Below the pieces are notes generated by a model, which ran no database searches, was not told the DNA's origin, and worked only from the letters and a program-made list of their open reading frames with translations. Source: Labyrinthula sp. Ha (Eukaryota > Sar > Bigyra > Labyrinthulida > Labyrinthulaceae). Taken from it: DNA of 64,000 bases. Positions 1 to 64,000 of the stretch are shown in pieces. The stretch spans positions 62,001 to 126,000 of the forward strand of contig JAALGZ010000023.1 in assembly GCA_015227615.1 (NCBI GenBank), read 5' to 3'. Within the stretch, counting starts at the first letter, position 1; each line of letters begins with the position of its first letter. Both the position numbers and the translations under genes were made by a program.

Positions 1-599
1 CTCCAGTAATGCTCTTAGCAGTGGGGGGCAACAACAGCATATCTTTCAGTCTCGGAGACTGCACCTCATTAATATGTACTGTTCATTTAACCAAATAAGT
101 TAATTTTACTATAAATAGTTAAGTTCAATGAGTTTACGCAAAATTTATTAATTTTAAACAGGGTGTGAGGGGAATGAAAATTGAAATCTTTTTCATAAAG
201 AAAATTTATGATATAATGAAGTCCAAAAAGTGTGAATGTCAAAAAATCTATAGCAGCAAAGACAAACCTTTAAAACACACACAAAAGTTTAAATCAAGAA
301 GCAAAAAAGACAGTAGAGCACATGAAAGATAATTTTTGTTGACCAATAAATGCAGCTGGAGGGGACAAATAGACAGATATTTTGGTTGATAAGGTATCAA
401 GATATCTTCCAAATCTTGCCGCAAAAAAAGGAAAAATGCAACGCAATAAGATAATTAAAATAATTGTGTAGACTCTACCATCATATCTGGATATGTCACC
501 CAATTAAGTTAGTTGTAGCAAAGGGGTGTGGATTCTCAATGATTCTAAAGAATTACTTTATAGCAGAAAATTTGCCACAGAAAAACAGAAAGTAAAATT
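1..599. other. Unassigned A+T-rich stretch at the window edge
   Basis: No convincing coding region is visible. It lies directly upstream of the decayed protease of element D, so it may be the eroded gag end of that element, but I found no gag similarity to A, B or C. The short minus-strand open frame at 294-503 has no recognisable motif. Confidence 0.3.
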
Positions 600-858
600 T
601 GGATATACAAAGGTTTTAAAGATAGAAAAAATATGGAATCTAAAGTTGAAGTCGACAACAAAAAGGTAAAAACAAATGGATACGAGTTGTTGGAGATGAT
701 AAAAGTATGTTAATATTAGACCTAAAAATTATTAAGACGAGACCATATAAACAAGTCAATGACACAATTAATAATAGATCCTATAATAACTTTGTGCTGG
801 TCTCCGTTATTTCCAGTTTTTTGTAAAAACAGTGGAAGATCTATAAAATGCTTTTGAG

Positions 859-1047
859 ATCAAATTTCCTGATAAAATCAGATACAAAATCAAAAAGAAG
901 GTTTTTGCTTATGCTATGCTCGTCAAAGGAGAGTTAAAGCTCATTATAAATAAGCAAAACTTTCTCTATTCCCAGGGTCCACAATCAAAAGAAATTTTTA
1001 TTGCAGTGAATGCGATGAACAAGTATGGATGCAATATTGACTTTTAG
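859..1047 (+). pseudogene. Element D protease C-terminal remnant
   Basis: The translation runs IKFPDK...KKKVFAYAMLVKGE and ends near NKYGCNIDF, colinear with the element A protease (VQFPDK...KKVVYARAMLKQGE ... LNYFGIKLDL). The Asp-Ser/Thr-Gly active site should lie upstream, where I cannot recognise it. The segment closes with an in-frame TAG at 1045-1047, after which the same frame stays open for about 55 codons. The TAG sits at nearly the same place as the TAG codons of A and B. Confidence 0.6.
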
Positions 1048-2189
1048 AACAATCTAAGATATATGAAAAAGCAAAAACAAATTTCGAAACTTTTTTTGGA
1101 ATCATTACTAAATGAAATAAAAGAAAAGTTCGTGGAGACAAAACCAAGGATTAGAGTCACAAAATTCCCATCAGTAACTAACGATGATCATTCATATGGA
1201 GTTTTTGATATATTAAAACCACAAGCTGTTGAAAAATAAGAAGCTTGTAATAATGAAACCAGGATCCAAAATTTAGTCTATACTCATTTTCTATTCCTGA
1301 ACAAAGCTTACAATTTTAGCGAACAGTTGATTTTTCTAACCCCTCCACATCTCTCAACCAATGAACGGGGAGTTTTTAAGCACGAGAGAAAAGCTCTTAG
1401 TGCAAAAGTTGTACAAAATGAACAAATACGTTTTTTAATTTTCAAGCTTCAAAAATATTTCAAAAACAAAAAGCCATTTGGAATAAATATTACACGCTAT
1501 ATTCTCTAAAAAAAAGAAGTTAGAATGAAAAAGGTTATCCACCAAAAACACTCAGAATAACCTCATAAGGACTGTTAAGTTCAAAGTTAAGCCACTGTGT
1601 AACATAGACACCTTAATAGCTGATACGGTAGCTAAAGTTGTTAACCAAAGCAAGCAAATGAACCTAATCCTCATCAAAAATATGCTAGACCTGATCTCAG
1701 TATAGTTCAACGAAGTTGGTTAAAAAGAAGGCAACATATTTGTTGAGAAAGAACTAGAAAATATGTTGGGGATGACTGAAAAAAAAGTTCAGTAACAGTC
1801 AAGTTGATGCAGAAGATAATAACTTAAAAAATGTTTTTTAACCAGATTTTTTCAAGCTATGGCTTGAAGCAAAACAACGCAAGGAGGTCATTTTTAATAC
1901 CTAAAGAACTTGGTCTAATCTTAGGACACAAAATTATAAATTGCACTGGATACAATTTTAACAATGAGTAAGAAGAGTATAATCAACTCATGTTTATAAA
2001 ATTATAGAAAATGAGAAGAACTGAACCAGAAAAACCCATTACGGTGTTTCCCCTCCTTAGTTGTTCCGAGAAAGAAAAAAAACTAAAAAAAGGGATACGA
2101 CAATTATTCTACATAAGAAAGGAAAGGTTAAAATTGTAAAAGTTCAATTAATTCTTATGAAATGATTATTAATATGATCCTTTTGAAAG

Positions 2190-2775
2190 ACAAAATTACA
2201 AGAACAAGCTTAAATCATCCAAATTTAGAAAGATTTATGACAAGTCTCGAAGAAACTAATGTATATGTAATCCTAAATATTTTTTTTTGGGTTTAATTTC
2301 CTTACAACTAAAGAATATTATCAGAAATATTTTGTATTTCTTACAAGAGGAAGGAATATGCAGTGAAATAATATCTCAAGGGGGGTGAGCCATTATGTCT
2401 ACTTCTTTTGTGACGAAATACTTAGTGACATTATACATGATGAAAAGATTGGAATAAGATATTTTAGAAGGAAATATACTGGAGTCTTAAACTTGGTAAG
2501 AAGACGTACTTTTTTATTTAATGATATAAAATTATTTGCTTGAAATGTTAGAAAACTCACTAATCTGACTTAAGAAAAAAAATAATAGACCAAACTTAAT
2601 GTAGCATGAATTCGTGGAAAAGTTATTGGTTTGATGTGAACTCAATAAAAGGAAGGGACCTTAGAACTTCGCTGATAAATTTTAAGAAGTTATTATACTT
2701 ACTGCCAAACCAAAATATAAGTACCAAGCAACTAAACTGCCTTATTTGTTCAATTGACTGGGAATAAACATTCTT
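2190..2775 (+). pseudogene. Element D reverse transcriptase remnant
   Basis: Two blocks are recognisable. Near 2205-2345 the translation has LNHPNLERFMTSLEETN, matching LNLPNLERQLMSIKNTR of element A. Near 2645-2780 a block resembles the region around GREIKRGQWNF and the following connection domain. The catalytic WxDD box is destroyed: the expected place near 2480 reads GVLNLVRR. There are many stops and frame changes, so no functional polymerase can be made. Confidence 0.7.
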
Positions 2776-2802
2776 AGAATTTTAACTTTGATTCAACCTT
2801 TT

Positions 2803-2806
2803 GCTG
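2803..2806. repeat. 4-bp target site duplication (gctg), left of element A
   Basis: The four bases gctg abut the outer end of the A LTR and recur directly after the other LTR at 10788-10791. A 4-bp duplication is usual for Ty3/Gypsy integrases. It shows that A integrated as a unit into element D. Confidence 0.85.
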
Positions 2807-3043
2807 TGTCTTCGCTGGTATACCTTTGACTCTTTCTTCAATCGTAGATATTGTGTGTTAACAGTTAAATATGACAGATATAAACGGCTAGAAATATAAC
2901 AGAACCGATATAAGTAGTATATTACAAGGGAGTACACACAGGGGTGTGCACATGGCCAATATAACAAGTACACACGCAGGTGTGCATTGGCTTCTATATC
3001 AACGAATATATCGCTAGAACGACTATCACGTCCTTCGAGGACA
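2807..3043 (-). repeat. Element A 3' LTR
   Basis: A 237-bp repeat, TG...CA bounded, about 98% identical by eye to 10551-10787. It is flanked outside by the gctg duplication and inside by the polypurine tract. Short open frames inside the LTR copies are not genes. Confidence 0.93.
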
Positions 3044-3053
3044 TCCCCCCCTT
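3044..3053 (-). other. Element A polypurine tract
   Basis: On the minus strand the ten bases AAGGGGGGGA lie directly against the start of the 3' LTR. This is the standard position of the RNase H-resistant primer for plus-strand cDNA synthesis. Confidence 0.8.
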
Positions 3054-3112
3054 GAAGGAAAGAAGTGCTATGCACCTGAAGGCGTGTAAACAATATGAGC
3101 TTTAGCATCAAG

Positions 3113-4489
3113 TTATATTCCACAGCTGCTCCAGTTCTGTCGTAGATTGTTACTTCTGGCGGACATCTCGAACTTGTTGCAGTGAGGGAAAACAAGATCC
3201 AAAATCCAGTAGAAAGTTTCGGGCTTAGCTGAAGGTTCTAATGGAATAGTCTTGATAGAGTTTGAAAAATGATCTAATTTGTATTCTCCAAAGGTGTCTG
3301 AGTAATAAATAGATTCCTGTTCTCTCCTTTGAAATATTAGGCAGGTTTCTTGAGCATGTTGTAAGAAATAACCTAAACTTTTAAATAAACTTCCAGATCT
3401 ATGTGACTTGATCCAAGTAAAGATGTCGACTGAATAATAATTAAGGGATTTGGCCCAAGACAAGGCGCAATGATAAGAAGAATTCGTAACCCACAAAAAT
3501 AAATAACTTCCAAAAGGGAAGTGTTGTAAAGGTAAATCTAATTTCACGAATTCAGAGTTAGATAAAGTTGGGTAGTCCAGTGTTATTCCACGCGTAGGAT
3601 TTGAATTACCTATCTTCCACGGAGGATCAACCACTAAGACTTGGAAAATATTGTGTTTTGAATAAGGTTTTTCGAACTCCAAATCAAAGATGTTTTGCCT
3701 AAATAATCTGGCATCGGGCGGAGTAAAGTATATTTTTCCACCACAACCTAAAAGGGTGTAATAATTTCCACCATTATATTCTAGTATTACCTTGTCGCCT
3801 GATAATAAATCCACTGAAGTAAGTTGCACTTTATTGTCCAGGAGAACCAAGGAAATTGAAATTGAGTCTTGTCGGTATGAATAGCTACTTGGTGTATTTC
3901 GTAGTTCATCAAATTCTTGGCTAAATGTAATAGACTTTGAATATAATGTAGATAGATCAGTCCAATAAGTAGATGACTTTAATAAAGTTCTGTTAAGAGT
4001 GTCGAGTAGTAATTCATTTCCTTCAACAGCTTTTACTAATGGTTCTGACAGATTAAGTATTCGTGACTTTAAAGCTTCAAAAGAAGAGATACCGAATTGT
4101 AGTAGGAATTGTTGACATTCATCAGAATCAGTGTATTCTTCTTCCATCAACCTAAGATGCTTGAGGTTCTCGATTCTTCTGAAATAAGGGATCTTAATGT
4201 CTTCTGGCTTCGAAGTTATTTCGATCTCTTGAGAAAATAAAGTTAGTATCTTTGTCTTTTCAATGTAAGTGTTGAAACGTCCTGTTAAGTTTTTATGCAT
4301 CGTTTTAATTCCAAAATGCTTTTGAAGAAAAGTTCTAAGCTCAAATACATCGAATCTTCTATTATGAAATATTCCAATAGACTGCAAGTTACATAGCCTC
4401 TGAATCTGGGTCGAAATCTGTTGCTTTGATCTAAAATGCAAATAATCTCCTTCTAAATATTCAACATATTTCCCAGATCCAAACTTCAT
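3113..4489 (-). CDS. Element A SANT/Myb-like plus MT-A70 adenine methyltransferase module
   Basis: A 458-residue open frame. The first ~40 residues (KFGSGKYVEYLEGDY..) complete a SANT/Myb-like module that begins upstream of the first ATG as GWLPEEKNILRLLIMKFG, aligned with GWTKAEKQEIRKLVLKFG of element B. The C-terminal half is an MT-A70 domain: a conserved lead-in (LLGCGGKIYFTPPDARLF), the catalytic motif DPPW at 3617-3628 (VLVVDPPWKIG), then YPTLSNSEF, SYLFLWVTN, IFTWIKSHRSG and the terminal KPETFYW and SNNLRQNW. In METTL3/IME4-type enzymes DPPW binds S-adenosylmethionine and the target adenine. The frame is -1 relative to the upstream integrase-chromodomain frame, so it needs a frameshift or separate translation, or is the result of a one-base indel. 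RNA or DNA as substrate cannot be decided from sequence. Confidence 0.88.
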   Translation of the reverse strand: MKFGSGKYVEYLEGDYLHFRSKQQISTQIQRLCNLQSIGIFHNRRFDVFELRTFLQKHFGIKTMHKNLTGRFNTYIEKTKILTLFSQEIEITSKPEDIKIPYFRRIENLKHLRLMEEEYTDSDECQQFLLQFGISSFEALKSRILNLSEPLVKAVEGNELLLDTLNRTLLKSSTYWTDLSTLYSKSITFSQEFDELRNTPSSYSYRQDSISISLVLLDNKVQLTSVDLLSGDKVILEYNGGNYYTLLGCGGKIYFTPPDARLFRQNIFDLEFEKPYSKHNIFQVLVVDPPWKIGNSNPTRGITLDYPTLSNSEFVKLDLPLQHFPFGSYLFLWVTNSSYHCALSWAKSLNYYSVDIFTWIKSHRSGSLFKSLGYFLQHAQETCLIFQRREQESIYYSDTFGEYKLDHFSNSIKTIPLEPSAKPETFYWILDLVFPHCNKFEMSARSNNLRQNWSSCGI

Positions 4490-4530
4490 GATTAAAAGAC
4501 GTAAAATGTTCTTCTCCTCTGGTAGCCATC

Positions 4531-6593
4531 CTAGGGTATTTCCCCCGAAATAAAATGAAAATTTAGTTGTTTCTGGAACTTCATCGAGGATAAACGAAAT
4601 TTGAGGCTATTGACACGTGCAAGTTGATTTCTTCTTGAAACATCATGATCTTGTAGAATTCTTGAAATAAGCATCTTGAGGTTATTGTCGTCCATATTTT
4701 GAACATAAGAAGTAACTAGAATAGGAACATCTTCATAAATAGTAACAGCTGGTTCCCAGGTGTCTTGATCCTGTTCAAAACCTAACCAGCGGATTTTAAA
4801 CTCACAAGAGTTATTGTCAGCAGCTAATCTACATCCAACAATGCTTTCTATTCCCAACTGCTTAAAATTGTGAACGAATAATGCTTTCAACTTCTTGCTG
4901 CCAATAGGGCGAGTGTGTGAATAAAACCAAATGCGTGATGAATGAACAGTTCTAGTCTTCCCTAAGAGAGACTCCACTAAATAAACATTGCTTGATAAAA
5001 TATCTATTATTTGATAGGGTCCTATCCATGAGAGACTAGTTTTAGCATTTGCATGTTGTGTACCATGTTCAGAAACTAACACCCAATCCCCAGATGAGAA
5101 TTGTAAAATGGGCGTAGCAGTTTTATTTCTCCTGCTATTTTCAGCTTCTTGTTTAAGTCTAACAACTTCAAAAGTTTGATTCTGTATTGTGTCTAAAGTA
5201 GTGATAATATTTTCAACATCAGAAAACATGGCTTCTTTGTCCAAGGGCTTACGAACTTCGTTGCCGACTGTTATTGCAAAATGTTGTAAATCACGTTCTA
5301 CTAAAGGTGTATTCAACCTATGATATAAAAATAACTCGTTAGGAGTTCTCCCGTCTCTTCTTTCCATGGGCTTATTATTGATGATGTACGTTATTAGAGA
5401 TAAAATGCTAGGCCATTGGGATTCATGCAATCCGAACTGACTAACTAGCGATTTAAGATAGTTTAAAATACTATTATTTGCCGTCTCTACTGAACCATTT
5501 GTCCATGGCGAGTAGGCAATAGTAAAGTTTTGTTCAAATCCAATTGATTTACTTAGGTAGTGTAATAAATTATTTGAAAAATGGGACCCATTGTCCGTAA
5601 TTATTAAGAAATCTTCTGCAAAACCAAAGTTTGCTCTCCATAATAAAAGAGATTCCGCCATTCCTCTTGCGGTTGGTTTTTTATGAAAAGTAAGTTGAGT
5701 TTTTCTGGTCGCAGAATCTAATAGTACCAATATATAACCTGCTTGGTTAATGTACAAAAAGTCTGCGCGCAGTATTTCGCGTGACTTCTTTGCTAGATGT
5801 GTTAGATGGTACGGCCTCCGTATAATACGAGGAGACTTTTGGCAATGTAAGCACCTGTTTCTGTAAGAAGACAATAAGGCATTTAAGTCCTTCTTTCTGA
5901 TTCCTTGTAAATAAACCTCTGATAAGTACTTCTTTTCTGCAGAAGCACTAGGATGTCCTCTTAAAATATGGTTCATAATAATGTAGCGAGGAATTAAAGT
6001 TCTTGGTATTACTAATAAATCATCCTTGTAGTAAACTCCTTCTTTAATTTGAAAATCGGACAACGAATCGGAGTGTAGTTTGTGTTGATGCTTCTTTAAA
6101 GTATTGAAATCTATTGATTTAAAAGAAATGTTTGGGTAAAATGGTGAAAGGTAAGAAATGTGTTCATTTAATAATTCCTGTTGAAGATTAAAACGATTGG
6201 TTGAGACTGAGACTCTTCCTTCGAGTTCTGCCTCACCAAATGATAAATTAGAGACCTTGGTTGTTATACGGGTTAATTCTGGTTCTTGATTTAATACATC
6301 TGAAAAGTTAATCTCGTTAGAAAGCTTAATTGTTTTCCAATTTTTGAAATCTGGTTCAATATTAGAAACTATTTGAGTTGTTGTCTTATCTGGTTTTTGA
6401 TCTGCTTCTGTATTTTCTAAAAACTTATTTTGAATAACTTCAGAGTTTGATTCATAAATAAAGTTGCATCTTGAGATATTTGCTTCATTAGTTTTTCCCC
6501 AACGAGTTAAGAGATCAGAGACAAAGTTGTCTCTACTAGAAATATGGAAGATGGTTAAGTCAACAGACTGTAACCTTAGAATCCACCTCTAAG
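4531..6593 (-). CDS. Element A integrase and chromodomain
   Basis: The open frame runs from a TAG at about 6590 to a TAG at 4531; the first ATG lies well inside, so it is part of a polyprotein. It starts with the end of RNase H (RWILRLQSVDL, SDLLTRWG). The integrase zinc-binding part has H-x4-H (HILRGH) and C-x2-C (CLHC), and the catalytic core has Asp (RADFLYIN), Asp (ITDNGSHF) and Glu (SVETANNS). Then comes a beta-barrel-like segment (SWIGPYQIIDIL) and a chromodomain (FKIRWLGFEQDQDTWEP). Chromodomains of chromoviruses direct integration to modified chromatin. The last residues (HFISGEIP) end at the TAG just before the SANT-methyltransferase frame. Confidence 0.9.
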
Positions 6594-7478
6594 GCGATCC
6601 CAATAGATTCGACGTTCGTTTTGTTTAATTCTGACTACTGAAAGTAAGGCTCTGTGGTCTGTATAAATATAGATCCCACCCGAGTGTGTCCTTAAAACAA
6701 ACCCTATTCGCTCAAAAGCGTAAATAATTGGGTATAATTCAGTCGAAGAAATAGGCCATCTTAATTCACTTGAAATAAAAGAACCCGACAGGAACATAAT
6801 TGGTCTTGGCTTTAAAGTTCTGACGTCGTTAGTGACGTTCTTTTCTTCATCCTGAAAAACAGCCAGACTCCAAACATCCTGAGAGGAGTCTGTGAAAAGT
6901 AAAAATGGTATCTTTTCATCATACATTGAAAGGAATCTTTTACTTGAATCAACTATAGCTTGTTTCAGCATTGAATATGCCTGCTCTTTTTCTTCAGTCC
7001 ATTCGACTTCTTCTTTTAATCTTTCAACTTCAGCTAACTCCTTACCTTTAAGATTAGCATATTCTGCAAAGGGTTTTCTTAATTGAGAGAGCTTAGGTAT
7101 ATTTGGCGAGAGCCAATTCGCTAAATAAACTAATTGTGCTGCCTCATGCCTGTACGTAGGCTTTGGCATATTTAATATTTTTTCAAAGAATGCTGGTGAA
7201 AAATTCCATTGACCTCTTTTAATTTCGCGGCCACACCAGATGGTGTGTTGTTCTCCGAAACCGCATTTTCTTAAATTGAAGTGAACTTTCCGAAATATAG
7301 CTCTTTGTAATAATTTTTCTAAAATAATGCATAGCTTTTCAAAAGAAGTTGAGTAAACGAGAAGGTCATCTAACCAAGCTAGTACACCATTCTCTTCTGT
7401 ATTGAATAAATAATCACCATCCTGATCAATAACCTCATTAATTATGCGATCAAAGAAAAGTGATGGGTATTTGACCAT
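6576..7478 (-). CDS. Element A reverse transcriptase C-terminal part and RNase H
   Basis: The frame carries the second half of the polymerase with active-site box LAWLDDLLVY (WLDD at 7365-7376, Trp where most families have Tyr or Phe), GREIKRGQWNF, and the RNase H domain (LLFTDSSQD, TELYPII, IYTDHRALLSV). It is out of frame with the preceding RT frame. A run of three C near 7480 (ATACCCATCAC in element direction) looks like one C has been lost, because restoring the phase there gives the family pattern APMG...FF. A second frame change at about 6590 separates it from the integrase frame. The start at 7478 is only the first ATG, not a true start. Confidence 0.88.
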   Translation of the reverse strand: MVKYPSLFFDRIINEVIDQDGDYLFNTEENGVLAWLDDLLVYSTSFEKLCIILEKLLQRAIFRKVHFNLRKCGFGEQHTIWCGREIKRGQWNFSPAFFEKILNMPKPTYRHEAAQLVYLANWLSPNIPKLSQLRKPFAEYANLKGKELAEVERLKEEVEWTEEKEQAYSMLKQAIVDSSKRFLSMYDEKIPFLLFTDSSQDVWSLAVFQDEEKNVTNDVRTLKPRPIMFLSGSFISSELRWPISSTELYPIIYAFERIGFVLRTHSGGIYIYTDHRALLSVVRIKQNERRIYWDRLRGGF

Positions 7479-8296
7479 CCCATTGGTGCGTGATTTAAAG
7501 TGTAGGCACTCCTTCTTGTGACGAGAGTGAATATTTCTCTATGTTCTTCCTTTGTAGGCAGAAAGTCAAAGCCTGAAAGTATGTCCAACGTCGCGTAGAA
7601 CCTAGTGTTCTTTATGGACATTAACTGCCGTTCTAAGTTTGGCAAGTTTAAAGTAGTTGGTTGAGTTATTTGATTCAACTTGATCATATTCGCTACCATT
7701 CGGTAACGATTGAGAATATTGTCTTCTTTCCAACTTTCGCGTTGACTGTTAGTCATTGTAGCCCAATCGCTAGGCTTAGTAATCTTTTTTGTAACAACGA
7801 AAACAGGATGGCCCCAGACTGGGTTCTTTGCTGGAGAAACAATGCCGGCCTGTCTTAGAGCTTCAAACTTAAGCTCTAAAAACCTCTCCTCTTCTTTAGT
7901 CTGGTGATAACCATCGCTCCTCAGAATTGAAGAGCCTGGTTTAAGTTCCACTTCTATGGGAGTTAAATTAGACATCTGTGCATTAGATTGTCTTAATCCC
8001 CATCCAGCGCGATATTTTGTAAATAATTTCTTCAGGAAGTTCTGTTGCTGTGAATTAAATGTAGATTCAGAAAGTTTAACATTTATCATTGTATTTATTT
8101 CTTTGTCTTCCTCCGCTATTTGAATATTACCTTCGCCGATGCCTATTTCGTTAAATTCTTCAGGCATGTTCTGTTGAACATTGGCTAGTAATACGGGAGT
8201 AACTTCGCTGTTATCGGGATCTCTGTCTAACTTTTCAAAATAAGCTGTTTCTAAATCTTCAATGGGCTTAACTCTGAGCTCTCTAACTTCGAGAGT
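7442..8296 (-). CDS. Element A reverse transcriptase N-terminal part
   Basis: The frame is open from the TGA at 8297-8299 to 7442. It contains the fingers and palm of a Ty3/Gypsy polymerase: PVFVVTKK, YRMVANMIKLNQ, the first catalytic Asp in ATLDILSGFDF, and the thumb-side APMGWSN. It shares frame with the linker and protease upstream. The frame closes early because of the indel near 7480; the polymerase continues in the frame of 6576-7478. Confidence 0.87.
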   Translation of the reverse strand, partial: TLEVRELRVKPIEDLETAYFEKLDRDPDNSEVTPVLLANVQQNMPEEFNEIGIGEGNIQIAEEDKEINTMINVKLSESTFNSQQQNFLKKLFTKYRAGWGLRQSNAQMSNLTPIEVELKPGSSILRSDGYHQTKEEERFLELKFEALRQAGIVSPAKNPVWGHPVFVVTKKITKPSDWATMTNSQRESWKEDNILNRYRMVANMIKLNQITQPTTLNLPNLERQLMSIKNTRFYATLDILSGFDFLPTKEEHREIFTLVTRRSAYTLNHAPMGWSNTHHFSLIA

Positions 8297-8809
8297 TCAA
8301 ATATATGATGTCCCTTCTTGAGATAAAATAGTTGGAGCATCATTATAAAATTGAAGTGTAGGGGTTCGATTGAATAAACTTAGAATCATGTTCTGTAAAT
8401 CCTTCTTGATCTCATCACATTCCAGTTGTACGTCTGTGTTTTGTTGATGTTTAATAATCGAATGATCTAAATTGTTTTTATGGAAAATAAAATATCTTAA
8501 TACAATTGGCTTGAATATTTTGTGAAATTCTTTTGAAGTAAACTCCTTTTCCTGAATAAAAATAATTGAATCTGTTAATTTATAACCACTGCTATAAAAA
8601 GTATCGAAAATATAAGATAAGAATTGAGTGTCTGCTTTGATAATATGAAACATTGAATGTGATCCTGAATTTTTAAAGAATGATGTAATTTCCTGCTTGT
8701 TGAGTTGATTAATATGAATCTCCACTGTTGGTCCTCCCAAAGAGTTGTCTTGAATGCCGTGTAAAGAAAAGATTGGTTTAGAAATCTGGACTTTGTTTCC
8801 ACCTTTATC
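8297..8809 (-). CDS. Element A protease-RT linker region
   Basis: In frame with the protease, directly after the TAG at 8810-8812. It has no catalytic motif. Element B has a linker of similar size and position between protease and RT, so it is a normal part of this family's polyprotein. The in-frame TGA at 8297-8299 (TSYI, stop, TLEVRELRVKP) is probably a nonsense mutation, because the translation continues smoothly on both sides. Confidence 0.65.
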   Translation of the reverse strand, partial: DKGGNKVQISKPIFSLHGIQDNSLGGPTVEIHINQLNKQEITSFFKNSGSHSMFHIIKADTQFLSYIFDTFYSSGYKLTDSIIFIQEKEFTSKEFHKIFKPIVLRYFIFHKNNLDHSIIKHQQNTDVQLECDEIKKDLQNMILSLFNRTPTLQFYNDAPTILSQEGTSYI

Positions 8810-9232
8810 CTAATCTTCTTTTTCCTTACTATGATCAGCTTGTGTGAGGTCTAGCTTGATCCCAAAATAGTTCAAAGTTCTTTTCCCTATAATAACTTCA
8901 TCCCAGTTGGGATCATCTACAACAAAAAACTTCTGGACTACTATTCTGAAACTAGTTTCCCCCTGTTTGAGCATGGCCCTAGCATAGACCACCTTCTTTA
9001 CTTGTTTCTTTGTTTTATCCGGGAACTGGACCTCCTTTATATATTGTGGGTCTTCCGTCTTTATTGTGTAGTGTTCCAACGTTTGCAGGCTACTAACGTT
9101 GTAGTCTGCTCCCGTGTCCGCGATACCTTTAACGTCGTTATATTGCTTACTAGCAAGGTGAAAAAGCATCAAAGTGATAGGTGTAGCGCTTTTGCCTATT
9201 CTTCTAAGCACAATGCAACCCACGTTTCTTAG
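8810..9232 (-). CDS. Element A aspartic protease
   Basis: Retropepsin-type protease with active site ADTGADYNV and the C-terminal VIIGKRTLNYFG. It cleaves the polyprotein. It is in the same frame as gag, separated from it only by a TAA at 9233-9235, and in the same frame as the linker and RT, separated by a TAG at 8810-8812. The leftmost start codon in frame is a GTG at 9223, so the protein is more likely made as part of Gag-Pol than from its own start. Confidence 0.88.
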   Translation of the reverse strand, partial: LRNVGCIVLRRIGKSATPITLMLFHLASKQYNDVKGIADTGADYNVSSLQTLEHYTIKTEDPQYIKEVQFPDKTKKQVKKVVYARAMLKQGETSFRIVVQKFFVVDDPNWDEVIIGKRTLNYFGIKLDLTQADHSKEKED

Positions 9233-10531
9233 TTACTTGCGCTTCCTGTAGTCTTCGTTATGATAAGGTGGAAGGTGTGATGTTTTGAATTCAGTTGTTT
9301 GCTTCTGTTTGGGGGCTTTTTCTCTTAGAACGAATCTTCTTTTTATCATTTTAGATCTTAACTTCAATAGATCCAACTCTTTAACATCCAAAAGCATCTC
9401 ATCTACATTGAAATTAAACGCTTCTGGGACTTTTGATAATATCGCTTTTAAGATCTTCTTTCTGTTTCTATTCATCTGCTCTTTATTTAGGAATTTTAAA
9501 ATCTTCATTGCCTCATCCATGAACGTGTAAATCTGGTCTTCTGGAAGCATTTTCTTTGTCGGCCACTTTAATCCAGTTTGAAGTAAAAATATGCTTTTCG
9601 AACGTTCAGCTTTATAATAATTCTGTAGATGTTTTTTGAGATATTTCATAATTGAATGTGATTCCTTTATATTTACTCCTCTTTGCTGTAAGCTCTCAGT
9701 TACACCGCTTGAAATCAGGCTCAATATGTTCATTGGAACATTCGGCAGCGTGGTTTCCACTTCGTGCACAAAAGATTTGATCTCTTCGTATGTAAGTGAG
9801 GATAATTTCTTAGGAGGAGTGATATGAATAAGCGGGTATCCACGAGCTGTATGTGGAAATGCTGAACTCGGCATGTTGTGGGGCTCATAGTTATTCATAT
9901 GGAACTTTCTATCCACATAAGTACTTCCCGTGTCGGACCAGGGATCAATGCTGCTGTCTGCAGATGTTTGTTCTTCATCCTTCTTTGACTTTCCTGTGTA
10001 TTCAGACTTTCTTGAAGATGTCTTTGATTTGTAACTTTTTGCTCTAGAAAGGGTTGTAACCTTTGATGCTTTGGACGAACGAGATTTCTTTGTGAGAGTT
10101 GTGATCTGGCTTTGTGTATCTTCGTCTTGAGTTGTTGAACTTCTTGAAGTTAAATCTGATGTAGCTTTTGACTTGGCTACTGACTTTGTATCACCAGTTT
10201 CTTTAGCATCCTTAAGCCTTTCCTCCGCTTCAGTTATCTTGGCTAGCTTCTCTGCGATATCTTTTTGAATTACTTGCATCCTCTTCCTTTCCTTGATAAT
10301 AGCTTTGATATAGTCAAGGTCTTTAGGTCCATACTGTGCAGATCCGCCGCTGCTTCTTAGAGATTTTCTAGACGACCTTGTGGGAGTTTTCTCTGGGGAC
10401 GCAGTCTTTTGTGAAGATGTGCTTGGATTCTGCCTTTGATCGTCTTTTTTTATATTTTCTTGTGGATTACTCGGTTCCGTTTGATCTCTTAAAGGTTCAT
10501 TAGATGTTTTTTCTTTAGATTGAGGAGTCAT
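9233..10531 (-). CDS. Element A Gag
   Basis: About 432 residues from ATG at 10531, only 19 bases after the 5' LTR. The open frame extends back through the LTR, but this ATG is the first outside it. The N-terminal half is rich in Ser, Thr, Lys and Glu and predicted disordered (SKEKTSNEPLRD, TRSSRKSLRSSGG). The C-terminal half (from LSSLTYEEIKSFVHEVE) looks helical and capsid-like. No CCHC zinc knuckle is visible; the C-terminus is basic (DYRKRK). It ends in TAA followed by CTA, with the protease downstream in the same frame. Confidence 0.8.
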   Translation of the reverse strand: MTPQSKEKTSNEPLRDQTEPSNPQENIKKDDQRQNPSTSSQKTASPEKTPTRSSRKSLRSSGGSAQYGPKDLDYIKAIIKERKRMQVIQKDIAEKLAKITEAEERLKDAKETGDTKSVAKSKATSDLTSRSSTTQDEDTQSQITTLTKKSRSSKASKVTTLSRAKSYKSKTSSRKSEYTGKSKKDEEQTSADSSIDPWSDTGSTYVDRKFHMNNYEPHNMPSSAFPHTARGYPLIHITPPKKLSSLTYEEIKSFVHEVETTLPNVPMNILSLISSGVTESLQQRGVNIKESHSIMKYLKKHLQNYYKAERSKSIFLLQTGLKWPTKKMLPEDQIYTFMDEAMKILKFLNKEQMNRNRKKILKAILSKVPEAFNFNVDEMLLDVKELDLLKLRSKMIKRRFVLREKAPKQKQTTEFKTSHLPPYHNEDYRKRK

Positions 10532-10538
10532 CTGTACG

Positions 10539-10550
10539 TTACTCGAGTAA
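10539..10550 (-). other. Element A palindrome at the primer-binding position
   Basis: The 12 bases directly after the CA end of the 5' LTR read TTACTCGAGTAA, a perfect palindrome. A tRNA-complementary primer site would normally start TGG here. B and C have different palindromes at exactly the same place. Confidence 0.75.
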
Positions 10551-10787
10551 TGTCTTCGCTGGTATACCTTTGACTCTTTCTTCAATCGTACATATTGTGT
10601 GTTAACAGTTAAATATGACAGATATAAACGGCTAGAAATATAACAGAACCGGTATAAGTAGTATATTACAAGGGAGTACACACGGGGGTGTGCACATGGC
10701 CAATATAACAAGTACACATGCAGGTGTGCATTGGCTTCTATATCAACGAATATATCGCTAGAACGACTATCGCGTCCTTCGAGGACA
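10551..10787 (-). repeat. Element A 5' LTR
   Basis: A 237-bp copy of 2807-3043 with about five differences, bounded TG...CA. It is followed outside by gctg (10788-10791), the second copy of the target duplication. It should carry the promoter of element A, but I can define no TATA box or start site. Confidence 0.93.
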
Positions 10788-10791
10788 GCTG
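10788..10791. repeat. 4-bp target site duplication (gctg), right of element A
   Basis: Second copy of the duplication at 2803-2806. Element D coding similarity resumes immediately after it. Confidence 0.85.
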
Positions 10792-11784
10792 AAAAGGTCA
10801 ATCTCCAGGGAACAACTTTGAATCAAACAGAAAGCGGAAAGGTAGTTGTTGAATAGATGGAGAAAATAGAAATAGCTTAAAACAAAGTAAGAATAGAAAT
10901 AACGTAGTCGAGTAAATTGCTCCTTTCTAGCTATGATAAAAAACCTCTTCTGTTGTTTAATCGTCCCTCTAAAAGGTATGTCACGCTCTATATTTAATGA
11001 TAAAGTAGAAATCGTTACTGATAATGTTCAAGAGTAAGACAACAACCCTTGCTATTCTTAAGTGAAACTTTTAAAGTAAACAAGAAAATTTGATATATCA
11101 GAAGTAAAGAAATATACCCAATTACCTGTTCTTTTGAGCAGATCGGGTTCATACTAAAAATTAATCAGGCTGGATTGTGCGTTTACACCGACCCGAAAGC
11201 ACTGCCTATCGTATTAAAATCCCAGAAGATCCAAAAACTTACGTTTTTTGGAAGGATTACGTAGCTAAAGCATAAGATTGTAAAAAACCGAGCTAAGAGT
11301 TCTTTTAATTGGGCTTCAAAGATAATTTTGTCGCGGAAACTTTCATGAAATTAGCCAGTCAGGTCTAACAAGAAGAAGATGGAAAAATATTGGACCTGTG
11401 GAGAACGCATCTGACAATCTACAGTGAAGTGGATGGGTTTGATTTAATGTCTGATGATCAGTCAAATAGGCTGAAGCTGAAGGATATTGGATTTTCCTCG
11501 TTTCAAAGCAAGACATAAAACGACGTTAAACAAAGTAATTTAACAACGAAAAGACAGATTTACTTTGCAGTGAAGCACGATGGATATCTCGTAGCGATAG
11601 AGACAATATTTCCAGATGATTGACAAAGGCTAAAAGACAAATTGATCTTCCAAAACAACAGCTTTCTAAGCCCCTACTATAAAAACCAATAATGAAAAGG
11701 TTTATAAAGAAGGAGTTTATCAAAGGTCAAGGAAAATAATGGACGAGTGGAATTAAAACAAAAATTTAAAATAATCTATATAAG

Positions 11785-12400
11785 GGCAAGCAGTTAATTA
11801 TCCCACCGAGTTTAATCGCGGGAATATTGGCTGGTATACACGTAGCAAAAGGACACCATTCGTTGACGGAGGAATGGGTTTACTTGAGAAATTACTTTTT
11901 TTCACGGTTTATAAAATTCGGTGGTGGAGATTCTTCTAAAATTATTTAGCTCAAGCTCAGTACATTGTAACAGGACTTTTCGATTAATTTCAAGAATCTT
12001 TAACCTGACTCATTTGGTCGCCAACCACAGGAAAACATTGCATGTGGATTATCTCTACGTAAATAGTGTAGATTATGTTTTCGTGGTGGTCGATAGTTAT
12101 AAAAACAAGGTGCAACTCAACTTCTTGGAAATAACATCATCCAAAATGAAAGTGGATGTTTTATTGAAGTGGTATGCAAATTTTGGTATGGATCCTTACT
12201 TTTTGTTGGTCACCGACAATAGATCACATTTTGCAAACGATGTTCTTGAAGACTTTATACGGCGAGTCGGCTTCGAATCCTTCTTATTAAAAGCTTACTC
12301 TCTATGGATAAATGTGGCAACGGAGGCATCTAACTCCATGATTTTAAAACACATCCGATTTCAAGTCTAAAAATACACCATTCATGAAACCAAGTGGTTG
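11785..12400 (+). pseudogene. Element D integrase remnant
   Basis: The zinc-binding part survives as IIPPSLIAGILAGIHVAKGH. The core is best preserved at 11921-12370: LHVDYLYVNSVDYVFVV (first Asp), LLVTDNRSHFAND (second Asp; TDNG or TDRG in the relatives) and VATEASNSMIL (Glu). There are stops between the blocks. It is clearly homologous to the integrases of A and B. Confidence 0.85.
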
Positions 12401-12779
12401 CAGCAAATACGACTTTTGAGCTATTTGATCAGCAATAAGCTTTTGAGTAGAAGAAAAGGACAGATGTCTAACGAATTATTCCTGTTCACTAAGTTTGAAG
12501 CACCGTTTTTTTGAAGATTCCCAGAAACTCTCCCATGAGGGCGAACGAGTAATTTAAATCACATATGGATGTAAATAAACTCCTCGATGAGGCAAAGAAT
12601 ATTAGTTCTATTTTGGAAAAGAAATCCAAAAGGATCATTGAGCTGATTAAACTGGCTAGGCTAGTAGATAATAAAAAGAAATACAATAGACAAGGTCAAA
12701 TCTTTGAGTTCTTTCTCAAGAATTTTGTACTAGTCAGTATTAAAAAACTATCTTCACGCTATAAAAAAGGCGCATCAAC

Positions 12780-13069
12780 TGACTAGGACCCTACCAGGTT
12801 GTAGAAACCTTAAGTCACGATGTATATAAATTGGACAAATTGATCGAAAAAGAAAGAATTGCTCACGGATAGACAATATGATTTTATTCATATATTGAGT
12901 CAATGAGAAACTTGAAACTGTGACAAATATTTCTACAAAATTTTCATGCTATTGAAGTTACAAAAATGCAAATATCAAGCCAGATGGTGCGGATTTGAAG
13001 ACTAGAACAAGTGGTTAGACTTGAAAAGGTCATACAAAAACCTCCCAAAGCTTGTCTTTAAGTTCCTAG
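12780..13069 (+). pseudogene. Element D chromodomain remnant
   Basis: The translation shows LGPYQVVETLSHDVYKLD (matching IGPYQIIDILSSNVYLVE of A) and then KYQARWCGFED..NKWLDL, a decayed chromodomain lined up with FKIRWLGFEQDQDTWEP. Element B interrupts the sequence at 13069/13070. Confidence 0.6.
13066..13069. repeat. 4-bp target site duplication (ctag), left of element B
   Basis: The bases ctag recur at 22744-22747 directly outside the other LTR, defining the insertion of B into D. Confidence 0.85.
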
Positions 13070-13354
13070 TGGAACTGATCTGGTATTTTGACGTCAAATC
13101 AGTGGGCACTTATCTAGATAACGTATCAAGGCCTGACTTTTTGTATTCTTCTTCGTCTCTTTTTGTACTCTGGAATTCTGAACTGGTATACTTGTTTTTA
13201 TTGTCTTTTCTTTTTTGTGATTAATTCTTAATTGTTGGATTTCTCTCTTTGACCTTTTTGGCCGTTCTGCGTATCCAATCATATCACACTAACTGCCCAA
13301 TCATATAATATCACTATTTATAAAATCAAGGAAATACAAACTCATAACGATATA
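13070..13354 (-). repeat. Element B 3' LTR
   Basis: A 285-bp copy of 22459-22743. It starts TG on the plus strand; its other end is TA here and CA in the partner, one of the two visible differences. It contains an identical small open frame in both copies that is not a gene. Confidence 0.93.
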
Positions 13355-16300
13355 CCCCCCTCTTCCCATAAATGCGAGACTCCGCTCTGTCTAAGCACCG
13401 CCTGTATCCCAAGACTTCTCATATTTCCGTTTAGGTCAGTCCTGGTTCCAACGTGTAGCCACCCTTTCTGTAGTCCGCTGAGATTAGAAAATATCTCCAT
13501 TAGAACTGCATTATCCCCCATTACTCGCTTAATATCCCTTTTTATTGCCAACGGCTTCATTCCAGATCGCGTGCGATCTGCCAATATCACTTCCTGTTTT
13601 CTCAGTCCTTCTAATTCCAGAGATCCCGGAACATCGCGCCGCTTGAAGAAATACAATACTTCATGAGATCGCTGAAATATTTTTCCCAGCGCGCCTCTTA
13701 CTTTTCCGCGCGGCGTCATCTTTACCCAGGTCCAACTATGGACGGGCACATAATCAGCCGCTTTCATGTGTTCAAATGCCAAACGCAGCCTTCCTTGCGG
13801 AATCCATACTGCTGCATACTGCGGCCTTACTTCTTTTATCCCGAAGTCCATCCAATTTATACTTCCGCCTGAAATATCTTTCGCATCTTTCCAAGGCGGA
13901 TCGGCTAGAATTAGCGTAACTTCCGACAAATCCGATGCTCCTCGACTCCAGTCTTTATTGTATGGATCGAGCGCATACCACACTTTCTCCGGTGGCGCTA
14001 TACAGCACTTCAACGTGACCTCGCTTTCCTCAAAGAAGATCTCAAATATCCGACCAGCACTCTGGATTGCCGTAAGCTGTATTTTTCCGCCATACGATAT
14101 CAGATACCGCCACTTCGCATCCTGCTCAATTTGAAAGGGGATGTTCGTTAAAGTTTGCGGTGTTCTGGTCGGCTCCTCATGGCGCTCATACCTTATCCGA
14201 AAGCCATTTGCCTCCCATTCCGCTTCTTCATTCTGCTCAAATGCTACCACCATGGTACTTATCATCTTTTTATATGCGGCTAATTTTCTGCACAGTTTCG
14301 CCGCAGCCTTAACATAATCGGCCACCCGCTTTCTATGCTTTCGTAATTCTGCCGCATACTTTGGCGTGAATTCCTTCGATATTACTTCATTCGAAAGCGC
14401 AAGCGCCTGCCCGCAGTCGGAAAACCGTCTTATGCATCGAAATTCCGCGCGACTAATTTTTTCATCTGTCTTTCGCGCTTTCTCAATGTCCCAATGTTCT
14501 CCCCCTATCTCTTCAAGGTTCAGCCGCCCTAACTGCTGCTGTATATATCCTTGGATCATAGATATGCTTTTATGGGGAAGATACAATTGGTATTTATCGA
14601 AGCGGCCGATGCCAAACTTGAGCACCAGCTTCCTTATTTCCTGCTTTTCCGCTTTCGTCCATCCCTTCACCGAAGCTACCTTATACTCCTCTTCTGGTAG
14701 CTGCATTTTTACCCCGGACAAATATTTATGCCATCTCCGAAAATTCGGCACTCTTCTTATTACTCGGTCAACTCCATGCTCTGCCGTAACAAGCGATTGT
14801 TTTGCTCTCTTTCGCAACTTGTCCTGGCTTGGTCTGCGAGTTTTTGCCGATAAATGTTCCGTTAGTTTGTTCCGCACATCCTCGTACATTGTTTGAATAG
14901 GTTCCCAAGTGTTATCTTCATCACGAAAACCCCTCCATTTAACTTCCACTACGTATTCGGTTAAATGGGGATCGTATTTGACATCTCCGAAACCTGCTAC
15001 CTCCAGATGTTTAAAGTTTCCGACATAAACTTTCCTCAGCGCTTCTGACGGCACAAACCCGCTCGGCTCATAAAAGTACAACCGACTTCCGTGCACCTCT
15101 GCAGCTTTTCCGTCTAAAGTTTTTACCTTATAAACATTCTTTGAAACTACTTCTATAATCTGCGCCGGACCAGACCACTCCAGTGCTATCTTATCGCGCT
15201 CTCTTGGAGTGCCCTTCGATGATACTAAGCACCAGTCTCCTTCATTATATTGAAGTAGCGCTGGGTCAACGGCCGTCCTCTTCCTCTTACTATTCAATAC
15301 TTTCTGAAATTCTACATACTTAGCGACTTTTTCTTCATAGTCATCTAAGCGCTTCCTAAAAGCGGAACTTAACTTGTACAAAACATCGTCATCAATACCT
15401 ACCAGCATCCTGGCGCCGCCTCGGATCCTTTCTACTATTGGCGGCAGACCCGCAGGCTCAATATATTGGCGCTCCGGATTCACATACAAAAACAATTCGT
15501 ACGCCGTCGGAGCCTTTTTCCGACCGGGTATTTTCCGCGAGGGCATCGGTAACTCATTCATAGCGCCCTGAATTTTATTCAATATCTTCGGCCATTCATC
15601 CTCATTTAGCCGATATTCATTAACCAAACTCTTCAAGAAATTCAACACCTTTTTATTCACAACTTCAACCTCTCCGTTTGTCCAGCTCGCATAAGATACC
15701 GCAAAACTCTGAGAAAAACGAAGTTCCCTTCTAAGCATCGTCATCAATGAATTCGCAAAATGACTTCCGCGGTCCGTCACCAACGTAAAGTCCTTTTCCA
15801 ATTTATAGTTTGCCGCAAATCTATCAAGCGCTTCTATAACCGCCTGCGTATCCGGTGTTTTTGTATGTGTCAGTTGTGTGAACCTACTAAAAGCATCCGT
15901 TAATACTAAAATATGCCCCATTCGGTTCACATATAAGAAATCTGCAACTAACGTTTCGCGCGGCCGCCTGGCTCTTGTTACCAAGCTGTATGTTGTCTTA
16001 ATCGCTTTTGGGAGTCTTCGGCAATGTATGCAGTTGTCCCTGAATAGGTGGATTAATTCAACCATCTTCTTCCATGGTGTATCACCTCTTAGCGTTCGTT
16101 CCATAGCGGCGGGTATTCTCCATTCAAATTTAGCCGCCTCCGCTAAGTCCGCTTCTAGCGATCCGTGCTTATTTGCTAGATGTATGTGCACTACTTGCCG
16201 CTCTAACAGTGAAGGCGGCAAAATAATCTTTCCCGCCAACCTCTTTATCCTCGAGGTTCTAGTAATCATCTCTCTTTTCTGGGCGCTAATAACTTCCGCT

Positions 16301-17757
16301 TCTGTCAGCGGCGCCCAGTCGCCTTCAAAATACGGGTTGAATACTGATACCCTATATTTATCAAGCGACTTCAACGATGCATATATCTTCTTATCCATTT
16401 GTTGTTGTGGTCTCAAATGGTTGACCCTTACTGCTATATTTCTTATCTTCGCCGTCGTGCCATCCTCATCTTCCGACGTCGAATAAGTATCCGTCTCAAT
16501 ATAGCGCTCATTCCCGGTGTCGCTAATATCTGACGGAACTTCAGTCGGCCACGTCGCGAAGTCCTCTGTCAGCTGCTTCCATTCCTTTTCAGAGTATTCT
16601 TTCCGAATTTGCCGCTCTACTTCTTTCATAAGATCCGACGTTCCTTCTTTTTGCAGCGGTTTGCGCATAATGCGCCTAGTGATTTGTCGACAAGCTGTTA
16701 GCGCCGGTCGTACAAAATGCTTAGGCGCTACATCCATATCCAATGCTCCTATCCATTTCCTTCTCGTTGGGTGTAATAACTCGGGCGTCCAATCTTCAAA
16801 ATCTCTCTTGATTCTGAAGTAAAGATCGTCGTCACCGAGTAGCGAATCATTTCTTTCCGTATATATGGATAAAGCATCGAGTACCGCTTCCTGAAGCCAT
16901 TGCTTTATTTTCGCGTCAGTGTCTTGTCGACATTTCTTCGACACTCTTCTCAGGCGCTTTATCGCGCGCGGCAAGACGGGTATTTCTCTTTCCGTCTCCC
17001 ACGTCTGCACCTTTACTGTCCGTACAGCCGCTCCGACCTCACCGTCCGTCGGCGCCGCCCATCTCGTAAGCATATCCGCGAAAATGTTACTGTCTCCGTC
17101 GACGTGGTGAATATCCACCAAGACATGCTGCAAGATTACCATCCAGCGCTGCAGGCGGTTAAGATGTCCATGATTGATCTTTGAGCTGCCTCGCAATATA
17201 GCCTTCAGGTTGAGGTGATCTGTATAAACTTGCACCGCAGTCGGGTGGAATGGCAGCAAGTATGAAAGTTTATTAAAAGTTCGAATTATGGGATATAGTT
17301 CCTTGTGACATATACCCCATACAAGCTGACTAGCGTCAAATTTCCCGCTAAAAAACATCATCGGATAAACCGTCTTCTTCAACAAATCCTTTCCGCGCTC
17401 TTCTTGTCGCGCTTGGAATAGGATGGCGCTGTGATATTTATCCGACGCGTCGGTTACTAGGATCAAATCCATGTTCCGATCGTAATGCCGCAGGCGGGCT
17501 TTTGCCGCGCTTGCCAATCTTTGTTTGAAGCGCGCAAATGCCGCCTCTAATTCTTTGTTCCACAGAATCCGCTTCTTTTCTCTTAAAAGTTTCTTCTTCT
17601 TCCCCTTCATTTCCGGGTAAAACAACATGATTTTATCTCTAAGTTCCGCCATTTCGGGAACTGCCTGCGTCAACCATTGCGCCAAGTGTAAGAGTTTCGC
17701 TAACTCGTATACATATTCGGGCTTTGGGACGAGTAAGATTTTCTCATAGTATTTCTT
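13342..17757 (-). CDS. Element B RNase H, integrase, chromodomain, SANT/Myb-like and MT-A70 polyprotein
   Basis: About 1470 codons after the TAG at 17758-17760 (GGWNF, stop, KKYYEKIL). Domains in order: RT connection; RNase H (LILVTDASD, KELYPII, VYTDHLNLKAI, NIFADMLTRW); integrase with zinc-binding His pair (HIHLANKH) and CIHC, catalytic Asp (VADFLYVN), Asp (LVTDRGSHF) and Glu (NGEVEVVN); chromodomain (VEVKWRGFRDEDNTWEP); SANT/Myb-like module (GWTKAEKQEIRKLVLKFG ... QGYIQQQLGRL); and the MT-A70 domain with DPPW at 13891-13902 (LILADPPWKDAKD), YAAVWIPQG, HSWTWVKMTPRGKV and SHEVLYFFKRRDVPG. The stop codon lies inside the 3' LTR, so the last residues are encoded by the polypurine tract and LTR. 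The methyltransferase is part of the polyprotein here, which argues that it is a working piece of the element and not a neighbour. Confidence 0.93.
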   Translation of the reverse strand, partial: KKYYEKILLVPKPEYVYELAKLLHLAQWLTQAVPEMAELRDKIMLFYPEMKGKKKKLLREKKRILWNKELEAAFARFKQRLASAAKARLRHYDRNMDLILVTDASDKYHSAILFQARQEERGKDLLKKTVYPMMFFSGKFDASQLVWGICHKELYPIIRTFNKLSYLLPFHPTAVQVYTDHLNLKAILRGSSKINHGHLNRLQRWMVILQHVLVDIHHVDGDSNIFADMLTRWAAPTDGEVGAAVRTVKVQTWETEREIPVLPRAIKRLRRVSKKCRQDTDAKIKQWLQEAVLDALSIYTERNDSLLGDDDLYFRIKRDFEDWTPELLHPTRRKWIGALDMDVAPKHFVRPALTACRQITRRIMRKPLQKEGTSDLMKEVERQIRKEYSEKEWKQLTEDFATWPTEVPSDISDTGNERYIETDTYSTSEDEDGTTAKIRNIAVRVNHLRPQQQMDKKIYASLKSLDKYRVSVFNPYFEGDWAPLTEAEVISAQKREMITRTSRIKRLAGKIILPPSLLERQVVHIHLANKHGSLEADLAEAAKFEWRIPAAMERTLRGDTPWKKMVELIHLFRDNCIHCRRLPKAIKTTYSLVTRARRPRETLVADFLYVNRMGHILVLTDAFSRFTQLTHTKTPDTQAVIEALDRFAANYKLEKDFTLVTDRGSHFANSLMTMLRRELRFSQSFAVSYASWTNGEVEVVNKKVLNFLKSLVNEYRLNEDEWPKILNKIQGAMNELPMPSRKIPGRKKAPTAYELFLYVNPERQYIEPAGLPPIVERIRGGARMLVGIDDDVLYKLSSAFRKRLDDYEEKVAKYVEFQKVLNSKRKRTAVDPALLQYNEGDWCLVSSKGTPRERDKIALEWSGPAQIIEVVSKNVYKVKTLDGKAAEVHGSRLYFYEPSGFVPSEALRKVYVGNFKHLEVAGFGDVKYDPHLTEYVVEVKWRGFRDEDNTWEPIQTMYEDVRNKLTEHLSAKTRRPSQDKLRKRAKQSLVTAEHGVDRVIRRVPNFRRWHKYLSGVKMQLPEEEYKVASVKGWTKAEKQEIRKLVLKFGIGRFDKYQLYLPHKSISMIQGYIQQQLGRLNLEEIGGEHWDIEKARKTDEKISRAEFRCIRRFSDCGQALALSNEVISKEFTPKYAAELRKHRKRVADYVKAAAKLCRKLAAYKKMISTMVVAFEQNEEAEWEANGFRIRYERHEEPTRTPQTLTNIPFQIEQDAKWRYLISYGGKIQLTAIQSAGRIFEIFFEESEVTLKCCIAPPEKVWYALDPYNKDWSRGASDLSEVTLILADPPWKDAKDISGGSINWMDFGIKEVRPQYAAVWIPQGRLRLAFEHMKAADYVPVHSWTWVKMTPRGKVRGALGKIFQRSHEVLYFFKRRDVPGSLELEGLRKQEVILADRTRSGMKPLAIKRDIKRVMGDNAVLMEIFSNLSGLQKGWLHVGTRTDLNGNMRSLGIQAVLRQSGVSHLWEEGGISL
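13355..13367 (-). other. Element B polypurine tract
   Basis: On the minus strand GGGAAGAGGGGGG abuts the 3' LTR, the expected plus-strand primer. The methyltransferase reading frame runs through it. Confidence 0.8.
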
Positions 17758-19185
17758 CTAAAAATTCCACCCGCCATTCTGCAAAATCCGTCCGCAATAC
17801 TCAATACCCGTCGTAAATAGTATTGACTTTGTCGGGCTGATTCTTACCTTCCACCTTCGCAAATTGCGCAGAACATCTTCTAATATTCTGATGTAGCGCT
17901 TAAAATTCTTTGCGTGGATTAAGGTGTCATCTATCCATTGGACAATTCCGTTTCCTTCCTTATTATAATTTTCCGCCGCGATATGATCCACCATGCGCTG
18001 GTGAAAGAACACCGGCGTTGAGTGATATCCCATTGGCGCAAATTGCAATTGGAATACACCATAGGTGGTCATGAGATTGAAGTACTTTTTAGCGCGGTCG
18101 GTGATCGCTAACTGGTCAAACCCGCTTACAACGTCTAGGCATCCGTAAAATCGCGCCGGCGCTGTGTTAACTAGCTGCGTCTCAAGTATGGGGAGTATAT
18201 TCACATCCCTATGCAACACCTTGTTGACTGCAACCAAGTCCAACACCATGCGCCAAGTATTATTTTTCTTTGGGACGGCGAAAACAACCGAACCGTAAAT
18301 CGCTTGTCGGATTTTCTTCGCCATACCCTTCTCGACCATACCGTCTAGTTTCTCTTTTACAAACTCCGCCTTTCCAGGCCCTAATGGTCGCGGCGCCGGC
18401 ATCTTGAATTCTGCGCCCTCTATCGGCACAACGTCCATGGGCGGCAAAAGGCTGATTCCTATTTGCGACGCGCTTGTTGCGAAAACGTCCTCATACTTAA
18501 GGCATAAATTCATGAGCTGGGCGCGCTGGTCTTCGTTAGCGTCGCCGGCAGCTTCTACCATTTTTGTTATAGCTTCGCGTATTTCCGCCTTCTCGACCTC
18601 TGGCTGATAGAGCGCATTTCCCTCAGGAAGCATCAACTGCTCTAGATTATCTTCGTCAACCACATCCTTATTTTGTTTTAGATGTATGGTCTCTCCGAAG
18701 GGTATTCCTTCCGCGTTCCCGTCGCGCAAGCGTCTGCTAAAATCAATCGATGCTGCGCGGATGGACGGAACGTCGCTAAAGACTTCCATTTTACCGCCCG
18801 TTAGTCTTCTAACCATCGCCGCTATGCGCAGCCTGGGCAACCTCAACCCCGTCAAAAATTGTACATTCTTTGACTTCTGGCGGTTAAGTTCCTGCGCCCT
18901 TAAATTTTTCGTAAAGACAAAATATGATTTTACCGACAGCATCCCTTCGGCGTCTTCATCTATCATTTTTATAATTTCAGCTAAAGTATATCCATATTCC
19001 GCGAAGTTAGAAATTGAACCAAGTATTAAATTTAAGTTCAACCCAACTATAAACATATCATATACTCCAGAAAGTTGTCCAAGTTCCTCTGACATCAGCG
19101 CTCTTACAACTGCGGCGCCATCAGCAAAGCAACTTCGACAAACCTTCAGGCACACGGGACCGCTTTCCGCCCCGCTGCCGACTTC
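17758..19185 (-). CDS. Element B protease-RT linker and reverse transcriptase
   Basis: The frame is open between two TAG codons. The first ~200 residues are a linker without known motifs. The polymerase then shows VVFAVPKKNNTWRMVLDL, the first Asp in CLDVVSGFDQL, QFAPMGYHSTPVFF, and the active-site box VQWIDDTLIHA (WIDD at 17926-17937). It ends at CGRILQNGGWNF followed by TAG, where element A has GQWNFSPAFFEKIL without a stop. The first possible start (GTG at 19155) is weak, so expression as a Gag-Pol readthrough product is more likely than independent initiation. Confidence 0.92.
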   Translation of the reverse strand, partial: EVGSGAESGPVCLKVCRSCFADGAAVVRALMSEELGQLSGVYDMFIVGLNLNLILGSISNFAEYGYTLAEIIKMIDEDAEGMLSVKSYFVFTKNLRAQELNRQKSKNVQFLTGLRLPRLRIAAMVRRLTGGKMEVFSDVPSIRAASIDFSRRLRDGNAEGIPFGETIHLKQNKDVVDEDNLEQLMLPEGNALYQPEVEKAEIREAITKMVEAAGDANEDQRAQLMNLCLKYEDVFATSASQIGISLLPPMDVVPIEGAEFKMPAPRPLGPGKAEFVKEKLDGMVEKGMAKKIRQAIYGSVVFAVPKKNNTWRMVLDLVAVNKVLHRDVNILPILETQLVNTAPARFYGCLDVVSGFDQLAITDRAKKYFNLMTTYGVFQLQFAPMGYHSTPVFFHQRMVDHIAAENYNKEGNGIVQWIDDTLIHAKNFKRYIRILEDVLRNLRRWKVRISPTKSILFTTGIEYCGRILQNGGWNF

Positions 19186-22100
19186 CTATGCGTTTTGATG
19201 CGGCATCAATCCCGCCTTCTCCAGCGCGGGAGCTCCGACCAGCAACTCCTTCCACTTCTCATCATCAACCAAAAAGACCTTCACTCTACGGAAGTCGCAC
19301 TTCCAAATGCCGCCGACGCGTAACTCAAGATCGGTATATCCTACTTTGGTTATACGAAGATCCGTCGTTCCGTCGGCAAGGGTTATTCTTTCTTTCACGT
19401 CCTCCATACACTCCATCATCCACGCATGTTTGTGAAGTGAAGCAACGCTCTCATCTGCGCCGCTGTCCAGAATCGCGTCGGATATGCGGTCCCCAGACTT
19501 GATGTGGTGAACAGTGACATCCTTCTTTTCCGCTCTTCTAACCGACACATTTATGCGCCTCGTCGGGTTACGCTTCTTATACTCATCTCCCGGTGCCGGC
19601 AGCGCTAGAAATGAATCGCGCTGTTTTGGCTTCCTATCCTCACTTCTCTCATAGCGTCTGTTCTCGTAGCCGCCCCTGTTTCTATGCGGATAATATCTGC
19701 CTCTATTCATACTTGGCCTATATCCACGAGGGCTGGGGGATCGGGAGTTGCGGCGGTAATACTTGTTGCCGTTTCTTCCTCTTTCCTTGTCGGAAAACGT
19801 TGAATGCCTTCTCTTCTTCTTCCCGCCGCGATGCGCCTTTTGCTGCGTCCTTCTCACTTCCGCTTCACGCGGCGCTGCGACTACCGGCTCGGGGGGAGAT
19901 AGGTCCACTTCTTCCATGGTATCCATTCTCCGCTCATAGACCGACTTAATAAGTTCTTTAAACTTATTAAGCGAGTCGCCGAACTTCGACTTCGGCGCAT
20001 CCAATTTCACTTTTAGGCGGGCTTCTCTCATCTGTAACTCCGTCGGAAGCCGCTTATTAAGCGCTTTTAATACTTCATATTTTTGCGCATTTTCCTTCAG
20101 CTGCTTCCACTTTATACATCCTGTGGCGCTACTCATATAGGTGTTTAAGCGCTCAAGGAATGGGCCCTCACTTGGCCAAGTCACCTTTTCCGCGATCGTG
20201 CGGAGGGTGTCTTCTCCCTCATATGCTTCATGCTCCGACATATATTTGCGGAGATATTCAACAAATCCCTCCTTCGTCACTCCTGCGCTGTAGAGGCTTT
20301 GTTTGAGCTCAGGGTCAACATGAATCCAGAGGTTCGGCTCTTTCTCTTTCCCGTACACGTCCAAGTAAGCCTCGCGCATGTCTAACATGGCGCGGATATC
20401 TTTTACCTTTAGTGCTTTTAGTGTCTTAAATTTTCCGCCGTAAGATCTCCACGCCCGATCGCGGCGTGCGTCTTCCGCCCTCTGTTTTTGAATTTCGGCC
20501 GCTTCATCTGTCAGCCTCGGCCCCTTCAGCGCCTGAGTAGTTGCTTCCGTCAGCTTTGCTAGCAGCGATTCCATTCCACTCACTTTTGCCGGTAAAGTAA
20601 AAACACTCTCCTGTGCTGCTTCCGCCAGCGACCTTGTTTCCGCAAAGTCGGAAAGGGTTCTCCCGTGAGCCGAAGTCGACCTAGGTGTTGGCGGTGTTTG
20701 AGGAACCGGCGCAAAGGCGCTACCCTGCTCGTTAGCCACTTTTTGAAACTCTTTTAGCTTTTCCGCTTGCACGCGGTTAAGAGACTTCAATTCCTTCAGC
20801 TCCTTCGCCATCCTTTTCATTTCCGCCTTATTTCTCTCCCGTTCCTCATCTACTGCCTTCTTCATAATTATAGAGTTGCGGTCTCTGAGCAGCGACTCCG
20901 CCGCCAACGACTGCGCCTTTATTCTTTCGTTCGCCGTCGTTAGCGTGTTAATGCGCTCCTGCAGTCTATTTTCCGCATCCGTCCTTGTATGTTCTGAAGG
21001 TCTTACTTTACGTTGCGGCGCCTTCATCACTATTCCTCCGGCTGGTTCCGCCTTGGTCACCCATTTAAAGAGGGTGACACGTCTTGGGCGGTCCGGGTCC
21101 TCATTAGCCGACAGATTCGGCTTCGGCATTCCGCCTCTCACAACTGCCATACCTTTGTCCGCCATAAATTGTACCGCCTTCGTTATCAAGCCTCCCGACG
21201 AGCGGAAAAACCAAGTCGGAGTATTATACTTAAGCACTTGCGGCGGAGTCTTTTTCCGATGTGCTACTAGTTGTGCAAAAGACATCTCCTGACTTTCTCT
21301 AAAATTCGGTACTGCCGCTAACATATGCGCTACTCTGTCGCTTATCGGAACTCCGTCAGCCTCCCTTTCCGACAAAGCGGTCATCAACAATAACGGGTAT
21401 CTTGAAGACTGGTGGATGTTCTTTTCCTCCAGCAATTCTACCGCCGTTTTTCCCCTCATCCGACTTTGCATTTCGCGAAGGTCTTCTTCGCAAACCACAT
21501 ACTTCTTTGGGGTAAACCAACGGGGTTCTTTTAAGTAGAACTCACACTGTTTCCGGGTCATCCTCGGCTTCTTTGGGGTTTTCGGCGCCGCCTTCTTTTT
21601 TGATTTCCTCGTCGATGGCGGGGAGGCTAAGTTTACCGCCTCCGCCTCAACATTCTTATTCCGACCTTTCGCAATTACCCGCTCAAGGGTCGTCGGCTTA
21701 TCAATATTAAGCGCCCCATCGCTTGAGGCGGCTTCATCTTCTAACGCCGCAGTCGGCGATGTCGGCTCGACCTCCTGCGTCGCCGCCATAGGTTGCGTCA
21801 AGTCTAGAATACCCGCCTCCTTGTCGGCGGCGGCGGATATTCCTTCCGCCCGGTCCTCTGTGGCGACAACTTCATCTTCCGCCCCGGCGGCCAAATTTAC
21901 CGCCTCATCTTCTACTCCGATGGGCACATGCCCCGCCTCGCTCTCCGATTCAGATACTAGCATCGCTGCGGCTACCGTGTCTGGCTTGGGGTTCTTCTGA
22001 CCCGGCGCTCCTGTCACGACACGGTTAGCCTTACTCTTCGCCTTCTTAGCTGCCGACACTCTGACGGCTTCTTGGCTATTATCCTCCACCTCGATTTCCG

Positions 22101-22419
22101 CTTGGGCGGCTAAATTTTCCGCCTCATTTCCCGCCTGGGCGGCTAAATTTTCCGCCTCACTATCTTCCGCCGAGTCTTCTGCCTCGCTGGCCGACGGTAA
22201 GTTAAGCGACTTGCGTAGTGCAGCACGCTGTTCGTTGCTTAATTCGTCAGTCCGACCTTCTTCCGCTTCAGCACTTTCACCTGACGAGGAGTCGACACCG
22301 AAGAGCTCTTCATTCTCATCCTCTTCTTCCTGCTCCCGTCTTATCCTCTCAGCCTCCTTCTCCTCTAACTCTTTTTTCTTATCCCTTCGCATCAATCTAA
22401 GCTCTCTTTCACTTTGCAT
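19186..22419 (-). CDS. Element B Gag-protease
   Basis: 1077 residues from the ATG at 22419 (an upstream TTG at 22443 is in frame). The N-terminal third is very acidic with Ala/Glu/Asp-rich repeats (AENLAAQAGNEAENLAAQA). The middle has a long coiled coil (around ERINTLTTANERIKAQ to KELKELKSLNRVQ). The C-terminal part of Gag is strongly basic and Arg/Gly/Ser-rich (HRGGKKKRRHS, RRNSRSPSPRGYR), which probably replaces the missing CCHC knuckle as RNA-binding tail. The protease follows in frame with active site ILDSGADESVASL and the C-terminal LLVGAPALEKAGL. It ends in TAG, with the linker and RT downstream in the same frame. Confidence 0.9.
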   Translation of the reverse strand: MQSERELRLMRRDKKKELEEKEAERIRREQEEEDENEELFGVDSSSGESAEAEEGRTDELSNEQRAALRKSLNLPSASEAEDSAEDSEAENLAAQAGNEAENLAAQAEIEVEDNSQEAVRVSAAKKAKSKANRVVTGAPGQKNPKPDTVAAAMLVSESESEAGHVPIGVEDEAVNLAAGAEDEVVATEDRAEGISAAADKEAGILDLTQPMAATQEVEPTSPTAALEDEAASSDGALNIDKPTTLERVIAKGRNKNVEAEAVNLASPPSTRKSKKKAAPKTPKKPRMTRKQCEFYLKEPRWFTPKKYVVCEEDLREMQSRMRGKTAVELLEEKNIHQSSRYPLLLMTALSEREADGVPISDRVAHMLAAVPNFRESQEMSFAQLVAHRKKTPPQVLKYNTPTWFFRSSGGLITKAVQFMADKGMAVVRGGMPKPNLSANEDPDRPRRVTLFKWVTKAEPAGGIVMKAPQRKVRPSEHTRTDAENRLQERINTLTTANERIKAQSLAAESLLRDRNSIIMKKAVDEERERNKAEMKRMAKELKELKSLNRVQAEKLKEFQKVANEQGSAFAPVPQTPPTPRSTSAHGRTLSDFAETRSLAEAAQESVFTLPAKVSGMESLLAKLTEATTQALKGPRLTDEAAEIQKQRAEDARRDRAWRSYGGKFKTLKALKVKDIRAMLDMREAYLDVYGKEKEPNLWIHVDPELKQSLYSAGVTKEGFVEYLRKYMSEHEAYEGEDTLRTIAEKVTWPSEGPFLERLNTYMSSATGCIKWKQLKENAQKYEVLKALNKRLPTELQMREARLKVKLDAPKSKFGDSLNKFKELIKSVYERRMDTMEEVDLSPPEPVVAAPREAEVRRTQQKAHRGGKKKRRHSTFSDKERGRNGNKYYRRNSRSPSPRGYRPSMNRGRYYPHRNRGGYENRRYERSEDRKPKQRDSFLALPAPGDEYKKRNPTRRINVSVRRAEKKDVTVHHIKSGDRISDAILDSGADESVASLHKHAWMMECMEDVKERITLADGTTDLRITKVGYTDLELRVGGIWKCDFRRVKVFLVDDEKWKELLVGAPALEKAGLMPHQNA

Positions 22420-22446
22420 CCAACAGTTCTTGTTTTGCCTCAACGA

Positions 22447-22458
22447 TTGTTATAACAA
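22447..22458 (-). other. Element B palindrome at the primer-binding position
   Basis: Directly after the CA end of the 5' LTR the minus strand reads TTGTTATAACAA, a perfect 12-bp palindrome unrelated in sequence to that of A. Confidence 0.75.
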
Positions 22459-22743
22459 TGGAACTGATCTGGTATTTTGACGTCAAATCAGTGGGCACTT
22501 ATCTAGATAACGTATCAAGGCCTGACTTTTTGTATTCTTCTTCGTCTCTTTTTGTACTCTGGAATTCTGAACTGGTATACTTGTTTTTATTGTCTTTTCT
22601 TTTTTGTGATTAATTCTTAATTGTTGGATTTCTCTCTTTGACCTTTTTGGCCGTTCTGCGTATCCAATCATATCACACTAACTACCCAATCATATAATAT
22701 CACTATTTATAAAATCAAGGAAATACAAACTCATAACGATACA
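22459..22743 (-). repeat. Element B 5' LTR
   Basis: A 285-bp partner of 13070-13354, nearly identical, bounded TG...CA. It is followed by the ctag duplication at 22744-22747. Confidence 0.93.
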
Positions 22744-22747
22744 CTAG
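22744..22747. repeat. 4-bp target site duplication (ctag), right of element B
   Basis: Second copy of the duplication at 13066-13069. Element D resumes at 22748. Confidence 0.85.
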
Positions 22748-24330
22748 AAAAGATTAAAACGAACCAGACGGGACGAAGGATTATTTACAGTAGAATACTG
22801 AAATAATAACCAGTCCGAGAAAATAAGAAAATGAGTAGAAAAATTGTATCTAGATGAAATGCTCTACTGAACTTGGAGAGTGCAAGAGGAAGATGGACCC
22901 AAGACTAGTTTCAAGAAAAAAAAATATTTTGGCGACCTTCATTATGAAGTATGGGTATGTCAACTACGAAGCCTACCTAAAGTAGGTATCACCCACTTTC
23001 CACAACAAGCAACAGCTTTTGACTCAAACTCAATTATTATACGACCTGAAGGCTATTGATTCACTGAACAAACTTTATGTGAACCTGAAAGTAGTTTGAG
23101 AATTTATTCTCAAAGAAATGGTAATAAAGAAATTAAAAAAATATCTGTCAGGGAAATATCTATCAAAGAAAAAACAAAGTAGTTGATTAAGGTATTTAAA
23201 AGGGAGCTGAATTGTTTTGATTTTAACAAGAATACACAGTTTTCTTATTTTAGAAGAATAAACAACCCGAATCAACTCGCTCTAGCTACAAACAAGTGGG
23301 GAAACGATTAGTGTAAGAAGTTTTTCTACGCTCTAGAGACAAATCACAAGGATCTTAGCACGAGGTTCGAGGAAATGTTTAGAAAAATGACCGAACAGTT
23401 GGAGAATACTAAATCTGTTCTCGTCAAGGTATTCAAAAAATATACTAAAGCATGAGATCTTGCTGATTTCCTTAAATACACTTAAAACGTTGGTGGATAG
23501 AATTCCTCCAACATAGAATGTACAATTGGATGAGAGACAAGTTAAATCCAATTATGGGATACGGAGAATCGCAAGGTATCTGGAAGTTATCCCAAATTCG
23601 GTTCAATTGAACACCGTTGAGCTGGAAACACAAGAAAAATTGATCGTGGTCTATGAGAGAGGAGGGTATTTTCCTAGTTAAAGGAAGCGAGGACAAGATA
23701 TCTATTAACCCTCCACCCTCGCGTCCAATTTTAAGCAACGTCTGTTCCTTATCTCTTAGTACAGTCCTTAAAAAGGTTAATCGGACCCAAATCCTAATAA
23801 TGAATTCCTTTATAGAGTCGGGTTCAGTAACTCAACTAGGGAGTAACAGTGGAATATTCAACATTATCGTTTAATAGGTTTCTGAACCTGAAGCTGTCAG
23901 ATGGAGTATTAAAGGCACCATCCTATCTACTGATATGGGTGTTGAACTACAGCTATTTTACGGCTATTGAATGGATTGGGAGACTTGGTTATGGCCTTGT
24001 AGATGAAGTGGTATGGATAAAAATGCATCGAACTGGAAAGTGACTAGACGTCTGAAAAAGTATTTTCAACACACTCAAAAGTCATGTATAATCTTTAAAA
24101 CTCACTTTAAGTCTGCATATTTCTTGGATATTTTCAACGACGCTCAGACATAAAGAACTTTCTTTCTAATCGTAGCAGTTTTTCAGGAAAACTCAGTCAA
24201 GCCGGACGAATTTTGAACCAATATCGTAAACATTTGGCCCCACTTACACTCAATTGAATACTTTGGCCGCTATAATAACCTACGAGTCAAGTCGGCAACA
24301 GTAGGTTTAGAATTTATTCCGAAGCTATCC
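22748..24330 (+). mobile_element. Element D, right fragment (SANT-like module and MT-A70 remnant)
   Basis: Third piece of the old element. Near 22920-22985 the translation ILATFIMKYGYVNYEAYLK lines up with IRKLVLKFGIGRFDKYQLYL of B, the SANT/Myb-like module. The methyltransferase follows. I set the right end at about 24330, where similarity to A stops; the 3' LTR of D cannot be identified because its partner is outside the window. Confidence 0.8.
23640..24310 (+). pseudogene. Element D MT-A70 methyltransferase remnant
   Basis: Colinear with the element A enzyme: VVYERGGYFLVKGSEDKI matches the GGNYYTLLGCGGKI region, YSTLSFNRFLNLKL matches YPTLSNSEFVKLDL, SYLLIWVLNYSYF matches SYLFLWVTNSSYH, and VVWIKMHRTGK matches IFTWIKSHRSG. 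The end keeps FGRYNNLRVKS. The catalytic DPPW has been lost (the aligned position reads about NSFI) and there are several stops, so it is inactive. Its presence in the oldest element shows that the methyltransferase has belonged to this lineage for a long time. Confidence 0.8.
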
Positions 24331-24795
24331 CTGAAATACCTCAGTTATGAAAGATTGGATAATGAGAGCTCCTCTCTACAAAGTGGGGATGCCTACCTTA
24401 TGTGGATTAGATTGTAATAACCATGCTTTCATAAGTTAACCAAAACTTTGCCTTTAGGGACTCAATTAACATTTAAGGATTTGAGATAAAAGCACTCTAG
24501 CTTATAAATTCTACCAAGAGACACGACAAAAATGATAACATTGGATTTTCACTATTTCTTAATAGCTCTCGTTCAGGTTGCTCAATTAGAGTTTCTTGCC
24601 GAAAAGACTAAGAATTCTAGAAAATTTAGGATAGAGAAAGTAACTAACCCAGCTAATCTTCAGATGGAGGTTCTTTATTATCCCAGTTCAAAGATAATGT
24701 CCTTATTTTCAACTCTATTACACCAAGAAACCCTTACTTTCAAAATAGGTGTTTTTTTTATACTATAAACTTTAAGTTTATACTTTAAACTAACT
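24331..24795. other. Intergenic remainder, possibly element D 3' end
   Basis: A 78-codon plus-strand open frame at 24532-24768 has no recognisable motif. The stretch may include the eroded 3' LTR of D; without the partner LTR this cannot be shown. Confidence 0.25.
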
Positions 24796-27747
24796 CTAAC
24801 CACGTTTAACATATTCAACTCTAACTTTTCCTTCTTCAACATGCCATAATTCTTTTGCTAAAGCTTTTACAAATCCGTCATGATGACTAACAACAACAAC
24901 ACCACCTCTAAATCCTCTCAATGCAGCAGTTAATGCACCCAATGTATCATTATCTAAATAATTTGTTGGTTCATCAAGAGCAACTAAATGTGGTTTCGTC
25001 CACATAGCAGCTGCTAAAACTAATCTACATCGTTGACCACCACTCATCCACCTAATTTTTCTTGTTGCTATTTCACTTGGTATTCCAAATTCCTTCATAT
25101 GTTTTAGCATTTCTTCTGTTGTAACTGGTCTTAAATCCATACCACTTTGTGCAGCTTTAAGTTTTTCATCAAACATTTTACATAATTTAACAGCATGTTT
25201 CTTACCTAAAGCTTCAAGTTCTTCAAGAGATTTAAATTCTGTTTTTATATCTTCTATTGCTTTATTTGGAACATGTTTTCTAACTTCATAAAATAATTTT
25301 TTACCACGAGATACACGAGATAAAACTTCACATATTTCTCCTCTTAATTTTGTTATTTCTTCTTCTTCTTTAGTTAAACTAAGTGTTAAAAACTTTCCTA
25401 ATTCTTTATCTCTTCCTTCATAAAATCTTTTTTGTATATATTGACAAGGTGTTTTTTCTAAATTTTCTTCTAAGTGATGTAAAGAATGTTGTGCAATATA
25501 TGCAGTTCGTAAATTATGATGTTTCCAAACTCTTCCTTTACTTTCTTTATTTATATCTAAAACTCCAATCAATAACTTTAACAAAGTTGATTTACCTGCT
25601 CCATTTTTTCCCAATAAAGCAACTCTTGAGTTTAAATTTAACCTTAATGAAATATTTTCAAGTAATAATCTTTCTGTATTTTGATATTTAAAAGTTACAT
25701 CTATTAATGAAAGAACTGGTTTTCCTCTTGATGTTAATCCTTGTAATTTTTGTCCTTCTGGAAATTGAATAGGTAAAATATTTTCTAATATTTTTTTATA
25801 TTCAGGTGAATTTATATCTTTTGCTAATATAGATAAAATATCTGTTTCTTTATTATCTTTTCTTGGTAAAGCAGAAACTATTTCTGGTTTTAATTTTTGA
25901 AACTCTTTAAAAGTCATATTATAATATGTTAACTTTTGTGAATGAATATGAACTATATCTGTACATATTTCAGATAAAAAATCATATTCATGACTTACAA
26001 TACAAACACAAACTTCTTCTGAAATAAGTCCTTTTAAATATTCTCCTAAGAAATTTATACTTTTTTCATCTAAATGATTTGTTGGTTCGTCCAATAAAAG
26101 TAATTCTGCTTTAGCCAACATACTTTCTGCTATAGCTAATTTCATTTTCCAACCACCTGAAAGTTCTTGAATAGTTTTTTCTAATAATTCTTTTGTAAAA
26201 TCAACTTTTTTAAGTACTAAATTAATTTCATCAATACTTTTATTTTGTGTTTTTTGTAAATATTCTGATGGTGTTAAAATTTCTGTATCAACTATTTCAT
26301 GTCTTACATAATGAACTTTTAATTCTTTTGGAAATCCAGCAATATCTTTTAAAGCAAGTCTATCTAAAAGTGTAGTTTTTCCAACTCCGTTAAGTCCAAC
26401 AAATCCATAAATTCTTCCTTTTTCAAAAGCTAATTTTGTTCTTTTTAATAATAATCTACTTGCAAAACCAAGAATAACTGTTGGTAAATAAACTAAATAA
26501 TTCTTTCCTGATAGTAGTCCACTATCTTCTTCTTCTGTTTCTTCTAAAGATAATAAAGCTTCTTTTGCATCAACAGCAAGTTTTCTTGTTTTTGGATTTG
26601 AGTCTTCTTGTAAAGTTGAAATTCTTGGTAATATTTCGTCTCGATGAGAAGTTAAATCTGATACAGTTTCAACTAAAGGACAAATATTAGATAATGTTAT
26701 TAAAGCTGCTTGAACACTTAAAGAATCTCTTTGTCTTAAAGCTAATTGTAATAAAGGAAATAATAAACATAATTCAACTGTTCCTATTGGATTAACTACT
26801 GTTAAATCCAAAAAAGCTTCTAAACATTTAAATGTATCCTTTTGAGAACGAGATAAAAGTGCTTTAAATATAAGTGGATGAATATTTTGTATTTCTGGAT
26901 TTTTTATTTGAGTATGTAGAGAAGTAAATGCTTTATTTGCAGATTTAGAAAGTTCTGTTGAAGTTGAAAAGAGATCTTGAAGAAGAGTATTTAATAAAAT
27001 AGGAAAAACTGAACTCAGATTAATATCAATATTTGGTAAAAGAGTATAATTTAAAACTCTTTGTTTTGATTTTGTTTCTTCTGTTGTATTTAATTTTTCC
27101 AATATTAGTTTTTCATCTGTTATTATCTTTATTAAATTAGATAAAGTTTTTCTTAGTTGCGAAAGGATATCTTTTTGGGTATTTTTTTCATATGCTGTAA
27201 AAAGATCTTCAAATAATTTTTCTTTGTTTGAAATTGAAGATTTATAATCTTTTGCAAGAGAAGAAATAAAACAAAGTTGAACAATATTTAAAATTTCTTT
27301 AATATTAAAAATCTCTTCATCTGGTTTAACTTTAAATTTTTTCATAATAAGTGTATGAAAAGAAACTGAATCTTTTGTAACTTGAACTTGATCCAAAACT
27401 TTTTTATCTTCTTCAGATGGAGAATAACTTTTTAAAAAAGTTTTTAACTCTTTTGTTAATTTTTTAACATTGGGTTCTTTCTTTTGAAAAGCTTTTGCAA
27501 AATATTCCAAATTTTTCTCTTTTTCTTTTTTCTCTTCTTTTTTTTTCTTTGGTAATATTTTTAGTGTATTTTGTGGTGTAGAAGAAGAAATGGGTTTTGA
27601 AGTTTGACAAGCGTGATCATATGTATGTAATTTACATATTGCAGGTAAATTACATTTAGGACATGTAGCTACAAAAGCAGGTGTTAATCTTTTGGTACAA
27701 TTTGGTATAGGACATTTATTTGGTTGCTGTTGTTTCTTTTTCACCAT
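24796..27747 (-). CDS. eEF3-like ABC-F translation factor with N-terminal AN1 zinc finger
   Basis: 983 residues, ATG start at 27747, TAG stop, no intron visible. Residues ~12-48 carry a Cys/His pattern typical of an AN1 finger (CPIPNC, CPKCNLPAICKLH, YDHAC). A charged linker follows, then HEAT-like helices (~210-400) resembling those of elongation factor 3. ABC domain 1 has Walker A GLNGVGKTT (~450), signature LSGGW and Walker B LLLLDEPTNHLD. ABC domain 2 has Walker A GKNGAGKST (~712), an inserted segment (YIQKRFYEGRDKELGKF and following), signature MSGGQ and VALDEPTNYLD. The insertion in the second ABC domain and the HEAT part point to eEF3, which removes deacylated tRNA from the ribosomal E site, over other ABC-F proteins. 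The AN1 finger is not part of fungal eEF3. Codon use is A/T-ending, unlike element B. Confidence 0.9.
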   Translation of the reverse strand: MVKKKQQQPNKCPIPNCTKRLTPAFVATCPKCNLPAICKLHTYDHACQTSKPISSSTPQNTLKILPKKKKEEKKEKEKNLEYFAKAFQKKEPNVKKLTKELKTFLKSYSPSEEDKKVLDQVQVTKDSVSFHTLIMKKFKVKPDEEIFNIKEILNIVQLCFISSLAKDYKSSISNKEKLFEDLFTAYEKNTQKDILSQLRKTLSNLIKIITDEKLILEKLNTTEETKSKQRVLNYTLLPNIDINLSSVFPILLNTLLQDLFSTSTELSKSANKAFTSLHTQIKNPEIQNIHPLIFKALLSRSQKDTFKCLEAFLDLTVVNPIGTVELCLLFPLLQLALRQRDSLSVQAALITLSNICPLVETVSDLTSHRDEILPRISTLQEDSNPKTRKLAVDAKEALLSLEETEEEDSGLLSGKNYLVYLPTVILGFASRLLLKRTKLAFEKGRIYGFVGLNGVGKTTLLDRLALKDIAGFPKELKVHYVRHEIVDTEILTPSEYLQKTQNKSIDEINLVLKKVDFTKELLEKTIQELSGGWKMKLAIAESMLAKAELLLLDEPTNHLDEKSINFLGEYLKGLISEEVCVCIVSHEYDFLSEICTDIVHIHSQKLTYYNMTFKEFQKLKPEIVSALPRKDNKETDILSILAKDINSPEYKKILENILPIQFPEGQKLQGLTSRGKPVLSLIDVTFKYQNTERLLLENISLRLNLNSRVALLGKNGAGKSTLLKLLIGVLDINKESKGRVWKHHNLRTAYIAQHSLHHLEENLEKTPCQYIQKRFYEGRDKELGKFLTLSLTKEEEEITKLRGEICEVLSRVSRGKKLFYEVRKHVPNKAIEDIKTEFKSLEELEALGKKHAVKLCKMFDEKLKAAQSGMDLRPVTTEEMLKHMKEFGIPSEIATRKIRWMSGGQRCRLVLAAAMWTKPHLVALDEPTNYLDNDTLGALTAALRGFRGGVVVVSHHDGFVKALAKELWHVEEGKVRVEYVKRG

Positions 27748-29215
27748 TTGTTTTATTTCTTCTTTTTATTGATGACGTTTATTTTGGGCATAATTTAATT
27801 TAACATTTTGGGACATTCAGATTGTGAATATACCATAGTGAACATCTATAACACCACCCAAGTACTAAGCGGAAAATGTTTGCTCTAAAAGGTGGGGAAA
27901 TATTAGTTATTAGGAGAGTTCTGTATCGACACTAATTGAGTCTAAGGATATAAGCCTTCAATAGCTCAAGATTTTTCCAATTCTCTTTAAAGAAAAACCA
28001 TTACTAATATTGCGTTACTTCTGTTAATAGGTGGTCTTGAGCGGCAGAATCTCTCTTATTCAAATAACGTCTTGCTTACCCGTGATACTTATGCTTGATT
28101 TTGCAAAAATTTGTAATTTTCCAAAATTAAATTCTAGAAGTAAGAAGAGAAATATCAATTTGAACCAAGAATGTTGATTTCAGTCCAGGCAAGACGAACC
28201 AGAGGTCCAGAGGTGATGTCATATGGTTCCAAGTCTCCAGTGATATGTTTTAAGACAATTTTTAGTAATATTTGAGTAAAGTTCGTAATCTTAGTAGCAT
28301 AGCAGATTCTAAGGTAATTTATATCTTCTTCCAAATTCCAGAAGCTAGTTGTTATCCAGTTGAAGTACCTTTGCACTATATATATTGAGATTTAGATGAT
28401 TTCTCCTGTTGATATCTGGGTTGTATCTCTCTTTCTAACAATCTCAAATTTTCTTGACGTGTACAGAATTTGAAGTCAATCAGGTGTATTCGAAGTTAGG
28501 ATAGAAAATGAAGCTCTTAACCTAGATGGGGTGGTGATGTAGGAGGAAAAAGATATTGATCATGTGCAAAGCTATGAGTGGGCAGGTGAGAGTCTCACAA
28601 CGCAATTTTCTAAGTTATGTTTTGGATTTTGCGAGGTTGGGGGTTTATGGTAAGGGGACAACGGCTATTCATGTTGTTCTATACATTCTATGACCACATC
28701 TTGGTTAAATACTTGTTCAAGGGATATTCTTTCACAGAGATATTGTGGCTTATCAGATTCAAGAGCAGATGTTTCACGTGATGCATCTAAATGAACATGC
28801 ATAGTTTCCTGGTCAATGAAAACTTATATTCCTTGTTATACAGGTTCTTACACATTTATATATCCATCCTGCGGGTTGAAGGTCATGCTTTCCAAGTTTT
28901 TATTTTTCCTTTTCATATTCTTAAAAAGTATTTAACTTTTGCCTGATAGTGGCAGTAATTTTTCAGTTCTGGCAATTATACAGTAGCGATGAAAGTGTCA
29001 ATGACAAGGAAATTATCCTTTTGATTTTTCTGTTCAATTTAATCAATTTTATAAGATAGTTTAACTAGTTCAAACGACTCTTTGCACATGTAATTTCATA
29101 CAATAATTCTCTTTTATACGACCCAAAGTGTTAAATACTGCTCCCAGATATTTTATCTTGGTTTTCCTGGTATTATTTGGCTATTTACTTCAGTATTTAG
29201 AACGTTCGTCATGAG
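27748..29215. other. Intergenic region without recognised gene
   Basis: A+T-rich DNA upstream of the eEF3-like gene. It should hold that gene's promoter, but no element can be defined. The small minus-strand open frame at 28155-28376 has no convincing similarity. Confidence 0.4.
29208..29215. repeat. 8-bp target duplication, left of the hAT element (gtcatgag)
   Basis: Matches gccatgag at 31469-31476 in seven of eight bases. An 8-bp duplication is the hallmark of hAT transposition. Confidence 0.8.
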
Positions 29216-31468
29216 CAGTGATGCTCAAATCTGGCCCCCACTAATAGCCACTCCAAGGCCATACGTCCCCACATGAAGTTATTAGTGGCCGGTTGCGTGG
29301 AGAAGTGGTTGCCGGGTGCCCATGAATTTTTCAAAAAATTTGACTGATGTCCAATCCGGTCATAGTGAAACCGTTCAAATAACAGTTAAAAACCACAATT
29401 TCGGATAAAAATGAACAGTGATTCGACAAAGTCTGCCGCAGAAACGATCCATGACGACGCTTCGGGACAAGATCAGACCCTTTTTGTAGTAATTAAACAG
29501 AGTCTTGACGTTGAAAAAGCCGAATTTACAAAGAGAGAATACGTATTTAGGCTTCCTTACAAACATTGTTTAAAAAAGATGACTTGGTGGAGTAAAAAAG
29601 GTTATACTGGTCCCATGGAACGCCTAAGAACACACTTTGACTTAGAAACTATCAAAAATTTAAAAGAAGAACATGCAAGAAAGCGTAGAAGAAAAAACAA
29701 AGACATTCTGGAGTTTATGAACATTGAAAAACTGATGCTTTCAAGAATTCTATCTGTAACTTTTTACTGGAGAAGAATATACCATTGAGCTTGTTGAGAG
29801 CCGAAGAGTTCAAGAATATCAGGAAAGCGGATGACCTCGTTAGTGAAAACATGATGAGAGTTTATATGAATCGCATGGAATACCTTTTTATACAAAAGAT
29901 CATACAAGAAGTGGATTTAGAACTATTTAGTTTAGGCATCGATGGTTGGGCTCACCAAGGTTACAATTTCAATGGTGTTTATTTATGTTTCGACAAGATG
30001 AAGAAGGTGACATTTCGCCTTCTTGGAGTGCTTCCTTTAGAAGACGAAACCCAGAAAGCAATTAACATTGTTCCATTCCTGAAGAATTTGATGAATAAGT
30101 TTGGTCTTGATGATTCCCTGCTGATTGCAATTGTTGCTGATAATACAAACACGAACAAAAAAGTTTGCTGAGATCTTGGGACGCAGTTTGTGGGCTGTCT
30201 TAGCCATCGTTTTGCTCTAGGTGTTAAAGCATTTATCAAATCTGAACAATTGTTAGACGAAGTTTTAGACAAAGTGTAGTTGCTTTTTCGCAAGATCAAG
30301 AAATCAAAGAAATTAACAGTAGCTCTTAGAAAATATACGGATAAAGTCGTTATTCTTCCAAATGTGACGCGTTGGAGTAGAAAATTTCTCATGAAGCAAA
30401 GGTATCTTGAGATTTGGATGTTCATTGCGTAGATTAAAGATAAATAAGTTAAAGATCTTCTTCTGGGACAGCGTGATGCAAGAATTCTGGAAAAACATGT
30501 CGACTTTCTTGCTACCTGCGATCGCTTCGCAGTTGCTCTTCAAATTTCAAAGTTTAACCTTGTAGATGGGAAAAAAGTTGTTGCAAATCTCTTAAGAGAT
30601 GTCAATAATAATGATTGTTTGTTGAAGTATTTAGAAGATGATGCAGATATTTTGGCCGAATTTGGTGCTTTTGAGTCTGGAGTGTTTAAAGTTTATTAGG
30701 AGCATGAAGATAAGATTGATGCAGGAGAAGCAACAGCTTTGACCAGATTAGTAAAAGATCCTTCTGAAGAAGAAGAGAAGACCCCACCTTGTAATTCTGT
30801 GGCTGCAGAGCTCGTTTCTCAGAAAAGAAAAATTAAAAGGGAGAGTATTTTCGCAGATGTGAGCTTCATTCAGGCGACTTAGTGCTGTGTAGAAAGATTG
30901 TTTAGCCAGTGCAAGCTGATTTTTACTGACAAGAGAAATAGGATGATGCCTGCAACTTTAAACAGACTTGCATTTTTGAAGATGAGTAAAGATGAGTTGA
31001 TGGATCCCAAAATTTATGTTGCTATGAAAAAGAAAATCCCAGGTTTTGATGATAACCAAGAAGAAGAGATGGAGGAACAGATGGAGGAAGAGAATGTAGA
31101 AGAGGGAAAAGAAGATTTGACACTTGAGGGAATTCGTTTCTGTGACAAGGGGGTGCATAGCGTTGATGAAGCTTAAGCTTTAAGGGTTATAAATAAGTTT
31201 TATCTTTCCTTCATATAAATACATATTACTGTGTAAAAGTTTAGCCCAAACTTAAGCTTCTAACCAATGTAACTCTTGAGAATAAGGTGCAGTTTGTGCA
31301 GAAAAAAGCAATGATATTTTGGGCAATTCGCGAATTGTCGCGGGGACGCCCATAGATTTCCACCCCCTCGCGTCCCCATCATGTTTTTCTTAAAATTTTG
31401 CGTCCCCACAGATTTCCGCGGAAATTGTTGACCCGTAAAAACCCACAAAACAATTTTGAGCATCACTG
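29216..31468 (+). mobile_element. hAT DNA transposon, 2253 bp, decayed
   Basis: The ends are inverted repeats starting CAGTGATGCTCAAA (29216-29229 and the complement at 31455-31468), flanked by an 8-bp duplication with one mismatch. The interior carries a transposase pseudogene on the plus strand. The interrupted reading frame makes it non-autonomous today. Confidence 0.9.
29411..31176 (+). pseudogene. hAT transposase pseudogene
   Basis: Starts MNSDSTKSAAET. The early part has a basic, aromatic segment (YKHCLKKMTWWSKKGY, HARKRRRKNKD). The catalytic region reads LGIDGWAHQGYNFNGVY and AIVADNTNTNKK, followed by GCLSHRFALGVKAF. The C-terminal dimerisation motif is clear: CCVERLFSQCKLIFTDKRNR, MMPATLNRLAFLK. 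A frame change near 29788 and in-frame stops (for example near 30279 and 30430) break it. The last segment is acidic (EEEMEEQMEEENVEEGKED). Confidence 0.88.
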
Positions 31469-31476
31469 GCCATGAG
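31469..31476. repeat. 8-bp target duplication, right of the hAT element (gccatgag)
   Basis: Partner of 29208-29215 with one base changed. Confidence 0.8.
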
Positions 31477-31639
31477 TAAACGTGTAAATATATCTTCTGT
31501 ATGTGAAACTGTAATAATTCTTGTTCTTGTATATTTTTTGTCCAATCGCAGTATGTAAAAACCCGGCGACAGTTCAAGGATGTTTCAGTTTCGAAAAAGT
31601 GGTCGCACATGTCAAAATAAAATCTTCACACAAACCCAT

Positions 31640-33960
31640 TGATCAAAGTTTCGGGTATCTTTTTCTTCTGTTATAGGTACTTTCTCCGTGTGAATGATCT
31701 TCGTTTTGTTGATATTAATTAACAGAATAATGATTATTTCAGCTTTTTCAAGCAATTAAACAAGATCTATTACTTGATAGTAATTTTCAAAAAATGAACC
31801 TACATCGTCTGTGAAAGCCATAAACTCTAATTGTTCGGTTCCCGAGGTCATTTTCCCGCATATATTATATTTTAGGTTACAAATAATGATTACCAGCATC
31901 AAAAAAAAGAGTTGGTGATATGTTGTTAACTTGTATGACTACTTTTAGTATCATCTTTCTTTTGGATTCCTTTTCTTCTTCGATCACTTTAAATTTTTCC
32001 AGGCTCTAAAAGTACACAATTTTTTTATTAATAATTTAGGTACACCAGGCTCCCTTAGTAAAAGATGGATGAAGTTATGTAAAGCTGAGTCGAAGCTTTT
32101 CTTGAAGACAATGAACAACATCTTGGGTCCAATTTTCTCTGTTGCATCCTTCGTAATTATTCGCTTAATTATTTCATTTTTTTTAGATTGTTGCTCGATG
32201 CTTACGGAAACTAAATTGATATGAAGTAATTTTTTCAACTACGATATCTAGTCGGCCATTGATTATTTTGTCAAGACTTAGATGGATGATTGAAACAGTG
32301 TTATTGACTTGCAATACAAAGGAATTCATCTTTCAACCTTATCTTTGTTAAAGAAAATTGCTTTTCCCCGGAAAATGATGATTATTCTTTTTTTAGTTTT
32401 GCTTCTCTAAAAGAAACCTTTAAATATTTTTTTTTATTTTTTTAAGTTTACCTGAATATCTGAGATCTTTATTTTTTGACTCCATCTTGTCCGCTGGTTT
32501 TGTTTTTTTTTCTGTTTTTTTTTAATTTTTGATTTGTTCTTTGGCTGGATTGTTTCATGAAACTATGAATCGGATTTGTGAATTTAAGTTATAATATACG
32601 TGGCAGTATTTTATTTCAAATGCAGTTATATTTTCTGGTTGCTTAGCTATATATTTTTGAGCCCATTGGATATGTTTCTGTGATATTTTGGACCCCTTTT
32701 CTATTGATATGACATTTCCTTGTATGTGTTCAGTTTTATTCCCGAAGTTGATTTTCAATTTGTGTAGATTTTTATTATTCTATGACTCATCGAGAGTAAT
32801 TTCTTTGAAACTATTGCGTACTACTGTATAAAATCCATTAAATTATCCATTCCAGTCAAAAACTGTAGCGTTGATGTCTTCTCTGAGCATTACAGTTATT
32901 TTTTACTCAGAAGTTGAATTAAGCTTTTCTCGTTTTATCTTGATGAGTTTAAGGGGGCTGGTGAATTATTTAGCTCAAAACCTTTAATTTTCTTGTATGG
33001 GATAAGTTATTCTACCACTTCCATTGTTACCTTTATGAATTGGATGTAGTCCATCTCTTCGGTTGAAAGTTCCGTAATCTTTAGTTTGCATTGGAGAGCT
33101 TTGTCAAACTGTTTTCTATATGTTCTTAAATAGGTCGATACATCATTTTCTGTGTTTTCTTTATATTTCGTGTTACGGGAAATGTGGTTTATAGAGATTT
33201 TATTCACATGTAGCCTTCCAGTTAATTCTGCGAGATGTCTTTACTGGTTTTTCTGTCTATTTTGATTGATGGGATTGCATTGTACTTGGTGGTAATGATG
33301 AAACCTATTTCTGATGATACTGTCTCTTTATTTAATCGCTTGAAGGTTCCATGTCTTGTGGATTCCTTCTTCCCTATCTTCAACGTGTGATAAACTATTC
33401 CCACCCTGTTTCTGAGCAGATTTTTTTCAGAATCTTGTCATTTCTATTGCTTCTGGTGGACGCTCCGTACTATTTACTGACATCTACCCATGTTTTCTTT
33501 ACCTGAATATTCCAATCACCTCAAGCAACAATTAACTTCCTCTTGTTTACTTCCTTCACTACCCTTTCTTGTAGCTTTTCTGCGAATTTCTCATACACAT
33601 AGATCGGCAGTCCACTGCAGGGTGCGAACAAACTTACTAAGATTAGTTTCCTTTGTTATTTGACCTGAACTTGACAACTAGGATTATCTCTCTTGCTCTG
33701 TATGTATCAGTTACATCAAAAAAATCTAACACATACATAAAGACCACTAAGCCAGTCAAAATGGAGTCACAATGTGATACATATCGACATTCTTTTTCAT
33801 TATGATAGACGTTCTTGTTCGCTTAATCAAGTCTTTGAATACCCTTTTATAAAACTTCTTGAGGTAGGGTCAGTAGGTATAGAAGTTCATGTGTAAGCTT
33901 TACTATTTCAAAGAATTGGTATTGAGGAAAATTACCAACGTTTTGCGAGACTGTCTTGAC
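31640..33960 (-). pseudogene. Decayed non-LTR (LINE) retrotransposon: endonuclease and reverse transcriptase
   Basis: Read on the minus strand, the 5' part (about 33960-33350) shows an APE-type endonuclease piece, LIVA.GDWNIQVKKTWVD, resembling the GDFN motif block, followed by GVGIVYHTLKIGKKEST near 33400-33350. The reverse transcriptase comes at about 32260-31680: QFSFRKHRAT, FKKSFDSALHNF, GVPKLLIKKL, NNISPTLFLML and the active site AFTDDVGSF (FADD in most LINEs). Stops and shifts are frequent. The limits are approximate and no poly(A) end or target duplication was found. Confidence 0.7.
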
Positions 33961-36900
33961 ACTCATTTTTCGTCGCCATGTAAGGTATAAGAGCCTATTG
34001 AGGCGCTAATTTGATGTATGATCCATCTCAGGAATAACTCTTGCCATTTTCTCCCTTTACCTGAAATGTATAGGATAAGGTAATTCCATTATGAGCACTT
34101 AAGGTATTTTTCTTACTTGTCATTCTTACGCTAGAATATCTGTAAAATATCTTAAGATCATATTCAACTAGTTGGGTTAAAGCATTATTTCGTGTACCTG
34201 CCCACCAGAATATCAACACTATTAAAACGGTGCCAAAATTAATCTAATTAACTAGAGCTTTTCATAATTTACTACTAGCAAATTATTTATAGCTATAAAA
34301 TCTAAAACTCGAGGGTTTTAACCAGAAAATATTAACATGGAGATTTTAAAATAACAGGCATCTAATTAGTATTTACTTCTAAAAATAACTAGTTTTATTT
34401 CAAAACGATATACTATAAATAACTTTTGTCGCTATGATTTTATCAATGTACAGTTGGAGATTCTTCTTTAAGATGTTTTTTATACATGTACATATTGAGC
34501 TAGGTTATCAAAGGTATGGATAGCTTGGTCAAATTTTACTCCTACATGCATACTAAAATGGTTATATTCTGGAAGTCTTAAAATATTCAAACTTCAAAAA
34601 TTAAATTCATGCTTCGTCTAAATCCATGAATGATGCGACAAATATATTTTGTAGATGATTCATAATTCTTGCTCTTCTAAAATATTCCTATAAAGCTCTC
34701 TTCAAAGAAATAAATGTTTTAGAACCTAAAACGAAGTTTCAATGTTAGAGACAAATTTATTTTATATATGTTTTAAATATTATATAAGTCGTATTTGAGT
34801 TGTAGAGTTTCTGCTGTATAAGTATGATCTCTTGGGTAAAGTTTTTTTTGCATCGGTATTGAATTAATGGTTCTTGTGCATAATACTAATATAATGTTTA
34901 CTGAACCCAGAAACTCTAATGAGAGCAAATATAGTTTTTCATTCGGGATATCACTCATTAAATTTATGTGAAGTTAATAAAATATTAAAACAATCGACTA
35001 AATAGTTATAAAATACGGGCTTTAAGCTTTGGGGTTTTATTTAGTCTTTAAATGTTCTATCTACTAAACCCGGTCTAGTTCCCACATCCCGTCTATGGTC
35101 CTTGATTTTTTTCCATAATGCAACAAGAACTATCAAACTGATTCGGATAATTAGTATTTTATTTTCGTTAAGAAATATCAAATTCCACAATATGATCCTT
35201 AATATTATCTAGAATAGCTAATTAATATATTTTTTCTAAAAATGGATAATAGAATTTGGTTTCAACTTTATCATGCTACATAAGTATTGACCAAGTGATT
35301 CACCAGTAGATTGCATATCTCACAAATAGCTTATTTATTGTTGAATCTTATTCCAGCTGCTAGCTACTTAGGTTTTTCACCTATGCTATACTTACTATTA
35401 AAAATGTTTAACACTATCGTTCTTTTAGATTAACCTTAATTTCCATTTGGGGTTTTCAAGAAGACAGCATAAAAAAGTCCTTCCTCGAATGAGAGTATAG
35501 AAAAAATATAAATTACCAGTGGAACTTGATACCATCTCATGCAAATTTCCAGAATATTCATCTCTTTCCTGTTCTTAGATTAAAAAATATTCCTCACTTA
35601 GTATGTGTTTAATAAACAATTATCTTTCTTAAAGTGATTACTACATTGTAACCTAAAGTGTACCAACGCTGATGCACCACGGCATGTTAATGCGACGTCC
35701 AGGGATAACTCATAATGGGAACTCTGTGTACATGGGGTGCAAAGCAAACATCTTCGTTAATGGGAATAAGAAAGTGGAAAGTTCCTAGTTGCTAAATCGT
35801 TAATTTGATGCAGGCGGATAACATCATTTATCTTTTTATGGTTCATATTAAAATTTGATGTCCTCATGTTGATCATAAAATATGCTTGTCCATCTTAAGA
35901 ATATCTAACATGCATAATGAACTTTCTCGTAAGTTTCATTAGTCAATATGAGCTCTGAATGTAGATTTTTATATCGACGGGGTATGTGGTCGTTTGAAAG
36001 TCTTTTCACTAATGAATCAACTATTTGCAGTACTGAGAAACAGGGTTCACTATATCTTAATGACCTCCTGGAAATTAGTAGTATTCAAACATATTCTTAT
36101 AAGTTTATCCATATTAATAATACCTTAACCCGTCTATCGGCTCCAGTATTCGCACTTAAAATTTAACTCCTGATCTTAATATCCCTTGATCACGAACTGG
36201 TGCCACCCCATCCCCATGAATTGAAGCCGTTATTTGGTTGATTTAGTCCTTAGTTGGTCCTTCTCTTATTTGATGGTGGCTCTCCTATTTACATAATAAA
36301 TCTAAGATATCCTTTAACAGTGTTTAGTTTTCTCCTCGTTTCACTCGGTGGGTTATTTATACATTTTAATTTTCATCGAATGCGTAAAGTCTCTGAAATA
36401 AATCTACGTTAATCCCTTCAACACCCTTCCTTGTTCTAAAATAACAGCTAAGATTTTAACTTGCAGAGGATTTGAGAAGATTACGCAGAAGATTTGCTCC
36501 TTTCTTTATTTTTTAGCTGACATAATTTACAAATCCTTTGGTTTAGTCAGTCACTAAGCAGTTGAGTGTACGACTCTCTCCATACTGACTGTTTACACTT
36601 TACATAGTTATACTACAATATTACATTACCGCACTATTGGTACAACTTTACAGAATACATTTTTACTAATACATAAGCACCGGAAACAACAGATCGTAAA
36701 ACCTCGATACCTAAACAAATACTTGGAGTTAGAAGAAGTTACTTCTATAATTTTAAAGCTCTTTTCCAGCTCTTTCGGTTCATTTAATTTAATATACGTA
36801 TCCTCATAAACATATAGACAATACGGACAATTACTTGTCTAACTATACAATCTCCACATGGCATATATTAATCATATTATTATAATAGTTCCTCTTTGGT

Positions 36901-36966
36901 CTCACTGAAAGAGCCAAACTTCTTATCAGAAAGTATAAAAACTTCAAGAACCAAATCGATTTAACA
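33961..36966. other. Long A+T-rich intergenic region without recognised gene
   Basis: About 3 kb with only short open frames (largest under 75 codons) and no motif I can support on either strand. It lies downstream of the Roco gene. Confidence 0.45.
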
Positions 36967-39486
36967 TTAATAAGAAAAAAATCTATCAAACAAGTGTCCC
37001 TCTACAGTATTATTGGAGAAATAATCTATCCAATGTTCATTTTGGGCATTTTCTAAAGTGATACCAGATTTTTCACTCTTACAAAGAAGAATTATATTGA
37101 GAAATGATGCAGATTTTTCATCCATTAATTTTGCTGAAAAATCCCGCAACCAAATATAATTATTTCCTTGAACTAACTTTATACTCAATTTTTTGTCTGA
37201 TTTTAAATATATATCAACTATTTTCTTGGCTGAAAAAATAAATCTTGCAAAACCTTTGAATAATAAAGTTTCTAGAATTTCATTTTCATCTTTTAGAAAC
37301 CAATTAAAAACTTTGACAAAATCAGATATAGTCCAATAATTATTATGAATTAATAAAATATCTGATTTTGAAGTTGGTTTTATTTTATTATCTATTGGAG
37401 GAAGTAATTCTGGTACTATAAAAATATCTTTTTCTTTTTCAACTCTAAATAAAACAAAGTGTTCTAAAGCAACTTTCAAAACATAATTTCTTTCTTTTTC
37501 AGAATATTCTTTTAATAATAAATTAAATAAACTTTTGTTTATTTTTCCAGTATCGATATATTTTCTATAAAAAGGAAAATTATCTTTATCTAATCTAAAA
37601 GCAAGTTGATGAAAACTTGGATCACGAATAAAACTGCCTAAAGCTTGAGCAAGAAAAGATGGCGCAAAAAATATATAATTTTCATTATCTGGAAGGTTCA
37701 ATTCTGGTTGAAAAAATATTATTTCTGCTCGCATATAAACTTCAACCATCAAATTGCAATCTTCTGCCGTAAAATTACTTGAATATCCTTTTTCTCGAAA
37801 ATCCTTTACATTCATATAATTATTCTCTTCTCTACAATTATCCAAAAACAAAACCCAAACAGTTCTTACCGAAAAACCAGTTTCAACTAGACCAGATCTC
37901 AAACTTGCTATTAGCTTTTGTTTGATTACATTTACAGAATTTCCAAAAGGTCCATCAGAATTATCTATTTGAAAGAAATATTTTTTATCATCTGTTTTCA
38001 ATAAAAATAAATGATCTGATAAATTCAAAGTTAAAATTTCGATTTTTCTATTTAATTTTTCCATTTCAAGTTCATCACTTTTTTTTAAGAATTTATTTCT
38101 ATGTGTACCTATAAAAATAACAGGTGCTGTTTTTGCATTTTTTAAAATACTTTCACACCAAAATTTCATTCTCTTTAATTCGTTTGAAGAATTTTTTGTC
38201 ATATTAAAAACTAATAAATAATATGCATTTTTATTCATAAAAATATGATGAACAGAAGAAAATATTTCTTGTCCACCAAAATCCAAAACCCGAAGAAAAA
38301 CATTATTGGTTTTAAAATCAAAGTTATCTTGTGTAAAATATTTTACAAAATTTTGATCAGCTAAAGTTCTTTTAATTAACTCTTTTTCAAAAGATAAATT
38401 ATATTTAGTTATAGGATTAACTTTTGGATATTCTTGAACTTTTCTTGCTAAAACATTTTTAACTCTTTGAACACTAAGTTCATATTTAGTTATATATTTT
38501 AATTGTCTTTTTAAACTTTTAACTTGTAAAATATTTTTATCATTTAAAACAAGAGTTGAATAATTTTCACCTAAAAAACTCTTACCAGAAAGTGTTCTTA
38601 AAGTTGATGTTTTCCCAGTTCTTCCATCACCTAAATTAAAAAAAAATACAAAATTACCCATAAGAATAAGTTGAGTTTCAGATAAATTTCTTAAACTAGG
38701 TTTAAGTTTTCTTGAAATAATTGTTTGAACTGAATCTAAAGTTAAAGAAACTAAAGAAGGATGTTCATCAATTATTTTCTTCAGTTTTTCATTAACTTTC
38801 AAACTTGAGGTTTTAAACCTAAAATAACATTTAAGCTATATTTCTACCATAATATTTCAACATAATTATTTATCCTCAAAAACGTTTTTAATAAGTTAAA
38901 TAAGAATATTTCATTATAAGAAATAGATTCTTCTTCAAAGCTAAAGAATAAAAAAAATTAACAAAATACCAAAATTTAATTAATGTATTTGAAAAAATAT
39001 TATTTTCCAATAGATTTTGAAGTTGATTTTCAGTAAAATTATTTTCTCTAAATCTAAAATAAATAAAAAAGATAAATATACTCTAAACGCTTTATATTTA
39101 CAAGTCCATTTAATAAATTTTGAAGCAAAAAAGGGTTTTGAAAGTCACAAAAACTAAACCTAAACTTATAAAAAATATATTTTTTACTCTAAATCCTCAA
39201 GATTTTCAAGACTTTGTATTTTACAAAGTGTTTGTAAATTCTTTTCTGTTATTTTACAACAATAAAATCTAAATATATAAAAACAAAATAAACCTACTGT
39301 AAAAATTTAACACTGGGGAAAACAAAAAATATATTTTTTATTTGTTTATCAATATCAGAAAAATAACAATTCCAAAAACTAAACTAAATGAAAAGTTAAA
39401 TAATACCTTATTTCAGTAACTTCTGAATCTATTTGAATCCCTTTTAAAAGGCATTCAAATTCCGTATTGAGCTCTTTATAGTCCAT
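36967..39486 (-). CDS. Roco GTPase: LRR-ROC-COR protein, eight-exon gene
   Basis: Proposed exons, 5' to 3' on the minus strand: 39486-39407, 39378-39298, 39268-39188, 39159-39082, 39053-38970, 38940-38848, 38818-38658, 38630-36967. They sum to 2322 nt, an exact 773 codons plus stop. Introns are 27-29 nt, GT...AG, with acceptors ending TTTAG or CTTTAG. Exons 2-6 each encode about one leucine-rich repeat (for example FYCCKITEKNLQTLCKIQSL). The last intron is in frame and stop-free; removing it gives LMGDGRTGKTS, a correct P-loop. ROC motifs: GDGRTGKTS, LDFGGQEIF (switch II) and IGTHRN. The COR-like region follows to the C-terminus (LDNCREENNYMN..., FAPSFLAQALGS). No kinase domain is present. 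Roco proteins are dimeric GTPases in signalling; the specific role here is unknown. Confidence 0.85.
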
Positions 39487-40859
39487 AAAAATTCTAAAAG
39501 TTAATAAACAAAGCTGCTATAAACCCATCTATCTCAACTCTATTATTGTTTTTTCTTTTTTTATACTGTAATTCAATTGTCTTCTTTTCCATTCTACAAA
39601 TTAATTCTGTTTGTATCAAAATAAGAAATTTCACAAAATATCACCAATCTACAAGTTCCCAATTATATCATACATGCTATGTTTTCTTATTAAAATTATC
39701 ATACGATAAAAAATTACAAAATTGGAATAAATGAATAGGATTATTGTCTAGTTAAATTTTCTTTTTCATATTCTCAATAGATGAATATCAAGTGTATTTC
39801 AAAGGCAACACTTCTACCACAGCCTCAAGTATTTTACCTCTTTATTTAACTTCAGTGTTGCTCATGTATCAAGTTAACTTTGGCAGAGATAAAGACAAAT
39901 CTTTCAGATATTACTGATGCATAAATAAACAGACAACATAAATATCTTCTTTATTCTCTTAATATACATAGACATTCTTTACTTATATACTTACTTGACC
40001 ATAACTCTAACGCCTTAAAATAAGACTCAAGTTAAAAACTACTGTTCTATTTACAAAAATTTAATAAATTCTTATTTTAAAGTGTAATGCAATATATCAT
40101 AATTTCAGTTAGCAAAACAATGAAAACAATTTAGTTAATAACCTTAACAAAGCTACCTAAGAATTCAATAAGTTTAGAATATGTTCTTATTCAACAAAGT
40201 AGGAAAAAATAAATATAAAGTTAATCCAACTTATATAATGCAAATAGAACTTTATTTTTTTTGTGGATACAAAAAGTTTTCTACTTTATTCCTCTTACAA
40301 TAGATATTGCTTTAGTCTATTCATCAAAATAACTAGTAAATAGGATTCAACTCTTAATAACAAATATATTTATGATAAATAGCACTTAGTTTCTTGATTA
40401 TAATGGGTTTAAAAGAAGGTATAAATTTTGTTTTTATATTTTAAGTTCATTTAACCTCTCTTGTAGAGACAAGATAACCAAACTAACTCTAATACTTGTA
40501 CTACCAATATATATATATATATACCACTGCTTAGTAAAACCTATGAAACTTCTAAGGCGGTTCCTATATGAACATATATATCTAATTACAAATATAAACA
40601 TATTCATAAGACACTCCTCCGCAATTAGATATAACTATAGAGAATATTACTTCTAAATCTTTTAAACTTGACCATATCTAGACTCTTGTCAACAATTCTG
40701 CAGCATTATTTTCTGTGCATTTTTTTGACATCTATTAACTTATCTTCAGTCACTTGTTGGATCTTAAAATATTTTACTCCAAATTATTCTGCAGGATTTT
40801 CAGGAGTTTCAACTCTTTAAAGATCTCGTGCTGCTTTTGAGTCACAGTGAACTTCAGGG

Positions 40860-41830
40860 CATTCGATAATAGTCTAGAGCTCTTCGATCAGAATGTATGG
40901 CAAATGGGTAACTTCTTTGACCAGCATATACAATGCAAGGTACTCGGGCACTTCTGACAAGGTCAACATCCACTTCATCTTCTTACATTTCCAAGATATC
41001 GGCATATCTCCCATATAGATTATATATCCCCCATTCGATTTATATTTATTTTCTGTACAATCAGCGAACGATGTATCCCTTCTGACTTTAATGTTGAATT
41101 TTTCTTCACATTTTACCTTTATTGCAAGATGCCTCGCATTAATTAAATATCTCAAAATCTTCCTCGAAATACGTAAGAGTTGTATATTCTCAGTTTGCAG
41201 ATATCCCGCAATAAAGTTAACTGCATAAGATAAGCGCGGTGTGAACAATTTGAAATATATGACAATTCTTCTACAATTTTCTGAAGCTTTCGTATTTATA
41301 TGCTGTTACCAGTCCGAATTACTGGGTTTACTATGATAGGAGTAACTACGTTTGTCGCTTCATTCTGATACATATTGTATTTCATGGTCATTTCTATAAT
41401 TTTTTCTTCTTGGTGCATCCATTATACATCTCTTTCTTGTTTTGGTTCCAAACCAGTAAATCGCGTGCTAAGTTCAATATACTTTATATGGAACTTCGGT
41501 GATAACCCTTTTTCAAATCACACAGTTAGCTGCTCTGTATTGTTAGAATATGTGGTTTCGTCAACGTAAACTACCACCAGAATTATATTACCAGACTTTT
41601 CCAAATGGTAAACTCCATCTCCGTTAACTGATTCCTGAAATTACAGTCCTTTAAAAAAGTGTGCTTGGTTCTGAAAATGACTTTACACTTGTTTCGGACC
41701 ACAAAAAGTTGCTTGGCATTTATAAACCTTTGAGTTATCATGTGTTCTCTGTTCGTGACCTTGAAAAGTTGTATAAATACAAGAGTATCCAACAGCCCAT
41801 ATAAATATGTACTGGTGAGGTCAGTTTATC
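40860..41830 (-). pseudogene. Ty1/Copia reverse transcriptase-RNase H remnant (copy 1)
   Basis: On the minus strand the 41830-41250 part shows LVVVYVDETTYSNN at the place of the copia VDD active site (second Asp changed), then FEKGLSPKFHIKYIEL, with stops between. The 124-residue open frame 40874-41248 is a copia RNase H piece: TPRLSYAVNFIAGYLQ, SRKILRYLINARHLAI, GGYIIYMGDMPISWKC and TLSEVPEYLALYML. It starts with a non-ATG codon and is not an independent gene. Confidence 0.75.
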
Positions 41831-43111
41831 TTATGCTCCAGTTTCTGCACCTAATAACCGGTACATTTATATAAACTCATGTGCGGCTACCGGGGAGTAG
41901 TATTGTTTTATGTCATTTAATAAATATCCTCGGAGAGTTCAACAAATCTTAGGTCTAGTAAGGGGACCACTAGCCCATTTGTTAATTAAAACACTTCATG
42001 AAAAAGAATAACTTACACTTCTTGAGGCTTGTCAACAACAGTGAGCTCGCATACGTTCTCTGAAACTTCTAATTACTTTTCACAGGCACTAATTCATTTA
42101 TCCTTGTTTTCAGAATCATAGAGTTTCTTCAGTTTCTTAGTTCCGGAGTCAAGTGCTACATTTCCTTGTTGAGTTCTTCTTCGACTGTTTTCGCTGATGT
42201 TTCAGAAGATATATTGAATTTTCTATTCAGGTAAAGTGCATTATTAGTTTCCTTCTCTAGTTGTTAAATATCACCTTGGGGTTCTTCCATGTTTTCTTGG
42301 ATGTTTTCAACTTATACATGTTCAGTTTCTTCAGAAAAAGGCAAATTATTCTCAAGCAAGATGTTTCATTCTCTTACTGGGTCTATTGTATTTACCTCTA
42401 TCACTTCTGTGAATTCTTGAGGACCATTTACATCATAAAATTCTGTTTCATCTAACATTATTGAGACTGTAGGAAATATTCTTCTGATTGTGAGTTCCAT
42501 CACCATCCAACCTGCATGGTGTTTAGGATATCCCACAAACCAGATGTTTACACCGGTATTTGCAGTTTTAGTCCTACTTCTTTGTTCAGCTGGGCTTATC
42601 CTGGAGGCATAGTGGCATAAAATTAAACCATATAGACAATATGTAACATTTTATTTTTGGTAAGACTTAGAGGCAGATGGGAATTAAGTGAGTTATACTA
42701 GAGGATACCAATTAAATAGTGGGAGTTTAAAATATACATTTTGAGACTATCTCAGACTAGTGTAGTGGAGAGGTTTCCACGTCCCCTATGTCTTAAATGC
42801 CCTCCCACTGACTCGTCCCTCGATGGAAGTGAGAATGGATCAATATCTTTTCCATATCTTGAAGGTTGAAACGTTGAAATATGAGTAGAAGTTAGTATAT
42901 GCATTCTTGAGGAGACGGAATTAGAATTTTAGATTATTAATTGTTAAATACAGTTTCAATTTTGCATTTCCTTTTCTTGTTTTCGTTTTCCCTTTTATTT
43001 TCTCTTTCATTTGCTTTTCTTGCTTCCGATTTTGTATTTTTTGATAAATCTTATTCTGTTGGATTAGTCTTTTATTTTATTGATCTTGGGCAATTTGAAA
43101 TTGGACCAATA
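41831..43111. other. Remainder of duplication copy 1, no intact gene
   Basis: Minus-strand translation near 42455-42240 gives a Glu-rich, stop-broken stretch (EFTEVIEVNTIDP, NIQENMEEPQGDI) that could be the region upstream of a copia polymerase, but it is too weak to name. Nothing else is recognised. Confidence 0.35.
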
Positions 43112-44740
43112 CAGTTTTATTTCTCTATAAAAAAGTATTTAAATAAGTTCCAATATATAAAACAGGTGCTTTTGGAGTATTTCTTAAAATAATTTCACAC
43201 CAAAACTTAGGTCTAAATAAATCTTTTTCTTTTAACTTTGTCAAATTAAAAACGACTAAATAATAAGCTTTTTTTTTCATAAAAATATGATGAACTGAAG
43301 AAAAAACTTCTTGTCCACCAAAATCATAAACAAGTAAAAAAGTGTCATCAGTTGTGAAACCTAAATTGATAGTAGTTATATATTGTTCAACAAAACTTTT
43401 GTCTACTACAGTTCGTGTAATCAACTCATCTTCAAAATCTAAGTTATACTTTGACTTTTCTTGGACTACATCTTCAATACTATGGTAAATGTTCAACATA
43501 TTCTTTACTCTTTGCACACTCAGATCATATTTTGTAAGCGGTTTAAAATTACCCACTTTGCTGTTAACTTGAAATATTTGATAATCTTCCAAAACGAAAG
43601 TAGATTGAGTTTCTTTTTGAAAACTTTTGCAGATACACTTCTTAATAAAGAGGTTTTTCCAGTTCTTCCATCATCTAAAAATAAAATTAAACTAAATAAA
43701 ATACCCATAAGAATAACTGGAACTTCATTTAACAATTTTTCTTCTTCATATTGACTTTGCAAAGAAGAAAGAACAAGCTTTTTAAACATTTACTCTTTTT
43801 TTTAGGTTTAAAAAGGTTTTTATAGACTTGAAGACTAAGTATAGAAGGATGTGAATCAACTATTTCTCGTAATTCAACAATATCTTCTTGTTCTATGTAT
43901 TTGAATCGTTCAGTATGTTCATATGTTAAGCTCTCTATTGTTTTATTAGTTTTGAAGGCGTTTTCATAAGCTGAAACAAGAAGTTTATATACAACTTCTT
44001 CTTGTATCCTTTTGAATCGTTCAGTATGTTCATATCTTAATTTCACTATTCTTTTATTAGCTTTCAAGTAGTTTTTAATAGCTGAAACAATAACGTTATT
44101 TTGAACATCGTCAACAATACTAAAAACTCAATATTTTAATAAGAAATACTATATTAACAAAATTGTTTTATTAAAAGATAAACTTTTAAATATAATATTT
44201 GTATATTTTGCACTGAAGTTGTTTTCACATAGTCTAAATGATAATATAAAATATTTTTACCGTATGTCTTTTATATTGATTGAACTCAATAAACTGCAAA
44301 AAGAACTCACTTCAGGAATATTACACTCAGTAAACCTAAATTAAACATATTAAAAAAAATATACTCCAATATATTCAGTTTCAATATTTTAAATTGTTGA
44401 AAGTTTTGAAAATTTTCATCACTGAATCTGCAATTCCAAAATCTAAATTCAAGAAAAGAAATAGAATACAGGAGTGATTTCACAGCTGGAAAACAAAGAA
44501 TAAATCTTGTAAATGCAGATTTGACAGAATCAAAGGGACAATATTTAAACCTAACATAAAGATAAAAGAAGATAGAATACTTTATAATAGACACTTCTTT
44601 ATTTAGTTGGAACCCTTTTACAAAATCTTCTATCTCCCTTGTGAACTTGCCTGGGTTAATAGGATTCCTATTATTATCGTGCTTCCTTTCAATAATTTAG
44701 ATAATTAAGATACCATTTAATTTTAAAGTATGCTTTATTT
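43112..44740 (-). pseudogene. Second Roco gene, truncated after the ROC domain
   Basis: Paralogue of 36967-39486 with the same architecture and tiny introns. The N-terminal exon piece KFTREIEDFVKGFQLNKEVS (near 44650-44580) matches the first exon of the intact gene. LRR-type exons follow (FWNCRFSDENFQNFQQFKI; FTECNIPEVSSF), then a lysine-rich region with two tandem ~27-residue repeats containing YEHTERFK, and a P-loop DDGRTGKTSLLRS just after an intron. Switch II is VYDFGGQEVFSS. The gene stops at IGTYLNTFL, the G4 region, where duplication copy 1 begins; the COR half is missing. The start is uncertain. Confidence 0.78.
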
Positions 44741-45917
44741 CGTCTTTCTTCATATTTTTGTTGAATTGATTTCACCATTTTTTTTTGTTTTGTTTTTATT
44801 ATTTTAGTACATAAACTAATTTCCCAAAATATTTTTTTTGTGTAAAAATAATCATTGAAAAAACCAATTGGCTTTATTAAAAATCCTTTATCGTGATTAA
44901 CGTTAACTATCGGAAAATAAAATGGCCAATTTTTTCTATACCATTATTAACGGTAAGGAACCCTTACCGGAAGTTTAATTAACGGAAATTACCGTTAACC
45001 ACAATAAGCACGATAAGAAAAATAGGTTTTATTGTTCCCAAAATTTTTAACAATTTAATATTCTGTCCAAAATAATATCTTCATAATATATTATATCTAT
45101 ATTCTTCTTGTAAAAGAATATAATTGAAGAAAAGGCTGACTTAGAAGTAGATGCAACATAGAATCAACATCATTTCAAAATCATTTTAAATAAAAATCTT
45201 CTTATGACTACTAACCTTACCCTTGAAGTTATCGCAATCCAAGCTCAAATTGGGCTCTTAACGAGTAGAAAATAATTTTAAAGAACTAATTCTGCTCTTT
45301 GAGAGAAAATGTAATAGTAAAATAGAGATATTACCTTTGCCATAGCAAAAAATGTGCTTAATCTTCACATAAAAATGCTTGCATCTTGGCTCAAACTCGT
45401 TTTCAGAAAATGGAACATAGAAGAATATTAAATTGTACTTTAGAAAATTTATTTGATATCATCTTGGTACTATTGACAAGTCTTTTTTCCCTTAGCCCAA
45501 ACTTAGTGTTTCTCTTCTCAATTAAACACGTCTGCCAGACAGTTCACCAAAGCAAAACAACTAACAAGTAGAAGACAGCTAGGTTTGAAGCTTCAATCAA
45601 ATTTTCTTTCATGTTCAAAAACTACTTTTACTTCTCTTTGCACCATCATCTTTGTTCACACAAGGAGTTTTTTCTGTACTTGTTTGGTTTTGACTTTGAC
45701 GCGGAAGAGAAAATTTGGTGTTTGTTGAATTTCCCATAATTTACCAGTACTTACCATTACCTATCGTAGTTATTGTGTTTTCCGTTAACTTCAACTTTTT
45801 CCCGTTAAACGATGAGACTCCAATCTATCTTAGTGGTATTACCGTTAAACCAAATTATCAGAAATATTCCGTTAACTATGGTGTGTCCCGTTCAGATAAG
45901 AAACCCTATCTGTAAAC
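44741..45917. mobile_element. Possible inverted-repeat element with GTTAACGG motifs
   Basis: Around 44895-45023 and 45740-45900 there are imperfect inverted repeats. The segment with CACAATAA.CACGATAAG on the left pairs with CCTATCGTAGTTATTGTG on the right, and both arms contain repeated TTAACGG / CCGTTAA. The middle (about 700 bp) has no coding capacity. This fits a small non-autonomous DNA transposon, but no target duplication was identified and the ends are uncertain. Confidence 0.3.
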
Positions 45918-46123
45918 AATAAAATGCGTTTAAATATTTTCTTACTTCCTGCTTATCGATTATTTCCTCTTTATTAAATTACACATATTCCTAGAAGAAA
46001 TTTAAGTATAAAATTTCGGAGATATTAAATTTCTCCTAAAAGAACCTATTAAATTACCCAAAAGTGAAATTATTCATACACACCAAAGAGAACAAAATAA
46101 GTAAACCAAAAAAAAGAATGGAC
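45918..46123 (+). pseudogene. Duplicated 5' flank and first codons of the kinase gene
   Basis: About 200 bp closely similar (over 90% by eye) to 60634-60834, the upstream region of the kinase gene, up to and including its start (ATG at 46118-46120). Similarity continues through ATGGACTG and then stops where the 5' LTR of element C begins, so a kinase paralogue appears to have been cut at its third codon. Confidence 0.8.
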
Positions 46124-46826
46124 TGTAACGTCTGATAATATTCCTGCAATTTATTCAGCCTCTTTTTTTGTAATATTTGGTGAAGTCTTGGTTGTATTTT
46201 GTCTTGGATCAAGCTTTGATATATGAAATTATGGGCATATAACTATGAAATATTATCACAAATTGATATGTACCATTTAGGAAGTGTTTGTTGGATATTT
46301 ACGACAATAATAAGTTGTTTATGGCACTTTCTGAGGTGTTTTGTGAAAGATATGACCACTTTTATATGACTTGTAGATAGATTTTATTGTCTTGTTACTG
46401 TCGTATTTGGTGATATTTTCGCCCGTGATAATACATGAAGGTGTATATTTTACCGATGTTTCTACGCTGTGAATTTACATTACGTGATATTGGTTGATAT
46501 GGATTTGGAGTGGAATATTGTTAATCACGATTGAAGTATAATAATGCTAGTAGGAATTTTGGTATAACTATTGCATATAAGCTTGAAAAATGATATATCT
46601 CGGCATTGGAAGTAAGTTGAAATCTGTGATATTATAGTATACTTGGAATAGTTAGTGAAAAAAGTAAACTGTTAACAAGTCTGGAAAAAAGAAAAGTTTG
46701 TAAGAGATAAAAGAAAAGAGAATATATTATCTATTATTTTACGAGAAGTTGTTTAAGTCTATATATTAGAACTAACGAATTTCCTAGAACATGTAGAGTA
46801 CATAAGTTATTCGCACGATAAACGCA
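46124..46826 (+). repeat. Element C 5' LTR (putative)
   Basis: It starts TGTAACGTCTGATAA where kinase-like sequence ends, and terminates ATAAACGCA just before the palindrome. Similarity to the 3' copy is clear only at both ends. Confidence 0.55.
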
Positions 46827-46840
46827 ATATTTCGAAATAT
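46827..46840 (+). other. Element C palindrome at the primer-binding position
   Basis: ATATTTCGAAATAT, a perfect 14-bp palindrome (16 bp if the last LTR base and the next T are included), directly after the CA that ends the 5' LTR. Confidence 0.65.
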
Positions 46841-46924
46841 TGAAAGTTTAATTCAGAAGTTTCATTTTTTTTGAAGATTTTGAAGTTTAAACAACGAAGA
46901 AGTTTATGAGAAAAATATATTATT

Positions 46925-48028
46925 ATGAGTGAGAGACAGGCTAACAAGAACCAAGTTTTTAAAGCATTTGAAGGCATTTTGATGGGGATCGACGAAAGAA
47001 ACGCCAAACGGCAAGAGGATCTCTTGATAAGAATGGATGAAAGAAACTCCAGGAGCAGCGAAGATATAAGAAATAAGAACAGGGAGTCTATTCAAGAGTT
47101 AACTGAGGAAAATAGGATGAGTATGAATATCCTAACTAGTAGGATGGCAGGTTACCACGCTAGGGTTATAACGCTCGAAGATCTCGATATGAAGAGTATG
47201 GAGAAGTTCATCTATGAAGTGAAGCGTCTAAATCCCTGCACTAGGCAGTTTATTTATTTGAAAGAGATGTTATGTGAAGAAGTTTTTAAGAGGTTGAGCA
47301 ATGCTGGCACTGTTGATTCAAATGAAAGTATTATTGAAGCGATTAAGGAACGGATTAGAAGTGAAAGGAGTAGAGCTGCGATGAATGCAGTTGCCCTTAT
47401 TGAGAAGTATGTTAAATTCAACACGGAAATAATTGAAGAAGATGTAATAGAGGCAGTATTTCAGGATTTTGAAGAAGTTTTTACTTATCTCCCACCGGAA
47501 GCCGAGAAAAAACATAAGGAAATCGCGAAAACAATCCTGAAGCTGATTCCTGATTTATTGTGGGTCCGGGAAGAGGATTTGACCTTGAGACCAGAGCTCA
47601 AAGCAACAGATAGAACTGCATTAAAGGCTTATATTATGGGCTTTATGCCACTGCCTTACGCTAGAAAATCTAGAATGGTAAAGAAGGAGAAAGGTCCTGT
47701 GATAAAAACCCCGATGAAGAAGACGAGATTTGTGGTTAAAGCTCAGAAACCTGTGGTCAAGAAAACGAACCCGCTCCAGAACTCTAAGCGTACACCTCTT
47801 TTGTGTACACACGAGTGGGAGTATGGGCATACAGAGCCCTATGGTTATAAGAAAAAGGCAGGTGAACCTGCTAAACCTCATCCGGGTGATGAATTTTTAA
47901 AGAAGCGGATGGAGGATTATGTGAGGAGAAAAGAAGCTGAGTTGATATCAGCAAAGAGAATTCAAGAAGCTGAGGAGCTTGCAACGATTCCGGAAAAGCT
48001 TTTTAGAGTAAAACGTATAGATGCTTGA
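46925..48028 (+). CDS. Element C Gag
   Basis: 367 residues, ATG start. The N-terminal part is charged and likely coiled coil (DERNAKRQEDLLIRMDERNS, a short repeat). The centre looks helical and capsid-like (LNPCTRQFIYLKEMLCEEVF; LPPEAEKKHKEIAKTILKL). The C-terminal part is basic (RMVKKEKGPVIKTPMKKTR). No CCHC knuckle is visible. The stop TGA at 48026-48028 overlaps an ATG (TGATG) that opens a ~50-codon frame in the -1 phase. The protease lies in the gag frame further downstream, after several stops. Confidence 0.78.
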   Translation: MSERQANKNQVFKAFEGILMGIDERNAKRQEDLLIRMDERNSRSSEDIRNKNRESIQELTEENRMSMNILTSRMAGYHARVITLEDLDMKSMEKFIYEVKRLNPCTRQFIYLKEMLCEEVFKRLSNAGTVDSNESIIEAIKERIRSERSRAAMNAVALIEKYVKFNTEIIEEDVIEAVFQDFEEVFTYLPPEAEKKHKEIAKTILKLIPDLLWVREEDLTLRPELKATDRTALKAYIMGFMPLPYARKSRMVKKEKGPVIKTPMKKTRFVVKAQKPVVKKTNPLQNSKRTPLLCTHEWEYGHTEPYGYKKKAGEPAKPHPGDEFLKKRMEDYVRRKEAELISAKRIQEAEELATIPEKLFRVKRIDA

Positions 48029-48191
48029 TGAATGAGTTACCTGAAGTTAGCAGTGAGATTAAAGATTATGCGAAAGGAATAAGAGAAGGAAGTGTGAAAG
48101 GATATGAAGAGACTAGAGATGGAGCTAAGAATAAGGAAAAGTGTTTTAAAGTGAATGAGAAAAAAATAGGTTTCGAACAGAGCTATTATTG

Positions 48192-48979
48192 AAGTTGATA
48201 TAAATGGATTTAAATACAAAGCTTTGCTTGATTCTGGAGCTTTCAAAAATACAATTCATCAAAGTCTGAAGAAACACTGTAGCAAGATAAGGAAGCTGGA
48301 AAAACCTTTTAGAGTGCAGGCAGCTGGATGTGCTATATATCCAGTTTGGGAAGTAGGACAGTTTCCAGAGATCACTGTGGTGGATCAAGATGGACATCGT
48401 GGTTTTGCCTTTTACGAGGTTGAAGCCCTTATTTTAGACCACCAAGAGTGGGACGATCTAATTCTGGGGAACGAGATATTGTCAAAGTATAACCTCGACC
48501 CGTTCAGTGCTCTAAAAAGAAAGATGGAGAAAGGTAAAAGCACAGAGGAGAAGCCAACGTTTGCAAAGTGGTTTCTGGATAATGTAGGAGAAGAGGAAAG
48601 CGAGACGATTAATGTGAAGTCCTTGTATTCTGTAATGGATAATTCTCTTCCGAAGAATGCGTTAAAAGTACCACCTTATGTATTTGGAGCAGACTTTCCT
48701 GAACAGAACGAGTTTATGGACTTGGAGAATATTGATGTAGGTTTAGGCACTGCAAGAAATGGACAAGAAGATGATAATAGGATGCGTGCAAAAATCAAAG
48801 TCAAAGTAGAAGCAATAGATGTAGCTCATTTTTCCCCCTCCCCTGCTTGGAAAACAAAGTTTGTAGAGTTATTTGAAAGCAACTTCAGAGCTTTTGGTGA
48901 TGCGGAGAGCTCGACCCAACTTTCTATTATTACCCCAATAAGATTTGATTTATTACCTGGAGAAAAAGTGGGGATTTAA
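48192..48979 (+). pseudogene. Element C protease and pro-RT linker
   Basis: The frame opens before IIEVDINGFKYKALLDSGAF, whose DSGA is the retropepsin active site. It continues through DDLILGNEILSKYNLDP into a long linker (MDLENIDVGLGTARNGQ...) and the start of the RT region, ending at GEKVGI with TAA. There is no stop at the protease-linker boundary, unlike A, B and D. The true upstream junction to gag is scrambled by stops. Confidence 0.75.
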
Positions 48980-49789
48980 AAGTAGTTACCATTAGGACAG
49001 GAGCAGGAGAACTTTTTACATAAACGTATTGCTCATATGGAGAAAGCGGGTATTATTTACCCGAATAAAAATCCAACTACTGCTATGTCAGTGTTGGTGG
49101 TCCCGAAGAAGGGACCAAAGAAATTCAGGTTAGTTGTCGATTTTAGACCCCTAAATAAAAAAAAACTCAGAGAATTAATAATATGCCCCCGAGGATAGAG
49201 TTACAGCTGAACCGTATCAGAACAAACAAGTTTTTTGCTGGATTCGACCTTTTGTCGGATTTGACTACCTGGCTTGTGAAGAACAAGCAGGTCAGTGTTT
49301 TAATTTTACGACCCCCCCTCCTCCCCCCTTTGGGGCATGGCTTATTCTTTTTTTATGAGCACCCAGGGCTGATGTAACACACCACGTCTTTTTTTCTATG
49401 AGGCAAATAGGTGAAGTTTTAACACCTATTGGTTTATGGCCTCATAAAGCTCTACAATGGATCGATGACTCCATCATCATGGGGCAGTCAATTAACGAGC
49501 TGTATTCAAATGTTGAAAGATTTTTGCGTCAATTACAAAGCAAGAATTTAAGGTTAAAAATAGAGAAGTGCAAACCTGTCGCAAACAGCCTAGTATTTTG
49601 TGGTAGAAGTTTTGATAAAGATGGGTGGAAATATGATATACAATACGCCCCAGGATTATTGAATAGGGTTAAACCAGTGTATTTACACGAGTTAACCCAG
49701 CTGGTTTACACAGCGAACTTTATCTCTCCTACTATATCTGAGTTTATTAGGATGAGAAAACAGTTTAAGGTTCACATAAAATAGGAGGA
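48980..49789 (+). pseudogene. Element C reverse transcriptase
   Basis: After TAA and TAG stops the frame resumes as LPLGQEQENFLHKRI, then MEKAGIIYPNKNP, VLVVPKKGPKKFRLVVDFRP, RIELQLNRIRTNKFFAGFDL and, after a frame change around 49260-49400, the active site LQWIDDSIIM (WIDD at 49458-49469) and CGRSFDKDGWKYD. A C-rich tract near 49310-49330 marks the damaged palm. It is not functional. Confidence 0.82.
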
Positions 49790-49792
49790 AAA

Positions 49793-50363
49793 ATGAGAAA
49801 CTTAGAAAAGAAAAAATTTAAAATAGTCTGGGATGGAGAAATGAAGATGGCTTACACTGAGATAATCGAAGTCATTAAGCAAAGCATGGAATGTTCAATA
49901 GGATATTACGATCCTGTACAGAACATATATTTATCCACAGATGCTAGCGAGTTTGTCTATTTTCTTTTTATCACTCAAAGTGCAGAAGTTGTGGAAGTTT
50001 ATGATCCTTTCAAATCTAACTTCAAAGTTATTGCAATAAACTCGGGTGGCTTTGCTGGATCTCAAATCAATTAACATATTTCGTGCAAGGAGTTATTCCC
50101 AGTCCTTATGGCTATCAAAAAAATATCCCTTTTATTTACCTTTCAACGCGAAGCAAAAGATCTTATTTACAGATCATAAAAACTTAGTCTACATTATAAA
50201 TCCTAGAGAGGTTAAGTTAAAATCTCATGGATCTAGACTAAGTCGCTGGGCTCTTGATTTTATGGAAATAAACTTACAAGCTTACCATTGGGGGTGTAAA
50301 AATATACAAGTATACTGTTTGTCTCGCTGGTTAACCTCCAAGTATCGTGATGAAGTAGAATAG
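49793..50363 (+). pseudogene. Element C RNase H
   Basis: Two overlapping open frames carry the domain: IYLSTDASEFVYFLF (first catalytic Asp), then ILFTDHKNLVYII, SRLSRWALDFMEI and CLSRWLTSKYR. A frame change near 50060 removes the continuous reading, including the central Glu segment. Confidence 0.78.
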
Positions 50364-51560
50364 GCTATGATTCAAAGAGCTATTTTGAATTCGAAAGGCC
50401 AAGATGATGAAATACAATTCTGGAGAGTTATTGATGAAATGAATGTTTCTCCCAGATACCCTGGTAGTTTGGATTTAGCTGGAAAAGGATGGGAAATAAT
50501 TGACGATAAATTTATTCTAATGTTTCAAAAAAGAGATATACCTGAACTAGAAGCTGTGAAGAAAATGGAAGGGAGAATCTATGTGACAAAAAGTATCATA
50601 CCTTTAGTGATCATACATACCCATTTTATATTTAATCACTCATAAATAAAGAAGGAAACCAAATTTATCAAAAAGAATTATCACTTCGAGAAAAATATTT
50701 TTGCTTTATTTAAAAAGGCAATTGTTGTATTTTACGGACATTGTATGTACTGCCAAAAACCTATTCCTGTGATTAAGCGCCCGCTGAATGTTACGGCATG
50801 GGGCAGCAAGGCTGGTGAAGTCTTGCTGTTAGATTTTTTATATATCAATAATAAAGGATGAGTTTTGACTTTAGTAGATTCGCATACTAGAAGTAGCATA
50901 TAGAGGTATTGTGCCAAAGCTACTACTGATAAATTAGTTAGTATTTTATGGAATTGGCACTCCCACTTTCAACTTATACCTAGTTTTACATTAGCAATCG
51001 ATAGAGGTTCTCATTTTACATTAAAACTGATTGAAAATTTCCTGAGACAATCTTGTTGTGTACATAACTTCACTGCGACATAAGTTAGTCATTAAGCTGG
51101 AGCAGTGGAAGTGAAAATAAAAATATTTTGAAATATTTGAGGTCTATTGTATCTAAACTCGATTTAGGCGACACAGATTGGTCTGATATTTTACCTATGA
51201 TTTAATGTTTTTTAAATCAAAATCTTTTAACATGCCGAGGAATAAATCTTTCTCCATTTCATTTGATGATAGGAGTTACTGAAGGGAAATCAGCTTTGGA
51301 AAGCGTTAATAAAAATACGGGAAATAAATATTATCATAAATTTTTTCAAGCTGCTACTGATTTAAGATGTAAAATTGAGAGACTTTACGAAAAAACAGAT
51401 AAATGTGGATTGAAACATCTTGCTAAAGTGGATATGAGAAATAATAGTAGAGGTAAGCTGAGACCAATATATTTATCTGCTGTGGAATATATTTGGTTCT
51501 CGGAAAAATAATTTTAATCAGACAGGAAGAATAAGGTTAAGCCCCGTTGGCGTGGGCCTT
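50364..51560 (+). pseudogene. Element C integrase
   Basis: It begins with a linker frame (50367-50645) ending in the zinc-binding His pair (VIIHTHFIFNH). Then come HCMYCQK, the first Asp in EVLLLDFLYINNKG, the second in LAIDRGSHF and the Glu in AGAVEVK. The beta-barrel trace PRWRGPYQVVECLSEHVYRV lies near 51545-51600. Several stops are present. Confidence 0.8.
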
Positions 51561-52017
51561 ACCAAGTCGTGGAATGTCTCAGTGAACATGTTTACAGGGT
51601 TAAAGATTTTCACGGAAAGAAAAGATGAGACACGCAGTCCTCATGGTTTCTTTTGGTCCAGTTAGTTTCTTTTCTAATGCTGCTACTACTTTTGTTTTTT
51701 TTGCATGGAAAAAGACAATGTTGAAGTTGATAAATTTGTGGATCTTAGAATAAAGTGCAAACGAGTTTTCTATTTTGAGGTAAAATGGAGTAGTTTTGGA
51801 AGCGAACACAACACCGAAGAGCCTGATGTTACCATGTTTTAGGATTTAACTCATATGGTTAAGAATTCTTGTGATGAAACTCCAGTCAAACAAGTATCTC
51901 AACTTTTAGCTTTTCTTGACTAATGTTTATCCTGAAAATGAATATTTGAAAGTACATAGAAGAGTACAAAATTTATATGCTGCAAATACCGAAGAAAAAT
52001 CCTGCTTTTGTGAAAAA

Positions 52018-52055
<38 letters not shown>

Positions 52056-52630
52056 GATTTATATTGACGAGAATAATGTATGGAATTGCCCTTATTGGTC
52101 TACATTTGAGGTGCAAGCATAGAGGATTGAAGCATTAAGCTGAGAATTTGGGAATTTTTGAAAAAAATACAAACGTATGTTCCTGGAAAGACAAAGCAAA
52201 ATATTTACACGAAACCTCAAAGGATGGTAGGACGACAAAGTTTAAAGGTATATCACGGCTTCCATCTTGACGTTATGAAGTTGAAAGAAGATAACTTCAG
52301 ATATAAAGGTGTGCAATGTGTTATTCAAAGAAAGCAGTTGAGTGATGATATTGTTGAAAAGAAGAACTAGTTTTTAAGTGGAAATATTGGAAAGAGAGTG
52401 AACAAAATACAAAGAAATTTAAAGACAAGTTTATTGAAGTTCATTATTTTACTTGTGCAAATGGAGTTAAAACTTTTCTGGAATATTTAGATATCTAAGA
52501 AGAAGAAAATTGCATGGTTTTCTGCGATATAATGGAACTATATCAGACTTCAAAGTATATTTAAAAGATCTATAGGGCAAATCAAGATGCAGAGGAATGA
52601 ATTTAGAATTAAAGTTAGATGATTTGAAAA
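51561..52630 (+). pseudogene. Element C chromodomain and SANT-like remnants
   Basis: Near 51765-51840 the translation FYFEVKWSSFGSEHNTEEPD is a decayed chromodomain. Near 52160-52250 VPGKTKQNIYTKPQRMVGRQ resembles the end of the SANT/Myb-like module of B (LPHKSISMIQGYIQQQLGR). Between them a TA dinucleotide run has expanded. There is no continuous frame. Confidence 0.55.
52020..52053. repeat. TA dinucleotide microsatellite inside element C
   Basis: About 16 tandem ta units. The open frame through it (a Tyr-Ile run) is an artefact. Confidence 0.9.
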
Positions 52631-52633
52631 GAT

Positions 52634-53337
52634 GTGTTCATAGTGGAGAAAAAAATGGGGAAATTTGTTTTTGGTTGTTTGGTGAAACATACTGCTGTTA
52701 ACACTCTTCTAGAAGTACGTTGTCAAGAACTTAAATCCGTTGAGAATATTTGGAAGATTTCTAAAAATGTAAAGTTTGTATCAGGAGATTTACAGGAGTT
52801 TCTAATGGAATCTTTCGAAGAATATGAATTCTTGGTAGTTGATCCACCTTGGAATGTTTCTCCTCAAACCCAATAAGAAGACCAGCTGTTACCTATAGAA
52901 CTATGAAAGATGCAGATATAATAAATTTACCTTTGAAAAATGTTGTAAAGAATGGGCTTGTATTCTACTGGATTGTAAGAGAAAAAAAGAAAATTACCGA
53001 GAGGATGTTCGAAAAGAATGAAATAAAGTATCTTGACAGGTTGATGTGGATATATACTAATGGCCACAATCACATTCTCATTACTTTAGGTAATATTACC
53101 ATGAAATATACTGAAGACTCTTTCATAGGAGTGAGAGGTATTCTTCCAAAGAAGCTAAGGAATAAGACTATAGGAAAAGATATTATTTATGAACAGAGAG
53201 CGGATAACGCAAATAAACCTATTGAGCTGTATGAATTAATTGAAGACAACTTTGAGGTACCTCGAAAATATCTTGAATTGTTTGGTAAGAAGAATAACTT
53301 GTGTTTAGGTTGTACAACAGTGGGAGATGAGTTGTAA
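52634..53337 (+). CDS. Element C MT-A70 adenine methyltransferase (one frameshift)
   Basis: Two overlapping frames (52634-52876 and 52849-53337) form one domain. The first has VKFVSGDLQEF and the catalytic motif LVVDPPWNVS (DPPW at 52841-52852); the second has NPIRRPAVTYRTMKDADI, LPLKNVVKNGLVFYWIV, DIIYEQRADNANKPIELY and RKYLELFGKKNNL. The closing part, with KPxELYxLIE and ELFGKKNN, strongly recalls METTL3/IME4 (KPDE.Y..IE, ELFGR.HN). A +/-1 change just after DPPW breaks the enzyme. The core motifs remain readable although the rest of C is badly decayed. Confidence 0.85.
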
Positions 53338-53346
53338 AAGTTAGCT

Positions 53347-53356
53347 GAAGGGGCAG
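53347..53356 (+). other. Element C polypurine tract
   Basis: GAAGGGGCAG directly before the TGTA start of the 3' LTR; one pyrimidine interrupts it. Confidence 0.5.
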
Positions 53357-53869
53357 TGTAGTGTCTGGATAACGTTTTGCTTTGTCTTTTGTTAGCTGTG
53401 AGGTTTTTGGCTGTTCAGTTGTTGTTGTTTTTTCTATATTTTAATATTTGGTTTTTGGGCTACGTGATTTGTGGGTGATACCTGGTGTAAAATATCCCCG
53501 AAAAAAAAAACACACAAATTTGCATTAACGCCATATTTGAGATTATGCGAGCCTTGATTCTTGATACCGCGCTCCTGTAATTTATGAAATATGGATTATA
53601 TTTGTGATATTAGGTGAGATTTTACCTGATAATTATGAAACTTACCGGAAACAGCAGATTTGGATAGTAGTGTTGTTGGAAACGTGCTGCCATTCCAACA
53701 ACTTTGATATTATATGATACTTTTTGTTAACCGTTAAGATATTAAGTGAAAAAAGAAAAGAAAAAAGCAAGCTAAATAATTTTATTGTTAAGAGTCAAAT
53801 CAAGTATTTTACTACCTGAAACCCTTATCCGATGATCTGTAGTCTCTTTTTATCGACACGTAAAACGCA
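53357..53869 (+). repeat. Element C 3' LTR (putative)
   Basis: Starts TGTAGTGTCTGGATAA and ends GTAAAACGCA, matching both ends of 46124-46826. The middle is strongly diverged and about 190 bp shorter. Confidence 0.5.
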
Positions 53870-53872
53870 ATA

Positions 53873-56800
53873 GAATCTATTTGAATCCCTTTTAAAATGC
53901 ATTCAAATTCCTTATGGAGCTCTTTATAGTCCATAAAACTTCTAAAAGTTAATAAACAAAACTGATATGAACCCATCTATCTCAAATCTATTATTGTTTT
54001 GTCTTTCTTATACTGTAATTCAATTGTCTTCTTTTCCATTCTATAAATTAATTCTGTTTGTATCAAAATAAGAAATTTCCCAAAATATCACCAATCTACA
54101 AGTTCCCAATTATATCATACATGCTATGTTTTCTTATTAAAATTATCATACGATAAAAAATTACAAAATTGGAATAAATGAATAGGATTATTGTCTAGTT
54201 AAATTTTCTTTTTCATATTCTCAATAGATGAATATCAAGTGTATTTCAAAGGCAACACTTCTACCACAGCCTCAAGTATTTTACCTCTTTATTTAACTTC
54301 AGTGTTGCTCATGTATCAAGTTAACTTTGGCAGAGATAAAGACAAATCTTTCAGATATTACTGATGCATAAATAAACAGACAACATAAATATCTTCTTTA
54401 TTCTCTTAATATACATAGACATTCTTTACTTATATACTTACTTGACCATAACTCTAACGCCTTAAAATAAGACTCAAGTTAAAAACTACTGTTCTATTTA
54501 CAAAAATTTAATAAATTCTTATTTTAAAGTGTAATGCAATATATCATAATTTCAGTTAGCAAAACAATGAAAACAATTTAGTTAATAACCTTAACAAAGC
54601 TACCTAAGAATTCAATAAGTTTAGAATATGTTCTTATTCAACAAAGTAGGAAAAAATAAATATAAAGTTAATCCAACTTATATAATGCAAATAGAACTTT
54701 ATTTTTTTTGTGGATACAAAAAGTTTTCTACTTTATTCCTCTTACAATAGATATTGCTTTAGTCTATTCATCAAAATAACTAGTAAATAGGATTCAACTC
54801 TTAATAACAAATATATTTATGATAAATAGCACTTAGTTTCTTGATTATAATGGGTTTAAAAGAAGGTATAAATTTTGTTTTTATATTTTAAGTTCATTTA
54901 ACCTCTCTTGTAGAGACAAGATAACCAAACTAACTCTAATACTTGTACTACCAATATATATATATATATATACCACTGCTTAGTAAAACCTATGAAACTT
55001 CTAAGGCGGTTCCTATATGAACATATATATCTAATTACAAATATAAACATATTCATAAGACACTCCTCCGCAATTAGATATAACTATAGAGAATATTACT
55101 TCTAAATCTTTTAAACTTGACCATATCTAGACTTTTGTCAACTATTCTGCAGCATTATTTTCTGTGCATTTTTTTGACATCTATTAACTTATCTTCAGTC
55201 ACTTGTTGGATCCTAAAATATTTTACTCCAAATTATTCTGCAGGATTTTCAGGAGTTTCAACTCTTTAAAGATCTCGTGCTGCTTTTGAGTCACAGTGAA
55301 CTTCAGGGCATTCGATAATAGTCTAGAGCTCTTCGATCAGAATGTATGGCAAATGGGTAACTTCTTTGACCAGCATATACAATGCAAGGTACTCGGGCAC
55401 TTCTGACAAGGTCAACATCCACTTCATCTTCTTACATTTCCAAGATATCGGCATATCTCCCATATAGATTATATATCCCCCATTCGATTTATATTTATTT
55501 TCTGTACAATCAGCGAACGATGTATCCCTTCTGACTTTAATGTTGAATTTTTCTTCACATTTTACCTTTATTGCAAGATGCCTCGCATTAATTAAATATC
55601 TCAAAATCTTCCTCGAAATACGTAAGAGTTGTATATTCTCAGTTTGCAGATATCCCGCAATAAAGTTAACTGCATAAGATAAGCGCGGTGTGAACAATTT
55701 GAAATATATGACAATTCTTCTACAATTTTCTGAAGCTTTCGTATTTATATGCTGTTACCAGTCCGAATTACTGGGTTTACTATGATAGGAGTAACTACGT
55801 TTGTCGCTTCATTCTGATACATATTGTATTTCATGGTCATTTCTATAATTTTTTCTTCTTGGTGCATCCATTATACATCTCTTTCTTGTTTTGGTTCCAA
55901 ACCAGTAAATCGCGTGCTAAGTTCAATATACTTTATATGGAACTTCGGTGATAACCCTTTTTCAAATCACACAGTTAGCTGCTCTGTATTGTTAGAATAT
56001 GTGGTTTCGTCAACGTAAACTACCACCAGAATTATATTACCAGACTTTTCCAAATGGTAAACTCCATCTCCGTTAACTGATTCCTAAAATTACAGTCCTT
56101 TAAAAAAGTGTGCTTGGTTCTGAAAATGACTTTACACTTGTTTCGGACCACAAAAAGTTGCTTGGCATTTATAAACCTTTGAGTTATCATGTGTTCTCTG
56201 TTCGTGACCTTGAAAAGTTGTATAAATACAAGAGTATCCAACAGCCCATATAAATATGTACTGGTGAGGTCAGTTTATCTTATGCTCCAGTTTCTGCACC
56301 TAATAACCGGTACATTTATATAAACTCATGTGCGGCTACCGGGGAGTAGTATTGTTTTATGTCATTTATTAAATATCCTCGGAGAGTTCAACAAATCTTA
56401 GGTCTAGTAAGGGGACAACTAGCCCATTTGTTAATTAAAACACTTCATGAAAAAGAATAACTTACACTTCTTGAGGCTTGTCAACAACAGTGAGCTCACA
56501 TACGTTCTCCGAAACTTCTAATTATCTTTCACAGGCACTAATTCATTTATCCTTGTTTTCAGAATCATAGAGTTTCTTCAGTTTCTTAGTTCCGGAGTCA
56601 AGTGCTACATTTCCTTGTTGAGTTCTTCTTCGACTGTTTTCGATGATGTTTCAGAAGATATATTGAATTTTCTATTCAGGTAAAGTGCATTATTAGTTTC
56701 CTTCTCTAGTTGTTGAATATCGTCTTGGGGTTCTTCCATGTTTTCTTGGATGTTTTCAACTTATACATGTTCAGTTTCTTCAGAAAAAGGCAAATTATTC

Positions 56801-57560
56801 TCAAGCAAGATGTTTTATTCTCTTACTGGGTCTATTGTATTTACCTCTATCACTTCTGTGAATTCTTGAGGACCATTTACATCATAAAATTCTGTTTCAT
56901 CTAACATTATTGAGACTGTAGGAAATATTCTTCTGATTGTGAGTTCCATCACCATCCAACCTGCATGGTGTTTAGGATATCCCACAAACCAGATGTTTAC
57001 ACCGGTATTTGCAGTTTTAGTCCTACTTCTTTGTTCATCTGGGCTTATCCTGGAGGCATAGTGGCATAAAATTAAACCATATAGCCAATATGTAACATTT
57101 TATTTTTGGTAAGACTTAGAGGCAGATGGGAATTAAGTGAGTTATACTAGAGGATACCAATTAAATAGTGGGAGTTTAAAATATACATTTTGAGACTATC
57201 TCAGACTAGTGTAGTGGAGAGGTTTCCACGTCCCCTATGTCTTAAATGCCCTCCCACTGACTCGTCCCTCGATGGAAGTGAGGATGGATCAATATCTTAT
57301 CCATATCTTGAAGGTTGAAACGTTGAAATATGAGTAGAAGTTAGTATATGCATTCTTGAGGCGACGGAATTAGAATTTTAGATTATTAATTGTTAAATAC
57401 AGTTTCAATTTTGCATTTCCTTTTCTTGTTTTCGTTTTCCCTTTTATTTTCTCTTTCATTTGCTTTTCTTGCTTCCGATTTTGTATTTTTTGATAAATCT
57501 TATTCTGTTGGATTAGTCTTTTATTTTATTGATCTTGGGCAATTTGAAATTGGACCAATA
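53873..57560. repeat. 3.7-kb direct duplication, copy 2
   Basis: Nearly identical to 39425-43111. Its left end is a cut copy of Roco exon 1 (start codon complement at 53932-53934) and lies three bases from the end of the element C 3' LTR. Its right end joins unrelated sequence at 57560/57561. Because exon 1 is continuous with the rest of the Roco gene only at copy 1, this copy is the derived one at its left end. Confidence 0.93.
55309..56279 (-). pseudogene. Ty1/Copia reverse transcriptase-RNase H remnant (copy 2)
   Basis: Second copy of the remnant at 40860-41830; the 124-residue RNase H frame is at 55323-55697 and identical in translation. It is part of the segmental duplication and not a second transposition. 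Confidence 0.75.
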
Positions 57561-57699
57561 GAATGCAGTTTATACTTTACACGCGTATAGAAAAAAAAAT
57601 ATCCTTCGTTTTAACTATTAAACGTTTTATTTCCATTCAACGTCCATTTTCTTGTAATAATTTTAATTTCTCTAGCTATTTATCCTATAACTCAAGTCA

Positions 57700-58290
57700 C
57701 AAGAATGAATGGTTACATTTCAAGCATCATCACTCTGATAAGTAATCCCATGTGGCAACGTAGCTCGAGGAGAAAAGGGCCTTCTATATCTGTAGTGTCT
57801 AAAGAAGAGAGAATCACAAATAGAAAACTTGAATAAGTACGTTCTAGTTTTTCACTACCTTAACCAGTTCTTTGCTTAAAATGATGTCAGAATGCATTTG
57901 AAAATTATCCGAAAACATCGATTTGCCTTGAGGTTGGATACTAATCCATAGCAAGACTTTGGATTGAGATCTCTGAGAATGAAGAACCCGTTCACTACTT
58001 GAATTATTTTGGTAACATATGATTCGATGTAGATTCTGAGCTTTAATGAAGGATGTACCATGCTCTCAATATATGTAGATTAAGTCATTTATCTTAAAGA
58101 TATTTTCTCTAGTGTATTTCATGTAACCATGACAAGTTTCTTTCTCCTGATAACACATTCTTGTGCCGGATTCTTGTAGCGCGCAAACTTGATAGGAAGA
58201 TAGAAATAAATAAATCCATCCGTTCAGCTTTTCAAAAAAAAATATCAAGTATTGTTTAACTTCCAGTACAATAATTCCTAACATGAAGGG
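57700..58290 (-). pseudogene. Possible LINE endonuclease remnant
   Basis: Minus-strand translation contains VCALQESGTR and, after a stop, VLLWISIQPQGKSMFSDNFQ, reminiscent of the start of APE-type LINE endonucleases (ALQET motif). The similarity is short and the frame is broken. Confidence 0.35.
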
Positions 58291-60600
58291 TAGGATCTTA
58301 GAATTCTATGAATAATTAAGGAAAGCAAAAGAAAATACAATACTTGGCTATTAAAAACCACGGGAAATAGCTCAGATAGTAAAGATAATACAAAACAATT
58401 AACCATACTCTCAATACTACCAAGAAATTTGCCATACGTGCAATGTCAGGACACATTGAATGAATCAATAGTCAAAGTTGAGTTTGTCCTATCTGCGAAA
58501 CAACCATTAGACAAATGTAACTCAAAAGCTGAATCATCCAAACCATTCGAGGTGGACCTACTATCTAATCCCTTCACACTACCCCCTTAAAAGAGCTCAA
58601 GTTCTTTAAATAAATTATCAGCGAGTAAGAAACATCACCAGAAGGATCCCAGAAGCCAATATAATTATCTTTTAACTTACCGTTCTTTCATCCCCCGCAC
58701 CTTTGAAATCTAAGCAATTGAATATAATTGAAAGCCACGAAGGCCTTTAGTTGGAGAGCCAAAAGAAACATCAATGTAAAAAAAAAAACAGGTCAAATAA
58801 CAGGTTAAATGAGCTAAATCTGAGCGCTACGTGAATACAGCCGCTAGAGAGCTCAACCGGAAATCTTCCCAGCATATTCTGGATGCAGCCTTGCAATATA
58901 CAAAGCCAAAAGCAAGCCTGTAAATGAGGAGAACAATTACCTAAGCTAGATCCAAAGTCACACGCACACCTCACAGCCTCCTTTGTTCATCTCATTTTAC
59001 TTTCGCCCAATCCTTGCCCCATGTAATCTTTCAAACGCCCTGAACTTTGATGATTATCTTCCTTTTAAGCAAAATCCTCATCCAAGACATTAGAATGGAA
59101 ATACTAATAAAAAAGCCACATAAAGCAGGAAAATACATTAACTCAAGACACGAAAAACTCTCAAGAAGACAATACACTTCTACTCCACTCAAATTCTTAA
59201 ACTTTTTCTTTCCATTCGGTGATGCGACAGAAGGACTAGCTTCCTTGACCCTACAAGTAAACAAAGGTACTAAAACAAATCAGATACTGCAAAAATATCA
59301 GCGACAAGTATGTGACATGTATGGCACATCAACTGAACCTGCGTCTCGGTTCACTAGACTCTGCTGATCATTCCACAAATATTTTCCCTTTTTCTTGTTT
59401 AATTTGGATTTTTGTTACTCTCCGATGATGCTAAGAATTCATCTTGGAAAATCAAGGCAAGTCCTTATTCACGACACTATTCCCTGAACTAACCCTGATT
59501 CTTGTACAATTACTTAAATTGTATGATATTTTTCGCGAATTAACATAAGTTGCTCTCTCTTGTGCAAAATTGAACCCTCATGTTGCGGGTAACGCCACAT
59601 TACAAAATTAAATTTTGAATGAACATTTACAACTCCAGCAGATACAATATTCATTTTGCTGATGACTTACTCTATCGGTACAATGGCTCAAATATTTCTT
59701 TCATCCAGCTTCTATTCAGCCTTTAAATGCAAAAAATAAAACCTAAAGGACTTTTCCAAAGCATTAATGAAATATTCTTTCTTTTGAACGAGAAGTTTGG
59801 TTTCAATAGGCATGTATCGATGATTCTTGATAAAATTTCCACTTTCCTGAATAATTTCTGACACAATTTCAACAAAAGGATTTTCTTTATGAGAAATGAG
59901 ATTTTATTTTCTTCAGAGCTTCATTGGTTGGCAATGGGAGAGGGCAAGAACTTATGTTATGTTATACTCATGGCTCAACAAAAGCCGTCACAAAACCGGA
60001 AGGAAATACGTTAATTTTCCTGCGAGCCCTTAGGAAATCAACAGCCTTGAAGTCTATGTTGAAGTGCCGCCTTAAAGCAACAAAAGGATAGCACTTGGTC
60101 CGTAATATTACTGCTAGTAGAAAATAAGATAGAAAAAACAACATAAAAACCCTTTCTTAAGTGATACGTAAAATATTTTGATGACTAGTGGGGCCTCAAT
60201 ATCTCGTTTAACAAGTAATACTAATGATAACCTAACCCCGCTTTCGCAGTTTATCTTGTAAAATATACAAGCAAACCAACCATTTGAATAATTATTCTTA
60301 ACAAGAGGTTTTGGAAATATTGTATTTGATCCTCTCAATGAGTGTCAACAAAGCAAAGAAGATTTGTTTAGAGTGACGTAGGAGATAAACAAATTTTCTT
60401 CCTTGTTTCAACTTTTTCAACAAACAAAAAGACACACAATACTCTAAAAAACAATAAAATCTTCTTCTTCTCCTTTATTAAACCCAATAAAGAAGAAGTA
60501 AAAGATTCTTTTTTTCTTATTTTTATTGTATTTATTATTTTTTAAGTATGTAATGTTTTATTTATCATATTATAAATAACTTACATTTTATTCAACAGAC
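58291..60600. other. Intergenic region without recognised gene
   Basis: Only short open frames on both strands (about 106 codons at most, 59047-59367), none with a motif I can support. It ends in A+T-rich DNA with short TAA repeats just before the kinase upstream region. Confidence 0.4.
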
Positions 60601-60633
60601 AAATTCAGTATAATAATAATAATAATTATAATA

Positions 60634-60826
60634 TACGTTTAAATATTTTCTTACCTCCTGCTTTTCGATTATATTCTCCTTATTAAATTACACATATTCA
60701 TAGTATAAATTTAAGTATAAAATTTCGGAGATATTAAATTTCTCCTAAAAAAAACTTATTAAATTACCCAAAAGTGAAATTATTCATACAAACCAAAGAG
60801 AACAAAATAAGTAAACCAAGAAAAGA
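60634..60826 (+). promoter_or_regulatory. Kinase upstream region, conserved in a second copy
   Basis: The ~190 bp before the kinase start is closely matched by 45918-46117. It probably contains the promoter and 5' untranslated region, but the conservation reflects duplication and does not by itself show function. No TATA or initiator element can be assigned. Confidence 0.45.
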
Positions 60827-62056
60827 ATGGACTGCTGTTCATGTCTATACTCATATTTCTTTCCTTCTCAAGAATATCCACAACATAGATTAAATAAACA
60901 ACAAAGTGAAGAACTTGAAGCACCTCTTCTTCGTGCAAGAGTTTCACATAAAGATAGTTTTACAGGTGAATATGGACCACTTATGACTTACCATGAAACA
61001 CCAAATTATTCAACTTCTTCTTTTTCAAATATTTCTCCTAGAATTGATTTATCTACAACTGATGGACAAGATTCAGATTTTGCTGATGACGAATCACAAA
61101 CTTCTACGGAATTAATTGCTCGGAAAAAAAATAGTTTAAATATAAATTTGAACGGAATAAAAATTGAAAAAGGAACTGTTATAAAAAAAGTAGAAAAGTT
61201 TGAAAAAAAAACAAAAGGAAAAAGATTTATTGATTTATATTCTTTGGGAAAAAAAGTTGGTGAAGGATCAACATCACAAGTTTATATATGTAAGAATAAA
61301 CAAAAAGAAATATATGCTGTAAAAGTAATATCTAAAAATAATATGTTTGGTAATAAATTATTGGAACAATTTAAACAAGAAATTGATATTTTAGATAAAT
61401 TACGACATAAAAATATAATAAGAATTTATGGTATGTTTGAAAGTACAAAAGCTATTCATATTGTTACAGAATATTCTTCTGGTGGAGATATGTTTAATTT
61501 TTTATTAAAAGAACCTGGAAATAGATTAAAAGAAATATATGTTAAAAATATAATAAAACAATTAATTTCAGCGGTTTTATATATGCATAAAAAAGATATT
61601 ATTCATCGAGATTTAAAATTAGAAAATATTTTATTAGCTAGAAAAGAACAAAAATATGAAAAAATGGAAATAAAAATAGTTGATTTTGGTTTAGCTAAAG
61701 CAAAACAACTTAAATCAAGAGCAAAAACATTTTTTGGTACTTTAGGATATTTAGCACCTGAAATGTTTACAAATAAGATATATAATAATAAAATTGATAT
61801 TTGGTCAACTGGAATTATTACTTTTATTTTAGGAAATGGTGAATTTCCTTTTAGTCAAAAAACTCAAATTTCAATGCAAAAACTTAAAAACAAGAATTTA
61901 AATTTATTAGAAAGAAAACTTCAAAATAAATATAAATTAAATTTTAGTTCAAACTTATCAAAAGACTATAAAAATTTTGTTACTTGTTTATTGAAAGTTA
62001 TTCCAAATAAACGTATTTCTGCTTTAGAAGCTTCAAAACATTCTTTTTTGTGTTAA
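60827..62056 (+). CDS. Serine/threonine protein kinase, CAMK-like
   Basis: 409 residues, ATG start, no intron visible. The first ~130 residues are Ser/Thr-rich and probably disordered. The N-terminus MDCCSC is a candidate palmitoylation site. The kinase domain is complete: glycine loop KVGEGSTSQVY (~143-152), YAVKVI with the ATP-binding Lys near 166, IIHRDLKLENILL (catalytic Asp near 262), IVDFGLAKA (~286), GTLGYLAPEMF (~310) and DIWSTGIITFILG. The spacing and the HRDLKLENILL form suggest a CAMK-group Ser/Thr kinase; no calmodulin-binding segment can be assigned. Its stop TAA overlaps the stop of the convergent downstream gene. A partial paralogue start lies at 46118. Confidence 0.9.
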   Translation: MDCCSCLYSYFFPSQEYPQHRLNKQQSEELEAPLLRARVSHKDSFTGEYGPLMTYHETPNYSTSSFSNISPRIDLSTTDGQDSDFADDESQTSTELIARKKNSLNINLNGIKIEKGTVIKKVEKFEKKTKGKRFIDLYSLGKKVGEGSTSQVYICKNKQKEIYAVKVISKNNMFGNKLLEQFKQEIDILDKLRHKNIIRIYGMFESTKAIHIVTEYSSGGDMFNFLLKEPGNRLKEIYVKNIIKQLISAVLYMHKKDIIHRDLKLENILLARKEQKYEKMEIKIVDFGLAKAKQLKSRAKTFFGTLGYLAPEMFTNKIYNNKIDIWSTGIITFILGNGEFPFSQKTQISMQKLKNKNLNLLERKLQNKYKLNFSSNLSKDYKNFVTCLLKVIPNKRISALEASKHSFLC

Positions 62057-62757
62057 CTATTTAAAATGTTTTTATTCATAATATTATTTTCTATTTCCAA
62101 ATATGGAATTAATAAACGTATTTTTTGTAAATTAAGTTTTTTTCTTAATCTACAAAGTTTTGCACTTTCAGCATTTCTTTTTAACCTTTGTTTTATTTTT
62201 TCTTCTTTTGATATATTTTTTTTTATTTTTATTACTTTATAACTTTTTCCTAATTCTTCTAATTTACAATTTATTATTCTTAAACTTTTTTCTGGATTTG
62301 ATAAAATATCTAAAGAAAAATTTTCTTCAAAAATATTTTGTGAAGAACGAATTTCAAAACTATGATTTATTTTTAAGTGTTCATATAAAGTTTTTTCTTC
62401 ATTATAAACTCTTTCACAAAAAATACAACCTTTTTTTCCATATTTTTTTGCTTCTTTTATTTCTTCATAAACTTGTTCTTGAAAATCTTTACCTTTTGTT
62501 GAAAGTTCAAGTTTAAGTTTATTATTTTTATTTTTTATTTCATCATAAACAGTATAAATTTTTCCCAATTCTTCTTTCTTTTTTTTTCTTCTTTCTCTTG
62601 CTGTAATTCTACATTTTTCAAGTCTTTTTTGTTTATTAAAATCAACTTCTTCTTCTTCTTGTTCTTCTATTTTATGTTTTTCTATATTTTGAAGTTGAAT
62701 AAGTTCATTTAATATAAGTAATTTTTCTGTAACAATTAATTGTTGTAAAATATCCAT
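62053..62757 (-). CDS. bZIP-like nuclear protein with C2H2 finger between two basic regions
   Basis: 234 residues, ATG at 62757, rich in Lys, Glu and Ile. Residues ~43-62 (KQKRLEKCRITARERRKKKK) resemble a bZIP basic region, with Cys49 where Asn is usual and Arg57 conserved, followed by a helix with spaced hydrophobic residues. Residues 111-132 form a C2H2 finger (C111, C114, H127, H132). Residues 191-207 (RLKRNAESAKLCRLRKK) are a second bZIP basic region with the canonical Asn195-x7-Arg203, followed by only a short possible zipper. This suggests a transcription factor, but the combination is unusual. It is convergent with the kinase and shares four bases with it. Confidence 0.72.
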   Translation of the reverse strand: MDILQQLIVTEKLLILNELIQLQNIEKHKIEEQEEEEVDFNKQKRLEKCRITARERRKKKKEELGKIYTVYDEIKNKNNKLKLELSTKGKDFQEQVYEEIKEAKKYGKKGCIFCERVYNEEKTLYEHLKINHSFEIRSSQNIFEENFSLDILSNPEKSLRIINCKLEELGKSYKVIKIKKNISKEEKIKQRLKRNAESAKLCRLRKKLNLQKIRLLIPYLEIENNIMNKNILNS

Positions 62758-64000
62758 TATTTATTTATTTTTTTTATTCAGTACGTTCTTTATATTCATT
62801 GATTTATTCTTATCATCCTCGAAAAAGCAGTAAATAAATAAATATTTATTATTCCGACTTTTTATATTCCCAAAAAAAGCAGAGATTTTTTTATATATTA
62901 AAATTATGACGTTTAATTTATTATATTACAAATATAATTACGTCATTACAACCATAAATATAATTAAAATATATTTGATATTGAGACTTATATAACATAT
63001 ATATATATACTAATAATATTATTAATATCATAATAAAATAAACCTAGTTTTTTTTATAATGACATAATTGTTTAAATTTCTATTATTTAATAATTAAATT
63101 AATTTAATATTTTATTATTTCATATAAGCTTTTTCTTGGATTTTATTTATATAATTAAATTATATACTTGTTAGAATATCCGTCCAATAACCTAGTTGCC
63201 ACGTCATCTACTGCACGCACGGATTTGTGTCTCTAGAACACTCTTGTAATATATGAAATAAACGTACTATCGGTCAAATGAAATACTAACTGTTAAGCGA
63301 ATTCAATTCAAGCAAGCATAAAGAGAAAGAAGAGACATACAAGGGTTAACTCTAGAAGAAAAGTAGTTAGTATTGTAGGAAGTATAAGAATTCATTTATA
63401 TGTTTTAATGCTCTTATTCAAGTATGTAGTTTGAATATTACTTCAAATTTAGCAATAGAGTTACACAAAGTTAACTCAAAGTTAGCGCACTATACTGGGC
63501 CGTCTCAATAGAATATTATGGCACCTGCTCTTGAGACGTTGCTTTTCCTGGTTTTGATTTGTAATAGGACACGATCATCCGTCACAGAAAAGGTTGTTCT
63601 TATTTCTTGTCCTTAGTGTGAGTTTAATGTGGGCATATAAGCTTTATTGATGTTTGGGGTGGCACTCCGTTGTTGGAAACTTATTGGGTGCGAGCCTTAA
63701 GACCACAACATTTATTACGTTAACCCTCAACGAATATTGAAAAGTTTGTTACTGTTTCTAACTTAATCCGAACTCATGAAAACAACTGCTAAATCTTGTC
63801 CATTTCATTGTACCGGAGAGAAAACAGATTTTAACGCAATCAGTTTCAACCCACACAGTTGGAGAAACAAAGAGCGAAAGGACAGTACTCCAATACTTAC
63901 ACTTGTGACTGAGTTGTTAAATCTTTACATTTAACTTTCCGAAAACTGATTGGTGCCTTTTCTTCGGTCAGGACTTTTGGAGATAGCAGCTTCGGTTCAG
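62758..64000. other. Intergenic A+T-rich region to window end
   Basis: Upstream of the bZIP-like gene. Short AT and TAAT repeats occur to about 63175; the remainder has a more balanced composition but no open frame or motif I can support. Confidence 0.4.

What the first reader, a model, noticed from the sequence alone, without database searches (positions are those of the whole stretch)
2807..53869. A chromovirus family that carries its own MT-A70 adenine methyltransferase
All four Ty3/Gypsy elements (A, B, C and the old D) have, after integrase and chromodomain, a SANT/Myb-like module and an MT-A70 domain. DPPW is seen at 3617-3628 (A), 13891-13902 (B) and 52841-52852 (C), and is eroded in D. 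In B the enzyme is part of one polyprotein frame. Established knowledge: MT-A70 proteins (METTL3, METTL14, METTL4, IME4) methylate adenine N6 in RNA or DNA, and some eukaryotic retrotransposons have captured cytosine methyltransferases. Inference: the element may mark its own RNA or cDNA, or the chromatin at its target, with N6-methyladenine. I know of no described Ty3/Gypsy lineage with MT-A70.
Basis: partly seen in the sequence, partly recalled or inferred. Interest (0 to 1): 0.93.

Follow-up and report, generated by a model that had tools for sequence, protein, structure and literature searches.

The report
Jumping genes carrying a DNA-marking enzyme
Many virus-like jumping genes in one eukaryote's genome carry, fused into their own protein, two parts that look like pieces of the cell's machine for putting methyl marks on the letter A of DNA, which suggests that these elements may write such marks themselves.

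Summary
Confirmed and extended. A, B, C and the eroded D carry a Myb/SANT domain and an MT-A70 domain behind integrase and chromodomain; in A and B both lie between LTRs with 4-bp target duplications. The 50.8-Mb host genome holds about 303 MT-A70 places. Of 150 scored integrase cores, 92 have an MT 1.6-2.2 kb downstream on the same strand, against 4 upstream and 1 antisense. The MT is under purifying selection: dN/dS at most 0.19 in 28 of 30 measurable pairs.

New: the Myb domain best matches p1, the Myb-like subunit of the DNA 6mA writer MTA1c (3.8e-20; c-Myb 2.8e-12); in the three elements tested the MT best matches MTA1, the catalytic subunit of that complex. So the element fuses p1-like and MTA1-like parts behind a chromodomain and most likely writes N6-methyladenine on DNA. 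Activity is untested; two families have DPAW instead of DPPW; the tree does not decide AMT1 against METTL3. No other organism with it was found, in narrow searches. Also seen: a displaced protease, and a palindrome instead of a tRNA primer site.

The parts
2807..3043 (-). A, 3' LTR (TG..CA), 97.9% identical to the 5' LTR; duplication GCTG outside
3116..3646 (-). A, MT-A70 domain with DPPW at 3617-3628
   Evidence: Pfam 5.1e-18; MTA1 9.5e-29
4343..4588 (-). A, p1-like Myb/SANT domain
   Evidence: 2e-31 with a profile that includes it; p1 2.7e-6 singly
4699..4851 (-). A, chromodomain
   Evidence: Pfam 1.1e-7
5506..5787 (-). A, integrase core
   Evidence: Pfam rve 5.2e-6, below its cut-off; tblastn with B
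6606..6914 (-). A, RNase H of pol
   Evidence: Pfam 1.2e-13
10539..10550 (-). A, 12-nt palindrome next to the 5' LTR, in place of a tRNA-type primer site
10551..10787 (-). A, 5' LTR
13070..13354 (-). B, 3' LTR, 99.3% identical to the 5' LTR; duplication CTAG outside
13447..14133 (-). B, MT-A70 domain with its N-terminal part; DPPW at 13891-13902
   Evidence: Pfam 1.6e-6; MTA1 1.2e-6
14479..14700 (-). B, p1-like Myb/SANT domain
   Evidence: 1.1e-29 with a profile that includes it; Pfam Myb 0.0006, below cut-off
14881..14955 (-). B, chromodomain (part)
   Evidence: Pfam 6.7e-5, 23.2 bits against a cut-off of 25.1
15691..15969 (-). B, integrase core
   Evidence: Pfam rve 1.7e-9
17125..17478 (-). 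B, RNase H of pol
   Evidence: Pfam 8.9e-18
17758..19155 (-). B, frame with reverse transcriptase
   Evidence: Pfam RVT_1 1.3e-16
19204..19536 (-). B, protease-like DSGA segment at the end of the gag frame (usual place)
22447..22458 (-). B, 12-nt palindrome next to the 5' LTR
22459..22743 (-). B, 5' LTR
11046..13077 (+). D, remnants of RNase H, integrase and chromodomain
   Evidence: tblastn with A and B
22917..22982 (+). D, weak Myb remnant
   Evidence: E 0.0078
23403..24309 (+). D, MT-A70 remnant without DPPW
48893..51848 (+). C, RT, RNase H, integrase, chromodomain (decayed)
   Evidence: tblastn with B and A
52164..52277 (+). C, part of the Myb/SANT domain
   Evidence: E 3.9e-10
52841..53337 (+). 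C, MT-A70 domain, frame broken just after DPPW
   Evidence: Pfam 2.9e-16
53357..53869 (+). C, 3' LTR (left end approximate)
   Evidence: repeat pairs around other elements

Best explanation
A chromodomain-bearing Ty3/Gypsy lineage of this eukaryote carries, at the C-terminal end of its polyprotein, a p1-type Myb DNA-binding domain followed by an MTA1(AMT1)-type MT-A70 catalytic domain: parts resembling two subunits of the eukaryotic DNA 6mA writer MTA1c in one chain. Mechanism (inferred): released with or near integrase, the cassette goes to the nucleus with the cDNA; chromodomain and Myb domain place it on chromatin or on the element's DNA; the MT domain, alone or with host partners such as MTA9 and p2, writes N6-methyladenine. 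Because 6mA goes with active genes in eukaryotes that have AMT1, the likely gain is a transcription-permissive mark on the new copy. Shown: domain identities, order, place between LTRs, copy number, purifying selection. Inferred: activity, substrate, timing, benefit.
For: MT-A70 matches in A, B, C between LTRs; 92 of 150 integrase cores followed by an MT at 1589-2212 bp, controls 4 and 1; 128 of 150 p1-type matches followed by an MT at 436-1051 bp, controls 1 and 1; profile of the Myb domain finds p1 first at 3.8e-20, c-Myb 2.8e-12; MTA1 ahead of METTL3 for L009 and A, and alone among catalytic MT-A70 chains at E 1 for B; dN/dS of the MT at most 0.19 in 28 of 30 pairs; DPPW in 26 of 43 element loci. 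p1 and p2 co-occur only with AMT1 (PMC12695648, section 6); p1 and p2 form the DNA channel of MTA1c (PMC9174199, passages).
Confidence: 0.65

Rival explanations
1. The MT domain is an RNA m6A writer (METTL3-like in action) that marks the element's own RNA, to escape sensing or to steer packaging against translation.
For: Fold and catalytic motif are shared with METTL3, VIA-align tie; elements with METTL3 not rejected (p 0.157); an orchid Gypsy lineage carries an m6A eraser (PMC9289625, abstract).
Against: MTA1 scores above METTL3 in three of three elements tested; the fused Myb domain resembles p1 of the DNA complex; Pfam lists no CCCH zinc finger in the four polyprotein sequences P0001, P0002, P0004 and P0007.
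Confidence: 0.13
2. The Myb-MT part does not catalyse; it docks on the host MTA1c, or binds DNA, to steer the element or to alter the host's marking.
For: DPAW in families 1 and 2 under purifying selection; MTA9 is a conserved partner without an intact catalytic motif (PMC9174199, passages); the host has its own AMT1-like gene and candidate p1 genes.
Against: DPPW is kept in 26 of 43 element loci, over four of the six families.
Confidence: 0.2
3. A host methyltransferase gene lies next to the elements by chance or assembly error.
For: The host does have a solo AMT1-like gene.
Against: Fixed offset in 92 of 150 integrase cores with near-empty controls; place between LTRs; one open frame from RT to MT in L009, L012 and L028.
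Confidence: 0.01

Closest known systems
Chromoviruses (chromodomain Ty3/Gypsy LTR retrotransposons)
   Same: LTRs, RT - RNase H - integrase order, chromodomain after integrase
   Different: Myb and MT-A70 cassette added; protease displaced in families 1-3; palindrome instead of a tRNA-type primer site
MTA1c / AMT1 complex (MTA1, MTA9, p1, p2), DNA 6mA writer of ciliates and other eukaryotes
   Same: p1-type Myb domain and MTA1-type catalytic domain
   Different: Two subunits in one chain inside a retroelement polyprotein; MTA9 and p2 not seen; DPAW in two families
DIRS retroelements with Dam-like adenine methyltransferase (PMC5890265, passages)
   Same: A retroelement with an N6-adenine methyltransferase
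   Different: Other enzyme family (Dam-like, not MT-A70) and other element class (tyrosine recombinase, not DDE integrase)
Retroelements with captured cytosine methyltransferases in dinoflagellates and charophytes (PMC5890265, passages)
   Same: Capture of a DNA methyltransferase, many copies
   Different: 5mC enzymes, in other lineages
Orchid Ty3/Gypsy elements with an AlkB m6A RNA demethylase (PMC9289625, abstract and outline)
   Same: Ty3/Gypsy with an extra adenine-methylation enzyme
   Different: Eraser, not writer; RNA substrate shown in vitro
Bdelloid N4CMT (PMC8885841, passages)
   Same: Methyltransferase joined to a chromodomain, 'histone-read-DNA-write'
   Different: Host gene of bacterial origin, 4mC, deposited on transposons
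Palindromic primer region of fungal Copia GalEa (PMC5445492, passages)
   Same: Palindrome at the LTR end where the primer site is expected
   Different: 9 bp with a complementary partner downstream, in Copia; 12-18 nt here, different in sequence among six Ty3/Gypsy families

Membership tests
Ty3/Gypsy chromovirus | LTR pair with short target duplication | tested here: met
   A and B; C has only a 3' LTR
Ty3/Gypsy chromovirus | Order RT, RNase H, integrase in pol | tested here: met
   19 of 20 fetched loci
Ty3/Gypsy chromovirus | Chromodomain after integrase | tested here: met
   Pfam above cut-off in A, below in B, L028, L012, L009; tblastn hit in 15 of 19 element loci
Ty3/Gypsy chromovirus | tRNA-type primer site (usual, not universal) | tested here: not met
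   Palindrome at 9 of 10 junctions; no tRNA comparison was run beyond the lack of TGG at the start. Not taken as defining: Tf1 is known to self-prime (PMC5445492, passages)
AMT1/MTA1 subfamily of MT-A70 | MT-A70 domain | tested here: met
AMT1/MTA1 subfamily of MT-A70 | Groups with AMT1 in a tree | tested here: inconclusive
   33 rows, deep order unresolved; METTL14, METTL4, AMT2/5 and AMT6/7 not in the tree
AMT1/MTA1 subfamily of MT-A70 | Catalytic DPPW | tested here: inconclusive
   26 of 43 element loci DPPW, 13 DPAW, 1 HPPW, 1 DSPW, 2 not covered
MTA1c p1 | p1-type Myb domain | tested here: met
   Profile 3.8e-20 over 12-76 of 77; singly 4.4e-13 to 0.01 in six families
METTL3 (RNA writer) | CCCH zinc fingers before the MT | tested here: not met
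   Pfam lists none in P0001, P0002, P0004, P0007; that this feature defines METTL3 is recalled
DIRS with Dam-like methyltransferase | Tyrosine recombinase and Dam-like enzyme | tested here: not met
   DDE integrase core (rve) and MT-A70 instead
Active DNA 6mA writer | Methyl transfer to adenine in DNA | not testable with these tools
   No modification data or assay at hand

The most novel reading that the evidence does not exclude
A retrotransposon lineage encodes in one chain a reader-writer of DNA adenine methylation (chromodomain, p1-type Myb, MTA1-type catalytic domain). It lays 6mA on its new DNA copies or on target chromatin and so passes itself off as active host DNA, turning the host's active-gene mark into an anti-silencing device.
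Probability: 0.4. Interest if true: 0.93.

Novelty: new variant of a known kind. Interest (0 to 1): 0.86.

Why it matters
Retroelements with captured cytosine methyltransferases and with bacterial-type adenine methyltransferases are in print. Here a eukaryotic-type 6mA writer appears to have been captured with its DNA-binding partner and kept under selection in several divergent families. PMC12695648 calls MT-A70 families 'relatively static' after diversification (passages); about 303 MT-A70 places in one genome, with 19 of 20 fetched ones in retroelements, is an exception worth study. It makes two questions testable: can a selfish element write the mark of active chromatin, and is a p1-MTA1 fusion a minimal 6mA writer? 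It also warns that counts of MT-A70 proteins as host 6mA enzymes can be inflated by elements.

Tried and rejected
Rejected: that the 3.7-kb repeats at 39425 and 53873 are C's LTRs; genome-wide pairs put the LTR inside 53338-53872. No 5' LTR of C was found: local alignment stayed below shuffles. Rejected: bacterial-type origin of the MT; 15 sequences from metagenome or prokaryote sources, picked by hand among the 120 listed of 304, form a group apart (100/99). Left open: one capture or several; the elements are not one clade in the best tree, one clade is not rejected (p 0.176), and identities of integrase and MT correlate over 21 family pairs (Spearman 0.53; 17 of 2000 permutations as high).

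Same architecture elsewhere: P0001 residues 1650-2148 gave 3 proteins of 7797 candidates, all near-identical to loci of this genome (98-100%); P0007 residues 740-1183 gave itself and a METTL3-like protein of 7364 candidates; of 120 listed proteins, 4 are EukProt entries, two of them identical to loci here and two 75-77% like A's family. A viral-contig scan confirmed none. These searches need shared short words and fixed length ranges, so absence elsewhere is weak evidence. Host name: not found; an EF3/New1-like gene hints at fungi or relatives (recalled). Folding of the palindrome regions as RNA: z -1.95 to 0.19 over six, no clear signal. A Myb slice of B was first cut wrongly and gave no Pfam match; redone. 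The VIA-align table shows no p1 chain, but its rows span residues 306-497 only. No print of MT-A70 in a Ty3/Gypsy element was found in searches, which cover open-licence papers only; closed-access surveys were not seen.
Full report
What is there. The window holds four Ty3/Gypsy elements. A (2807-10787, -) and B (13070-22743, -) have LTR pairs of 97.9% and 99.3% identity, 4-bp duplications GCTG and CTAG and a purine tract before the 3' LTR. D (+) is old and cut in two by B. C (+) is decayed, with a 3' LTR only. Pfam MT-A70: A 5.1e-18, B 1.6e-6, C 2.9e-16. A profile of the Myb/SANT domain, built in part from A and B, finds it in A, B and C and weakly in D.

Genome. PF05063 gave 354 candidates, 150 scored, all 150 above the cut-off; by my count of that table 34 of 150 lie in stop-free frames of at least 1500 residues. 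All 150 places, and by hand those that did not look listed already, merge into 303. This count is rough: more than 150 candidates went unscored in each search, while pieces of one decayed copy more than 300 bp apart count twice. Twenty of the highest-scoring places were fetched with flanks: 19 have RT, RNase H, integrase and MT in order on one strand (chromodomain hit in 15, Myb hit in 15 of the 19 by tblastn); one, L016, is a solo gene whose product matches Tetrahymena MTA1 at 3.7e-73. Of 150 scored integrase cores (549 candidates), 92 have an MT 1589-2212 bp downstream on the same strand, 4 have one upstream and 1 on the other strand. The 58 without were not examined; they may be other elements, decayed copies or copies whose MT was not scored. 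Repeat pairs of LTR kind bracket MT places, by coordinates, in 5 elements at 94% identity or more, 12 (two of them cut by contig ends), 3 and 3 of C's family (C77, C62, C113). In C122 the 5' LTR is 100% identical to the 3' LTR over 441 bp, so some insertions are recent. Ten copies, A included, are 95-100% identical to A over the MT part.

The neighbour domain is the surprise. A profile of the domain between chromodomain and MT from six families (A6) was compared with all solved chains: p1 of the Tetrahymena complex MTA1c comes first at 3.8e-20 over positions 12-76 of 77; c-Myb 2.8e-12, SNAPc4 1.3e-10, TRF1 5.2e-5 and p2 9.5e-4 follow. The alignment runs past the Myb core. Singly, against these p1, c-Myb and SNAPc4 stretches, six of six families score best with p1, from 4.4e-13 (L009) to 0.01 (B, with SNAPc4 at 0.025). 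A search of the genome with the p1 domain gave 307 candidates, 150 scored; 128 of 150 have an MT 436-1051 bp downstream on the same strand, 1 upstream, 1 antisense. The two best, C1:1284470 and C100:136111, have none and are candidate host p1 genes. P1 of Rhizopus is also called a Myb-like DNA-binding protein (PMC13297926, passages).

Selection. Nei-Gojobori on tblastn segments, stop codons left out: MT dN/dS at most 0.19 in 28 of 30 pairs with measurable dS, over six reference families; the other two are 0.27 (dS 0.09) and 0.34 (dS 0.04). Pairs share references and are not independent; pairs with saturated dS gave no ratio. Integrase gave 0.04-0.31 in the same run. DPPW stands in 26 of 43 element loci among L009-L052, DPAW in 13 (families 1 and 2), HPPW in 1, DSPW in 1; 2 pieces do not cover it. 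L029 and L041 are the window's own B and A.

How it may work. The chromodomain reads chromatin, the p1-like Myb binds DNA, the MT transfers a methyl group to adenine. In MTA1c, p1 and p2 help form the DNA channel and p2 opens the SAM pocket of MTA1 (PMC9174199, passages), so the fusion could be a partial 6mA writer that borrows host partners, or one that no longer needs them. In eukaryotes with AMT1, 6mA goes with transcription (PMC12695648, section 6 and passages), so the mark would favour expression of a new copy. This is inference; there are no modification data.

Known and new. In print are retroelements with cytosine methyltransferases and DIRS elements with Dam-like adenine methyltransferases (PMC5890265, passages), and orchid Gypsy elements with an m6A eraser (PMC9289625, abstract and outline). 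A paper on accessory domains names chromodomain and exonuclease for LTR elements (PMC6338049, passages). I found no MT-A70 in Ty3/Gypsy in searches. Hence: a new variant of a known kind.

Two more oddities of these elements. In families 1-3 the protease-like DSGA motif lies between Myb and MT: it is the only hit of the motif in P0001, P0002, P0004, P0005 and P0006, of which P0005 alone runs the full length; a profile of three such segments matches the retroviral-like protease ASPRV1 at 4e-4 over 11-111, and Pfam protease models score below cut-off there. In A and B the motif is before RT. Second, at the 5' LTR junction stands a perfect palindrome of 12-18 nt where a tRNA site would be: in A, B, L054-L056 and L058-L061, 9 of 10 junctions from six families, within about 4 nt of the aligned LTR end; L053 has a mismatched pair, and L057 was no junction and is left out. 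Perfect 12-nt palindromes occur at 80 of 63,989 window positions, 30 of them with a G or C. The letters differ among families, so the palindromy itself seems kept. A 9-bp palindrome in this place is in print for fungal Copia GalEa (PMC5445492, passages).

Noticed in passing
window 10539-10550 and 22447-22458 (-); L054-L056, L058-L061: Perfect 12-18 nt palindrome at the 5' LTR junction instead of a tRNA-type primer site: 9 of 10 junctions, six families, different letters in each. Suggests an unusual, self-complementary way of priming.
   Followed up: partly
L009 5304-5657 (+), L012 3202-3564 (-), L028 5233-5580 (+): Retropepsin-like domain (DSGA) displaced to between Myb and MT-A70 in families 1-3, while A and B keep it before RT.
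   Followed up: partly
L009-L015, L017-L021, L027: DPAW instead of DPPW in families 1 and 2, kept under purifying selection; perhaps non-catalytic partners or altered enzymes.
   Followed up: no
window 39425-43111 and 53873-57560: 3.7-kb direct repeat, 99% identical, beginning just after C's 3' LTR; probably a recent segmental duplication.
   Followed up: partly
window 36967-38802 (-) and 43125-43592 (-): Two Roc/Ras-like GTPase frames, 70% alike in DNA, beside the repeat.
   Followed up: no
window 24796-27747 (-): Intron-free 983-aa EF3/New1-like ABC protein, of possible use to place the unnamed host.
   Followed up: partly
genome places C1:1284470-1284661 (+) and C100:136111-136305 (-): Best p1 matches of the genome, with no MT within 3 kb: candidate host p1 genes.
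   Followed up: no
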